Source: Mycobacterium sp. UM_CSW
GTDB lineage: Bacteria > Actinomycetota > Actinomycetes > Mycobacteriales > Mycobacteriaceae
DNA: 51,958 nucleotides
Direction: 5' to 3'
Assembly: GCF_000455205.1 (NCBI RefSeq)
Contig: NZ_AUWQ01000058.1
Coordinates: 1 to 51,958, forward strand
This document shows, piece after piece, positions 1-51,958 of this stretch; position 1 is the first letter of the stretch, and the number at the start of each line of letters is the position of its first letter. Made by a program: the position numbers and the translations under genes. The notes under the pieces are model-generated. The model searched no databases. It had not been told where the DNA came from and saw nothing but the letters and a program-made list of their open reading frames with translations.

Positions 1-158
1 CCGGGCAGTGTGGAGCGGCCCTTTTCGACGAACAGCACCCGGCGGCCGGCGCGGGCCAGCGACAAGCCCAGCATCCCGCCGCCCATGCCGGTGCCTACGA
101 CGATCACGTCCCACACAACGCGTTCGGCCTCGCGCGCGCTCAGCTCGCCGTCAGCCAA
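1..158 (-). CDS. GMC-type FAD-dependent oxidoreductase, N-terminal fragment
   Basis: Only about the first 52 codons lie in the window; the gene runs off the left edge. The translation contains the dinucleotide-binding stretch VVGTGMGGGMLG followed by VLFVEKG, the usual N-terminal FAD-binding beta-alpha-beta fold of GMC and related flavin oxidoreductases. I chose a TTG start at 158 because GAGGAG lies about five bases upstream and the frame is open from there. The substrate cannot be told from this fragment. It is divergent from the Gfo/Idh/MocA gene with about 136 bp between the two starts. Confidence 0.7.
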   Translation of the reverse strand, partial: MADGELSAREAERVVWDVIVVGTGMGGGMLGLSLARAGRRVLFVEKGRSTLP

Positions 159-294
159 TCGAGCTCCTCAGCGGATGATGTCCAACGCTTTGCCCGGTCC
201 GGGGCGAATCGCGATCCTAGCATCGCGTTGCCGTCGTCCGATCCGTTCAAAATTGTTGCGGTGGCCAGCCGGATCGGCTGTTAGCATCGCCCCC

Positions 295-1296
295 ATGTCT
301 GCAGGCGGCGCCCCGGTACGGATCGGCATTCTGGGTGCTTCACGTTGGGCGCCGACGACGTTCCTGACGCCGGCCAAGGAGAACGCGGAGGTCGTCGTGG
401 CGGCGGTGGCCTCCCGCGATGCGTCCCGCGCCCGGGACTTCGCCGCCAAACACGGCATCCCCCGGGCCCACGACAGCTACGAGGCGCTGGTCGCCGACCC
501 GGAGCTGGACGCGGTCTACAACCTGCTGCCGACCAGCGTGCACGGCAGGTGGACCCGGGCCACGCTCGACGCCGGCAAGCACGTGCTGTGTGAAAAGCCG
601 TTCACCGCCAACGCCGCCGAGGCCCGCGAGATCGCCGAACTTGCCGGCAAGTCGGACCGGGTCGTGATGGAGGCGCTCCAATACCGCTTCCATCCGCTCA
701 CCCAGCGCGTCGAGCAGATCATCGCGTCGGGGGAGCTGGGCAAGCTGGAGCGGGTGGAGGTCGCCGTCTGCGTGCTGCTGCCGAAGCGCTCCAACGCCAA
801 CGTCTACGACTACTCCCTCGCCGGCGGCGCGGTGATGGATGCCGGCGTTTATACGGTCGACATGCTCCGCACGTTCGGCGGCTCGACGCCCGAAGTCGTC
901 TCCGCGAAGGCGAAACTGGACGGTCCTCAGGTGGACCGGGTCATGACGGCGGAGGTGCGGTTCGAAAACGGGCACACGGGCCGGCTGCATTGTGCGCTGT
1001 GGTCGTCGAATCTGTTCTGGGCGAACGCCAAGATCATCGGCGATCGCGGCCAGCTGAGCTACTTCAGCCCGGCGGCGCCGCACCTGCTGCCCCGGCTCTC
1101 GCTCCGCTCGGCCGACGGAAAGCGGGTGGAGCGCTTCCCGCGGCGCACCACCTACGCGTACCAGCTCGACGCGTTCGCCGGGGCGGTGCTGCGTGGGGAG
1201 CCGGTGAAGACGACCGCGGACGGCGCGATCGAGAACATGACCGTCATCGACGCGATCTATCGCGCCGCCGGCCTCCCGTTACGCCAGCCGGGCTGA
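295..1296 (+). CDS. Gfo/Idh/MocA-family NAD(P)-dependent oxidoreductase
   Basis: A 333-residue protein, the normal length for this family of sugar/diol dehydrogenases. The N-terminal Rossmann fold carries GILGASRWAP (residues 11-20). The family's conserved EKP is at residues 100-102, followed by MEALQYRFHP, typical of the C-terminal substrate domain. The open frame extends upstream to position 10, but that part overlaps the divergent flavoprotein and has no homologous look, so I start at ATG 295, where the Rossmann fold begins; no strong ribosome binding site is visible. It converges on the hydrolase with a 5-base gap. The substrate is unknown, and it may be unrelated to the lipopeptide locus. 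Confidence 0.85.
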   Translation: MSAGGAPVRIGILGASRWAPTTFLTPAKENAEVVVAAVASRDASRARDFAAKHGIPRAHDSYEALVADPELDAVYNLLPTSVHGRWTRATLDAGKHVLCEKPFTANAAEAREIAELAGKSDRVVMEALQYRFHPLTQRVEQIIASGELGKLERVEVAVCVLLPKRSNANVYDYSLAGGAVMDAGVYTVDMLRTFGGSTPEVVSAKAKLDGPQVDRVMTAEVRFENGHTGRLHCALWSSNLFWANAKIIGDRGQLSYFSPAAPHLLPRLSLRSADGKRVERFPRRTTYAYQLDAFAGAVLRGEPVKTTADGAIENMTVIDAIYRAAGLPLRQPG

Positions 1297-1301
1297 GCCG
1301 C

Positions 1302-2117
1302 TCAGCGACGGCGCGACTTCGGCAGCGCGATCTCGGGCGGCAGCGCACCATCGGTGAACCACGCGTCGAGGGTGCGCGCGAAGAGCTCGGGATAGCGCGT
1401 GGGCCAGTCATGGGGCATGCCGAGTGCGACCCGGTCGACTCCGTTGGGCATTTGCTCGGCGAGCGCCGCGGCCCATCGCCGGACGAGCGGCAACTCCTTG
1501 GCGCCGGTCACGAACATCGTGGGCGAATCGGATTGGCCGAGTTCCGCGGGAAGCCTGAAACCCGAGGACGCCATCGTCACGTCGGCGAGCTGCCCGCTGG
1601 TTATCAGGCGTACATCCTCGCGGTAGTCGTCGATGTGGGGCGCGGGAACCCTTGCCTGCCAAGCAGTCCGGTAGCGACGGACCATCCAGCGGTACGCCGA
1701 GTTCCGGGCGGGCAGTGACATCAGGCGCCGCGTCACCTCCACGAACGGCACCCTGTTGAGGATGGTCCCGCACAGCACCGCCCGATCGACGAGCTTCGGC
1801 TCGGTTGCCAGCAACTGCACCCCGACTTGGGCCCCGAGCGAGAGCCCCACCACGTGCGCCCTGCCCGTGTCGACCCGGGAGCGGATCAGCTCCGCCACCG
1901 CCGCGGCGGCCCGGCCCATCTCGAACGGCCCCTGCTCGAAGCTTTTGCCGTAGTGCGGCAGATCGGGGACCAGACAGCGGTATTGCTGCAGGCGTTCGAC
2001 CACCGGTTCCCAGTACCAGCCGCTCGTATACGCGCCGTGCAGGAAGACGATTGTCGGTGCCCCGGCCGGCCCGTATTCGCGCACGAACAGGCCCATGCCG
2101 GGGACCTTATCAGTCAT
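1302..2117 (-). CDS. Alpha/beta-fold hydrolase
   Basis: A 271-residue alpha/beta hydrolase. The oxyanion HG is at residues 27-28 in VFLHGAY, the nucleophile elbow GLSLG has Ser93, and a C-terminal His (about residue 236, in GMPHDW) completes the likely triad. There is no signal peptide or membrane segment, so it is probably cytosolic. The substrate cannot be predicted. It reads away from the sugar dehydrogenase gene, and the roughly 190 bp between them should hold divergent promoters. It may be a flanking gene, or an esterase acting on acylated intermediates. Confidence 0.85.
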   Translation of the reverse strand: MTDKVPGMGLFVREYGPAGAPTIVFLHGAYTSGWYWEPVVERLQQYRCLVPDLPHYGKSFEQGPFEMGRAAAAVAELIRSRVDTGRAHVVGLSLGAQVGVQLLATEPKLVDRAVLCGTILNRVPFVEVTRRLMSLPARNSAYRWMVRRYRTAWQARVPAPHIDDYREDVRLITSGQLADVTMASSGFRLPAELGQSDSPTMFVTGAKELPLVRRWAAALAEQMPNGVDRVALGMPHDWPTRYPELFARTLDAWFTDGALPPEIALPKSRRR

Positions 2118-2241
2118 GCGCGGGGATCTTCCGGTCTATCGCGGTCGCCCACAGGCGGTACTCCCAGCCCAGCTCCGGACGCCTGTCCAAACTTCTGGTC
2201 TATTGTACCGGTGTTGGATTAGACTGCCGGACGGGTTAGCC

Positions 2242-2258
2242 AGGGGCGGGAGGCCCCT
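2242..2258. other. Short hairpin in the leader of the sugar dehydrogenase gene
   Basis: A perfect 6-bp inverted repeat, AGGGGC (2242-2247) and GCCCCT (2253-2258), with a 5-base loop, lies about 46 bases before the dehydrogenase start. No U-tract follows, so it is a weak terminator or leader structure at best. The stem is short enough to be chance in GC-rich DNA. Confidence 0.25.
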
Positions 2259-2303
2259 TCCATTCCACAACGCGCACGGGGGACCGAAGGGTTGGGTTCC
2301 GCG

Positions 2304-3686
2304 ATGGCTGAAGGCGTGTTCGGGCGCAGCGACGCTGAGACCGATTTACTTGTCCGTGGCATGCGGTCAGGGATCGCAGTCGTCGGCTTCGGCTACATCG
2401 GCACGGTGATCGGTGCCGTGCTGGCCGATCGCGGTTGGCCCGTGACCGGGATCGACGTGCGGCAGAACGTCGTCGACGAGATCAACTCGGGCAAGACGAG
2501 TGTGCCCGAGCCGGGGCTCGGCGAGATGGTGGCCACCAACGTGCGCGTCGGCCGCCTTCGGGCCACCACCGATTTCGGCGCCCTGGCCCACAATGACTTC
2601 GTCATCGTGACGGTCGGGACGCCGCTGGGTCCGGACTACGAGCCCATCGTCGATGACATCAAGGCGGCGGCGCGGGCGGTGGGGGAGCACCTGCACCCCG
2701 GCCACCTGGTCATCCTCAAGAGCACGGTCCCGCCCGACACCACCGAAAACATCGTGTTGCCGATCCTCGAAGAGGTCTCGGGGCTGCAGGCAGGGGTCGA
2801 CTTCGGGTTGGCGTTTTGCCCGGAAAGGCTCGCCGAGGGCCAGGCCATCCACGAGCTGACGTCGATCCCGGTGGTGGTCGGCGCGGTCGACGAGGTCACC
2901 GCGCGGGCCTGCTCGACGCTGTGGCGTCATGCCCTGGGCGTGGAATCCATCGTCGTCGACGACCCGCGGACGGCCGAGATGGTGAAACTCGCCGACAACC
3001 TCTGGATTGATCTGAACATCGCGATGGCCAACGAACTGGCCAAGGTGTGCGACCGGCTGAACATGGACGGGCTGCAGGTCATCGACGCGGCCAACTCGAT
3101 GCCCAAGGGCACGCACAAGGTGAACATCCTGCGGCCGAGCATGGGCGTCGGTGGCTACTGCCTGACCAAGGATCCGTGGTTCGTCAATCATCTGGGCCAG
3201 TCGCTGGGGTTGGAGCTGGGCATCCCGCGCACGTCGCGCACGGTCAACGACACCATGCCCGCCTACACCTATGGGTTGCTCACCCAGCTGCTCGCCGAGC
3301 AGAACAAGGCGATCGAGACCAGCAAGATCGCGGTGCTGGGCATCGCGTTCAAGAACAACACCGGCGACTGCCGGCTCACGCCCACCAAGTACGTCGTCGA
3401 GTTGCTCGAGGCGTCCGGCTGCGAGCTGTCCATCCATGACCCCTGGGTGCCCGACGAGGAGGCGCCCACGGTGACCAATATTCCGTTGACCCCGGACATC
3501 GAGTCGGCGGTCAAGGATGCCGACGCCCTGGTAGTGCTTGCCGGCCACCGGGAATTCCACCAGATCCCGCTGGCCCGCCTGGCGGATCTGACGGCGCCCG
3601 GCTGCGTGTTCCTCGATGGACGCAACAGCTTCGATCCAGCGGCGGTGCGCGCCGCCGGTTTCGTGTACAAGGGGATCGGCCGGTAG
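2304..3686 (+). CDS. Nucleotide-sugar 6-dehydrogenase (UDP-glucose/UDP-ManNAc dehydrogenase superfamily)
   Basis: About 460 residues. It oxidises the C6 hydroxyl of a nucleotide sugar to a uronic acid using two NAD+. The NAD fold begins IAVVGFGYIG (GFGYIG near residue 28). Then come the FCPERLAEG motif, the central dimerisation helix, and the catalytic cysteine in GVGGYCLTKDPW (Cys286). The C-terminal UDP-binding domain begins near IAVLGIAFKNNTGD. The layout is nearer WecC-type enzymes than classical UDP-glucose dehydrogenases, so the substrate is uncertain. ATG 2304 is chosen, with GAAGGG upstream; in-frame alternatives are TTG 2292 and ATG 2361, the latter at MRSGIAVVG. It lies 49 bases before the epimerase on the same strand, probably one operon supplying an activated sugar. 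Confidence 0.85.
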   Translation: MAEGVFGRSDAETDLLVRGMRSGIAVVGFGYIGTVIGAVLADRGWPVTGIDVRQNVVDEINSGKTSVPEPGLGEMVATNVRVGRLRATTDFGALAHNDFVIVTVGTPLGPDYEPIVDDIKAAARAVGEHLHPGHLVILKSTVPPDTTENIVLPILEEVSGLQAGVDFGLAFCPERLAEGQAIHELTSIPVVVGAVDEVTARACSTLWRHALGVESIVVDDPRTAEMVKLADNLWIDLNIAMANELAKVCDRLNMDGLQVIDAANSMPKGTHKVNILRPSMGVGGYCLTKDPWFVNHLGQSLGLELGIPRTSRTVNDTMPAYTYGLLTQLLAEQNKAIETSKIAVLGIAFKNNTGDCRLTPTKYVVELLEASGCELSIHDPWVPDEEAPTVTNIPLTPDIESAVKDADALVVLAGHREFHQIPLARLADLTAPGCVFLDGRNSFDPAAVRAAGFVYKGIGR

Positions 3687-3735
3687 CCATACTGCAGGCG
3701 AAGGTAAACCCGTACATAGAACTGAAAGAGCGAAT

Positions 3736-4731
3736 ATGTCCCATGTCGTCGTAACGGGCGGCTACGGCCTGATCGGGTCGCATCTGGTGTCCACACTGCT
3801 GGACCGGGGCGACACGGTGACGGTCTTCGACCAGGCAAAGAACACTCGCGACACCAGCATCGACTTCGACCGGCACGCCAACTTCCGGTTCGTGCAAGGC
3901 GACGTCACCGACCTGGCCGCGCTATCCGAGGCCCTGACGCCCGGCGTCGACAAGGTCTTCCACCTGGCCGCGGTCGTCGGCGTCAAGAACTATATGAAGG
4001 ACCCGCTGCAGGTTCTCGACGTCAACGTGACCGGCACGCGCAACGTCCTGGAGCTGAGCCAGCGGCACGGCACCCGCGTGGTGTTCGCCAGCACCTCCGA
4101 GGTGTTCGGCAAGAACCCCAACCCCCCGTGGGCGGAGGACGACGACCGCGTACTCGGCTCCACCAGAACGGCCCGCTGGAGCTACAGCACCAGCAAGGCC
4201 ATGGCCGAGCACCTGGTCTTCGCGATGCACGCCGCCCACGGACTGCCGGTGACGGTCGTACGGTACTTCAACGTCTACGGCCCCCGGCAGAACCCGATCT
4301 TCGTGATCTCGCAGACCGTTCACCGCATCCTCAATGGTCTCCCACCGCTGCTCTACGACTCGGGTGACCAAACGCGGTGCTTCACCTACGTCGACGACGC
4401 CATCGCCGGCACCCTGCTGGCGGCCGACAGCGACGCGGCGATCGGTGAGGCCTACAACATCGGGAGCATGACCGAGACCACAATGCGCGACGCGATCGAG
4501 CTGGCGATCAAGATCGCCAACGTTGACTCGGTGTCGGAACCCGAAGTCGTCGACACGGCGGCGCGCTATGGGGGTCGCTACGAGGACATCCCTCGTCGTA
4601 TCCCGGACTCCACCAAGGCGCAGCGCGAGCTGGGTTGGCGCCTCAAGGTCGACGTCGAGGAGGGGATCCGCCGCACCATCGACTGGGCGCGGGCCAACCC
4701 CTGGTATCTCAAGGGGCCCGCGGGGGACTAG
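3736..4731 (+). CDS. NAD-dependent nucleotide-sugar epimerase/dehydratase/decarboxylase
   Basis: 331 residues, extended short-chain dehydrogenase fold. TGGYGLIG is the NAD-binding glycine motif at the N terminus, a catalytic Ser lies in FASTSEVFG, and Tyr150/Lys154 (YSTSK) form the catalytic pair. The C-terminal DSTKAQRELGW is typical of sugar-nucleotide epimerases. ATG 3736 is preceded by GAAAGAG; the open frame extends further upstream but that part lies within the dehydrogenase gene. It probably acts on the uronic-acid product of the preceding gene as an epimerase or decarboxylase, but the exact reaction cannot be read from the sequence. It converges on the acyltransferase, with which it overlaps by 4 bases. 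Confidence 0.85.
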   Translation: MSHVVVTGGYGLIGSHLVSTLLDRGDTVTVFDQAKNTRDTSIDFDRHANFRFVQGDVTDLAALSEALTPGVDKVFHLAAVVGVKNYMKDPLQVLDVNVTGTRNVLELSQRHGTRVVFASTSEVFGKNPNPPWAEDDDRVLGSTRTARWSYSTSKAMAEHLVFAMHAAHGLPVTVVRYFNVYGPRQNPIFVISQTVHRILNGLPPLLYDSGDQTRCFTYVDDAIAGTLLAADSDAAIGEAYNIGSMTETTMRDAIELAIKIANVDSVSEPEVVDTAARYGGRYEDIPRRIPDSTKAQRELGWRLKVDVEEGIRRTIDWARANPWYLKGPAGD

Positions 4732-6929
4732 CGGGCGAGCGCGCGGTCGGCGAGCGCGCCCATCGCCGGTGCCAACTGCCCGGAGTACTCGGCTGTGATG
4801 TGGTTCCAGTCGAGGTAAACCATGGTGTTTCCGACGATGACGGGGCAGCGGTTCGTGGTGCAGAACAGCTCGGTCAGGTCGGCGTACTGCCCGCCGCTGG
4901 CCTTGGTGGCGGTGGTCTCGGCCGTGATCCCGGCGTCGTTCACCGCGGACGACCGTGGCGGCGAGCAGGCCGCGGCGTCGCCGAGGTGGCCGGACAGGCA
5001 TTGCGGTACCACCGTGCCCGGGTCCGGGACCGGTCCGAGCACCAACACCTTGGCGCCGTCGCTGCGCAGCTGCTGCACCAGGCGGCTGAGGCTGTCGATC
5101 CACGCGGGGTCGTAGGGCGTGTAGCCCGCCTGCCAGCTGCCCTCGCTGTGCTCGCGCGACATACTCACCACGACCAGCCGCGGGTGTTCGGCGCGCAGCC
5201 GGGCCAGGATCAGCGCCCGCCACTGGTCGCAGTGCATGAAGCTTTCGATCAGGCCGTCGAGGTGTTTGGCGATGGGCACGTCGAGCAACGGGCAGCCCGC
5301 CTTGGCCATCATCTCCAGCCGCCAGTGCCGCTGTTCGGCGATCTGCTGAAACGCCGGGTCCCACATGGCGGCGTGCGAGTCGCCGACCAGGGCGACCGTC
5401 GTGCTCGAGCCGGTGTCACCCGTCGCGCACTCGGGCTGCCCGCTTTGGTTGGCCCCGCGGAAGCAGCCGCTGGACCACATCGCAGTCTGGCCGGCCGTTG
5501 CTTCGGCCACCGGGGGTTGCAGGTTCGACGGGACGGCCCTCAGGTCGGCCGACGCCGCGACGGCGGCCTGCGCCTGCGCGAACGCCTGCTGCACCGCAGC
5601 GTCGTAGGCGTCCATGCCGGCGCCCGGTGGGACGGGTGCCGCGGTGATGGTCAGCGCCGTGCCCGGGGCGCCGCGGCCGACCGGGATCGGTATCCACGCC
5701 AGCATCGCCACGCCCACACCCACTGCCACCGCGGTGGCGGTCGCGCCGACCGCGAAACTGGCCAGCGGGGACTTGCGCAGCGGGGCGGCGTAGCGCAGCG
5801 GGTTCTCGACAAAGCGCAGCGTGAGAATCCCCAAGCCGCCGGAGATCACGACGGCCACCAGCCTGCCGACCAGCCCCAGCTGATGGCCGAGCAACGGCGC
5901 CGCCAGGACCAGCACCGGCCAGTGCCACAGATACCACGAGTAGGACAACCGGCCCATCTCGCGCATCGGCTTGAACGCCAGGATGCGGCCGGCGCCCTGC
6001 GTGGGGAGGGCGCAGCCGGCGCCGATCACCAGGACCGTGCCGAGCAACGGCCATATCGCGGCGGTGCCCGGATACGGCGTGGCCGGGGTCAGCCGGTTGC
6101 AGACCAGCACGATCAGGCCCAGCCCCGCCCATCCGGTGATCGCGGCGGCGCGCGCCGGCAGCCGACGCCACTGGTTGGCCGTGAGGGCCAGCATGCCGCC
6201 GACGGCCAGGTCCCAGGCCCGCGTGGGCAGCGAGAAGTACGCCGCCGGGGGCACCAGGTACGTGGTCAGCAGCGAGAGTACGAACGACGAAATCGCGACC
6301 AGCGCAAAGACCGTCAGGAAGGTGCGCTTGGGAGCGTTCGACAAAGTATTAGTAGTAGTGGCTGTGCGCCGGCGCGTGCGCCGGATCAGCCACCAGGTAC
6401 CGATGATCAGCACCGGCCACACCAGGTAGAACTGCTCCTCCACGCCCAGCGTCCAGTAGTGCTGGAACGGCGACGGCGGCTGATGGCCGCCGAAGTAGTC
6501 GACGTTTTCGTGAATGAACCAGTAGTTGCCGACGTACAGCGCGCAGGCGATGCCATCCTCCACCACGCCTTTGGCCTGCAACGGCGACAACAGGACGGCC
6601 GAGGCGATCACGGTCACGCTGCCGATGAGGGCGGCAACCGGCAGCAGGCGGCGGACGCGTGCGGCATAGAACTTGCGCAGTCCGATCGTGCCGGTGCCGC
6701 TCACCTCGCGCCACAGCTGCCCGGTGATGACGAAACCCGAGATGATGAAGAAGATGTCCGGGCCGACGAACCCACCGCTCGCGCCGGGCACGTCGGCGTG
6801 AAAGAGAAGGATGGCCACCAGCGTCAAGGCGCGCAGGCCCTCGATGTCCGGGCGGAATTCCTTGTGTGCCGAGCGCCGATCTTGCGCCGCCCCGATCGGG
6901 CTAACGCTTTCGGCCTGGACCACGGTCAC
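4728..6929 (-). CDS. Membrane O-acyltransferase, acyltransferase-3 domain fused to SGNH domain (paralogue 1)
   Basis: About 733 residues. The N-terminal acyltransferase-3 domain starts with FRPDIEGLRA (residues 25-34) and has about ten membrane helices, with the family His in LLFHADVPG. The C-terminal domain is SGNH: GDSHAAMW with Ser518, and DWNH near the end as the catalytic DxxH. Such fusions move acyl groups across the membrane onto extracytoplasmic sugars. I start at GTG 6929 rather than ATG 6953, because paralogue 2 has an in-frame stop directly before the equivalent GTG, and the AGGTGG/AGGTAG upstream is conserved. It is divergent from GT1. It likely acylates a sugar of the glycolipid; the acyl donor and position are unknown. 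Confidence 0.87.
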   Translation of the reverse strand: MTVVQAESVSPIGAAQDRRSAHKEFRPDIEGLRALTLVAILLFHADVPGASGGFVGPDIFFIISGFVITGQLWREVSGTGTIGLRKFYAARVRRLLPVAALIGSVTVIASAVLLSPLQAKGVVEDGIACALYVGNYWFIHENVDYFGGHQPPSPFQHYWTLGVEEQFYLVWPVLIIGTWWLIRRTRRRTATTTNTLSNAPKRTFLTVFALVAISSFVLSLLTTYLVPPAAYFSLPTRAWDLAVGGMLALTANQWRRLPARAAAITGWAGLGLIVLVCNRLTPATPYPGTAAIWPLLGTVLVIGAGCALPTQGAGRILAFKPMREMGRLSYSWYLWHWPVLVLAAPLLGHQLGLVGRLVAVVISGGLGILTLRFVENPLRYAAPLRKSPLASFAVGATATAVAVGVGVAMLAWIPIPVGRGAPGTALTITAAPVPPGAGMDAYDAAVQQAFAQAQAAVAASADLRAVPSNLQPPVAEATAGQTAMWSSGCFRGANQSGQPECATGDTGSSTTVALVGDSHAAMWDPAFQQIAEQRHWRLEMMAKAGCPLLDVPIAKHLDGLIESFMHCDQWRALILARLRAEHPRLVVVSMSREHSEGSWQAGYTPYDPAWIDSLSRLVQQLRSDGAKVLVLGPVPDPGTVVPQCLSGHLGDAAACSPPRSSAVNDAGITAETTATKASGGQYADLTELFCTTNRCPVIVGNTMVYLDWNHITAEYSGQLAPAMGALADRALAR

Positions 6930-6954
6930 CCACCTGTCTGAGGAGGCGTTCATC

Positions 6955-6989
6955 GAATCGAGGCATTATCACACACACGTTCAATGCCT
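6955..6989 (-). promoter_or_regulatory. Upstream block shared by the three acyltransferase genes, copy 1
   Basis: The plus-strand core TATCACACACACGTTCAA recurs with small changes before all three acyltransferase genes. Read on the minus strand it gives TGTGATAAT, a reasonable extended -10 element, with a start 20-50 bases downstream. In this copy the core is also flanked by a perfect 7-bp inverted repeat, AGGCATT (6961-6967) and AATGCCT (6983-6989). It may be promoter, operator or both; shared ancestry of the duplicated genes could explain the conservation without function. Confidence 0.5.
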
Positions 6990-7079
6990 CTCGGCCGAAT
7001 CCGCCACTCCTGAGCGGCGGCCTGGTTATGCTGCTGGGCGGCTGAGCCGGGGACCCGAGAAAGGCAAAGGATCTCGCCG

Positions 7080-8348
7080 ATGAAATTCGTGCTGGCAAAC
7101 TGGGGAACTCGCGGCGAAGTCGAGCCCTACGTCACTGTCGGCCGCGAGCTGGTGCGCCGCGGGCACGACGTGCACATGGCCGTCGCCCCCGAAATGGTCG
7201 CCTTCACCGAGGCGGCCGGGCCTACGGCGGTCGCCTACGGGCCCGAGTTGAAAGCCATCCTGGACCCGCATCGCGATTTCTGGGCGGGCCTGTTCGCCAC
7301 CCCCTGGAAGATCCGGGAGCTGGGCAGGTTGTCGGCCGAGTATTCGGCCCCGCTTTCTCAGTGCCGGCCGGAGGTCAGCGCGACGCTGATCTCGCTGGCC
7401 GAGGGGTCCGACCTGCTGCTGACCGGCATGAACTTCGAGGACGACGCGCTGAACGCGGCGGAGTACTGCGGCATCCCGCTGGCCACCCTGCATATCTTCC
7501 CGCTGCGGGCCAACGGCCGGCTGCTGCCGTTCCTGCCGGCGCCGCTGGCCCGCTCCGCGACGCGCACGCTCGACTGGCTGGCCTGGCGCGGAGGAAAACA
7601 GGTCGAGGATGCCCAGCGCCGCGACCTCGGTTTGCCGGAGGCGACGAGCCCCTGGCCGCGCCGGATCGCCGAACGCGGGTCCCTGGAAATCCAGGCCTAC
7701 GACGAGGTGTGCTACCCCGGGCTGGCGGCCGAATGGGCGAAATTCGGCGGGCGACGGCCGTTCGTCGGCGCACTGACGATGGAGTTGCCGACGGACGCCG
7801 ACGAGGAAGTCGCGTCGTGGATCGCCGCCGGAACGCCGCCGATCTGCTTCGGATTCGGCAGCGTCGGCGTCGAATCCGCTGCCGACACGCTCGCGATTAT
7901 CAGCTCGGCGTGCGCCCAGTTGGGCGAGCGGGCGCTGGTGTGCGCGGCCGGCTCGGACTACAGCAACGTCCCCCACTCCGAGCACGTCAAGGTCGTGGGC
8001 GTGATGAACTACGCCGCGGCGTTGCCCGCCTGCCGCGCGTTCGTGCACCACGGCGGCTGCGGCACCACGAACGCGGGCCTGCGCGCGGGACTGCCGACGT
8101 TGATCCTCTGGACGTTGCCCGATCAGGGGCTCTGGGGAGCTCGGGTCAAACGCCTGAAAGTCGGCACCGGCCGGCGCTTTTCGGCCACCACCGAGAAATC
8201 GTTGGTCGCGGACCTGCGCACCATCCTCGATCCGCAATGCGCCATCCATGCCCGCGACCTCGCCGCCCGGATGACCAAACCCGCCGAGAGCGTTGCGGTC
8301 ACCGCCGATCTGGTGGAAAACTTCGCGCGCCTCAAGCGGATCGGCTGA
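7080..8348 (+). CDS. GT1-type glycosyltransferase, GtfA/Rv1524-Rv1526c-like (GT1)
   Basis: 422 residues, the usual length of mycobacterial GPL glycosyltransferases. The N-terminal acceptor domain starts MKFVLANWGTRGEVEP. The C-terminal donor domain carries GFGSVGVES and the nucleotide-sugar signature HHGGCGTTNAGLRAG (His323 onwards). It should transfer an activated sugar, often a TDP-deoxysugar, to the lipopeptide core in the cytoplasm. ATG 7080 is preceded by AAAGGA. It is divergent from acyltransferase 1 and ends 9 bases before the convergent acyltransferase 2. It is clearly paralogous to GT2 and GT3. Sugar and acceptor site cannot be assigned. Confidence 0.87.
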   Translation: MKFVLANWGTRGEVEPYVTVGRELVRRGHDVHMAVAPEMVAFTEAAGPTAVAYGPELKAILDPHRDFWAGLFATPWKIRELGRLSAEYSAPLSQCRPEVSATLISLAEGSDLLLTGMNFEDDALNAAEYCGIPLATLHIFPLRANGRLLPFLPAPLARSATRTLDWLAWRGGKQVEDAQRRDLGLPEATSPWPRRIAERGSLEIQAYDEVCYPGLAAEWAKFGGRRPFVGALTMELPTDADEEVASWIAAGTPPICFGFGSVGVESAADTLAIISSACAQLGERALVCAAGSDYSNVPHSEHVKVVGVMNYAAALPACRAFVHHGGCGTTNAGLRAGLPTLILWTLPDQGLWGARVKRLKVGTGRRFSATTEKSLVADLRTILDPQCAIHARDLAARMTKPAESVAVTADLVENFARLKRIG

Positions 8349-8357
8349 CCGGCGGGC

Positions 8358-10556
8358 TCAACCGTGGGCCAGCGCGCGGTCGGCCAGCGCCGCGATCGCC
8401 GGTGCCAGCAGCCGGGCGTATTGGAAAGTCAGATGCCCGGGGTCGAGATAAACCAGGGTGTTGCCGACGATCACCGGGCAGCGATTGGTCGTGCAGAACA
8501 AGTCGGTGAGGTCGGCGTATTGTCCGCCGCCGGCGGCGGTGGCGGCGGATTCGGCGGTGATGCCGGGCTCGTTCACCGCGGTCGATCTAGGTGGCGAGCA
8601 GGCCGTGGCGTCGTCGAGGTGGCCGGAGAGGCAGATCGGCACATACGACTGCGGGTCGGGGATGGGCCCGAGCACCAGCACCTGCGCGCCGGTGCCGCGC
8701 AACTCCCGCACCAGCCGGAAGAAGCTGCTGTTCCACGCCGAGTCGTAGGACGTGAACCCCGACGGCAAACCATAGCGGTCGCCGTAGCGGCGCATCACGT
8801 CGAGCACGATCAGCCGCGGGTGCTCGGCGCCCACCCGCGCGATGATCTGACCGCGCCACCGCGTGCACTCGGTGTATTCCCGGTGCAGGGTGGGGCTGAG
8901 GATGCGCAGGTCCAGCAAGGGGCAACCCGCCTTGGACATCATCTCCAGCCGCCAGTGCCGCTGGGTGGCGACCTGCTGCAAGGCCGGGTTCCACATCGCG
9001 GCGGTGGAGTCGCCGACCAGCGCCACCGTCGTCGCCGAGGCGGTGTCGCCGCCGGCGCACTCGGGCTGTCCGTCTTGGAAGAAATTGCGCATGCAGCCGT
9101 CGCGGAACAAGGCCCGGTGTTCCTCCGCGGCGTCGGCCAGTGGGGGATCGAGGTTCGACGGTACGGCCCGTAGGTCGGCCGATGCCGCGACCGCGGCGTG
9201 CGCCTGCGCGAACGCCTGCTGTACCGCGGCGTCGTAGGCGGCCATGCCGGAGCCCGCCGCGGCAGGCGCCGCGGTGATGGACAGCGGCGCGGCCGGTGCG
9301 CCGCGCCCCACCGGGGTGGGCACCCACAGCAGCAGCGCCACGCCCACACAGACCGCCACCGCGGTGGCCGCTCCGCCGAGCGCGAGGCTGGCCCGCGCCG
9401 AGCGGCGCACGGGATCGGCGAACCGCAGCGGGTTTTCGATGAATCGCAGCGTGAGTGCGGCCAGCGCTCCGGAGACGATGGCCGCCGTCAACCGGGCGGC
9501 CAGCCCGAGCGGGTGACCCAGCAACGCCGGGGCGAGCAGCAGCACCGGCCAGTGCCACAGGTACCACGAATAGGAGATCCGGCCGATCGCGCGCATCGGC
9601 GACGTGCCCAACAGCCGGCCGCATCCCTGCGACGGAGTGGCACAGCCGGCGCCGATCACCAACATCGCACCGAGTGTGGGCAGCAGCGCGGCGGTACCCG
9701 GGTACAGGGTGGACGAGCTCAACTGGTTGCTGGCCACCAGGATCGCCGCGAGGCCCGCCCATCCGACGAGCGCGGCGGATCGTGCCGGCAAGCGTCGCCA
9801 CTGGCCGGCGGTGAGGGCGATCAGCCCGCCGGCGGCCAACTGCCAGGCCCGGGTGGGCAGCGAAAAGAACGCCACGGGGGGCGCCAGATAGGTGACCGCC
9901 AGGGAGAGCGCGAACGACGCGGCCGCGACCAGCGCCAGGACCACGAGATAGGGACGCTGAGATGAAGGCGAGGAGGCGGCGTCCGTGTTGGTGCGCCGAC
10001 GCGCACGCCGGATCAGCCACGCCGTCCCGATGATCAGGGCCGGCCAGATCAGGTAGAACTGCTCCTCCACCCCGAGCGACCAGTAGTGCTGGAACGGCGA
10101 AGCCGGCGCCATGCCGCCGAAGTAGTCGACGCCTTGCTGAATGAACCAGTAGTTACTGACATACAGGGCGCTGGCGATGCCGTCGAAGATGACGCTTCGG
10201 GCCTGTAACGGGGGGAGCAGGACGGCCGAGCCGATCAGGGTGGCGACGCCCACGGTGGCCGACGCCGGCAGCAGTCGGCGGGCCCGGGCCCCGTAGAACT
10301 TGCCCAGCCGGACGGTGCCGGCGCTGCTCACCTCGCGCCACAGCAGTCCGGTGATCAAGAAGCCGGAGATGACGAAAAAGACGTCTACGCCGACGAATCC
10401 ACCGCCGATCCCCGGCACGTCCGCGTGAAACAGGACTACCGCCAGCACGGCGACGGCGCGCAACCCCTCGATATCCGGTCGGAACCGCGACTGTGCCGAG
10501 GGCCGACCCCGCGCCTCTTCGGTAGGGCGAACGCTGTCGGACTGGCGCAAGGTCAC
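8358..10556 (-). CDS. Membrane O-acyltransferase, acyltransferase-3 domain fused to SGNH domain (paralogue 2)
   Basis: 732 residues, same architecture as the other two copies: FRPDIEGLRA and about ten membrane helices, then an SGNH domain. The serine block reads GDSTAAMW, with Thr where paralogues 1 and 3 have His; the DxxH block reads DPGH and is intact. The start is GTG 10556, fixed by an in-frame TAG immediately upstream and by AGGTAG as a possible ribosome binding site. Role: acylation of a surface glycolipid sugar (inferred). It lies downstream of the epimerase on the same strand but has its own upstream block. Confidence 0.87.
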   Translation of the reverse strand: MTLRQSDSVRPTEEARGRPSAQSRFRPDIEGLRAVAVLAVVLFHADVPGIGGGFVGVDVFFVISGFLITGLLWREVSSAGTVRLGKFYGARARRLLPASATVGVATLIGSAVLLPPLQARSVIFDGIASALYVSNYWFIQQGVDYFGGMAPASPFQHYWSLGVEEQFYLIWPALIIGTAWLIRRARRRTNTDAASSPSSQRPYLVVLALVAAASFALSLAVTYLAPPVAFFSLPTRAWQLAAGGLIALTAGQWRRLPARSAALVGWAGLAAILVASNQLSSSTLYPGTAALLPTLGAMLVIGAGCATPSQGCGRLLGTSPMRAIGRISYSWYLWHWPVLLLAPALLGHPLGLAARLTAAIVSGALAALTLRFIENPLRFADPVRRSARASLALGGAATAVAVCVGVALLLWVPTPVGRGAPAAPLSITAAPAAAGSGMAAYDAAVQQAFAQAHAAVAASADLRAVPSNLDPPLADAAEEHRALFRDGCMRNFFQDGQPECAGGDTASATTVALVGDSTAAMWNPALQQVATQRHWRLEMMSKAGCPLLDLRILSPTLHREYTECTRWRGQIIARVGAEHPRLIVLDVMRRYGDRYGLPSGFTSYDSAWNSSFFRLVRELRGTGAQVLVLGPIPDPQSYVPICLSGHLDDATACSPPRSTAVNEPGITAESAATAAGGGQYADLTDLFCTTNRCPVIVGNTLVYLDPGHLTFQYARLLAPAIAALADRALAHG

Positions 10557-10581
10557 CTACCTGGAAGCGGACACGTTCTTT

Positions 10582-10613
10582 GAATCGAGGAATTATCACA
10601 CACGCGTTCAACA
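10582..10613 (-). promoter_or_regulatory. Upstream block shared by the three acyltransferase genes, copy 2
   Basis: The core TATCACACACGCGTTCAA lies about 40 bases before the GTG start of acyltransferase 2, and the flanking GAATCGAGG is also shared with copy 1. On the minus strand it contains GATAAT as a likely -10 hexamer. Identity with copy 1 extends about 25 bases. Confidence 0.5.
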
Positions 10614-10669
10614 CGCCTGAGCGACTTCACCACTATTCGCGGGCCCACCGGCCGGGCCCCGAGCCGCTG

Positions 10670-11743
10670 CTACGCCGAGGATTCGGGTTGCTCGCCGATC
10701 CATTCCAGCAGGGCGGGCAGACCGTCCTCGAGCGTCCACTTCGGACGCCAGTCGAGCTCGTTCTTGGCCGGGTCGATGTCGCACCTGGCGGCGCGTACGT
10801 CACCGTCGCGGAATTTCCCGACGACGTTCGGTCGGGGGGCGTCGCAGATGGTGGCGATCTTTTCCGCCAGCTGATGGATGGTCGTCGGGATTCCCGACCC
10901 GATGTCGAGGCAGCGCGTCCCGTTCGCGGGTTTCTCGATCGCGGCGAACAGGGCCTCGACGATGTCGTCGATGTAGACGAAGTCACGCAGGATGTGTCCG
11001 TCTTCGTAGACTTCCAGCGCGCACCGCTGCCGCGCCAGTCGTGCGAAAAGGGCGACGATTCCGGTGTAGGAGTTGGTCAGCGACTGTCCCGGTCCGTAGA
11101 CGTTCTGCAGGCGCAGCATGCTGAGGTTGGTGTCGTGCGCGGCCGTCCAAGCGGCCAGGATGTGCTCTTGGGCGAGCTTGGTCGCGGCATAGATGTTGGT
11201 GGGCCGGGGCTCGGTTCGGCCGGCGCAGCTCGCAAGCGGGACCACCGGATCGTCGGTGGGCCCCTGCGGATCCCAGATACCGGCCTGCAGCTGCGCGTGG
11301 CTGCGGGGCTGCGGGTAGAAGATCTGCGAGCCGCATTGCCAGGAGCCCTCGCCGTAGACGGCCCGTGACGACGCCAGCACCAACTGGTCGGGCGCGTGTC
11401 CCGAGCGGCTCAGCGCATCGAGCAGTTGGGTCGTTCCCACCACGTTCACCGAACCGTGGCGGGTGGCCTCGGAAAGCGACTGCGCCGTTCCCGTCTCGGC
11501 CGCCAGATGGACGATCTGGGTCGGGCGGACCAACCGAAGCACGGCGTCGCAGTCCGGGGCGTGGGTGACGTCGCCGGTGAAGAACCGCACCGACGGCGGG
11601 AGGTCGATCGCCGCGCTTTTGCCGTGCACCTGTGGGTGCAGGACGTCCATGACGGCGACGTCGTAACCGGCGCCGACGAGGCGGCGCGCGAGCGACGACC
11701 CGATGAATCCGGCCCCGCCAGTGATGAGAACGGGTGTTGACAA
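10670..11743 (-). CDS. NAD-dependent nucleotide-sugar epimerase/dehydratase
   Basis: 357 residues, extended short-chain dehydrogenase fold. TGGAGFIG is at residues 8-15, catalytic Ser in LASSRAVYG, and Tyr185/Lys189 in YAATK. A long insertion between the serine and tyrosine motifs includes FYPQPRSHAQLQAG. Later motifs RDFVYIDDIV and NELDWRPKW are typical of UDP/TDP-hexose 4-epimerases and related enzymes. The start is TTG 11743, with GGAGG about 10 bases upstream. It probably makes a sugar donor for one of the neighbouring glycosyltransferases, for example a 6-deoxyhexose C4 epimer, but the substrate is not determinable. Acyltransferase 2 follows on the same strand. Confidence 0.82.
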   Translation of the reverse strand: MSTPVLITGGAGFIGSSLARRLVGAGYDVAVMDVLHPQVHGKSAAIDLPPSVRFFTGDVTHAPDCDAVLRLVRPTQIVHLAAETGTAQSLSEATRHGSVNVVGTTQLLDALSRSGHAPDQLVLASSRAVYGEGSWQCGSQIFYPQPRSHAQLQAGIWDPQGPTDDPVVPLASCAGRTEPRPTNIYAATKLAQEHILAAWTAAHDTNLSMLRLQNVYGPGQSLTNSYTGIVALFARLARQRCALEVYEDGHILRDFVYIDDIVEALFAAIEKPANGTRCLDIGSGIPTTIHQLAEKIATICDAPRPNVVGKFRDGDVRAARCDIDPAKNELDWRPKWTLEDGLPALLEWIGEQPESSA

Positions 11744-11823
11744 GGGCCGACGCCTCCGGTTGCTCGGTGGAAATCAGGTGACCGGCAGGCATTGACAGGC
11801 ATCGCCTGGGTGCGGTCCGCGTG

Positions 11824-11851
11824 ATCATACCCAGACCTTGCAGCTCGGTCA
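11824..11851 (-). promoter_or_regulatory. Possible promoter of the epimerase gene
   Basis: On the minus strand, TGACCG is followed after 16 bases by TATGAT, about 80 bases before the TTG start of the epimerase. The -10 is good and the -35 only moderate. It lies in the 149-base gap between acyltransferase 3 and the epimerase, which contains nothing else I can recognise. Confidence 0.35.
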
Positions 11852-11892
11852 GCGGTATCGACGGTAGGAAAACGACTGTCCTGCCGGACGGA

Positions 11893-14112
11893 TCAACCGC
11901 CGGTAGAGGTGCGGCCGGGCAGCGTATCCGTGGCTGCCGCGCCGGACAGCGCGCGGTCGGCCAGCGCGCCCATCGCGGGCGCGAGCGCCTGCGCGTACTG
12001 GCTGGTCAGGTGATCGTCGAAATACACCATGGTGTTGGCGACGATGACCGGGCACCGGTCGCCGGCGCAGAACAGCGGGGTGAGGTTTTCGTAGCGTCCG
12101 CCGCCGGCCTTGGTGGCCGCGGTCTCATCGGCGATGCCAGCTCGGTTCAGCGCCTTCGCCCGGGGCGACGAGCAGGCCGTCGCGTCGTCGAGGTGATCGG
12201 ACAGGCAGATCGGCACCGACTCGTAAGGATTCGGAACCGGCCCGAGCACCAGCACCTGTGAGCCGGCACCGCGCAGCTGCTGCACCAGGCGGGTCAGGCC
12301 GTCGGACCAGGCCCGGTCGTACGGCTTGGGCAGGTAGTCCAGGCCGCCGTACCCGCGGGACATGCTCACCACGACCAGCCCGGGGTGCTCGGCGCGCAAC
12401 CGGGCCATGACCTCCCCACGCCACTGCTCGCAGCGTTGAAAGTAGTCGACCATGCGGGCGACGAAGCCGGTGATGGGCAGGCTCATCGGGGGACACGCCC
12501 CTTTGGTCAGGGTGTCCAGCCGCCAGTGCCGCTGTTCGGCGACCTGCTGAAACGCCGGAGCCCACATCGTGGCATGCGAGTCACCCAAGAGGGCCACCGT
12601 CGTCTTCGAGGCGGTATCGCCCATCACGCACCCGGGCTGGCCGCCTCCCAACAGATTGTGTTGGCAGCCGTTGAAGAACTCGGCTCGGTATTCGGCGGCC
12701 GCGTGGGCGAGAGATGGCTCCAGGTTCGACGGCACCGCCCTCAGGTTTGTCGCCGCCGCCACCGCCGCCTGCACCTGGGCGAACGCGTCGTGTACCGCCG
12801 CGTCGTACGCGTCGATGCTGGAGCCCGGAGCGGGGGGCGATGCCGTGATGGTCAACCGCGCGGCCGGCGCGCCGCCGCCGACCGGGTTGGGCACCCGGGC
12901 GATCATCACCACGCCCACGCAAACCGCGGCCGCGGTGGCGACGCCACCCAGCGCGAGGCTCGCGAGCGCGGACCGGCGTATCGGGGCGGCGAATCGGAAG
13001 GGGTCCTCGATGAAACGCACCGTGAGCACGGCCAGTCCGCCGGAGATGAGGACCGTGGCCAATCGGCCGGCCAACCCCAGGGGATGGCCCACGACGAACG
13101 GTGCGAGCAGCAGCACCGGCCAGTGCCACAAGTACAAGGAGTAGGAGATGCGGCCGATCGCGCGCATCGGCGTGGCAGCCAGCACGCGTCCGCAGCCCTC
13201 GGCGGGCGCGGCGCAGCCGGCGCCGATCACCAGTACCGCACCCAGCACCGGCAGCAGCGCGGCGGTGCCCGGATACAGCGTGCCCGGGCCGAGCAGGCTG
13301 CAGGCGAGCAGGATCACCGCCAGACCCGCCCATCCCGCGATGGTGGCGGCGCGCGCCGGGAGGCGGCGCCATTGGGTGGCCATGAGCGCCACTAGGCCGC
13401 CCGCCGCCAACTGCCACGCCCGGGTGGGCAGGGAAAAGAACGCCACCGAGGGCGCCACGAAGGTGGCGGCCAGCGATAGCGTGAACGACACCGCCGCGAC
13501 CAGGGCAAGGACCACCAGATACGGGGTCTGCCTGGACGGGGTTTCGGCCTTGGTGCGCCGGCGTACGAGCCATATGAGCCAGGTCGTGCCGATGATCAAC
13601 GCGGGCCACACCAGGTAGAACTGCTCCTCGACGCCCAGCGACCAGTAGTGCTGAAACGGCGACGGCGGCTGTGCGGGGGAGAAGTAGCTCAAGCCCTCAT
13701 GCGCGAAGTGATTGTTGCTGACATACAGAGCGCTGTAGATGCCGTCCACCAGGACGCCGTGGGCCTGTAACGGGGGCAGCAGGACGGCCGAGCAGATCGC
13801 GGTGACCACCCCGACCGCGGCCGAGGCCGGCAGCAGCCGCCGAGCTCGGGCTCCGTAGAAGCGGCTCAACTTCACGGTGCCGGCGGAGCTCACCTCGCGC
13901 CACAGCAGCCCGGTGATCAAGAAGCCCGAGATGACGAAGAACACGTCCACGCCGACGAACCCGCCGCCCACACCCGGCAGGCCGGCGTGAAAAAGCACAA
14001 CCGCAGCGACCGCGACAGCGCGCAGGCCCTCGATGTCGGGGCGAAAGCCCGACGCTACTGAGCGCTGGCTCCGCAGTCCTTCGCTGGGGCCAACGCGGTC
14101 GGCATGAAGCAC
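11893..14112 (-). CDS. Membrane O-acyltransferase, acyltransferase-3 domain fused to SGNH domain (paralogue 3)
   Basis: About 739 residues. FRPDIEGLRA starts the membrane acyltransferase-3 domain with roughly ten helices, followed by an SGNH domain with GDSHATMW. The C-terminal block, which reads DWNH or DPGH in the paralogues, is one residue shorter here (YFDDHLT), so the usual DxxH spacing is lost; activity of the SGNH half is therefore uncertain. GTG 14112 is chosen as the position equivalent to the starts of copies 1 and 2, with AAGG upstream; the frame stays open to ATG 14172. It probably acylates a sugar of the surface glycolipid and faces the divergent TylF-type methyltransferase. Confidence 0.85.
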   Translation of the reverse strand: MLHADRVGPSEGLRSQRSVASGFRPDIEGLRAVAVAAVVLFHAGLPGVGGGFVGVDVFFVISGFLITGLLWREVSSAGTVKLSRFYGARARRLLPASAAVGVVTAICSAVLLPPLQAHGVLVDGIYSALYVSNNHFAHEGLSYFSPAQPPSPFQHYWSLGVEEQFYLVWPALIIGTTWLIWLVRRRTKAETPSRQTPYLVVLALVAAVSFTLSLAATFVAPSVAFFSLPTRAWQLAAGGLVALMATQWRRLPARAATIAGWAGLAVILLACSLLGPGTLYPGTAALLPVLGAVLVIGAGCAAPAEGCGRVLAATPMRAIGRISYSLYLWHWPVLLLAPFVVGHPLGLAGRLATVLISGGLAVLTVRFIEDPFRFAAPIRRSALASLALGGVATAAAVCVGVVMIARVPNPVGGGAPAARLTITASPPAPGSSIDAYDAAVHDAFAQVQAAVAAATNLRAVPSNLEPSLAHAAAEYRAEFFNGCQHNLLGGGQPGCVMGDTASKTTVALLGDSHATMWAPAFQQVAEQRHWRLDTLTKGACPPMSLPITGFVARMVDYFQRCEQWRGEVMARLRAEHPGLVVVSMSRGYGGLDYLPKPYDRAWSDGLTRLVQQLRGAGSQVLVLGPVPNPYESVPICLSDHLDDATACSSPRAKALNRAGIADETAATKAGGGRYENLTPLFCAGDRCPVIVANTMVYFDDHLTSQYAQALAPAMGALADRALSGAAATDTLPGRTSTGG

Positions 14113-14160
14113 GAAGCAACCTTGAAGAGAAGAAGAATGAGGACGTGTCCCCCCGGTCCG

Positions 14161-14184
14161 GGGAAGTATCACACACGTGTTGAA
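14161..14184 (-). promoter_or_regulatory. Upstream block shared by the three acyltransferase genes, copy 3
   Basis: TATCACACACGTGTTGAA matches the core of the other two copies at nearly every base. It lies about 55-70 bases before the GTG start of acyltransferase 3 and in the divergent region shared with the TylF-type methyltransferase. On the minus strand the -10 reads GATACT. Confidence 0.45.
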
Positions 14185-14261
14185 CGCATTGGGTATGTTT
14201 GCGAATCATTGTTCATCGTCTTGGGAAGGCGGAGCTCGCGCATGACCAACGTGGAGGTGCG

Positions 14262-15395
14262 GTGAGCGTCGTCGATAGCCCGACCGTGCAAAGTCCGGAC
14301 GTCGATCGGACGAATCTCCACACGGTATGGAAAGCGGTTCTCGTCTGCGACGCGCTTCTGCTGGCCGCGGCCTGCTATGTCCAGCCGGTCCTCCTCGCCG
14401 CGCTGGGCGGCCTTCTGCTGCTGTGGCTGATCGCCCGCCTGGTCTATCGCGACCGCGACCGCTACATCCCGAACCTGTATGCCCGGGACACCCGGGTATA
14501 CGACGACGCATATCGCGCGTTCATCGCCCGCACGCTCGAGGACATGCGCCGGTGCAAGATTCGCGGCCACACGCTGTTGTGGGAGGCGTCGCGACTACCG
14601 AAACCAACCCGCGAGGACTCCGACGAACTGCTGCTCGACCTCGGCGTCTGGCTCGGGTGGTCGACGAGGCTCATGTCGGACGCTTCCGGCCGCCAGGTCT
14701 ACGGCTTCGACACCTTCGAGGGCCTCGTCGAGGACTGGCAGATCGACGACCAGGCCCTCATCAGGCAGGGCACCTTCTCGCTGTCCGAACCGCTCGCGCA
14801 ACGCTCGATGCAAGACACCGGCGTGAGCTTGCACGACGGCGTCCCCGACGCGCTCGGCCGCAAGGTGCAGTTCGTCAAGGGGAGCACCTACGACACCCTT
14901 GCCCCGTTCTTGGCCGAACACCCCGCCGCGCCCATCGCGTTGTTCCACATGGATTTGGACACCTACGAAAGTTGCCTGCACGCGCTGGAAACCTGCAAGG
15001 ACCGCTTCGTCGAAGGATCCATCCTCGTCTTCGACGAATACCTCGTCACCAACGCCGAAATGCTGGCGTTCTTCGAGTTCGTCAGCAAGTACGAGCTTCA
15101 GTGGCGATACCGCGCGTGGGGCCTCGAGATCATGGAGATGAATCTCGAGATGGTCGTCTCGCGGTGGAAGCGCGCGACCTACTATCTGCCCTGGATCGCC
15201 GGATACTGGTTGGTGGGCGACGGCAGCTACGTCTGGAAGTTCTTCCGCAAGCGGTTTTGGCGATTCTGGTTGGGCGCTCCGGTCGGCGACATCTTCTTCA
15301 TGCTCGGTGCCGCCGGACAACGGAAGTCGGTCAGCCTGGAAATCACCGGCCTCGGCAAGCTCGACCCGGCCCGCCGGCGCGACCGAACCGGATGA
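14262..15395 (+). CDS. Membrane-anchored TylF/macrocin-type O-methyltransferase
   Basis: 377 residues. A hydrophobic segment of about 40 residues near the N terminus (roughly 20-60) should span the membrane once or twice, unlike soluble TylF/MycF enzymes. The catalytic domain carries the family motifs: GFDTFEG (residues 148-154), the metal site MDLDTY with Asp231/Asp233, and FDEY with Asp258. This family methylates sugar hydroxyls with SAM and Mg2+, and GPL loci contain relatives that methylate rhamnose or fucose. GTG 14262 follows GGAGG by about seven bases, so I prefer it to the upstream ATG 14199. GT2 follows 18 bases later, so the two are probably co-transcribed. Confidence 0.82.
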   Translation: MSVVDSPTVQSPDVDRTNLHTVWKAVLVCDALLLAAACYVQPVLLAALGGLLLLWLIARLVYRDRDRYIPNLYARDTRVYDDAYRAFIARTLEDMRRCKIRGHTLLWEASRLPKPTREDSDELLLDLGVWLGWSTRLMSDASGRQVYGFDTFEGLVEDWQIDDQALIRQGTFSLSEPLAQRSMQDTGVSLHDGVPDALGRKVQFVKGSTYDTLAPFLAEHPAAPIALFHMDLDTYESCLHALETCKDRFVEGSILVFDEYLVTNAEMLAFFEFVSKYELQWRYRAWGLEIMEMNLEMVVSRWKRATYYLPWIAGYWLVGDGSYVWKFFRKRFWRFWLGAPVGDIFFMLGAAGQRKSVSLEITGLGKLDPARRRDRTG

Positions 15396-15413
15396 CCTAG
15401 GTCCAGGGCCGCG

Positions 15414-16682
15414 ATGAAGTTTGTGTTGGCAAGCTGGGGAAGTCGCGGCGATGTCGAGCCCAACCTGGCCGTCGGGCGCGAGCTGGTGCTCCGGGGGCAC
15501 GACGTGTGCATGGCCGTCCCGCCCGATCTGGTCGCCTTCACCGAGGCGGCGGGGGTTCGGGCGGTCGGCTTCGGACCCGAGGCGCGGTCCATCCTGGACT
15601 CGCACCGCGATTTCTGGACGTGCTTTTTCAGTCACCCCTGGCGGGTTCGGGAGCTGATCAGGTCGCGGCTCGCGATCGCCGGGCCCCTGCTGCTGGGGTG
15701 GCAGGAGATGAGCACGACGCTGAAGTCGCTGGCGCACGGGGCCGACCTGATATTCACCGGCATCAATTTCGAGGACGCCGCCGCCAACATCGCCGAGTAC
15801 TACGACATTCCGTTGGCCACGTTGCATTACTTTCCGCTGCGCCCCAACGGCCAGACCCTGCCTTTCCTGCCGGCGCGGCTGCGGCGAGCGGCGGTGGCGG
15901 CGTTCTGGTGGGTGTCGTGGCGCGGGATGAAGAAGGCGGAAGACGCCCAGCGCCGGGAGCTCGGCCTGCCCAAGGCAACCGGGTCCGCGCCGCGACGGAT
16001 TACCGAACGCGGATCGCTGGAAATCCAGGCCTACGACGAGGCGTGCTTTCCGGGGCTGGCGGCCGAATGGGCGAAGTGGGATGGTCAGCGCCCGTTTGTG
16101 GGCACGCTGACGCTGGAAATGCCGACGGACGCGGACGACGAGGTCTCGTCCTGGATCGGCGCGGGAACGCCGCCCATCTTCTTCGGATTCGGCAGCATTC
16201 CGGTCGAATCTCCCGCCGACACGATCGCCATGATCGCCGCGGCCTGCGCGCAGTTGGGCGAGCGGGCCTTGGTGGTCGCCGGCGGGACTGACTACAGCGA
16301 CGTCCCCCGCGTCGACCACGTCAAGGTGGTGGGCGCACTGAATTATGCGACCGTCTTTCCCGACTGTCGCGCGGTCGTACACCACGGCGGCTCGGGCACC
16401 ACACCTGTTGCCATGCGCGCGGGGGTGCCCCAACTGATCCTCTATTGGGACCTCGTTCACGCGGTCTACGGAGCCGCGGTCAAGCGGCTCCAGGTGGGTA
16501 CCGCCCGGCGCTTTTCGACCGCAACCGAGCGATCGCTTGTCGCGGATTTGCGGACCATCCTCGCGCCGGATTACGCCGCCCGTGCCCGCGAGCTGGCCAC
16601 CCGGATGACCGAACCCGCCAAAAGCGCGGCGGACGCCGCCGACCGCCTGGAGAACTTCGCCCGCTTCAGGCGCATTTATTGA
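15414..16682 (+). CDS. GT1-type glycosyltransferase, GtfA/Rv1524-Rv1526c-like (GT2)
   Basis: 422 residues, closely similar to GT1 and GT3 throughout. N terminus MKFVLASWGSRGDVEP; donor domain with FGFGSIPVES and HHGGSGTTPVAMRAG. It should add a sugar to the lipopeptide. ATG 15414 is fixed by homology with the paralogues. It lies 18 bases after the methyltransferase, in the same transcription direction. GT3 follows after 57 bases that contain an operator-like element, so GT3 may have its own promoter. Confidence 0.87.
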   Translation: MKFVLASWGSRGDVEPNLAVGRELVLRGHDVCMAVPPDLVAFTEAAGVRAVGFGPEARSILDSHRDFWTCFFSHPWRVRELIRSRLAIAGPLLLGWQEMSTTLKSLAHGADLIFTGINFEDAAANIAEYYDIPLATLHYFPLRPNGQTLPFLPARLRRAAVAAFWWVSWRGMKKAEDAQRRELGLPKATGSAPRRITERGSLEIQAYDEACFPGLAAEWAKWDGQRPFVGTLTLEMPTDADDEVSSWIGAGTPPIFFGFGSIPVESPADTIAMIAAACAQLGERALVVAGGTDYSDVPRVDHVKVVGALNYATVFPDCRAVVHHGGSGTTPVAMRAGVPQLILYWDLVHAVYGAAVKRLQVGTARRFSTATERSLVADLRTILAPDYAARARELATRMTEPAKSAADAADRLENFARFRRIY

Positions 16683-16699
16683 CCGGCAGAAGTATGGTT

Positions 16700-16713
16700 T
16701 AGCACTTGTTAGA
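16700..16713. promoter_or_regulatory. KstR-like palindrome before GT3 (variant copy)
   Basis: TAGCACTTGTTAGA sits in the context AGTATGGTTTAGCACTTGTT, which is nearly the same as the blocks before the PKS and the MbtH/NRPS genes. It matches TnnAACnnGTTnnA at seven of eight fixed positions (C for the first A of AAC). It lies 26 bases before the GT3 start, whose ribosome binding site is AAGGGAG. Confidence 0.45.
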
Positions 16714-16739
16714 CCCAAGTAGAAGAGCAAGGGAGCTCC

Positions 16740-17975
16740 ATGAAGTTTGTGCTGGCGTGCTGGGGAAGCCGTGGCGATATCGAGCCGGTCGCCGTCGTCG
16801 GCCGTGAGCTGGCGCGCCGCGGGCACGACGTGTGCATGGCCGTCCCGCCCGACCAGATCGCCTTCGTCGAGAAGCTCGGGCTACAGGCCGTCGCCTACGG
16901 GGTCGACTGGTCCGAGAGCATGAAACCGTTGCGCAGCTTCATGAGTTTGTTTCGCCGCCACCCCTGGAAAGTCGCGGGCCTGATCAAGTTCTGGCGCGAC
17001 CGATGGGACGTCTTCACCGGCTGCTGGATGGACATGAGCAGGACGCTCGTGTCGGCGGCGGAGGGCGCCGACCTGCTGTTGACCGGCCAGAGCTGGGAGG
17101 AGCAGGCCAGCAGTGTCGCGGAGTACTACAACATTCCGTTGGCCACGCTGCACTACAACCCGATCCGGGCCACCGCCGCCCGGCAGGTAAGGGCGTACGA
17201 GTGGGGATATTGGCTGCTGAGCAAAAAGGTGGAGGCCGCGCAGCGCCGCGAGCTCGGCCTGCCGAAGGCCACCAAACCCGCGCCACAACGGATCGTCGAA
17301 CGCGGGTCGCTGGAACTGCAGGCCTACGACGCGGCGCTGTTCCCCTGGCTGCCGGCCCAGTGGGCGGAATTCACCAAGGAGCGGCCCAACGTCGGCACGC
17401 TGACGCTGGAGTGGCAGACGGATGCCGACGACGAGATCGCGGCCTGGATCGCCGAAGGCGAGCCACCGATTTCTTTCGGCTTCGGCAGCATCCCGGTCGA
17501 CGACCCGATCCAGATCATGACCATGATCGGCGCGGCCACCGCGGAGCTGGGGGTGCGCGGGCTGGTGGTGTCGGCCGGCAGCGACTACAGCAACGGCCCC
17601 CACTTTGACCACGTCAAGGTGGTGGACACGATGAACTACGCCCGGATCTTCCCCACGGTTCGCGCGATCGTGCACCGCGGAGGGTCGGGCACCACCAACG
17701 CCGCGCTGCGCTCGGGCGTCCCCGCGTTGATTCTGTGGAAGCTGCCCGACCAGTTCTTCTGGGGAAATCAGATCAAACGATTGAAGGTGGGCACCGCGCG
17801 GCGCCTTTCGACCGCTACCACCGAAACGCTTCTGCAGGACCTCCGCACCATTCTCGCCCCGGAGTACGCCGCCCGGGCGCGCGAAGTCGCCGCCGAAATG
17901 AGCGTTGCGTCCAAAGGCACCAAGGCCGCCGGCGATCTGGTCGAGAATTTCGCCCGGTCGCGGGTGGCCGGCTGA
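16740..17975 (+). CDS. GT1-type glycosyltransferase, GtfA/Rv1524-Rv1526c-like (GT3)
   Basis: 411 residues, the most diverged of the three glycosyltransferases in its middle. N terminus MKFVLACWGSRGDIEP; donor domain FGFGSIPVDDP and HRGGSGTTNAALRSG, where Arg replaces the second His of GT1 and GT2. The start is supported by AAGGGAG eight bases upstream. An operator-like block precedes it, shared with the PKS and NRPS promoters, which suggests shared control with the lipopeptide assembly line. The specific sugar is not predictable. Confidence 0.87.
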   Translation: MKFVLACWGSRGDIEPVAVVGRELARRGHDVCMAVPPDQIAFVEKLGLQAVAYGVDWSESMKPLRSFMSLFRRHPWKVAGLIKFWRDRWDVFTGCWMDMSRTLVSAAEGADLLLTGQSWEEQASSVAEYYNIPLATLHYNPIRATAARQVRAYEWGYWLLSKKVEAAQRRELGLPKATKPAPQRIVERGSLELQAYDAALFPWLPAQWAEFTKERPNVGTLTLEWQTDADDEIAAWIAEGEPPISFGFGSIPVDDPIQIMTMIGAATAELGVRGLVVSAGSDYSNGPHFDHVKVVDTMNYARIFPTVRAIVHRGGSGTTNAALRSGVPALILWKLPDQFFWGNQIKRLKVGTARRLSTATTETLLQDLRTILAPEYAARAREVAAEMSVASKGTKAAGDLVENFARSRVAG

Positions 17976-18057
17976 CCGGCTCGTAAGGGCGCCGATCGGC
18001 AACCCGGGTGACGGCAGTCTCAGTTACCTATTCGCGTGACAGGCGTCTCACCCAGCA

Positions 18058-18179
18058 AGTATGGTCTAGAACTTGTTATACCCATGTCGAGTAGATGGTC
18101 TGGAGACGCGGTTGAGCATCAATCCCTTCGATGACGGCGGGGGCTGCTTTTTCGTCTTGGTCAACGACGAGAAGCAACA
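18058..18179 (+). repeat. Duplicated mbtH promoter and 5' coding segment, copy before the PKS
   Basis: About 122 bases starting AGTATGGT and ending in the coding sequence for VNDEKQ are clearly homologous to 31823-31944. The match covers the KstR-like palindrome, TCTGGAGACGCGG as ribosome-binding region, and about 22 codons of mbtH. Similarity stops abruptly at both ends, as expected for a small segmental duplication. Confidence 0.8.
18067..18080. promoter_or_regulatory. KstR-like operator palindrome before the PKS
   Basis: TAGAACTTGTTATA matches the KstR consensus TnnAACnnGTTnnA, known from cholesterol-catabolism promoters of mycobacteria, at all eight fixed positions. It lies 31 bases before the leader ORF. 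TTATAC inside it could also serve as a -10 hexamer, so a bound repressor would block transcription. Binding is inference. Confidence 0.45.
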
Positions 18180-18204
18180 GCAGATGATCGGCGGTCGGAA
18201 ATGA
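18112..18204 (+). pseudogene. Truncated MbtH-like leader ORF, coupled to the PKS
   Basis: A 30-codon ORF starting TTG (GTG in the intact copy) after GGAGACGCGG. Its first 22 residues (MSINPFDD, then [11 protein letters not shown]) match the MbtH-like protein at 31877-32107. After that the sequence diverges and stops, so the conserved Trp and WTDIRP motifs are missing and it cannot work as MbtH. Its stop overlaps the PKS start as ATGA at 18201-18204, a standard translational coupling arrangement. It is a gene remnant that now probably serves as a leader peptide and source of promoter and ribosome binding site for the PKS. Confidence 0.75.
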
Positions 18205-21200
18205 GCGATCTTCGTGGATCACAGGGGACGGGTGACAGCTTCGCGATAGTCGGGTATGCGGTGCGCCTTCCGGGCGCGGCCGACGCCGACGCGTTCTGGG
18301 AGGTGCTGGCCGAAGGCCGGGATGCGCTCTCGGAGGTGCCACCGGACCGCTGGGACGTCGACCAGTTTTACGACCCCGACCCCGACGCGCCCGGAAAGAT
18401 CGTCAGCCGCCGGGCCGGGTTCATCGACGACGTAACGGGATTCGACGCGCCGTTCTTCGGGCTGTCCAACCGGGAAACCATGCTGATCGACCCGCAACAC
18501 CGGATCCTGCTGGAGACGGCGTGGCAGGCGGTGGAGCATTCGGGCACCGCGCCGTCGGCTCTGGCGAACACCAAGACCGGTGTGTTCATGGGCCTGGGCA
18601 CCCACGACTATCTGGGCCTGATATCCGAACAGCTGAGTTACGAGGAGATCGAGGCCTACGTAGCGATCGGGACGTCGTCCGCCGCCGGAGCGGGCCGCAT
18701 CAGCTACGGGCTGGGGCTGCAGGGCCCGGCGGTGTCCGTCGACACGGCGTGCAGCTCGTCGCTGGTCGCCGTCCATCAGGCCTGCCAGGCGCTGCGCTTC
18801 GGGGAATGCGACCTGGCCTTGGCAGGCGGCGTGAACGTGCTGCTCAGCGCCAAGACCGCGATGACCTTCTCGCACGCGCACATGCTGGCCCCGGACGGGA
18901 AGTGCAAGACCTTCGACGCGTCCGCCGACGGTTATGTGCGCGGCGAGGGCGCCGGTGTCGTCGTGGTGAAGCGCCTCGAGGACGCCATCCGGGACGGCGA
19001 CCGGATCCGGGCCGTGATCCGGGGCAGCGCGGTCAACCAGGACGGCGCGTCGGGCGGATTGACGGTGCCCAACGGCGTCGCCCAGCAGCGGGTGATCGCC
19101 GAGGCGCTGCAGTGCGCGGGCGTCGCACCCGGCGACGTGGGATACCTCGAGGCGCACGGGACCGGCACCTCGCTCGGTGATCCGATCGAAGTCCAGGCCG
19201 CCGGTGCGGCGTTGGGCAAGGGCCGCGACGCCGACCGGCCGTTGCTGATCGGGTCGGTGAAGACGAACATCGGGCACCTGGAGGCGGCCGCGGGAATCGC
19301 GGGTCTGATCAAGGTGATCCTGTCGCTCGAGCACGAGGTGCTGCCGAAGCACCTGAACTTCAGCAAGCCCTCGCCGCACATTCCCTGGGACCGGCTGCCG
19401 GTGCGGGTGGTGGATGAGGCCCTGCCCTGGCCCCGCGACGGGCGGCCCCGCATCGCCGGGGTCAGCTCGTTCGGGTTCTCCGGGACGAACTCGCACATCA
19501 TCATCGAGGAAGCGCCCGAGGTGGCCCCGGTTGCAACCGCGGCGCCGTCGGACGACCGGCGGTTCAGCCTGTTGCCGCTCTCGGCGCGCAGCCCGGCCGC
19601 GTTGGCGGAGCTCGCCAAGGCATACGCCGATTGGCTGGCTGCCCACCCGGACGCCTCGTTGGCCGATGTCTGCCTGACGGCCGGGGCCGGGCGATCACAC
19701 TTCGAGCACCGGGCCGCCCTGGTGGTGAATTCGACGGACTCCGCGCGGGAGCAGCTGACCGCGCTGGCCGACGATCGCCCGGCGCCGGGCCTGTTGCGCG
19801 GTGACTGCACCGACCGCCCGAAGACGGCGTGGTTGTTCACCGGTCAGGGCAGCCAGTACGCCGGCATGGCCCGGGAGCTCTTCGAGACGGAGCCGGTGTT
19901 CGCCGAGACGATGACCCGGTGCGCGGCGGCGGTCGCCGACGTCCTCGAAAGACCGTTGCTGGACGTGATTTTCGACCCGGACGGTGACGACGCGCTGCGG
20001 CAGACCAGCTACGCACAGCCCGCGTTGTTCGCGGTGGAGATGGGCCTGGCCCGCCTCTGGCAGTCGTGGGGCTTCGAACCGGACGTGGTGATCGGCCACA
20101 GCGTCGGCCAATACACGGCGGCCTGCCTGGCCGGCGTGTTCGGGCTCGAAGACGGAATGCTGCTGATGGCCGAGCGCGGCCGCCTGTTCGGCAGCCTGCC
20201 CGACGGCGGCCGGATGGTCGCGGTCTTCGCCGCCCCCGAGCGGGTGGAAAGCATGACCGACGAGTTCCCGAGCCTGTCGGTGGCCGCCTACAACGGCGCC
20301 AACACCGTGCTGTCGGGACCCGTGCACGATCTCGACCAGGCGGTGGCCGGCCTGGAAGCCGACGGTGTGCGCTGCGACTGGCTGGACACCAGCCACGCGT
20401 TCCACTCGGCGCTGCTCGATCCGGTCCTCGATGAATTCGAGGCGTACGCGAACCGGTTCGAGTTCGGCGCTCCCCAAAAGACGTTGGTGTGCAACCGCAC
20501 CGGCGCGGCCCTGGGCCGAAGCGCGAAACTGGACGGCGCGTACTGGCGCCGCCACGCGCGCCAGCCGGTGGAGTTCGCCAAGAGTGTGCGCACGCTTTCC
20601 GAACTGCACTGCACGATGCTGCTGGAGATCGGCCCGCAACCGATCCTTACCGCGGCGGCCATGCGGGCGTGGCCGGACCCGGCCACCGCGCCGCGGGCGA
20701 TCGCGTCGATGCGGAAGAACATCGCCGATCATCGCCAGATCACCGAAGCGCTCGCCAACGCCTACATCGTCGGGCACCGGCCGGACTTCGCCGCCTTGGC
20801 GCCGGTGACGGCGCGCAAGCTCGACCTGCCCACCTATCCGTTCCAGCACCGCGAGTACTGGTTCCGTGAGCAGCGGGCCACGCCCACCCCGACCTCCAGC
20901 CAGGCCTCGGCCGTGCGGACCCAAGCCGTCGGGCTCCTGGAGGACGGCCGGATCGAGGAGCTCGCGGCGCTGCTCGGCGGCGGGAACACCGATCCGCAGA
21001 CCGTCGATGTGCTGAGACAGCTTGCGGCAGAACACAACCAACAGCGCAACGCCCAGTCCATCGTGGACTCCCGCTACGAGATCCGCTGGGAGAAGTCCGC
21101 CGCTAAGGCCTCGGGCGCCGGTGAGGGCTCCGCCTGGCTGCTCGTCGCCGACGACGCCGCGGCGGTCCAGCCGTTGGTCGACGCGCTGACCGCGCGCGGG

Positions 21201-24200
21201 CACCGGCACCAGATCGTCGGCCTGCCGGTGTCCGACGCGGACGCGGACCGGCTGCAGGGCGTGCTGCGTACCGCGGTCGCGGACGAACCGTCGCTGCGGA
21301 TCCTGCACCTCGCCGGCCTCGGATCGGACACGACGCCGTCGACGCAGTCGCTGCTGCGGATGCAACACCAGATCCTGAGCGGAACGCGGCGACTCTTCTG
21401 CGCCGCGGCCGCCGCCGAACTGCGCGCGCCCATCTGGCTGATAACCCGTGGCGCACAACGGGTCACCGGCGCGGACAAGGTGTCACCGGCGCAGGCGTGC
21501 TTGTGGGGCTTCGGTCGCGCCGCCGCGCTGGAACATCCCCGATTGTGGGGCGGACTGGCGGATTTGGCCGGTGGCGGCGCCGACCAGTGGTCCCGGCTCG
21601 TCGAGCAGCTGGAGGCCGCACCGGCCGGTGAAGACCAATTCGCGCTTCGGGACCAGGCGGTCTACGTTCCCCGGCTGACCCGACGCACGGGGCAGCCGGC
21701 CGCGACGCCGCTGGCGCTGCGTGAGGACGCAACGTATCTGGTGACCGGCGGGCTCGGCGCGATCGGGCTCGAGGTCGCCGGATACCTGGCCGCGCACGGC
21801 GCCCGGCACCTGGTGCTGACCAGCCGGCGCGCACCCAGCGAGGCCGCGCAACAACGCATCGACGCGATCGGCGAACAGACGGGCGCCGAAGTCCGGGTCA
21901 TCACGGCCGACGTCTCCAACCCGCACGACGTCGCCCATGTCTTGGCCACATTGCGGGCCGACCTCCCGCCGCTGGCCGGGGTCGTCCATGCCGCGGGCGA
22001 GATCAGCACCACCCCGCTGCAAGCCCTGGACGACGCCGAAGTGGATCGGGTGTTCGCCGGGAAGGTTTGGGGCGCTTGGAATCTGAGCGAAGCCACCGCC
22101 GACCTGAAGCTGGACTTCTTCCTGAGCACCTCCTCGATCGCCGGGGTGTGGGGCGCCGGCGGCCAAACGGCTTACAGTGCGGCCAATGCCTTCCTCGACG
22201 GGTTGACCTGGCGGCTGCGTGAGCAGGGTGTCCCCGGGGTCAGCGTCAACTTCGGCCCGTGGGCGAACGCCGGCATGGCCGACGAGGCCGCCCGCGCGGA
22301 ACTGGACAAGCGTGGTGTCCGGCCGTTGTCGCCCGCCGACGCCTTGGCGGGCATGGCCGAGCTGATGGCCTCTTCGGACAAGGGTGCATCGCAGGGCGTC
22401 GTGGCCCGCATCGACTGGGCCAAGTTCCTGCCGCTCTACCAGATGGCGGGCAAGCGATCCTTCTTCACGCAGTTGCAGCGCGAGGTGCCCGAGTCGGAGC
22501 AAGCCCCGTCGGCGTCGGGGTCCTCCACCCAATTGGTGGAACGGCTCACCGCCGCCCCGGTGGGGCAGCGGAAGAAGCTCGTCGTGGACTATCTGCGCGA
22601 CGCGGTCGCGGAGGTGACCCGCATCGACCCCGCGGAAATCCGCGAGGAGGCCGGGCTTTTCGACCTCGGCATGGATTCGCTGATGGCCGTCGAACTGCGG
22701 CGCCGGCTCGAGCGGGCGGTGGGCGCGGAGCTGCCGTCGACCCTGGCGATGGACTACCCGCGCATCACCGACGTCGCGAATTTCTTGGTCAACGACGTGC
22801 TCAGCCTGGACGCCCCGGCGCCGGCGACCGCCGCGGCGCAGCCTTCGCCGGCCGCGGCCGCGGTGACGGCGCGCACCGACGAGCCGATCGCGATCGTCGC
22901 GGTGGCCTGCCGCTTCCCGGGCGCGCCGGATCCCGAGGCGTACTGGGACTTGCTGTCCGGCGGTGTCGACGCGATCCGGGAGATCCCGGACGACCGCTTC
23001 GACGTCGACGAGTACTACGACCCGGATCCCGAGGCGCCGGGCAAGATCTACACCCGCTACGGCGGATACCTGGAAAGCATCGACGGATTCGATCCGGAGT
23101 TCTTCGGCATCTCCCCGCGCGAGGCCGTGTGGATGGATCCCCAGCAGCGGTTGATGCTCGAGATCGCGTGGGAGGGCCTGGAGCGTGCCGGGTACGCGCC
23201 GGCGGGGTTGCGCGGCAGTCGAACCGGCGTGTTCGTGGGCGTGGCCGCCAACGAGTATTCGCAGCTGCTGAACGCCAACTCGGTCGACACCATCGAGGCC
23301 CACTTCATCACCGGCAACGCGCTCAATGTCATCGCGGGCCGGGTCGCGTTCGCGCTCGGGCTGGAAGGGCCGGCGATGGCGGTGGACACCGCGTGCAGCG
23401 CCTCGCTGGTGGCGGTCCATCAGGCCTGCCAGGCCCTGCATTCCGGTGACTGCGACATGGCGCTGGCCGGCGGGGTGAATGTGTTGGTGAGCCCGGCGTC
23501 CATCGTCGCCACCTCGCGCGCCAGAATGCTTGCCGCCGACGGCCGTTGCAAGACGTTCGACGCGGCCGCGAACGGCTACGCGCGCAGCGAAGGCTGCGGG
23601 ATCCTGGTGCTCAAGCGGCTGAGCGACGCCGAGCGCGACGGCGACCAGATTTGCGCCGTCATCCGGGGCAGCGCGGTCAACCAGGACGGCGCGTCCAGCG
23701 GTCTGACGGTGCCCAACGGTGGTGCGCAGCAACGGCTTATCGCCGCGACGCTGGCGCGGGCCGGTGTCGAGGGCCGCGATGTCGACTACCTCGAGGCGCA
23801 CGGCACGGGCACCTCGCTCGGCGACCCGATCGAGGTCCAGGCGGCCGCGGCCGTCTACGGCGCCGGCCGTGACCCGAACCAACCGCTGCTGATCGGATCG
23901 GCGAAGACCAACATCGGCCACCTCGAATCGGCGGCCGGGATCGCCGGCCTGATCAAGGTCGTGTTGTCGCTGCAGCACGAAGTCCTGCCGCAGAACCTGC
24001 ACTTCGAGAACCCGTCGCCGAACATCCCATGGGACTCGCTGCCGGTGCGGGTGGTGGACAAGCCGCTGCCGTGGCACGCCAACGGCCGGCCCCGCCGCGC
24101 CGGGACAAGTTCCTTCGGGTTCTCCGGCACCAACGCGCACGTCCTCATCGAGGAGGCGCCGCCGAAATCCGAAGTCCCCGACGAACCTTCGGCCCCCGAC

Positions 24201-27200
24201 GTCACCGCGGCCGCCGAGCAGGCCGCCGGACACGAACCGGTCGGCGTGCTGCCCCTGTCGGCGCGGTCACCGCAGGCGCTGGTGTCGTTGGCGCGGCGGT
24301 ACGGGGCCTGGCTGGACGAGCACCCCGAGGCCGATATCACCGACGTGTGCTACACGGCCGCGGTGGGGCGTTCGCACTTCGAACACCGGGCCGCGCTGGT
24401 GGTGGACTCGGTCCAGGCAGCCCGCGATCTGCTGGCCGGGCTGGCCGAGAACCGGCTGGGACCGGGTGCGGTGCGCGGCGAGTGCGGTGACCCGCCGAAG
24501 ACGGCGTGGCTGTTCACCGGGCAGGGCAGCCAGTACTCGGGGATGGCGCGCGAGTTGTTCGACACCGAGCCGGTTTTCGCCGACACCGTGAAGCAATGCG
24601 CGGCGGCGATCGACGGGATGCTGCCGCGCCCGTTGCTCGAGGTGATGTTCGACGACGACGCGGGAGACACCCTGCGGCACACCTCATTCGCCCAGCCGGC
24701 GCTGTTCGCCGTCGAAATGGGCCTGGCCCGGCTGTGGCAGTCCTGGGGCATCGAGCCTGACGTGGTGCTCGGCCACAGCGTGGGCCAGTACGCGGCGGCC
24801 TGCGTGGCCGGCGTGTTCAGCCTCGAGGACGGGGCCCGGCTGATGGCCGAGCGCGGCCGGCTGTTCGGGAACCTGCCCGAGGGTGGCCGGATGGTGGCGG
24901 TGTTCGCCGACGCGCAGCAAGTGGAACGCATCGCCGACGAGTTCCCGCACATCTCGGTTGCCGCTTACAACGGCCCCAACACCGCGCTGTCGGGTCCGGC
25001 GGGCGATCTGGAACAGATCGTCGCCAGGCTCAGCGGCGACGGCACCCGCTGCACCTGGCTGGAAACCAGTCACGCCTTCCACTCGGAGTTGCTGGAGCCG
25101 GCGCTCGACGAATTCGAGTCGTTCGCAAACGGTTTCGAGTTCGCCGTTCCGACCCTGCCCCTGGTGTGCAACCGCACCGGCGCGGTGATCACCGCGGAGA
25201 CCCCGCTGGACGCGCAGTATTGGCGGCGGCACTCCCGCCAGCCGGTGCAGTTCGCCGAAAGCGTGCAAACCGTGGCGGCGCTGGGCTGCTCGGTGCTGAT
25301 GGAGATCGGACCGCAACCGGTCCTGACCGGGGCCGCGGTGCAGGCCTGGCCGGAATCCTCGGCCACCCCGCGTTCGATCGTGTCGCTGCGCAAGGGCGTC
25401 GACGCCTGGCAGCAGATGGCGGAAGCGCTGGCCGCGGTGTACGTGGCGGGCCACCGGCCCGATTTCGCCGCGCTGTACCACCGGCCGCATCACACGGTCG
25501 AGTTGCCCACCTATCCGTTCCAGCGCCGTCGCTTCTGGCCCAAGACCGCCGACGTCGCGATCGACGGCGCCGTCGCATCCGGAATCCTGGGTAGCGCAAA
25601 GGACCTCGCGTCCGGCGACTCGGTCTACACCAGCAGGTGGTCGGTCAAGTCGCAGCCATGGCTTTCCGATCACGTCATCTACGGCACCGTCGTCGTTCCG
25701 GGCGCGACGTACGCCGCGATGGCCATCGCCGCGGTCGGGGCTCCGGCCCAGGTGCGCGACGTCTTCTTCTACGAGCCGATCATCCTGCCGGACAAAAACT
25801 CCCGGGAGGTGCAGCTGACGGTGCATCCCCTCGAGGACGGCAGCGGCTGGACCTTCCAGGTGCACAGCCGGCCGTATGGCGATCGCGACGCCGAGTGGGC
25901 GCTGAACGCCGACGGTCGGATCGTCGGCGGCGACGGTGACGCTGCGGACGAGCCCGCGCTGGAGCCGACGGAATCCATCGACGCCGCGTGCGAGCGGCTG
26001 GGGCGCACGCGCCCGCAGCAGCTGTTCGACACCTTCGCCGACATGGAGCTGACCTGGGGTCCGACCTGGTCCACGTCGCTCAAATCGCTGTGGGCCGGTG
26101 ACGGCGAGGCGGTCGGCGACATCGCGATCGGCGAGGAGCTTGCCGAGCAGCTCGGTAGCGAGCCGATCCACCCGGTGCTGCTCGACCTGTGCACAGGAAT
26201 CGCCTTCCCGGCCTTGGAGGCCGCGCTCTCGGCGACCGAGGAAGGCCAGGGCCTGAGCGACCTGTTCCTGCCGCTGCGGTATGGGCGGGTGGTGCTGCAC
26301 GACAAGATGCCGCGGCGGTTCTACTGCCGCGCGCGGTGGCAGAGTGGCGGCCTGGACAGCGAAACGCAGGCCTTCGACCTCGACTTCGTGGACCGCGACG
26401 GTCGCCAGCTCGGCGAGATTCGTGACTTCACGGTCAAACGCGCGCCGCGGGAGGCGCTGCTGCGCGGGCTCGGCGGCGATGCCACCCGCAACCTGTACAC
26501 CCTCGGCTGGGAGGAAGTGCCCGCGCCGGCGTCGGGCGGCGCCGACAAGAGTGGCGATGGCACCTGGCTGATCGCCGGGTTCGACGGGCTGGCGGCCGAG
26601 CTGCCGGGCGCAGTCTCGGTGGACCGTGCCACCGATCCCGAGCACTGGAGGCGGCTGCTCAATGAGGCGCAGGAGCGCGGCGCCCCCGTCTCCGGCGTCG
26701 TCTGGCGCAGCCCGGGGCGGCCCGAGACGGAAGAAACCGGCCCCGAATTCGCCACGCGGCTCGAGACCGAGATCGACGAGCTGCTCACGGTGGTGCGCGC
26801 GCTGCTGGCGCAGCAAGACCTGAAGCTCACCGGCGGGCTGTGGATCGTCACCGAACGCGCGGTGGCGACCGAGTCCGGCGAGCCGGTGGACTCGGCGCAG
26901 GCGGCGCTGTGGGGCTTCGGGCGCACCGTGATCACCGAGCAGCCGAGCCTGCGCTGCCGGCTGGTCGACAGCGACGGGGCCGACGACGCGGTGCGCTCGC
27001 TGGCGGGCCTGCTCGGCACACCCGCCGAGGAGCCCGAACTGGCACTGCGACAAGGAAAGTATTTCGTGCCGCGGCTGCTGCCGTGGGCGCGCGACGGACA
27101 CCTCGAGGTACCGCGCTCGAGCGATTACCTCCTGGATGTGACCGAGCGCGGCGCGATCGACAACCTTCGTCTGTCCGAGATCCATGTCCCGGCGCCGGGC

Positions 27201-29198
27201 GCGGGTGAGGTGCAGATCCGGGTGGAGGCCGCCGGCCTCAACTTCCGGGACGTGCTCAACGTGCTCGGCCTGTACCCGGGCGATCCGGGACGGATCGGTG
27301 GCGGCGACCTCTCCGGCGTCGTCACCGAAGTGGGTTCCGGCGTGACCGGTTTCGAGGTGGGCCAGCGCGTCTTCGGCTTCATGCCGGGGTCGTTCACCAC
27401 CCGGGTCAACGTGCCGGCCCGGTTCCTGGCGGCCGTGCCGAACGGGGTGAGCGCCGTGGGAGCGGCGACCATCCCCGCCGGGGCGCTGACGACGCGGCTG
27501 GCGTTCGACTGGGCGCAGGTCGGGCCGGGTGATCGGGTGCTGATCCACGCCGCCAGCGGTGGCGTGGGTCTGGCCGCGATCCAGATAGCCCAGCAGCGCG
27601 GTGCGACGGTGTTCGCCACCGCCAGCGCGTACAAGCGCGCGACGCTGCGCAAGATGGGCGTGCAGCACATCTACGACTCGCGCAGCACGGATTTCGCGGA
27701 CCAGATCCTGGCCGACACCGGCGGTGCCGGGGTCGACGTGGTGCTCAACAGCCTCACGAACGAGGGCTTCATCGAAGCGACCGTGCGGGCGACCGCACAG
27801 GGCGGCCGGTTCGCCGAGATCGCAAAGCGCGACATCTGGACGCGTGAGCAGATGGCGGCGACCCGTCCCGACATCGCCTACGAGATCATCGCGCTGGACT
27901 GGTGCATCGAAAACGAACCCGAGCGGACCGGGAACTTGCTGGCCGAACTGGCGGACAGCATGGCCGCCGGCGAACTGACGCCGCTCGCGGCCGAGGTCTA
28001 CCCGGTGACGGAGGCCAAGACCGCGTTCCGGCGCATGCAGCAGGCCCGGCACATCGGCAAGATCGTGCTGCAGATGCCGCAACCGCTGCAGCCGCGCGGG
28101 GACCGCAGCTACCTGATCACCGGTGGCGTCGGTGCGCTCGGCCTGCACACGGCGGCCCATCTGGCCCAGCTCGGTGCGGGCGACATCGTGCTGACCAGCC
28201 GTCGCGCCCCCGATGCGGACGCACAGCTGGCCATCGACGACATCACCGAGCGGTACCGGAGCCGCATCCACGTCTTCACGGCCGACGTCGGCGACGAGCC
28301 GGAGGTCGAAAAGCTGCTGGAGCGGATCCGGGCGGAGTTGCCGCCGCTGGCGGGGGTGGCGCACCTGGCGGGCGTCCTCGAGGACGCGCTGCTGCCGCAG
28401 CAGAGCCTCGAAGGGTTCCGCAAGGCCCTGGCGCCCAAGGCCTTCGGCGGCTGCCACCTGCATCGGCTCACGAAGAACGATGATCTCGATTTCTTCATCG
28501 TCTACTCGTCGGCCTCCAGCGTGATCGGTTCGCCCGGTCAGGCCAACTACGCGACCGCCAACGCGCTGCTCGACGGGCTCGTTGCCGAGCGCAGGGCCCA
28601 AGGGCTGCCCGCGACGGCGATCAACTGGGGTCCGTGGGCAAAGGGCGGCATGGCCACCTCGCACGCCGCCCGCGCCAACCTCAGCGCGCAGGGCCTGATC
28701 CCGCTGGAACCCTCGGCCGCGCTCACCGCGCTCGACGAGATCCTCGCCCACGGAACCGGGCAGGCGACGGTCATCAAGGCCAATTGGCAGCGCGCGGCGA
28801 AGGGGCTGGGCGCCTCCCGCCCCGCGATGCTCGACCACGTGCTGCCGAGCGCTGTCACGGCCACGCGCGGCGACAGCGAGTTGTTGCGGCAACTGCACGA
28901 GGTGCCCGAGGCGGAGCGCGGCAGCTTCCTGACCGAATACCTGCGCTACGAGGTCCAGAATTTCCTGAGGCTGGCGCAGCCGCCGGCGGCAACCAGCCGG
29001 TTCCTGGAGCTGGGCACCGACTCACTGATGGCGGTCGAATTCAGCAACCGGTTGCTTCCGCAATTCGGCGGCGCGTTCACGATCAGCGCCACCGCGGTAT
29101 TCGACTATCCGACCATCGGGTCGCTGGCCGAGTACCTGGCCGGTCAGGTGCCGGAATCGGATAAGGCGGATTCGGTGGGATTGGCCGAGCCCACGTAA
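18201..29198 (+). CDS. Two-module type I polyketide synthase (KS-AT-KR-ACP / KS-AT-DH-ER-KR-ACP)
   Basis: 3665 residues. Module 1: KS (Cys184, His319, His359), AT (Ser634; HAFH 732-735), KR (TGGLGAIG from 1182, Tyr1325), ACP (Ser1493). Module 2: KS (Cys1732), AT (Ser2193; HAFH from 2291), DH (HxxxGxxxxP from His2491), ER (HAASGGVGL from 3116), KR (TGGVGALG from 3307, Tyr3450), ACP (Ser3608). Both AT domains carry HAFH, so malonyl-CoA is predicted. KR2 has LED near the B-type LDD position; KR1 does not. There is no thioesterase, loading domain or FadD, so the starter comes from elsewhere and the chain is handed on, most likely to the first C domain of NRPS 1. Length and two-module layout resemble the PKS of GPL loci in other mycobacteria (from memory). 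ATG 18201 is coupled to the mbtH remnant. Confidence 0.93.
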
Positions 29199-29300
29199 TC
29201 ATCTCCCGGAAGTCAACGACCAGGTCGCTAATCAGGAGGCCGATAACGTTCCGTTGCGCCTCGCCAGCAGGTCAAAAAACTAGACGGGAGCACGCGGGAC

Positions 29301-30263
29301 GTGGCCATTGCAGGGGAGTGCGCCGACCCACCCGAGGTCAGAAAGCGGATTCTCGTCACCGGCGCCCCCCGATCGGGCACGACCTGGACCGGCCGAATGA
29401 TCGCCCACGCGCCGGGAATGGGTTATATCCACGAGCCCTTCACTCCGGAAAACGGCGATTTGTGCGGCTTCGCCAATCCCATCAGGGCGAAATTCCAGTA
29501 CATAACGGACGAGAATTCTCACCGATTCTCGAGATATCTTGATGACCTGGTTGATTTCAAATACCCGCTGCGAACAAATTTCCTGCACTCCAGGAGCGTG
29601 CGCGAAGCGGGACGAAGCCTCTTGGCCTTTGCCAATCTTTCCACGCACCGGATAAGAAAAGACACGGCGGTCATGAAAGATCCGCACGCCGTGTTTTCCG
29701 CGCCCTGGTTGGCCCGCCAGTTCGGCATGAACGTGGTGGTCATGATCCGGCATCCCGCGGCGCTGTGCTCCAGCCTGAAGATTCTGAATTGGAAATTCGA
29801 CTTCAACCACTTCCTGCGTCAGCCGCAACTGATGCGCGAGACCCGGTTGGCGGACTTCGAATCGGAGATTCGTTATTTCGCCGAGCATGAGCAGGAAATC
29901 ATCCCGGTAGGCGCTCTCCTATGGAACTGCATATACGCAGTGATCGACGAGTATCGCACGCGTCATCCGGGGTGGTTGTTCCTCAAGCACGAAGAATTGT
30001 CCCTGGACCCCGTGGGCAGTTTTCGGAAAATCTATGCGACGCTCGGCCTGGAATTCACGGCCGGCGTCCACGCAGCGATCGAGTCAAGCTCGGGTGAACA
30101 GAACCCTTCCGAACCGGAGCGGGGCGACGAATTCAGCATCAGACGCAACAGCAAAGTGAATGTCTCAAACTGGAAGAGCCGGCTCAGCGACCGCGAAATT
30201 CTCGCCATCAAAGAGCGAACAAGCGAGGTATCGACGCTGTTCTATTCGGACCTCGAGTGGTGA
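29301..30263 (+). CDS. PAPS-dependent sulfotransferase-family protein
   Basis: 320 residues. The 5'-phosphosulfate loop is VTGAPRSGTTW (residues 19-29), and the 3'-phosphate site is VVVMIRHP (145-152) with Ser-Ser close by (CSSL). No signal peptide or membrane helix is seen, so it acts in the cytoplasm. It would transfer sulfate from PAPS to a hydroxyl, and position between PKS and NRPS suggests a lipopeptide, its sugars or lipid as acceptor. The start is GTG 29301; the ribosome binding site is weak. Codon choice looks AT-richer (more AAT, ATT, AAA, TTT) than in the PKS and NRPS genes, which may mean separate acquisition. The 102-base gap after the PKS holds no clear terminator. Confidence 0.82.
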   Translation: MAIAGECADPPEVRKRILVTGAPRSGTTWTGRMIAHAPGMGYIHEPFTPENGDLCGFANPIRAKFQYITDENSHRFSRYLDDLVDFKYPLRTNFLHSRSVREAGRSLLAFANLSTHRIRKDTAVMKDPHAVFSAPWLARQFGMNVVVMIRHPAALCSSLKILNWKFDFNHFLRQPQLMRETRLADFESEIRYFAEHEQEIIPVGALLWNCIYAVIDEYRTRHPGWLFLKHEELSLDPVGSFRKIYATLGLEFTAGVHAAIESSSGEQNPSEPERGDEFSIRRNSKVNVSNWKSRLSDREILAIKERTSEVSTLFYSDLEW

Positions 30264-30277
30264 TGTCTGCCCGGAGG

Positions 30278-31144
30278 CTAGGCGGCTTCGGTGCGTAGTT
30301 GGGATCTCAGGATCCGGTACTCCAACAGGCCGGCGCGCATCTGCTCGTAGATGGCGGAGCCCGGCAGCGCGAGGAAGTTCGCGACGCGGGCATTTCCGTC
30401 GCCGTAGACCTGGGCCCAGGTGTCGCTGGCCTGGTCGCGCGAGGCCAGCACGTTCGCCGTAATGTCCCGGTCGTTTTCGGTGACGAAGCCCGAGCGCTTC
30501 AACCGCATCCGCACCTGGTCCCAGTCCTCGGGGCTCAAGAAGTCGGTGTGTAGGAACCATCCGCCGGGCCGGCTGATCCTGCGCACCTCACCCAGGAATT
30601 TCGGCAGGTTGCCGTACGAGTGCGAGGACTCGATGTTGACGATGGCATCGCACGACGCGTCGGGGAGGGGGACATTCAGTGCGTCGCCGACCATGAAGTT
30701 GATCGGACGCTTGACGTGCGTCTTGCTGCAGAACGCGATGGCTTCGGAGGACATGTCGATGCCGATCACCTGGGCGTTGAACTTCTCCGCCACCAGTGCG
30801 GCGTTGCCGCCGCGGCCACATCCGATTTCGACGACGGTGCGGTCGTTGAGGTCGACCGACCCGATGACTTCGAACACCAGCCGGACCGAGTTGGCGTTGA
30901 AGGTTCCCGGGCGAATGGTGAACGCGGATTCGTCGTTGGATCCCATCGGGGCGTAGCCGTAATTGAGGAAGAACGATGAATCGGCGACCCCGGCGTCCTC
31001 GAGGCGCCGGCTGAGCAAATTATAAAAGCTTTTCCACCCGCCGGCGGTCGTGGACAGCAGGTCGTCAGCGAGGTGCTCCGACATTGCAACCGATGAATTA
31101 TCCTTCGATTCAACCTGCGCCGAAGATTCGCTATGGCTGTCCAT
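30278..31144 (-). CDS. Class I SAM methyltransferase, Rv2952/GPL fatty-acid methyltransferase-like
   Basis: 288 residues. The SAM site VVEIGCGRGGN (residues 104-114), then IGIDMS and NIESSHSY, follow the pattern of Rv2952 (phenolphthiotriol methyltransferase) and of the methyltransferase that acts on the 3-hydroxyl of GPL fatty acids. O-methylation of the PKS-derived hydroxyl is therefore a reasonable proposal. The sequence upstream of ATG 31144 has no good ribosome binding site; the first 20 residues are Ser-rich and could be absent if translation starts at the internal Met21 (MSEHLAD). It converges on the sulfotransferase with a 14-base gap and faces the long AT-rich region before mbtH. Confidence 0.8.
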   Translation of the reverse strand: MDSHSESSAQVESKDNSSVAMSEHLADDLLSTTAGGWKSFYNLLSRRLEDAGVADSSFFLNYGYAPMGSNDESAFTIRPGTFNANSVRLVFEVIGSVDLNDRTVVEIGCGRGGNAALVAEKFNAQVIGIDMSSEAIAFCSKTHVKRPINFMVGDALNVPLPDASCDAIVNIESSHSYGNLPKFLGEVRRISRPGGWFLHTDFLSPEDWDQVRMRLKRSGFVTENDRDITANVLASRDQASDTWAQVYGDGNARVANFLALPGSAIYEQMRAGLLEYRILRSQLRTEAA

Positions 31145-31876
31145 TTATTTCGCCCCAACCAGCTCTAATTTGTGGATATTTTGATTTCGAATACACACTG
31201 TTCGCGCCACTCAATCAGGTTGGATGCTACACGACCGGCTCGCGTCTGGTGAGAGCTCAACCCGGACGGGTTAACGTCATAAATTCATCTGGTCCGGACG
31301 CCTCCAATTCGCCCCGGCCGGCGCCGCCGGCTCATCGGTCAGGTCGCCCTGGCATGGCTGCTTTCGCCGTTCGAAGGGCGCCCGAGGGCCGCGGGCGTTG
31401 CCGGGCAGCCGGCACGGTCTCGCCGAGGCGACGCGCCGCAGTTTCCGCCACCTAATACATATCGTGTGCGGGCGACGCCGAGCGAGGGTCGCGGCGCCTC
31501 GCGCGGGCAGGGCGGTGTGGCCCGATGGCGAAACCGGTTCCCGGTTACTTTGACCCCCCGGCGGATCTCCCGGTGCCGCTCCGGGCCGGGGCCATGTCGA
31601 CGACGGAGGCCACCGCGTCGGCGTCCTCGCGCTCGTCACGCCAGTCGCCGCAGGTCGCGGCAGGGGCGCACGGACCCATGCCGCACCGCAGACCACCGAT
31701 CGGCAAGCGCCCGGTAAAACCGTACCTTTAGTTTGTCTAGGCAAGATTCCGGATGCGATGGCGTTAGTAGATCCCGGCCGCCGCAAATTCCACGAAGGCT
31801 TAGACAAGCTCTGTGGGCCTCCAGTATGGTTTAGAACTTGTTATACCCATGTCCAGTTAGACGGTCTGGAGACGCG
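31145..31876. other. Long intergenic region before the MbtH/NRPS operon
   Basis: About 730 bases without a supported gene. The first 70 or so bases after the methyltransferase start are markedly AT-rich for this genome (TTTGTGGATATTTTGATTTC), a possible Lsr2/H-NS-type binding zone. A 68-codon ORF at 31525-31731 has no ribosome binding site or recognisable motif. Near 31735-31807, TTGTCTA and TAGACAA form an inverted pair about 60 bases apart. The last 54 bases are the promoter block shared with the PKS. This is probably a large regulatory leader; I see no RNA gene or mobile element in it. Confidence 0.5.
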
Positions 31877-31944
31877 GTGAGCACTAATCCGTTCGACGAC
31901 GACGACGGCAGTTTTTTCGTCTTGGTCAACGACGAGGAACAACA
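31823..31944 (+). repeat. Duplicated mbtH promoter and 5' coding segment, copy at the intact gene
   Basis: Counterpart of 18058-18179. The segment starts AGTATGGT and runs into the coding sequence for VNDEEQ. Because the rest of mbtH continues intact here, this copy is the likely source and the one before the PKS the derivative. Confidence 0.8.
31832..31845. promoter_or_regulatory. KstR-like operator palindrome before mbtH-NRPS
   Basis: TAGAACTTGTTATA, identical to the copy before the PKS and a full match to TnnAACnnGTTnnA. It ends 31 bases before the mbtH GTG start, close to where a promoter should be. Identity to the PKS copy may partly reflect recent duplication. Confidence 0.45.
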
Positions 31945-32107
31945 CAGCCTGTGGCCGGCGTTCGCCGATGTTCCGGCCGGCTGGCGGGTGGTGTACGGCG
32001 AAGCGGACCGCGCAGCGTGCCTGGACTACATCGAACAGAACTGGACCGATATACGGCCGAAAACTCTGCGCGAAAGGTTAGCGGCGGGACAGGGGTTTGA
32101 TAGGTAA
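31877..32107 (+). CDS. MbtH-like protein, NRPS adenylation-domain partner
   Basis: 76 residues. MbtH-like proteins bind NRPS adenylation domains and are needed for their folding or activity. The family hallmarks are present: NPFDD at the N terminus, [10 protein letters not shown] (18-27), GW with Trp36, and NWTDIRP (55-61). GTG 31877 follows GGAGACGCGG; the open frame starts further upstream at 31838 but inside the shared promoter block. The stop is five bases before the NRPS 1 start, so the two are surely co-transcribed. It likely serves all four A domains of both synthetases. Confidence 0.93.
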
Positions 32108-32112
32108 TCCGG

Positions 32113-35100
32113 ATGGAACTTGATGACCGGGCTCTCCCGCTGACGCGGGGACAGCTGGACATTTGGCTCGCGCAAGAAACGGGTCACTCCGGCACGGAGT
32201 GGCAGCTTGGCGTGCTTGTCCGATTCGACGGCACCGTAGACCGCGAATTGCTTCAGCGGGCGATCCGCCATGTGATGCGGGAGGCCGAACCGGCCAGAGC
32301 CGCAGTATTCGAGGTGGACGGCCAGGTCTTTCAAAGGGCGATCGATTACCCGGACCTCGAAGTGGCCTTCCACGACCTGAGCGACACCCGCCATCCGGTG
32401 CAGGAAGCCCGTCGAATGGCATTGTCGATCCAACAGACACCAATGCCCCCGGCCGGACCGCTTTTCAATTTCACGTTATTTCAAACATGGTCCGATGAAT
32501 TCTATTTGTTCGGGTGCTTCCATCACATAATCGTGGACGGTACCGGAATCACGCTTATCGCGAATCGAATTGCGACCGTGTACGCCGCGATTGTTGCAAA
32601 CGCAACCATTCCGCCCGCGTTCTTCGGCTCGTTGCCGGACTTGGTGCGTTGCGAGTCGGAGTACGAAGCGTCCCCCGATTACCGGGACGATCAGGACTAC
32701 TGGACGGCGAACCTGCCCCCGGAAAGCCGACCGCACAACGGGTTCCTCCCGGCCGCCGATGAGGGAGAGCGGTCCGCGCCTTCCGCGCCGGTTCGCCTGG
32801 ACCCGGCCGTTCTGCGACGAGTTCAGGAGTTGTCCGACGAGTGGAAGGTGCCGCGCTCGTCGGTCATCACCGCGGCATGTGCGCTGTTGGTGCGCGGGTG
32901 GTGCGCCGAGGGCTCGGAGGTGGTCCTCGAGTTTCCGGTCAGCAGGCGCGTGCGTCCGGAGTCCAAGACGCTGCCGGGGATGGTCTCCGGGGTGGTGCCG
33001 CTGGTGTTGAGCGTTTCGCCGCAATCCACCGTCGCCGGCTTCTGTGAGTATCTCGATGCGCGAATCCGGGAGGCGCTGGAGCATCAGCGGTTCCCGGTGC
33101 ACGCCCTGGAGCGCAAGGCCGGTCAGGGGCGGTCGGCCAATCGGGTGAGCGTCAATTTCATGCCGTCGAAGATGACCATGGACTTCGCCGGCGTCGCGGC
33201 GTCGGCGTCCTTCACCAACCCCGTTCAGGTGGGCGCGTTCGCGTTGATGTTCTCCGGCGGCGGGGACCAGATCTTCCTCAGCACGGCGGGCACCGACAGC
33301 CCATTGGCGAATTTCGACGTCGCCGAATTGGCGAAGCGCCTGGGCCGGGTGCTGGTCGCGATGACCGCCGACCCGGGGCGGCGGATCTCGTCGATGGATT
33401 TGTTCGATGCCGCGGAGCTGGACGGGCTGGACGGGTGGGGCAACCGGGCGGTGTTGAGCCAACCAGCGCCCGCTTCGCAGTCGATTCCGGCGATGTTCGC
33501 CGCGCAGGCCGCGCGCGCCCCGGAGGCGGTGGCGATCACGTTCGGGGACTCGTCGTGGACCTACCGCGAGGTCGAGGAGGCCGCTGACCGGTTGGCGCAC
33601 GTGCTGGCCGGCCACGGGGTGGGCCCGGGGCGGCGGGTCGCGCTGCTGCTGGAGCGCTCGGCCGAAGCGATCGTGGCGATCCTGGCGGTGCTCAAGACCG
33701 GCGCGGCGTACGTGCCGATCGACCCGGCGGTGCCGGCGGCCCGAATCGAGTTCATGCTCGACGACGCCGCGCCGACCGCGGCGATCACCGCCGCCGGCCT
33801 GGTCGAGCGGCTCGGCGGGCGCGATCTGCTGATCATCGACGTCGCTCAGCTCGCCGACCCCGCCGTCGGCCCCCAACCCGGCACGGCGCTGCCGGTGCCG
33901 GAGCCGGACAACGTCGCCTACCTCATCTACACGTCGGGGACGACCGGCGTCCCCAAGGGCGTGGCCATCACCCACCACAACGTCACCCGGCTGCTGGAGT
34001 CCCTGGACGTCGAGCTGGCCCCCGGGCAGGTGTGGTCGCAGTGGCACTCGCTGGCATTCGACGTCTCGGTCTGCGAGATCTGGGGTGCGCTGCTGTCCGG
34101 CGGGCGCCTGGTGGTGGTTCCCGAGTCGGTGGCGCGGTCGCCCGAGGATTTCCATGCCCTGCTCGTCAAAGAACGGGTCGAAGTCCTGAGCCAGACCCCG
34201 TCGGCGTTTTATGCGCTGCAAACCGCGGACGCGCTCGCGCGCGAGCTCGGACGTCAGCTGCAACTGCGGGCGGTGATCTTCGCCGGTGAGGCACTGGAGC
34301 CGCAGCGGTTGCGGACCTGGCTGGACAACCATCCGGAATCGCCGCGGCTGCTCAACCTGTACGGCACCACCGAGACGACGGTGCACGCCTCGTTCCGGGA
34401 GATCTTCCCCGACGACGTCGACAGCCCCCTCAGCCCCATCGGCGTGCCGTTGGGCCGGTACGCCTTCTTCGTCCTCGACGCGTGGATGCGGCAGGTGCCG
34501 GCCGGGGTGGTCGGTGAGTTGTACGTGGCCGGCGGCGCCGCCGGGTGCGGGTACTGGCGGCGGCCGGGCTTGACGTCGACGCGGTTTGTCGCGTGCCCGT
34601 TCGGGCCGCCCGGTACCCGCATGTATCGGACCGGGGACCTGGCGTGGTGGGGCGCCGACGGGCAGCTGCGGTATGTGGGTCGGGCCGACGAGCAGGTCAA
34701 AATCCGCGGCTTCCGCATCGAGCTGGGCGAGGTTCAAGCCGCGCTCGCCGGCCTGGACGGGGTCGAGCAGGCCGTCGTGATCGCGCGCGAGGACCGCCCC
34801 GGCGACAAGCGCCTGGTGGGGTATGTGACCGGAACCGTCGAGCCGGCCTCGTTTGCAGCGTCAGCGCGCGCCGCGCTGGCCGAGCGGCTGCCGGCCTACA
34901 TGGTGCCGGCCGCGGTGGTGGTGATCGACGCGGTCCCCCTGACGGTCAACGGCAAGCTGGACAAGCGGGCCCTGCCGGCGCCCGAGTACCAGGACGTCGA
35001 TCGCTACCGGGCCCCGGGCAACGCGGTCGAGGAGATCCTGGCCGACATCTACGCGCAGGTGCTCGGGTTGGAGCGCGTCGGGGTGGATGAGTCGTTCTTC

Positions 35101-36678
35101 GAGCTCGGCGGCGACAGCATCTTGTCGATGCAGGTGGTGGCGCGTGCGCGGGCCGCCGGGGTGGTGTGCCGACCGCGGGACATATTCGTCGAGCAAACCG
35201 TGGCCCAGCTGGCCCGGGTGGCCGAAGTCGCCACCGGTGGCGCCGGCGCGAGCGACGAGGGCCTCGGTCCGGTGGTCGCGACGCCGATCATGCGCTGGCT
35301 GCGCGGCGTCGCGGGGCCGGTCGACCAGTTCAACCAGACCGTGTTGGTTCAGGCGCCCGCCGGAGCGACCGAGGCCGACGTGGTGGCGGTCTTGCAGGCC
35401 GTGCTGGATCGCCACGCCACGCTGCGGCTGCGGGTCGACGGCGACGGCAACGACGGCTGGTCGCTGACGGTGCCCGAGGCCGGCTCGGTGGACGCCCGTG
35501 GGTGCCTGCGCGCGGTGCCGGCCTTGTCCGACGAGGCGGTGATCGAGGCGCGCTCGCGGCTGGACCCGGCCGCCGGGATGATGCTGAGCGCGCTGTGGGT
35601 GCCCGACACCGGGCAGTTGATGTTGATCGTTCATCACCTGGCGGTGGACGGGGTGTCGTGGCGGATCCTGCTGGAGGACCTCAACATCGCCTGGGCCCAG
35701 CATCGCGGCGGGCAGCAGTTGGTGCTGCCGGCGCCCGGAACGTCGTTTGCGCACTGGTCGTCGCTGCTGGCCGAGCATGCCCGCAGCCCTGAGGTGGTGG
35801 CGCAGGCCGACGCCTGGCGGCGGATCGCGGCGGTGCCCGCGGCGCTGCCGGCGGTGCGCCCCGAGGTGGACACCTACCAGACCGCGGGCAGCCTGTCGGC
35901 GCAGCTGGATGCCGAGACCACCCGCGCGGTGCTCGACGAGGTGCCGGCGGCGTTTCATGCCGGGGTGCAGGACATCCTGTTGATCGCGTTCGCCTTGGCG
36001 GTGGCGGAATTCGTGGGCAGCGCTGCCGCGCCGATCGTCATCGACGTGGAGGGTCACGGGCGCCAGGAGGACCTGGCCCCCGATGTCGACCTGTCCCGCA
36101 CGGTCGGCTGGTTCACCACAAAATACCCGGTTTCGGTCTCGGTCGGAGGGCTGGAGTGGGCGCGGGTGGTGGCCGGTGACGCGGGGCTGGGGACGGTCGT
36201 CAAAGACGCCAAAGAGCAGCTTCGCGCGCTGCCGGACGGCTTGACCTACGGTCTGTTGCGCTACCTGAACGGCGATGTCGAGTTGCCCCCGTCCGACCCG
36301 CCGATCGGGTTCAACTATCTGGGACGGCTCGGCGGGCCGGCCGAGGCGTCCGACGACGTGTGGCGGCTCGGTCACGACGGGTGGTCGGTCACCGACGTCG
36401 CCGCGGCCATCCCCATGCCGCTGATGCACACCGTGGAGCTCAACGCCAGCACGGTCGACGCCGACACCGGCCCGCAGCTGCACGCCCGCTGGACGTGGGC
36501 GCCCTCGACCCTGAATCACGCGCAGGTCAGCCGGCTGAGCCGGTTGTGGTTCGACGCGTTGGCCGGCATCTGCGCGCACGTGCGCGGCGGCGGGGGCGGG
36601 TTGACGCCCTCCGACATCGCGGCCGGCCTGAGTCAGCAACAAATCGACGACCTTCAGCGGCAATATGCGGATAGCTGA
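32113..36678 (+). CDS. Nonribosomal peptide synthetase 1, one module (C-A-T-E), lipo-initiating
   Basis: 1521 residues. The C domain at the very start (HHIIVDG 137-143) has no upstream module, so it should acylate the first amino acid with the fatty chain. A domain about 457-960: [11 protein letters not shown] (606-616), A4 region FDVSVCE with Asp650. T domain GGDSI with Ser1002. E domain about 1055-1470: HHLAVDG (1174-1180), EGHGR and RTVGWFTT, so residue 1 should be D. The hand-read specificity code is D-V-C-Q-I-A-L-V-H-K, not one I can assign; DV..L shows slight likeness to Ser codes. Its end overlaps NRPS 2 by 14 bases. The C terminus resembles the donor side of an E-to-C subunit junction. 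Confidence 0.94.
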
Positions 36679-37935
36679 CGTATTGCCACTGACCCCCCTA
36701 CAGCAGGGGCTGTGGTTCCATGCCATCACCGCCCAGGGCGGCGACGACATCTATTCGGTGCAGCTGGAGATCGCGCTGAGTGGTCCGCTCGATCAGGACC
36801 GCCTGCGCGACGCCGTGCTCGCGGTGGTCACCCGCCATCCCAACCTCGCGGCCCGGTTCTCCGACAAGTTCGACCAGCCGGTGCAGATCATCCCGGCCGA
36901 TCCCGTGGTGCCGTGGCGCTACGTCGACCTGCGCGGGGGCCGCCCGGACACCGACGAGCAGATCCGCGAGGTGTGCGCCGCCGAACGCGCGGCGGTCTGC
37001 AATCTCACCAATCAGCCGGCCTTCCGCGCGGCTCTCATCGGCATCGGCGAAGATCAGCACCGGCTGGTGCTGACCAACCACCACATCGTGATGGACGGCT
37101 GGTCGCTGCCGATCCTGCTGGGTGAGCTGTTCGCCAGCTATCACGGGCGGTGGCTGCCGGCGGCGGCGAAATATCGCAGCTTCGTGACCTGGCTGACGAG
37201 CCGCGACCTAGATGCCGCCCGCGAAGCCTGGCGCGAAGCGCTGGCCGGATTCGACACCCCCACGCTGATAGGCCCGCCGGGCCGGTTGGGCCTGGGGCCG
37301 CGCGGCGTGGCGTCGTTCCAGGTGCCCGAGCAGACCACGCTGGCGTTGGGCGAGCTGGCGCGCTCCAGCCACACCACCGTCAGCACCGTGGTGCAGGCCG
37401 CCTGGGCCCAGCTGCTGATGTGGCTGACCGGCCGCCACGACGTCACCTTCGGCACCACGGTCTCGGGGAGGCCGCCCGAGGTGCCCGGCGCCGACACGAT
37501 GGTGGGCTTGTTCATCAACACCGTGCCGGTGCGGGCGAGCATCACCGCGAACACCACCACCGCCGACCTGCTCGATCAACTGCAAAACGCCTACCAGCAC
37601 ACGCTCGACCACCAGCACCTGGCGCTCAGCGAGCTGCACCGGATCACCGGCCAGGACCAGCTGTTCGACACCATGTTCGTCTACGAGAACTACCCGCTCG
37701 ACGCGGCCGCGTTGTCGGGCGGCCAAGGTGACCAAGGCTTGGCCATCACCGATTTCACCCACCGCGAGTACAACCACTACCCGCTCGCCGTCCAGGCCAT
37801 GCCCGGCACGGAAATGGGTCTGCGCGTCGAATTCGACACCGACGTGTTCGACGCGGCCGACATCGAAACGCTGATCGAGCGGTTCAAGCGGGTGCTGGCG
37901 GCGATGACGGCCGATCCGGGTCGGCGGTTGTCGTC
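34981..37935 (+). repeat. Duplicated T-E-C segment, copy 1 (spans the NRPS 1/NRPS 2 boundary)
   Basis: From the end of the A domain ([12 protein letters not shown]) through the T and E domains of NRPS 1 into the first C domain of NRPS 2, the protein sequence closely matches 45957-48910. Nearly identical stretches include [20 protein letters not shown] and [12 protein letters not shown]. This suggests duplication of a whole T-E-C block within the cluster. Confidence 0.7.
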
Positions 37936-40900
37936 GACGGATGTGCTGGACCCCGCCGAGCACGCCCAGCTGGAGCGGTGGGGCAACCGGGCGGGGTTGA
38001 CCCAGCCGGTGGGTGTGCCGGTGTCGATTCCGGTGCTGTTCGGCGCGCAGGTGGCGCGCACGCCGGAGGCGGTGGCGATCAGCGCGGGGGACCGCTCGTG
38101 GACCTACCGCGAGGTCAAGCAGGCGGCGAACCGGTTGGCGCACCTGCTGGCCGGCCAGGGCGTGGGTCCGGGGCAGCGCGTGGCGCTGTTGTTGCCGCGG
38201 TCGGCCGACGCGGTCGTCGCGATGCTGGCGGTGTTGAAGACCGGGGCGGCGTACGTGCCGATCGATCCGACGGTGCCGGCCGCCCGGATGGGGTTTGTGC
38301 TCGACGATGCCGCGCCGATCGCCGTGATCACGAACGCCGGCCTGGCGGACCGGCTGGACGGGCGCGATGTGTTGGTCATCGACATCAACGACCCCGCCAT
38401 CGATCGCGAACCCAGCACCCCGATGCCGGCACCGGCCCCCGACGACGTCGCCTACCTCATCTACACGTCGGGCACCACCGGAACCCCCAAGGGCGTGGCG
38501 ATCCCGCACCGCAACGTGACCCGGCTGCTCGAAACGCTGGACGTCGACCTGGAATTGGCGGGCCAGGTGTGGTCGCAGTGTCACTCGCTGGCGTTCGATT
38601 TCTCGGTGTGGGAGATCTGGGGGGCGCTGCTCTACGGCGGCCGGCTGGTGATCGTGCCCGACTCGGTGGTGCGCTCGCCGCAGGAGCTGCACGCCCTGTT
38701 GGTGGCCGAAGAGGTCACCGTGCTGAGCCAGACCCCGTCGGCGTTTTACGCGTTGCAGACCGCCGACGCGGCACAGCCCGAGCCGGAACCCCGCCTGAAG
38801 CTCGAGGCCGTGGTGTTCGGCGGCGAGGCGCTGGAACCGCAGCGGTTGCGGGGCTGGCTGGACAACCATCCCGGCTTGCCGCGGCTGATCAACATGTACG
38901 GCATCACCGAGACGACCGTGCACGCGTCGTTCCGCGAGATCGTCGCCGGCGACGTCGACAGCATCGCCAGCCCCATCGGGGTGCCGCTGGCCCATCTCGG
39001 ATTCTTCGTGCTCGATGGGTGGCTGCGGCCGGTCCCGGCAGGCGTGGTCGGGGAGTTGTACGTGGCCGGCGCCGGGGTGGCGGACGGTTATGTCGGCCGG
39101 CCGGCGCTGAGCTCGACGCGGTTCGTGGCCTGCCCGTTCGGGGAGCCGGGACACCGGATGTACCGCACCGGCGACCTGGTGTGGTGGGGCGCCGACGGCC
39201 AGCTGCGCTACGTCGGACGCGCCGACAAGCAGGTCAAGATCCGCGGCTATCGCATCGAACTGGGCGAGATCCAGGCGGCGCTGATGGCGCTGGACGGCGT
39301 CAAGCAGGCGGCGGTGATCGCCCGCGAGGACCGCCCGGGGGACAAGCGCCTGGTGGGCTACGTCACCGGCAGCGTCGATCCGGTGTCGTTCGGGGCGTCG
39401 GCGCGTGCGGCGCTGGCCGAGCGGCTCCCGGCCTACATGGTGCCGGCGGCGGTGATGGTCATCGAGGCGCTGCCGTTGACGGTCAACGGCAAACTCGACA
39501 CCCGGGCCCTGCCGGCACCCGAATACTCCGACGGCGATCACTACCGCGCCCCGACCACCGCGGTCGAGGAGCTGTTGGCCGGCATCTACGCGCAGGTGCT
39601 GGGCGTGGAGCCGCCGCGGCTGGTCGGGGTGGACGACTCGTTCTTCGACCTCGGCGGGGATTCGCTCTCGGCCGTGCGCCTGGTCGCCGCGGTCAACACC
39701 GGCCTGGATGCCGGTCTTTCGGTGCGCACGTTGTTCGAGGCGCCCACGGTCGCCCAGTTGGCGGCCCGAATCGGCGGGGACGAAGCCCGGTTGGAGCCGC
39801 TGCTGCCGTTCGCGGCCGTGGAGCGGCCCGCGGTGATCCCGCTGTCGTTCGCGCAGAGCCGGTTGTGGTTCATCGACCAGTTCCAGGGCCCGTCGACGAT
39901 CTACAACATGGCGGTCGCCCTGCGGTTGCGCGGGCGGATGGATGCCTTGGACGAAGAAGCGCTGGGCGCCGCGCTGTCCGACGTGGTGGTCCGGCAGGAA
40001 AGCCTGCGCACGCTGTTCGCCGCGCACGACGGCATACCGCGCCAGCTGATCGTGCCGCCCGAGCGGGCCGACTTCGGTTGGGCCGTCGTCGACGCCGCCG
40101 GCTGGTCGGAAAGCCAGCTGGCCGAGGCATTCGACGCCGTGGCCCACCACCACTTCGACCTGGCATCCGAGATCCCCATGCGGGCAAGGCTTTTCCGGAT
40201 TGCCGACGACGAGCACGTGCTGGTGGCCGTGGTGCATCACATCGCCGCCGACGGCGCGTCGATCAACCCGCTGGTGCGGGATCTCGGGGTGGCCTACGCC
40301 TGCCGCAGGGTGGGGCAGGCTCCCGACTGGGCCGATCTGGCGGTCCAGTACGCCGACTACACGCTGTGGCAGCGCGCGCAGCTCGGCGATCTCAGCGACA
40401 GCGGCAGCCGCATCGCGGCGCAGTTGGCCTACTGGCAAGAGGCCCTGTCCGGGATGCCTGAGCATCTGCAACTGCCCACCGATCGGCCCTACCCGCCGGT
40501 CGCGGACTACCGCGGCGCGACCGTGTCGGTGGACTGGCCCGCCGAGCTGCAGCAGCAGGTGGCCCGGGTGGCCCGGGAACACAACGCCACCAGCTTCATG
40601 GTGATGCAGGCCGCCATGGCCGTGCTGCTGGCCAAGCTCAGCGCGAGTTCCGATGTGTCCGTAGGGTTTCCGATCGCCGGGCGTGGGGACCCCGCGCTGG
40701 ACGAGCTGGTGGGTTTCTTCGTCAACACCCTGGTGTTGCGGGTCGATCTGGCCGGCGATCCCAGCGTCGCCGAACTGCTCGCTCAGGTGCGTGCGCGCAG
40801 CCTGGCCGCCTACGAGCACCAAGACGTGCCCTTCGAGGTACTGGTGGAAAGGCTCAACCCCACCCGGAGCCTGACCCACCACCCGCTGGTCCAGGTGATG

Positions 40901-43900
40901 CTGGCCTGGCAGAGCGGGCAGGGGCAGGGCGCCGGCGGACCCGCCGGGCTGACCCTGGGCGGGCTGCAGGTCACACCGCTGCCGCTCGACACCCGCACCG
41001 CCCGCACCGACCTGGCGTTCTCGCTGGGGGAGACGTGGACCGAGGACGGCGAGCCCGCCGGAATCGCCGGGTCGGTGGAATTCCGGACCGACGTGTTCGA
41101 CGCCGCCAGCATCGAAACGCTGATCGAGCGGCTGAAGCGGGTGTTGGCCGCCATGACGGCGGACCCGGGGCGGCGGCTGTCGTCGGTGGATCTGCTCGAC
41201 GAGGCCGAGCACGCCCGCCTCGACGAGGCGGGCAACCGCGCGGTCTTGAGCCTGCCCGCGCCGGCCGCGGTGTCGGTGCCGGAGCTGTTCGCCGCGCAGG
41301 TGGCCCACGCCCCGGAGGCGCCGGCGGTGACCTTCGCGGGCCAAACGATGACCTACCGGGAACTCGACGAGGCCGCTAATCGGTTCGCGCACTTGCTGTC
41401 TGGCCGCGGCGTGGGCCCCGGTGGTTGTGTGGCGTTGCTGCTGGAGCGGTCGGCCCAGGCCGTCGTGGCGATGCTGGCGGTGCTCAAGACCGGGGCGGCC
41501 TACCTGGCCATCGACCCGGCGCTGCCCGCGGCCCGGATCGACTTCATGCTGGGCGACGCCGCGCCCGTCGCCGCGGTCACCACCGCCGGGCTGGCCGACC
41601 GGCTGGACGGGCGGGAGCTGACGGTCATCGACATCGCTGATCTCGACGACCCCGCCGTCGAGGACCAACCGGCCACCGCGCTGCCGGCGCCGTCGGCCGA
41701 CGACATCGCGTACCTGATCTACACCTCGGGGACCACCGGGACGCCCAAGGGCGTCGCGATCGCCCACCGCAACCTGGCGCACCTGGCGCAGTCGTCGCAC
41801 CCGTCCCTGCCGGCGACGCAGGTGTGGACGCAATGCCACTCGTACGCGTTCGACTTCTCGGTCTGGGAGATCTGGGCCGCACTGCTCGGCGGCGGGCGGC
41901 TGGTGGTGGTGCCCCCGTCCGTCGTCGCCTCACCGGAGGACTTCCACGACCTGCTGGCCCGGGAGCGGGTCAGCGTGCTCACCCAAACCCCGTCGGCGGT
42001 GGCCGCCCTGTCCCCGCAACGGTTGGAGGCCGAGGCGGTGCTGCTCGGCGGCGAGGCCTGCTCGGCCGAGGTGGTGGACCAATGGGCGCCCGGGCGGGTG
42101 GTGGTCAACGCCTACGGACCCACCGAGGCCACGGTGTACGCCTCGATGAGCGCGCCGCTGCAGGCGGGGTCCGGCGCGGCTCCGATCGGTGCGCCCGTGT
42201 CGACGGCGGCGCTGTTCGTCCTGGACGAGTCGCTGCGGCGGGTGCCGGCCGGTGTGGTCGGGGAACTGTACGTGGCCGGCCGGGGCGTCGGCGTCGGATA
42301 CGTCGGCCGGACCGGGCTGACCGCCTCGCGCTTCGTGGCCTGCCCGTTCGCCGGCGCGGACGCGCCGGGGACCCGGATGTACCGCACCGGCGACCTGGTG
42401 CGGTGGCGCGCCGACGGGCAGCTGCAATACCTGGGCCGCGCGGACGAGCAGGTCAAGATCCGCGGATACCGCATCGAACCGGGCGAGGTCCGGGCCGCTC
42501 TGGCCGCGTTCGACGGCGTCGAGCAGGCGGTGGTGGTCGCCCGCGAGGACCGCCCCGGCGACAAGCGCCTGGTCGGATACATCACCGGGACCGCGGACCC
42601 GGCCGCCCTGCGATCCGCGCTGGCCGAGCGGCTGCCGGCGTACATGGTGCCGGCCGCGGTGGTGGCGCTGGACGCGTTGCCGCTGACGGTCAACGGCAAG
42701 CTCGACGCCAGGGCCCTGCCGGCACCGGAATACGAGGCCACCGATCGTTACCGCGCCCCGAGCAATCCGACCGAGGAAATCTTGGCCGGCATCTACGCCC
42801 AGGTGTTGGGCGTGGACCGGGTCGGGGTGGACGACTCGTTCTTCGACCTGGGCGGGGATTCGCTGTCGGCGATGCGCCTGGTCGCCGCGATCAACACCGG
42901 CCTGGGCGCCGGCGTCGCGGTGCGCGCCGTGTTCGAGGCGCCCACGGTGGCCCAGCTGGCGACGCGCCTGCACGGTGACGAGGGCGGCCTGGACCCGTTG
43001 GTGGCCGTCGAGCGGCCCGCGGTCATTCCGTTGTCGTTCGCCCAGCACCGGTTGTGGTTCATCGACCAGCTGCAGGGCCCGTCACCGGTCTACAACCTGG
43101 CGGTGGCGCTGCGGCTGCGCGGGCGGCTGGATGCCGACGCGTTCTGCGCGGCGCTGGCCGACGTGGTGGGCCGCCACGAAAGCCTGCGCACGCTGTTCGC
43201 CGCCCCCGACGGGATACCGCAACAGCTGGTGCTGCCCGCCGAGCAGGCCGACTTCGGTTGGGACGTGGTCGACGCGACCGCGTGGTCGCCACGCCGGCTG
43301 CAGGCGGGCATCGAGGAGACGGCGCGGCACAGCTTCGATCTGGGGGCCGAGATCCCTTTGCGGGCAAGGCTTTTCCGCGTCGCCGACGACGAACACGTGC
43401 TGGTCGCCGTGGTGCACCACATCGCCGCCGACGGCCTGTCGATCCCCCCGCTGGTGCGTGACATATCCGTCGCCTACGCCAGTCGGTGTCTCGGGCAGGA
43501 ACCCGGTTGGACGCCGTTGCCGGTCCAGTACGTCGACTACACGCTGTGGCAGCGCGCGCAATTCGGCGATCTCAACGATCAGGACAGCCCCATCGCCGCG
43601 CAGCTCGCGTACTGGCAGGAAGCACTGGCGGGGATGCCCGAGCGGCTCGGGCTGCCCACCGACCGGCCCTACCCCGCGGTGGCCGATCAGCGGGGCGCCA
43701 GCGTGGTGCTGCAGTGGCCCGTCGAGTTGCAGCGGCAGGTCGTGCGGGTGGCCCGCGAACACAACGCGACCAACTTCATGGTGATGCAAGCCGCGCTGGC
43801 CGTGCTGCTGGCCAAGCTCAGCGCGAGTTCCGATGTGGCGGTGGGCTTTCCGATCGGGGGACGCCGCGACCCCGCGCTCGACGAGCTGGTCGGCTTCTTC

Positions 43901-46900
43901 GTCAACACGTTGGTGTTGCGCGTGGACGTGGCGGGCGACCCGAGCGTCGCCGACCTGCTGGCCCAGGTGCGGGCGCGCAGCCTGGCCGCCTACGAACACC
44001 AGGACGTGCCCTTCGAAGTGGTCGTCGAGCGGCTGAACCCCACCCGGTCGCTGACCCACCACCCGCTGGTCCAGGTGATGCTGGCCTGGCGGACCCTGCA
44101 CGACACCGCCGGCGACCCCACCGCCAGGTTCGCCGCGGGAGAGCTGGAGCTCACCCAGATGCCGGTGGACACCGGCACCGCCCGCATGGACCTGGCGCTT
44201 TCCCTGGAAGAGCACTTGGACGCGGGCGGTGAGCCGGCCGGCATCGGCGGGGTGGTGGAATTCCGCACCGACGTGTTCGACGCGGCCACCATCGAAACCC
44301 TGATCGAGCGGTTGCAGCGCGTGCTGGTGGCGATGACCAGCGACCCGACCCGGCGGCTGTCGTCGATCGGCGTGCTCGATGACGCCGAGCGAATCCGGTT
44401 GGAGGACTGGGGCAATCGGGTCGCGTTGACCGAACCGGCGAGCCCGCCGGTGTCGATTCCGGAGCTGTTCGCCGCGCAGGTGGCGCGGGTGCCCGACGCC
44501 GCCGCGGTGACCTTCGAAGACCGGTCGCTGACCTATCGCGAACTCGACGACGCGGCAAACCGGTTGGCGCGCCTGTTGGTCCGCGGGGGCGTGGGGCCGG
44601 GCCGGCGCGTGGCGCTGCTGCTGCCCCGCTCGGCCGAGGCCATCGTGGCGATCCTGGCGGTGGTGAAGACCGGGGCGGCGTACGTGCCGATCGATCCGGC
44701 GGTGCCGGAGGCCCGGATGCAGTTCGTGCTCGGCGACGCCGCGCCCGTCGCCGCGATCACCACCGCGGAGTACCGCGCGCGGCTGGACGGACACGATCTG
44801 CTGATCATCGATGTCCAAGACGCCTCCGAAGACACCGCCGCCCCCGCCGTTGACGCCCGCCTCGGCACGTCGTTGCCCGCGGCCTGCCCGGACGACGTCG
44901 CCTACATCATCTACACCTCGGGCACGACCGGGACGCCCAAGGGCGTCGCGGTCCCGCATCGCAACGTCACCCGGCTGCTGGACACCCTGGCCGGTGACAT
45001 GGACCTGGTGGGCCGGGTGTGGTCGCAGTGTCACTCGCTGGCGTTCGACTTCTCGGTGTGGGAGATCTGGGGCGCGCTGCTCTACGGCGGGCGCGTGGTG
45101 GTGGCGCCCGACTCGGTGGTGCGCTCGCCCGAAGACCTGCACGCCCTGCTGGTGACCGAACGGGTCAGCGTCCTGAGCCAGACGCCGTCGGCGTTCTACG
45201 CCCTGCAGGCCGCCGACGCGTTGCAGCCCGAGCTGGCGTCCCAGTTGCAGCTGGAGGCCGTGGTGTTCGGCGGCGAGGCGCTCGAACCGCAGCGCCTGCG
45301 CACGTGGCTGGACAGTCACCCGGCCCGGCCCCGGCTGATCAACATGTACGGCATCACCGAGACGACGGTGCACGCCTCGTTCCGCGAGATCGTCGCCGAC
45401 GACGTCGACACGGCCGTGAGCCCCATCGGGGTGCCGCTGGGCCATCTGGGTTTCTTCGTGCTGGACGGGTCGTTGCAGCCCGCGCCCCCCGGTGTGGTCG
45501 GCGAGCTGTACGTCGCCGGCGCCGGCTTGGCGCACGGGTACATCGGGCGGGCGGGCCTGACCGGGACGCGGTTCGTCGCGTGTCCGTTCGGCGGGCCGGG
45601 GGCGCGCATGTACCGCACCGGCGACCTGATGAGCTGGGGCGCCGACGGGCAGCTGCGTTACATGGGCCGCGCCGACGAGCAGGTCAAGATCCGCGGCTAT
45701 CGCATCGAGCTCGGCGAGGTCCAGGCGACGCTGAACGGCCTCGACGGCGTCGAGCAGGCGGTGGTGATCGCCCGCGAGGATCGCCCCGGCGACAAGCGCC
45801 TGGTGGGTTACGTGACCGGGACGGCGGACCCGGCCGAGGTGCGCGCCGCGCTGGCCGACCGGCTGCCGGCCTACATGGTGCCGGCGGCAGTGGTGGCGCT
45901 GGACGCGCTGCCGCTGACGGTCAACGGCAAACTCGACACCCGCGCCCTGCCCGCGCCGGAGTATCAGGACGTCGATCACTACCGCGCCCCGGCCGATGCG
46001 GTCGAGGAGATCCTGGCCGGCATCTACGCGCAGGTGCTGGGGCTGGAGCGGGTCGGGGTCGAGGAGTCGTTCTTCGAACTCGGCGGGGACAGCATCCTGT
46101 CGATGCAGGTGGTGGCGCGGGCGCGCGCCGCCGGCGTGGTGGTTCGGCCGCGCGACATCTTCGTTGAGCAGACGGTGGCCAAGCTCGCCCGGGCGGCCGG
46201 GGTGGTCGCCGACGACGCCGAGGTGATCGACGAGGGCGTCGGCGCGGTGCTGGCCACGCCCATCATGCGCTGGCTGCAGAGCGTGGATGGACCGGTCGAC
46301 GAGTTCAACCAGACCGTGCTGGTGCAGGCCCCGGTGGGGGTGACGTCGTCCGACGTGGTGGCGGTGTTGCAGGCCTTGCTGGATCGGCACCCAATGTTGC
46401 GGCTGCGCGTCGACGACTACAACACCGACGGCACCGACGGGTGGTCGGTGACGGTGCCCGAGCCCGGTGCGGTGGACGCGCGCGGGTGCGTGCAGACGGT
46501 GGACGTGCTGTCCGACGACGCGGTCACCGCGGCGCGGTCGCGGTTGAACCCGGCCACCGGGGTGATGCTGAGCGCGCTGTGGGCGGCTCCCACCGGGCAG
46601 CTGCTGTTGATCGTTCACCACCTGGCGGTCGATGGGGTGTCGTGGCGGATCCTGCTCGAGGACCTCAACCTGGCCTGGGCGCAGCACCGCGGCGGCCAGC
46701 AGGTCGTGTTGCCGGCGCCACGGACGTCGTTCGCCCGGTGGGCGGCGCTGCTGGCCGAGCACGCCCACCGTCCCGAGGTCGTGGAGCAGGCGCGCGCGTG
46801 GCGGCAGATCGCCGCGCTGCCCGCGGAGTTGCCGGCGGTGCAACCCGCGGTGGATACCTATGCGACCGCCGGGAACCTGTCGGTCGAGCTCGACGCCGAG

Positions 46901-49300
46901 ACGACCCGGATGCTGCTCGGCGAGGTGCCGGCGGCGTTCCACGCCGGCATCCACGAGATCTTGTTGATCGCGTTCGCCTTGGCTTGTGCCGAGTTCTTGG
47001 GCACTGGCGCCGCGCCCATCGTGATCGACGCGGAAGGCCACGGGCGCCAGGAGGAGCTGGACTCTACCGTCGACCTGTCGCGCACCGTGGGGTGGTTCAC
47101 CACCAAGTACCCCGTTGCGCTCGCGGTGGGCGGGCTGGACTGGGCGCAGGTCCTGGCCGGCGACGCGGGGCTGGGCGCGGTGATCAAAGACGCCAAGGAG
47201 CAGCTTCGCGCCCTGCCGGACGGTCTGACCTACGGGATGCTGCGCTACCTGAACAGCGACGTCGACCTGGAGGGGCCGGACCCGACGATCGGGTTCAACT
47301 ACCTCGGGCGGCTGGGCGCCGCGGCGACCGAGGTGTCCGGGGACATCTGGGAGATCCGCCAGGACGGCTGGTCGGTGACCGGCGTTGCCGCGGCGACGCC
47401 CATGCCGCTGATGCACACCGTCGAGCTCAACGCGGGCACCCTGGACGCCGAGACCGGTCCCCGCCTGCGCGCGGGGTGGACGTGGGCCCCGTCGGCTTTG
47501 GATCAGGCGCGGGTCACCCGGCTGAGCCGGTTGTGGTTCGACGCGCTGGCCGGCATCTGCGCGCACGTGCGCAGCGGTGGCGGCGGCTTGACGCCGTCGG
47601 ACATCACGCCCGCCCGGCTGAGCCAACTGCAGATCGACGAGCTGGCGCGGCAATACCGCATCGCCGACGTGCTGCCGCTTACCCCGTTGCAGCAGGGGCT
47701 GCTGTTCCACGCCAGCACCGCCCAGGGCGGCGACGACGTGTACGCGGTGCAGCTCGACGTCACGCTGAGCGGTCGGCTCGACCAGCACCGCCTGCGGGAC
47801 GCCGTGCACACCGTGGTCGCCCGCCACCCCAACCTGGCGGCCCGCTTCAGCGCGCGGTTCGACCAACCGGTGCAGATCATCCCGGCCGACCCCGTGGTGC
47901 CGTGGCGCTATCTCGACCTCAGCGGGGGCGATGCGGACGTCGACGAGCAGATCCAGGAGATCTGCGCCGCCGAACGCGCCGCGGTCTACGACTTGGCCGA
48001 CCATCCCGCCCTGCGGGTCGCGCTGATCCGCACCGGGCAAGACCGGCACCGGTTCGTGCTGACCAATCACCACATCGTGCTGGACGGGTGGTCGCTGCCG
48101 ATCCTGCTGGGCGAACTGTTCGCCAGCTATTACGGCCAGCGGTTACCCGCGGCCGGCTCGTATCGCAGGTTCGTGTCGTGGCTGGCCGGCCGCGACGTCG
48201 ACGGCGCCCGCGCGGTGTGGCGCGAGATATTCGACGGCTTCGCCGCGCCCACACTCGTCGGGCCGCCGGATTGGTTCGGGCTGGGCCGGCGCGGCGTTGC
48301 GTCGTTCCGGGTGCCCGAAGACACCACCCGCGCGCTTGGCGAGTTGGCGCGCACGCGGCACACCACCGTGAGCACCGTGCTGCAGGCCGCCTGGGCGCAG
48401 CTGCTGACGTGGCTGACCGGCCAGCGCGACGTCGCCTTCGGCGCCGTGGTCTCCGGGCGGCCGGCCGAGGTGCCCGGCGCGGACTCGATGGTCGGCCTGT
48501 TCATCAACACGGTGCCGGTGCGGGCGACCATCACGGGGGAGACCACCACCGCCGACCTGCTGGATCAGTTGCAAGGCGAACACAACCGCACGCTGGATCA
48601 CCAGCATCTGGCGCTGAGCGAGGTCCACCGCGTCACCGGCCACGCAAGGCTCTTCGACACCGTGTTCGTCTACGAGAACTACCCCGCCGATCCCGCCGCC
48701 TTGGCGGGGACCGACGGGTTGGCCATCACCGACATCGCCAACCGCGACTACTACCACTACCCGCTCACCGTCCAAGCATTGCCGGGCCGAGAGTTGGAGT
48801 TGCACGTCCAATTCCGCGCGGACGTTTTCTCACCGGCCGACATCGAGGCGCTGATCGAGCGGTTCCAGCAGACGCTGGTCGCGATGACCACCGGCCCGAC
48901 GCGACCGTTGTCGTTGATCGAGGTACGAGACGACGGGAAGCACGCGCGCCCGGACCGGTCGAGCTACCACCCGGCGCCGGCGCCGTCAGTGCCCGATCAC
49001 AACCACAACGGCAACGGCAACGGCCACCATGCCCCCACCAGCCTGGTCGAACAGATCTTGACCGGCATCTACGCGCAGGTGCTCGGGGTGGACCACGTCG
49101 GAATCGACGAGTCGTTCTTCGACCTCGGCGGGGACTCCCTTGCCGCGATGCGAGCCACCGCCACGATCAACACGGCCCTCGACGCCGACCTCGAGGTGAC
49201 CGCGCTGTTCGAGGCCCCGTCGGTCAGGCGGTTGAGCCAGCGCTTGGCCGGACATGCCTGCGCGGTGGACGTTCCCGCCGCCAGCCCGGCCGGCGATTAG
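36665..49300 (+). CDS. Nonribosomal peptide synthetase 2, three modules plus C-T (C-A-T-C-A-T-C-A-T-E-C-T)
   Basis: 4211 residues. C1, DCL-type (HHIVMDG 139-145), accepts the D-residue from NRPS 1. A1 (Tyr600, Asp645; code DFWQVGMVHK, Thr-like), T1 Ser1000. C2, LCL-type (HHIAADG from 1191), A2 (Asp1730; code DFWQLGAVYK, possibly aromatic), T2 Ser2066. C3 (from 2251), A3 (Asp2795; DFWQVGMVHK, Thr-like), T3 Ser3143. E (HHLAVDG from 3318; EGHGR), so residue 4 is probably D-allo-Thr. C4, DCL-type (HHIVLDG 3802-3808), is followed by a His/Asn/Gly-rich linker and T4 (Ser4158), with no A domain, thioesterase or reductase. Codes were aligned by hand to the GrsA positions. The ATG at 36665 lies inside the last codons of NRPS 1, suggesting translational coupling. 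Confidence 0.94.
45957..48910 (+). repeat. Duplicated T-E-C segment, copy 2 (NRPS 2 C-terminal part)
   Basis: Counterpart of 34981-37935, encoding T3-E-C4. The two copies keep the same order and almost the same length. Here E and C4 are in one frame ([13 protein letters not shown]), whereas in copy 1 the same junction is split between two genes. Confidence 0.7.
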
Positions 49301-49324
49301 CCGCACCCGGGGCCGGCGCGGTCG

Positions 49325-49999
49325 CTACCACATGGATGGCACTAGCCGGTAGCGAACCTTCTGCGTGTACTCGCGGTATCCGTTCAACTCCTGCTGGAGC
49401 AGCTTCTCCTCGTCGCGGATGCGCGAGGCCAGCACGAGCAGGCCGGGAACGACGAAAACCAGTCCCCAGTAAGAACCGAGCGCAAGGGGGATGCCGACCA
49501 TCATGATCACGTTGCCCGTATACATCGGATGCCGCACCAGCCCGTACAGACCGCTGGAGACGACCTCTTGGCCCGACTGCACCTGGACGGTCGCCGACGC
49601 GTAGCTGTTCTGGATGATCACCAGCGCCACCACGCCCAGCCCGATGGCCACCAGGACGTCGCCGAACACGCAGACCGCCGTCGGCACCGGCGACCAGCCG
49701 AAGCGATGATCGAGGGCGCTGACCACGACCATGGCGGCCAGCGATCCGTACAAGCCGGCGATGATGACGCGCTGCGCCAGCCGGGCCTCGGCCACCGGCC
49801 CCCCTCGCATCCGGGCCTCCAGCGCGGCGGGATTCCTACGCAGTAGGTAGACCGCGGGGATCCAGGCCGTGATTCCGACGACCACCAGAAAAACCCATGC
49901 CTGCCAGTAATTGAATGTGCCCGCGGGAAAAAACAGCATCGCGCCGAACACGACGAACTCGACAACACCGAAGACCAGCATTTTAGGAATGGTTTTCAC
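49325..49999 (-). CDS. ICMT/PEMT-type integral membrane methyltransferase
   Basis: 224 residues with about five hydrophobic segments. The C-terminal catalytic signature is GLYGLVRHPMYTGN (RHPMY 156-160) followed by RIRDEE (193-198), as in isoprenylcysteine carboxyl methyltransferases and related phospholipid methyltransferases. These use SAM to methylate lipophilic substrates in the membrane, in some members a carboxyl group. GTG 49999 with GGAGG four bases upstream is a much better start than the ATG at 50095. It converges on NRPS 2 with a 24-base gap. A role in methyl-esterifying the peptide C terminus would suit an NRPS without a release domain, but this is speculative; it may be an unrelated flanking gene. 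Confidence 0.8.
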   Translation of the reverse strand: MKTIPKMLVFGVVEFVVFGAMLFFPAGTFNYWQAWVFLVVVGITAWIPAVYLLRRNPAALEARMRGGPVAEARLAQRVIIAGLYGSLAAMVVVSALDHRFGWSPVPTAVCVFGDVLVAIGLGVVALVIIQNSYASATVQVQSGQEVVSSGLYGLVRHPMYTGNVIMMVGIPLALGSYWGLVFVVPGLLVLASRIRDEEKLLQQELNGYREYTQKVRYRLVPSMW

Positions 50000-50127
50000 C
50001 CATCCTCCTTCGTCCGTCCGCACGGGACGCCAAGAGCGCAGCGTTAATTGCCGCAGCCATACCGGCGGCACAGCACTGAAACTACCGTTGCCCACCCGAA
50101 GGATGTGGGCGATTCGTGATAGCCATA

Positions 50128-50154
50128 CGCCGGACCCCGGGGTGGGGTCCGGCG
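50128..50154 (-). terminator. Strong hairpin terminator without U-tract
   Basis: A perfect 11-bp stem, CGCCGGACCCC (50128-50138) and GGGGTCCGGCG (50144-50154), with a 5-base loop. It lies 22 bases past the stop of the small minus-strand gene, which fits an intrinsic terminator of the U-tract-less kind common in mycobacteria. It would also insulate the ICMT-like gene. Confidence 0.6.
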
Positions 50155-50176
50155 CGGGCGTCGAGTCGGCTAAGGC

Positions 50177-50455
50177 CTACGGAAGGAGGCGCTCACCCGG
50201 CACCTGCGCTACCGGAAGGAACGCGAAATCAGCTACGGGCGCGCATTCTCTGGGTGTGTCAAGGCAGGAACCGCCGCGCCGCAGTTTCTCGATCGCGGCG
50301 AGCACTTGGCGACCGACTGCCATCTGGTACTCACGCAGGTATTGCACGCGGCGCGGGTCGTCCTCTGCCAAGTGGTGGGTGAGTGGGTGCTGCGTCTTCC
50401 ACACCGCGTCCTGCGCCGCTTCCCCCACGGCGACCAGAAAGTCGTCCTCGTCCAT
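50177..50455 (-). CDS. Small conserved-looking hypothetical protein
   Basis: 92 residues from ATG 50455, acidic at the N terminus (MDEDDFLVAVGEAAQ) and mostly helical in character, with one Cys in GGSCLDTPRECAP and a second nearby. No membrane segment and no family that I recognise. The start has GGGGGAG directly upstream, with short spacing; the frame is open to TTG 50521. The strong hairpin just after its stop supports it being a real gene. Confidence 0.5.
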   Translation of the reverse strand: MDEDDFLVAVGEAAQDAVWKTQHPLTHHLAEDDPRRVQYLREYQMAVGRQVLAAIEKLRRGGSCLDTPRECAPVADFAFLPVAQVPGERLLP

Positions 50456-51338
50456 GCTCCCCCAATCGCGCGCCACCGATCCAGTATCGGTAATTTTCCA
50501 TCTGGAAGGCAGTTTTAGCAATTTTTACCCGCGGCATTTCGCTATTAAACATCTGCCAAGTGAGAATGGATCCAGTAAACATTTTCATGTCGGCAACTAT
50601 CGCCCGGAAATGGACCTCCCGTGCGGACATTACGAACTGATTGCCCTGCTTGACATGGCATCTGGTACCGGCCGGGGTTCGTGGAAGGGTCGATGGTACG
50701 GGTCGTTGGGCTCGGGGAGGGCAAATTCCTTTTCGAAGCCGGCGAAGTTTCCCTGACGCAAATTTAGGTTTTCACTTGGTTTGCCGACCCGCACGCCGGC
50801 TGCCGAACGTAATTGGAGTTCACCAGCCCGAACGGCGACGACGAGACGGGCGCCGACGAGCCCGGGAAATTGCCGGCAACGGAAATTTCACCGGTTCGGG
50901 GCAGCCGGCCAACCGGGGCGGACGGCTCTCGGCGCGTCGACGCGCCCCGCCGATGGCATCCGACGTCCTCGGTAGCGGCAACCCGGCGCGTTTTCGCGAA
51001 CTTTTGCGCCGGACGACCGAAAGATACGCAAAGTTGAGAATGCCGCACCGGATCGTGATTTAGGATCGATTACGGCGGGATGAGATGAATGACGTTATGT
51101 GTGCCGATCATGACCGGGGTTGGCAACGGTGACCGCGCTGCAGTGGCAAGCGCGTACGCCGGGACGCCGCCTCGTCGCCGTTTCCGACCGGCCCGCCGCG
51201 GGTGCGGAACACGATGGACGAAATCCCGTGAAACGTTGTAAGACACGTGTGCAACGGGATACGTTTTCACTTTCGTCAGTGGATCGTGATCGTCGTGTGA
51301 AGGCCTGCGAGCCGGAGGCGGTCTTCGGAGGTCAGCCG
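50456..51338. other. Intergenic region before the PE_PGRS gene
   Basis: About 880 bases with no gene I can support. The ORF at 50641-51063 has Arg-rich, frame-shadow-like composition and no ribosome binding site. The first part (about 50505-50600) is AT-rich. The last 130 bases hold the PE_PGRS leader, including GTGAAACGTTGTAAGACACG, and end in CGGAGG. No tRNA, insertion sequence or CRISPR is seen. Confidence 0.45.
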
Positions 51339-51958
51339 TGTCCTATGTGATCGCAGCGCCGGATGTGCTTGCGGCCGCGGCGGCGAAGGTGGCGAGCATC
51401 GGCTCGTCGGTCAGCGCCGCAAATTCGGCGGCGGCGGCCTCGACCACCGGTGTCGTCGCGGCGGCCGGTGACGAGGTTTCGGCGGCGGTCGCGTCCGTGT
51501 TCTCCGACGTCGCAAAGCAGTTTCAGGCCTTGAGCGCTCAGGCGGCGACGTTTCAATCCCAGTTCGTGCAGGCCCTGACCGGGTCGGGCGGGGCATATGC
51601 GGCGGCCGAGGCGACCAACGCCGCCAGCATTTCGCCCTATTCGATTTTCGCGCCGATCTGGAACGCGGTGGCCGACGCCTCCGGGGCGACCCCGCCGCCC
51701 AGGACGGACATCCTGGGGACCGTGATGTACGAGTTGAACCAGACCAGCCAGCAGCTCGTCGGTGCCCCGCTGTTCTTCGACGGCGCCGACGGGACCCAAG
51801 CCAGCCCCAATGGCCAGAACGGTGGCTTGCTGCTCGGCAATGGCGGTAAAGGCTGGGACTCCACCATCTCCGGCGTGGCCGGCGGCAACGGCGGGCAGGC
51901 CGGGATCTTCGGCAACGGCGGGGCCGGCGGCCTGGGCGGCGCCGGTGCGGCCGGCGGG
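51339..51958 (+). CDS. PE_PGRS family protein, N-terminal part
   Basis: The gene runs off the right edge; about 206 codons are present. GTG 51339 follows GGAGG by six bases. Residues 1-94 are a PE domain (MSYVIAAPDVLAAAA...), with Asp in place of the Glu that names the family. YAAAE at residues 87-91 fits the YxxxD/E type VII (ESX) secretion signal. A linker of about 60 residues (SISPYSIFAPIWNAV) leads into the Gly-rich repeat region (GGNGGQAG, GNGGAGG). PE_PGRS proteins are exported to the mycobacterial surface. There is no obvious tie to the lipopeptide genes. Confidence 0.93.

Follow-up and report, generated by a model that had tools for sequence, protein, structure and literature searches.

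A candidate locus for a Mycobacterium xenopi-like lipotetrapeptide, with a conserved E-C-T tail and an adjoining ICMT-type methyltransferase as candidates for its C-terminal step

The stretch of DNA analysed here (the window; 51,958 nucleotides) is the full length of contig C58 of a 6.39-Mb Mycobacterium genome, and its features are collected in Table 1. Pfam and NCBIfam profile scans recovered every gene class named in the original prediction, and the earlier observation on the locus is confirmed. At the left end, residues 1-61 of a GMC protein of M. paraense match the window (90%, tblastn) and residues 57-555 match contig C112. This contig abuts the window, as 18 end bases are common to both and the GMC oxidoreductase gene is divided between them; the gene order across C112 and the window matches that of M. 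paraense. C112 encodes a protein that combines an AMP-ligase-like domain with part of a PKS. The statement that FadD is absent thus holds for the window, where it is missing because the contig ends there, but not as a real absence. Gap-like genes on contig C123 of genome G000 were also considered, and no tie to the cluster could be made.

Table 1. Features of the window, with the profile or other basis of each assignment.
Feature	Position	Strand	Basis
GMC-type oxidoreductase gene, 5' end (remainder on C112)	1..185	-	By eye, N-terminal sequence
GFO/IDH/MocA oxidoreductase, sugar modification (start approximate)	295..1296	+	PF01408, E 3.1e-22
Alpha/beta hydrolase	1302..2117	-	PF12697
Nucleotide-sugar 6-dehydrogenase, uronic acid precursor	2304..3686	+	TIGR03026, above cut-off
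NDP-sugar epimerase/dehydratase (true start probably ~3730)	3616..4731	+	PF16363/PF01370
AT3-SGNH membrane O-acyltransferase	4728..6953	-	PF01757+PF19040
GPL-type glycosyltransferase	7080..8348	+	PF06722/PF03033
AT3-SGNH membrane O-acyltransferase	8358..10556	-	PF01757+PF19040
NDP-sugar epimerase	10670..11743	-	PF01370
AT3-SGNH membrane O-acyltransferase	11893..14172	-	PF01757+PF19040
TylF-type sugar O-methyltransferase	14268..15395	+	PF05711; 81-82% in three relatives
GPL-type glycosyltransferase	15414..16682	+	PF06722
GPL-type glycosyltransferase	16740..17975	+	PF06722
Two-module PKS, KS-AT-KR-ACP-KS-AT-DH-ER-KR-ACP	18201..29198	+	Pfam, motifs
Sulfotransferase	29301..30263	+	PF13469
Methyltransferase, related to GPL fatty-acid O-methyltransferase Mtf2	30278..31144	-	139 bits, cut-off 400
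MbtH-like protein	31877..32107	+	PF03621
NRPS1: starter C-A1-T-E	32113..36678	+	Pfam, domain mapping
NRPS2: C-A2(Thr)-T-C-A3(Leu)-T-C-A4(Thr)-T-E-C-T	36665..49300	+	Domain mapping, code calibration
Module 4 E domain, part of release tail	46238..47614	+	Domain mapping
Terminal condensation domain, release-type C, HHIVLDG intact	47660..48934	+	Domain mapping, tree, diagnostic residues
Terminal carrier domain without A domain, LGGDSL intact	49034..49252	+	Pfam, domain mapping
ICMT/PEMT-type membrane methyltransferase, proposed C-terminal carboxyl methyltransferase	49325..50095	-	PF04191/PF04140
PE_PGRS gene, cut by contig end, right cluster border	51338..51958	+	PF00934

The three glycosyltransferases are of GT1 type; the one at 16740-17975 has an ortholog in M. 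paraense and none in the stretches of M. interjectum or M. bohemicum that were compared. An ORF at 14327-15400 was discarded as spurious, since the true frame of the TylF-type methyltransferase is the one in Table 1. The likeness of the methyltransferase at 30278-31144 to Mtf2 is distant, with a score below the cut-off. We rejected the sulfotransferase as a common S-GPL gene, because the one of the M. xenopi candidate genome described below aligns only with 31% identity over 127 residues. Both AT domains of the PKS contain the HAFH motif, which we take to mean a malonyl-type domain, and the PKS is predicted to produce a 5-hydroxyacyl chain.

NRPS1 and NRPS2 together contain four A domains. The code of A1 (DVCSIALVHK) is Ser-like, and A4 (DFWSVGMVHK) belongs to a module with an E domain next; on the calibrated codes, the core peptide is predicted to be Ser-Thr-Leu-Thr. 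The Ser assignment relies on the M. xenopi candidate, whose second Ser domain is 76% identical to A1 and whose first is too broken for this comparison. In both proteins Pfam detected only C, A, A-C-terminal and T families, with neither a TE nor a reductase domain at E 0.001. These results bear out the proposal of a non-classical GPL, that is, an N-acylated tetrapeptide (starter C domain and four A domains) with a Ser/Thr-rich core and, as neither NRPS has a reductase, a different C terminus. A condensation-family search of the genome detected no further lipopeptide synthetase, apart from the NRPS set on contig C2, which we take to be that of mycobactin. A reductase domain makes the alaninol at the end of classical C-type GPLs. 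The window shares with their system (Mps1/Mps2; PMC3537567) the GPL-type glycosyltransferases, MbtH, a PKS-made acyl chain and O-methyl and O-acyl sugars, and it has the distant Mtf2-like methyltransferase as well. A classical GPL is nevertheless extremely improbable here, as the domain order, with no reductase, contradicts it and the codes do not read Phe-Thr-Ala-Ala.

The closest known compound had been proposed to be the serine-containing GPL of M. xenopi, the chemistry of which has been known since the early 1990s and which has an alkali-labile methyl ester as its C terminus. Its peptide is Ser-Ser-Phe-D-allo-Thr, with sugars on Ser and Thr, and the first residue is given as L-Ser in a review (PMC7261415, PMC5996870). 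We found no description of its genes in the open-licence literature searched. What we take to be the spacer oligo used to recognise M. xenopi occurs in one genome alone of 326, which is most likely M. xenopi. Although its frames are broken, this candidate has an NRPS of the order C-A-T-E-C-A-T-C-A-T-C-A-T-E-C-T with codes for Ser, Ser, Phe and Thr. The NRPS of the window has the same plan, with four modules starting with Ser and ending with epimerised Thr, in agreement with the proposed closest compound; the domain order and the code matches are computational results. In addition, the epimerase at 10670-11743 is 78% identical to that of the M. xenopi-candidate locus. The second and third residues predicted for the window, Thr and Leu, depart from the M. 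xenopi core, and its uronic-acid-type sugar gene cluster is a further difference. The PKS adjoins the NRPS in the window, whereas the one PKS-like match found over 200 kb of the M. xenopi candidate lies at 282-288 kb, past another NRPS locus; the M. xenopi-type acyl chain is C12, short and unmodified. Both loci have an E domain in module 1, at odds with the reviewed L-Ser (PMC7261415, PMC5996870). As a whole, the original interpretation is supported by computation.

NRPS2 does not end at the E domain of module 4, as it has an additional C-T tail. Its C domain is of the DCL type and stands directly after the E domain, with no TE or R domain; the Pfam TE check on tail-bearing NRPSs covered the window and genome G088 (see below). 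Matches to the tail, counted when they reached at least position 547 of the 566 of the query, occur in at least 101 of the 326 genomes of the genus, own genome included (hand count among the matches listed). We mapped 40 tail loci in 39 genomes, selected for a carrier domain after the terminal C domain, so that its presence in 40/40 is the selection criterion. In all 40 the tail follows an E domain, and both the HHxxxDG motif and the carrier serine are kept. The code before the tail is Thr-type in 35 loci, Ser-type in two, DTWTVAAMVK in two and unreadable in one; we rejected a Thr-type last residue as a general rule, as it holds in 35/40 only. In a quick tree, 41 terminal C domains and one internal copy formed a group of their own (SH-aLRT 95). 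Three residues are diagnostic for this group among the 41 + 27 domains that entered the comparison, a count that leaves out the internal C copy of L156, which looks converted; in an alignment to PvdL, another synthetase, neither diagnostic state is simply kept. If the tail were a leftover, a hydrolase or thioesterase acting in trans could release the peptide; the alpha/beta hydrolase at 1302-2117 would be one such enzyme, and the clusters of M. interjectum and M. paraense contain homologs of it. We consider this improbable, because the motifs are kept in 40/40 loci and M. bohemicum, which has the same NRPS tail, gave no match to the hydrolase at E 1e-20 over the 80 kb searched, making it a poor candidate for the release enzyme.

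Together with the adjoining ICMT gene, the E-C-T tail is a candidate for the C-terminal step that had been left unexplained. The protein encoded at 49325-50095 had been described as a lipid-type methyltransferase, which is correct as to methyltransferase but not as to lipid-type, as it is an ICMT/PEMT-type membrane enzyme. It scores 43.6 bits with PF04140 (cut-off 24) and matches the ICMT of PDB 4a2n at E 2.1e-7, with RHPMY in both; with the NCBIfam equivalog NF040696 it reaches 48 bits against a cut-off of 160, so we do not call it a prenylcysteine carboxyl enzyme. An ICMT gene lies within 2 kb of the tail in 37/40 loci (34 by locus mapping, three from gene coordinates), and this linkage, like the conservation of the tail, is a computational observation. 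The exceptions are G083, G117 and the M. xenopi candidate; in the last of these no ICMT gene lies within 50 kb of the tail, and the closest ones, at distances of 54 and 77 kb, belong to other NRPS loci. ICMT homologs occur in 165/198 genomes. Among the best 80 named homologs of at least 143, 30 adjoin an E-C-T tail, three a tail truncated where the contig ends, five a TE-ended NRPS and two a reductase-ended NRPS (L072 and L073), and 40 have no NRPS nearby. In the open-licence literature searched we found no account that places an ICMT gene beside a mycobacterial NRPS; in the available text of PMC3388012, the ICMT family is named once, in a Pfam family table.

A comparison can be made with GL8P, the glycosylated lipooctapeptide of M. 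abscessus (MAB_4689c-4705c), whose synthetase is reported to have 6+2 modules with E domains at positions 1, 3, 6 and 8, and a TE domain as annotated by the authors (PMC11978893). The NRPS pair of G088 appears from its sequence to match this synthetase, as it has 6+2 modules with E domains at the same positions; it ends in E-C-T, followed by an ICMT gene, and a Pfam scan found no TE domain in the G088 protein. GL8P resembles the window in this end and in its GPL-type glycosyltransferases, and differs from it in being an octapeptide with an annotated TE; its last residue, D-allo-Thr, bears the sugars (PMC11978893). A PKS search over 60 kb of G088 gave no match. Judged by its position, the ICMT-type gene beside the GL8P synthetase itself is presumably MAB_4689c. 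By our calculation, both published formulae equal the free acid plus exactly one CH2, and GL8Pa, in which the sugar is unmodified, also has the additional CH2 (PMC11978893), which in principle could sit elsewhere in the molecule. As GL8P has eight residues from eight A domains, its C-T adds none. This bears on the idea that the A-less C-T receives an amino acid in trans from another A domain, as A-less modules do elsewhere, to give a pentapeptide that another enzyme releases. The intact HHxxxDG and carrier serine in 40/40 loci are indeed those of a working elongation module, yet we regard trans-charging as very improbable: the GL8P formula has no room for a ninth residue (PMC11978893), the M. 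xenopi peptide has four residues (PMC7261415, PMC5996870) and its candidate synthetase four A domains, and the scanned ORFs of the window contain no A domain beyond the two NRPSs. Alternatively, the ICMT-type enzyme could methylate a sugar or acyl hydroxyl, leaving a free acid or lactone at the C terminus. This would agree with the M. xenopi-candidate locus, which has no ICMT gene, and with L072 and L073, where the gene adjoins reductase-ended NRPSs whose products should have no carboxyl. Homology to carboxyl methyltransferases, linkage to the NRPS end in 37/40 tails and the additional CH2 of GL8Pa (PMC11978893) point the other way, and we hold this alternative to be unlikely, though not negligibly so.

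Overall, we find it fairly probable that the product of the locus is an M. xenopi-like lipotetrapeptide bearing sugars, acyl groups and probably sulfate, which a D-specific C domain releases and the ICMT-type enzyme O-methylates; the product, release chemistry, ester and order of decoration are what we infer as follows. The two-module PKS would lengthen a fatty acyl starter by two C2 units, of which one is hydroxylated and the other fully reduced, and the starter C domain of NRPS1 would load this chain onto Ser. NRPS2 would then append Thr, Leu and Thr, the last of which would be converted to D-allo-Thr by the final E domain. In place of a TE or reductase, the terminal C domain may remove the D-ended peptide from the module 4 carrier, most simply by stereospecific hydrolysis and perhaps via the A-less last carrier. 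The released carboxylate would become a methyl ester through the ICMT-type enzyme, and the hydroxyl side chains would be decorated by the glycosyl-, acyl-, methyl- and sulfotransferases.

Parts of this scheme have parallels in other systems. A C-like domain reportedly acts as a hydrolytic release domain in the myxobacterial crocacin pathway, which is also said to include a methyl ester step; its likeness to the tail is one of description. Fortuitine has Pro-OMe. Release by a C domain is described for IvoA and its relatives (PMC12751119). Like the window, IvoA has a DCL-clade terminal C domain after an E domain, and it releases a D-configured acid; it is a fungal single-module enzyme, no methyl ester step is told in the available text of PMC12751119, and in the window the C domain is not the last one, as a carrier domain comes after it. 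L5P of M. avium subsp. paratuberculosis is a pentapeptide with a C-terminal methyl ester that ends in L-Ala and has no sugars (PMC8103206), so a methyl ester is possible without an E-C-T tail.

Probably, then, a release unit common to many mycobacteria leaves a methyl ester end. With somewhat less assurance, we lean towards seeing E-C-T plus ICMT as a dedicated and widespread mycobacterial NRPS termination cassette, composed of a D-specific release C clade, a parked carrier and a membrane carboxyl methyltransferase, which would produce methyl esters of D-allo-Thr or other D-residues not only in GL8P and the GPLs of M. xenopi type but also in many lipopeptides as yet unseen, and which has hitherto been read as a TE or an incomplete module. 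For the M. xenopi-type GPL, the locus offers a candidate for the type of gene cluster, together with a predicted peptide and a putative release step. If this is true, the end of the NRPS would predict the C terminus in many mycobacterial lipopeptides, a reductase indicating an alcohol and an E-C-T or TE end, each with an ICMT gene, a methyl ester.

Pfam and NCBIfam scans of the window bore out both the gene list and the side-by-side arrangement from which a non-classical glycopeptidolipid (GPL) had been predicted. In the genome as a whole (6.39 Mb, of which the window is contig C58), a condensation-family search found no other lipopeptide synthetase. The single multi-domain condensation set outside the window, on contig C2, is presumably the mycobactin synthetase, and four isolated short matches were taken for PapA-like proteins. 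FadD is missing from the window, as originally noted, but owing to the contig end: the last 18 bases of contig C112 are the first 18 of the window, one GMC-type oxidoreductase gene straddles the junction, with residues 57-555 encoded on C112 and 1-61 in the window, and the gene order matches that of M. paraense. C112 encodes a protein that combines an AMP-ligase-like domain with a PKS part (85% to its M. paraense counterpart), a further acyltransferase and one glycosyltransferase. M. interjectum, M. paraense and M. bohemicum have orthologous clusters, whose NRPSs are 75-91% identical. Two SfLAP/Gap-like genes stand in tandem on contig C123 of genome G000 (6878-8202, L229), and the 20 kb inspected around them held, apart from PE-type matches, no gene of either the window or the M. 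paraense cluster.

Features of the candidate GPL locus (Pfam/NCBIfam scans)
Feature	Position (strand)	Content
PKS	18201-29198 (+)	two modules, KS-AT-KR-ACP-KS-AT-DH-ER-KR-ACP; malonyl-type ATs
MbtH		
NRPS1	32113-36678 (+)	C-A-T-E
NRPS2	36665-49300 (+)	C-A-T-C-A-T-C-A-T-E-C-T
ICMT-type methyltransferase	49325-50095 (-)	PEMT/ICMT families (Pfam)
GPL-type glycosyltransferases		three
AT3-SGNH acyltransferases		three
Other methyltransferases		one TylF-type, one distantly Mtf2-like
Sulfotransferase, nucleotide-sugar enzymes		
PE_PGRS gene	right end of window	

The terminal C and T domains of NRPS2 have no A domain in between and are followed by neither a TE nor a reductase. Across the genus, this C-T tail matched at E <=1e-195 in 127 of 326 genomes, and in at least 101 of these, counted by hand among the matches listed and including UM_CSW itself, the match extends to position 547 or beyond of the 566-residue query, so the tail is not a local accident. 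When 40 hand-picked loci from 39 genomes were mapped, all had an E domain ahead of the tail and kept HHxxxDG in the terminal C domain and the carrier motif GG[DN]S, and the final A-domain code was Thr-type in 35. One locus (L161, genome G272) has a single module, C-A-T-E, fused in frame straight to the C-T tail, possibly by deletion or assembly collapse of NRPS2. A quick tree without bootstrap, built from 41 terminal and 28 internal DCL domains, placed the terminal domains in one group together with a single internal intruder (SH-aLRT 95), a close sister of the terminal copy in the same NRPS (L156, genome G083), which looks like gene conversion. With the intruder omitted, three positions part the 41 terminal from the 27 internal domains almost perfectly (41/41 versus 27/27, 26/27 and 27/27).

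The glycosylated lipooctapeptide of M. abscessus (GL8P) is reported as T1-A2-F3-I4-Y5-L6-T7-T8, with D residues at 1, 3, 6 and 8 from four E domains of a hexamodular and a bimodular NRPS (PMC11978893). Genome G088 has exactly this module and E-domain plan, which assigns DFWSVGMVHK to Thr, DVWSVAAVYK to Ala, DVWTVVAMCK to Phe, DFWTVGVLCK to Ile, DAESLAAICK to Tyr and DFWTLGAVYK to Leu. The codes of the window are, in order, DVCSIALVHK, DFWSVGMVHK, DFWTLGAVYK and DFWSVGMVHK, and positions 2-4 are thus predicted to be Thr-Leu-Thr. The G088 NRPS ends in E-C-T followed by an ICMT gene, and a Pfam scan of its bimodular protein found no TE. Since eight A domains account for the eight residues of GL8P, the C-T tail contributes none. 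The published formulae of GL8Pa (C71H116N8O18) and GL8Pb (C90H150N8O24) each exceed the computed free acid (C70H114N8O18 and C89H148N8O24) by CH2; a word search of the paper's text, whose figures may show an ester, found no mention of a C-terminal one (PMC11978893).

The protein encoded by the window's ICMT gene can be aligned to an ICMT of known structure, 4a2n (E 2.1e-7). As ICMT homologs are common (165 of 198 genomes), linkage, not presence, counts as evidence. Of the 40 mapped loci, 37 have such a gene no more than 2 kb from the tail (34 by locus mapping; G172, G102 and G125 by coordinates of the ICMT search); the tails without one are those of G083, G186 and G117, although a second tail in G117 is accompanied by one. 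In a reverse survey of the best 80 of 143 homologs in named genomes, 30 adjoined an E-C-T tail, 3 a tail truncated at a contig end, 5 a TE-ended NRPS (L123 and L125 being so classed from a reading of their rows) and 2 a reductase-ended NRPS, while 40 had no NRPS within 2.5 kb. The E-C-T/ICMT arrangement was also seen in L085, from a metagenome bin labelled only uncultured actinobacterium, and, cut by a contig end, in L086, likewise from an uncultured actinobacterium bin. In Mycobacterium sp. IS-836 and IS-1264 (L072, L073), the ICMT gene adjoins an NRPS ending in a reductase domain (by Pfam and by HMM match, respectively) and is flanked on the opposite side by a free-standing AMP-ligase-like gene; this arrangement does not fit carboxyl methylation.

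The TE-ended cases are Mycobacterium sp. GA-0227b and M. houstonense, septicum, setense and peregrinum (L120, L121, L123, L125), the latter four presumably of the M. fortuitum group. The codes of these four read Thr-Ala-X, then TE, and in L120 one 466 aa gene without Pfam match separates NRPS and ICMT. Fortuitine ends in Thr-Ala-Pro-OMe, which would fit, and the four are candidate fortuitine loci. A C-terminal methyl ester is reported for L5P, an M. avium subsp. paratuberculosis lipopeptide ending in L-Ala (PMC8103206).

A 22-base spacer oligo that we take to be M. xenopi-specific was present in one of 326 genomes, G186, in two copies, both between 16S and 23S rRNA; as its sole carrier, G186 is a probable, though not certain, M. 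xenopi. An NRPS of this genome, in several open pieces, has the same plan as the window, with codes DVWSVAMVHK, DVCSVAMVHK, DVWTVVAMCK (Phe) and DYWSVGMVHK (Thr-like), an E-C-T end, and a TylF-type methyltransferase, MbtH, GPL-type glycosyltransferases and Gap-like proteins, the last recognised by eye, as neighbours. Against a perfect fit, its module 1 includes an E domain, whereas Ser-1 of the M. xenopi GPL is reported as L (PMC7261415, PMC5996870), and no ICMT gene lies inside 50 kb of its tail. Frames are broken at module 1 and elsewhere, where error and mutation are indistinguishable. Positions 100000-300000 of G186 (L199, L200, L194, L198, L215, L216) contain three or more large lipopeptide NRPS loci in a span of 170 kb, many of their frames being broken; a TE-TE end is seen in one of them and an E-C-T end in two (one with C and T in separate open pieces).

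The codes, the E-C-T end without reductase and the shared plan of G186 thus support and sharpen the M. xenopi-like interpretation of the original prediction. The simplest account of the product is an M. xenopi-like GPL with the predicted core acyl-Ser-Thr-Leu-D-allo-Thr-OMe. The PKS would supply a 5-hydroxyacyl chain, which the Mtf2-like enzyme may methylate, and the gene families suggest uronic acid, O-acyl and sulfate decorations. The DCL-type C domain directly after E would release the peptide, and the ICMT would cap the freed D-acid. The fungal IvoA, in which a DCL-type C domain after E lets go a free D-acid (PMC12751119), offers a precedent. The last carrier domain may be a transient acceptor, a docking site or a relic. 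Taken as a whole, an M. xenopi-like GPL with C-domain release and ICMT capping is the best explanation and a reasonably probable one, our confidence being slightly lowered because L5P shows a methyl ester without need of this tail. The proposed termination step with its E-C-T tail is widely conserved, and it is testable.
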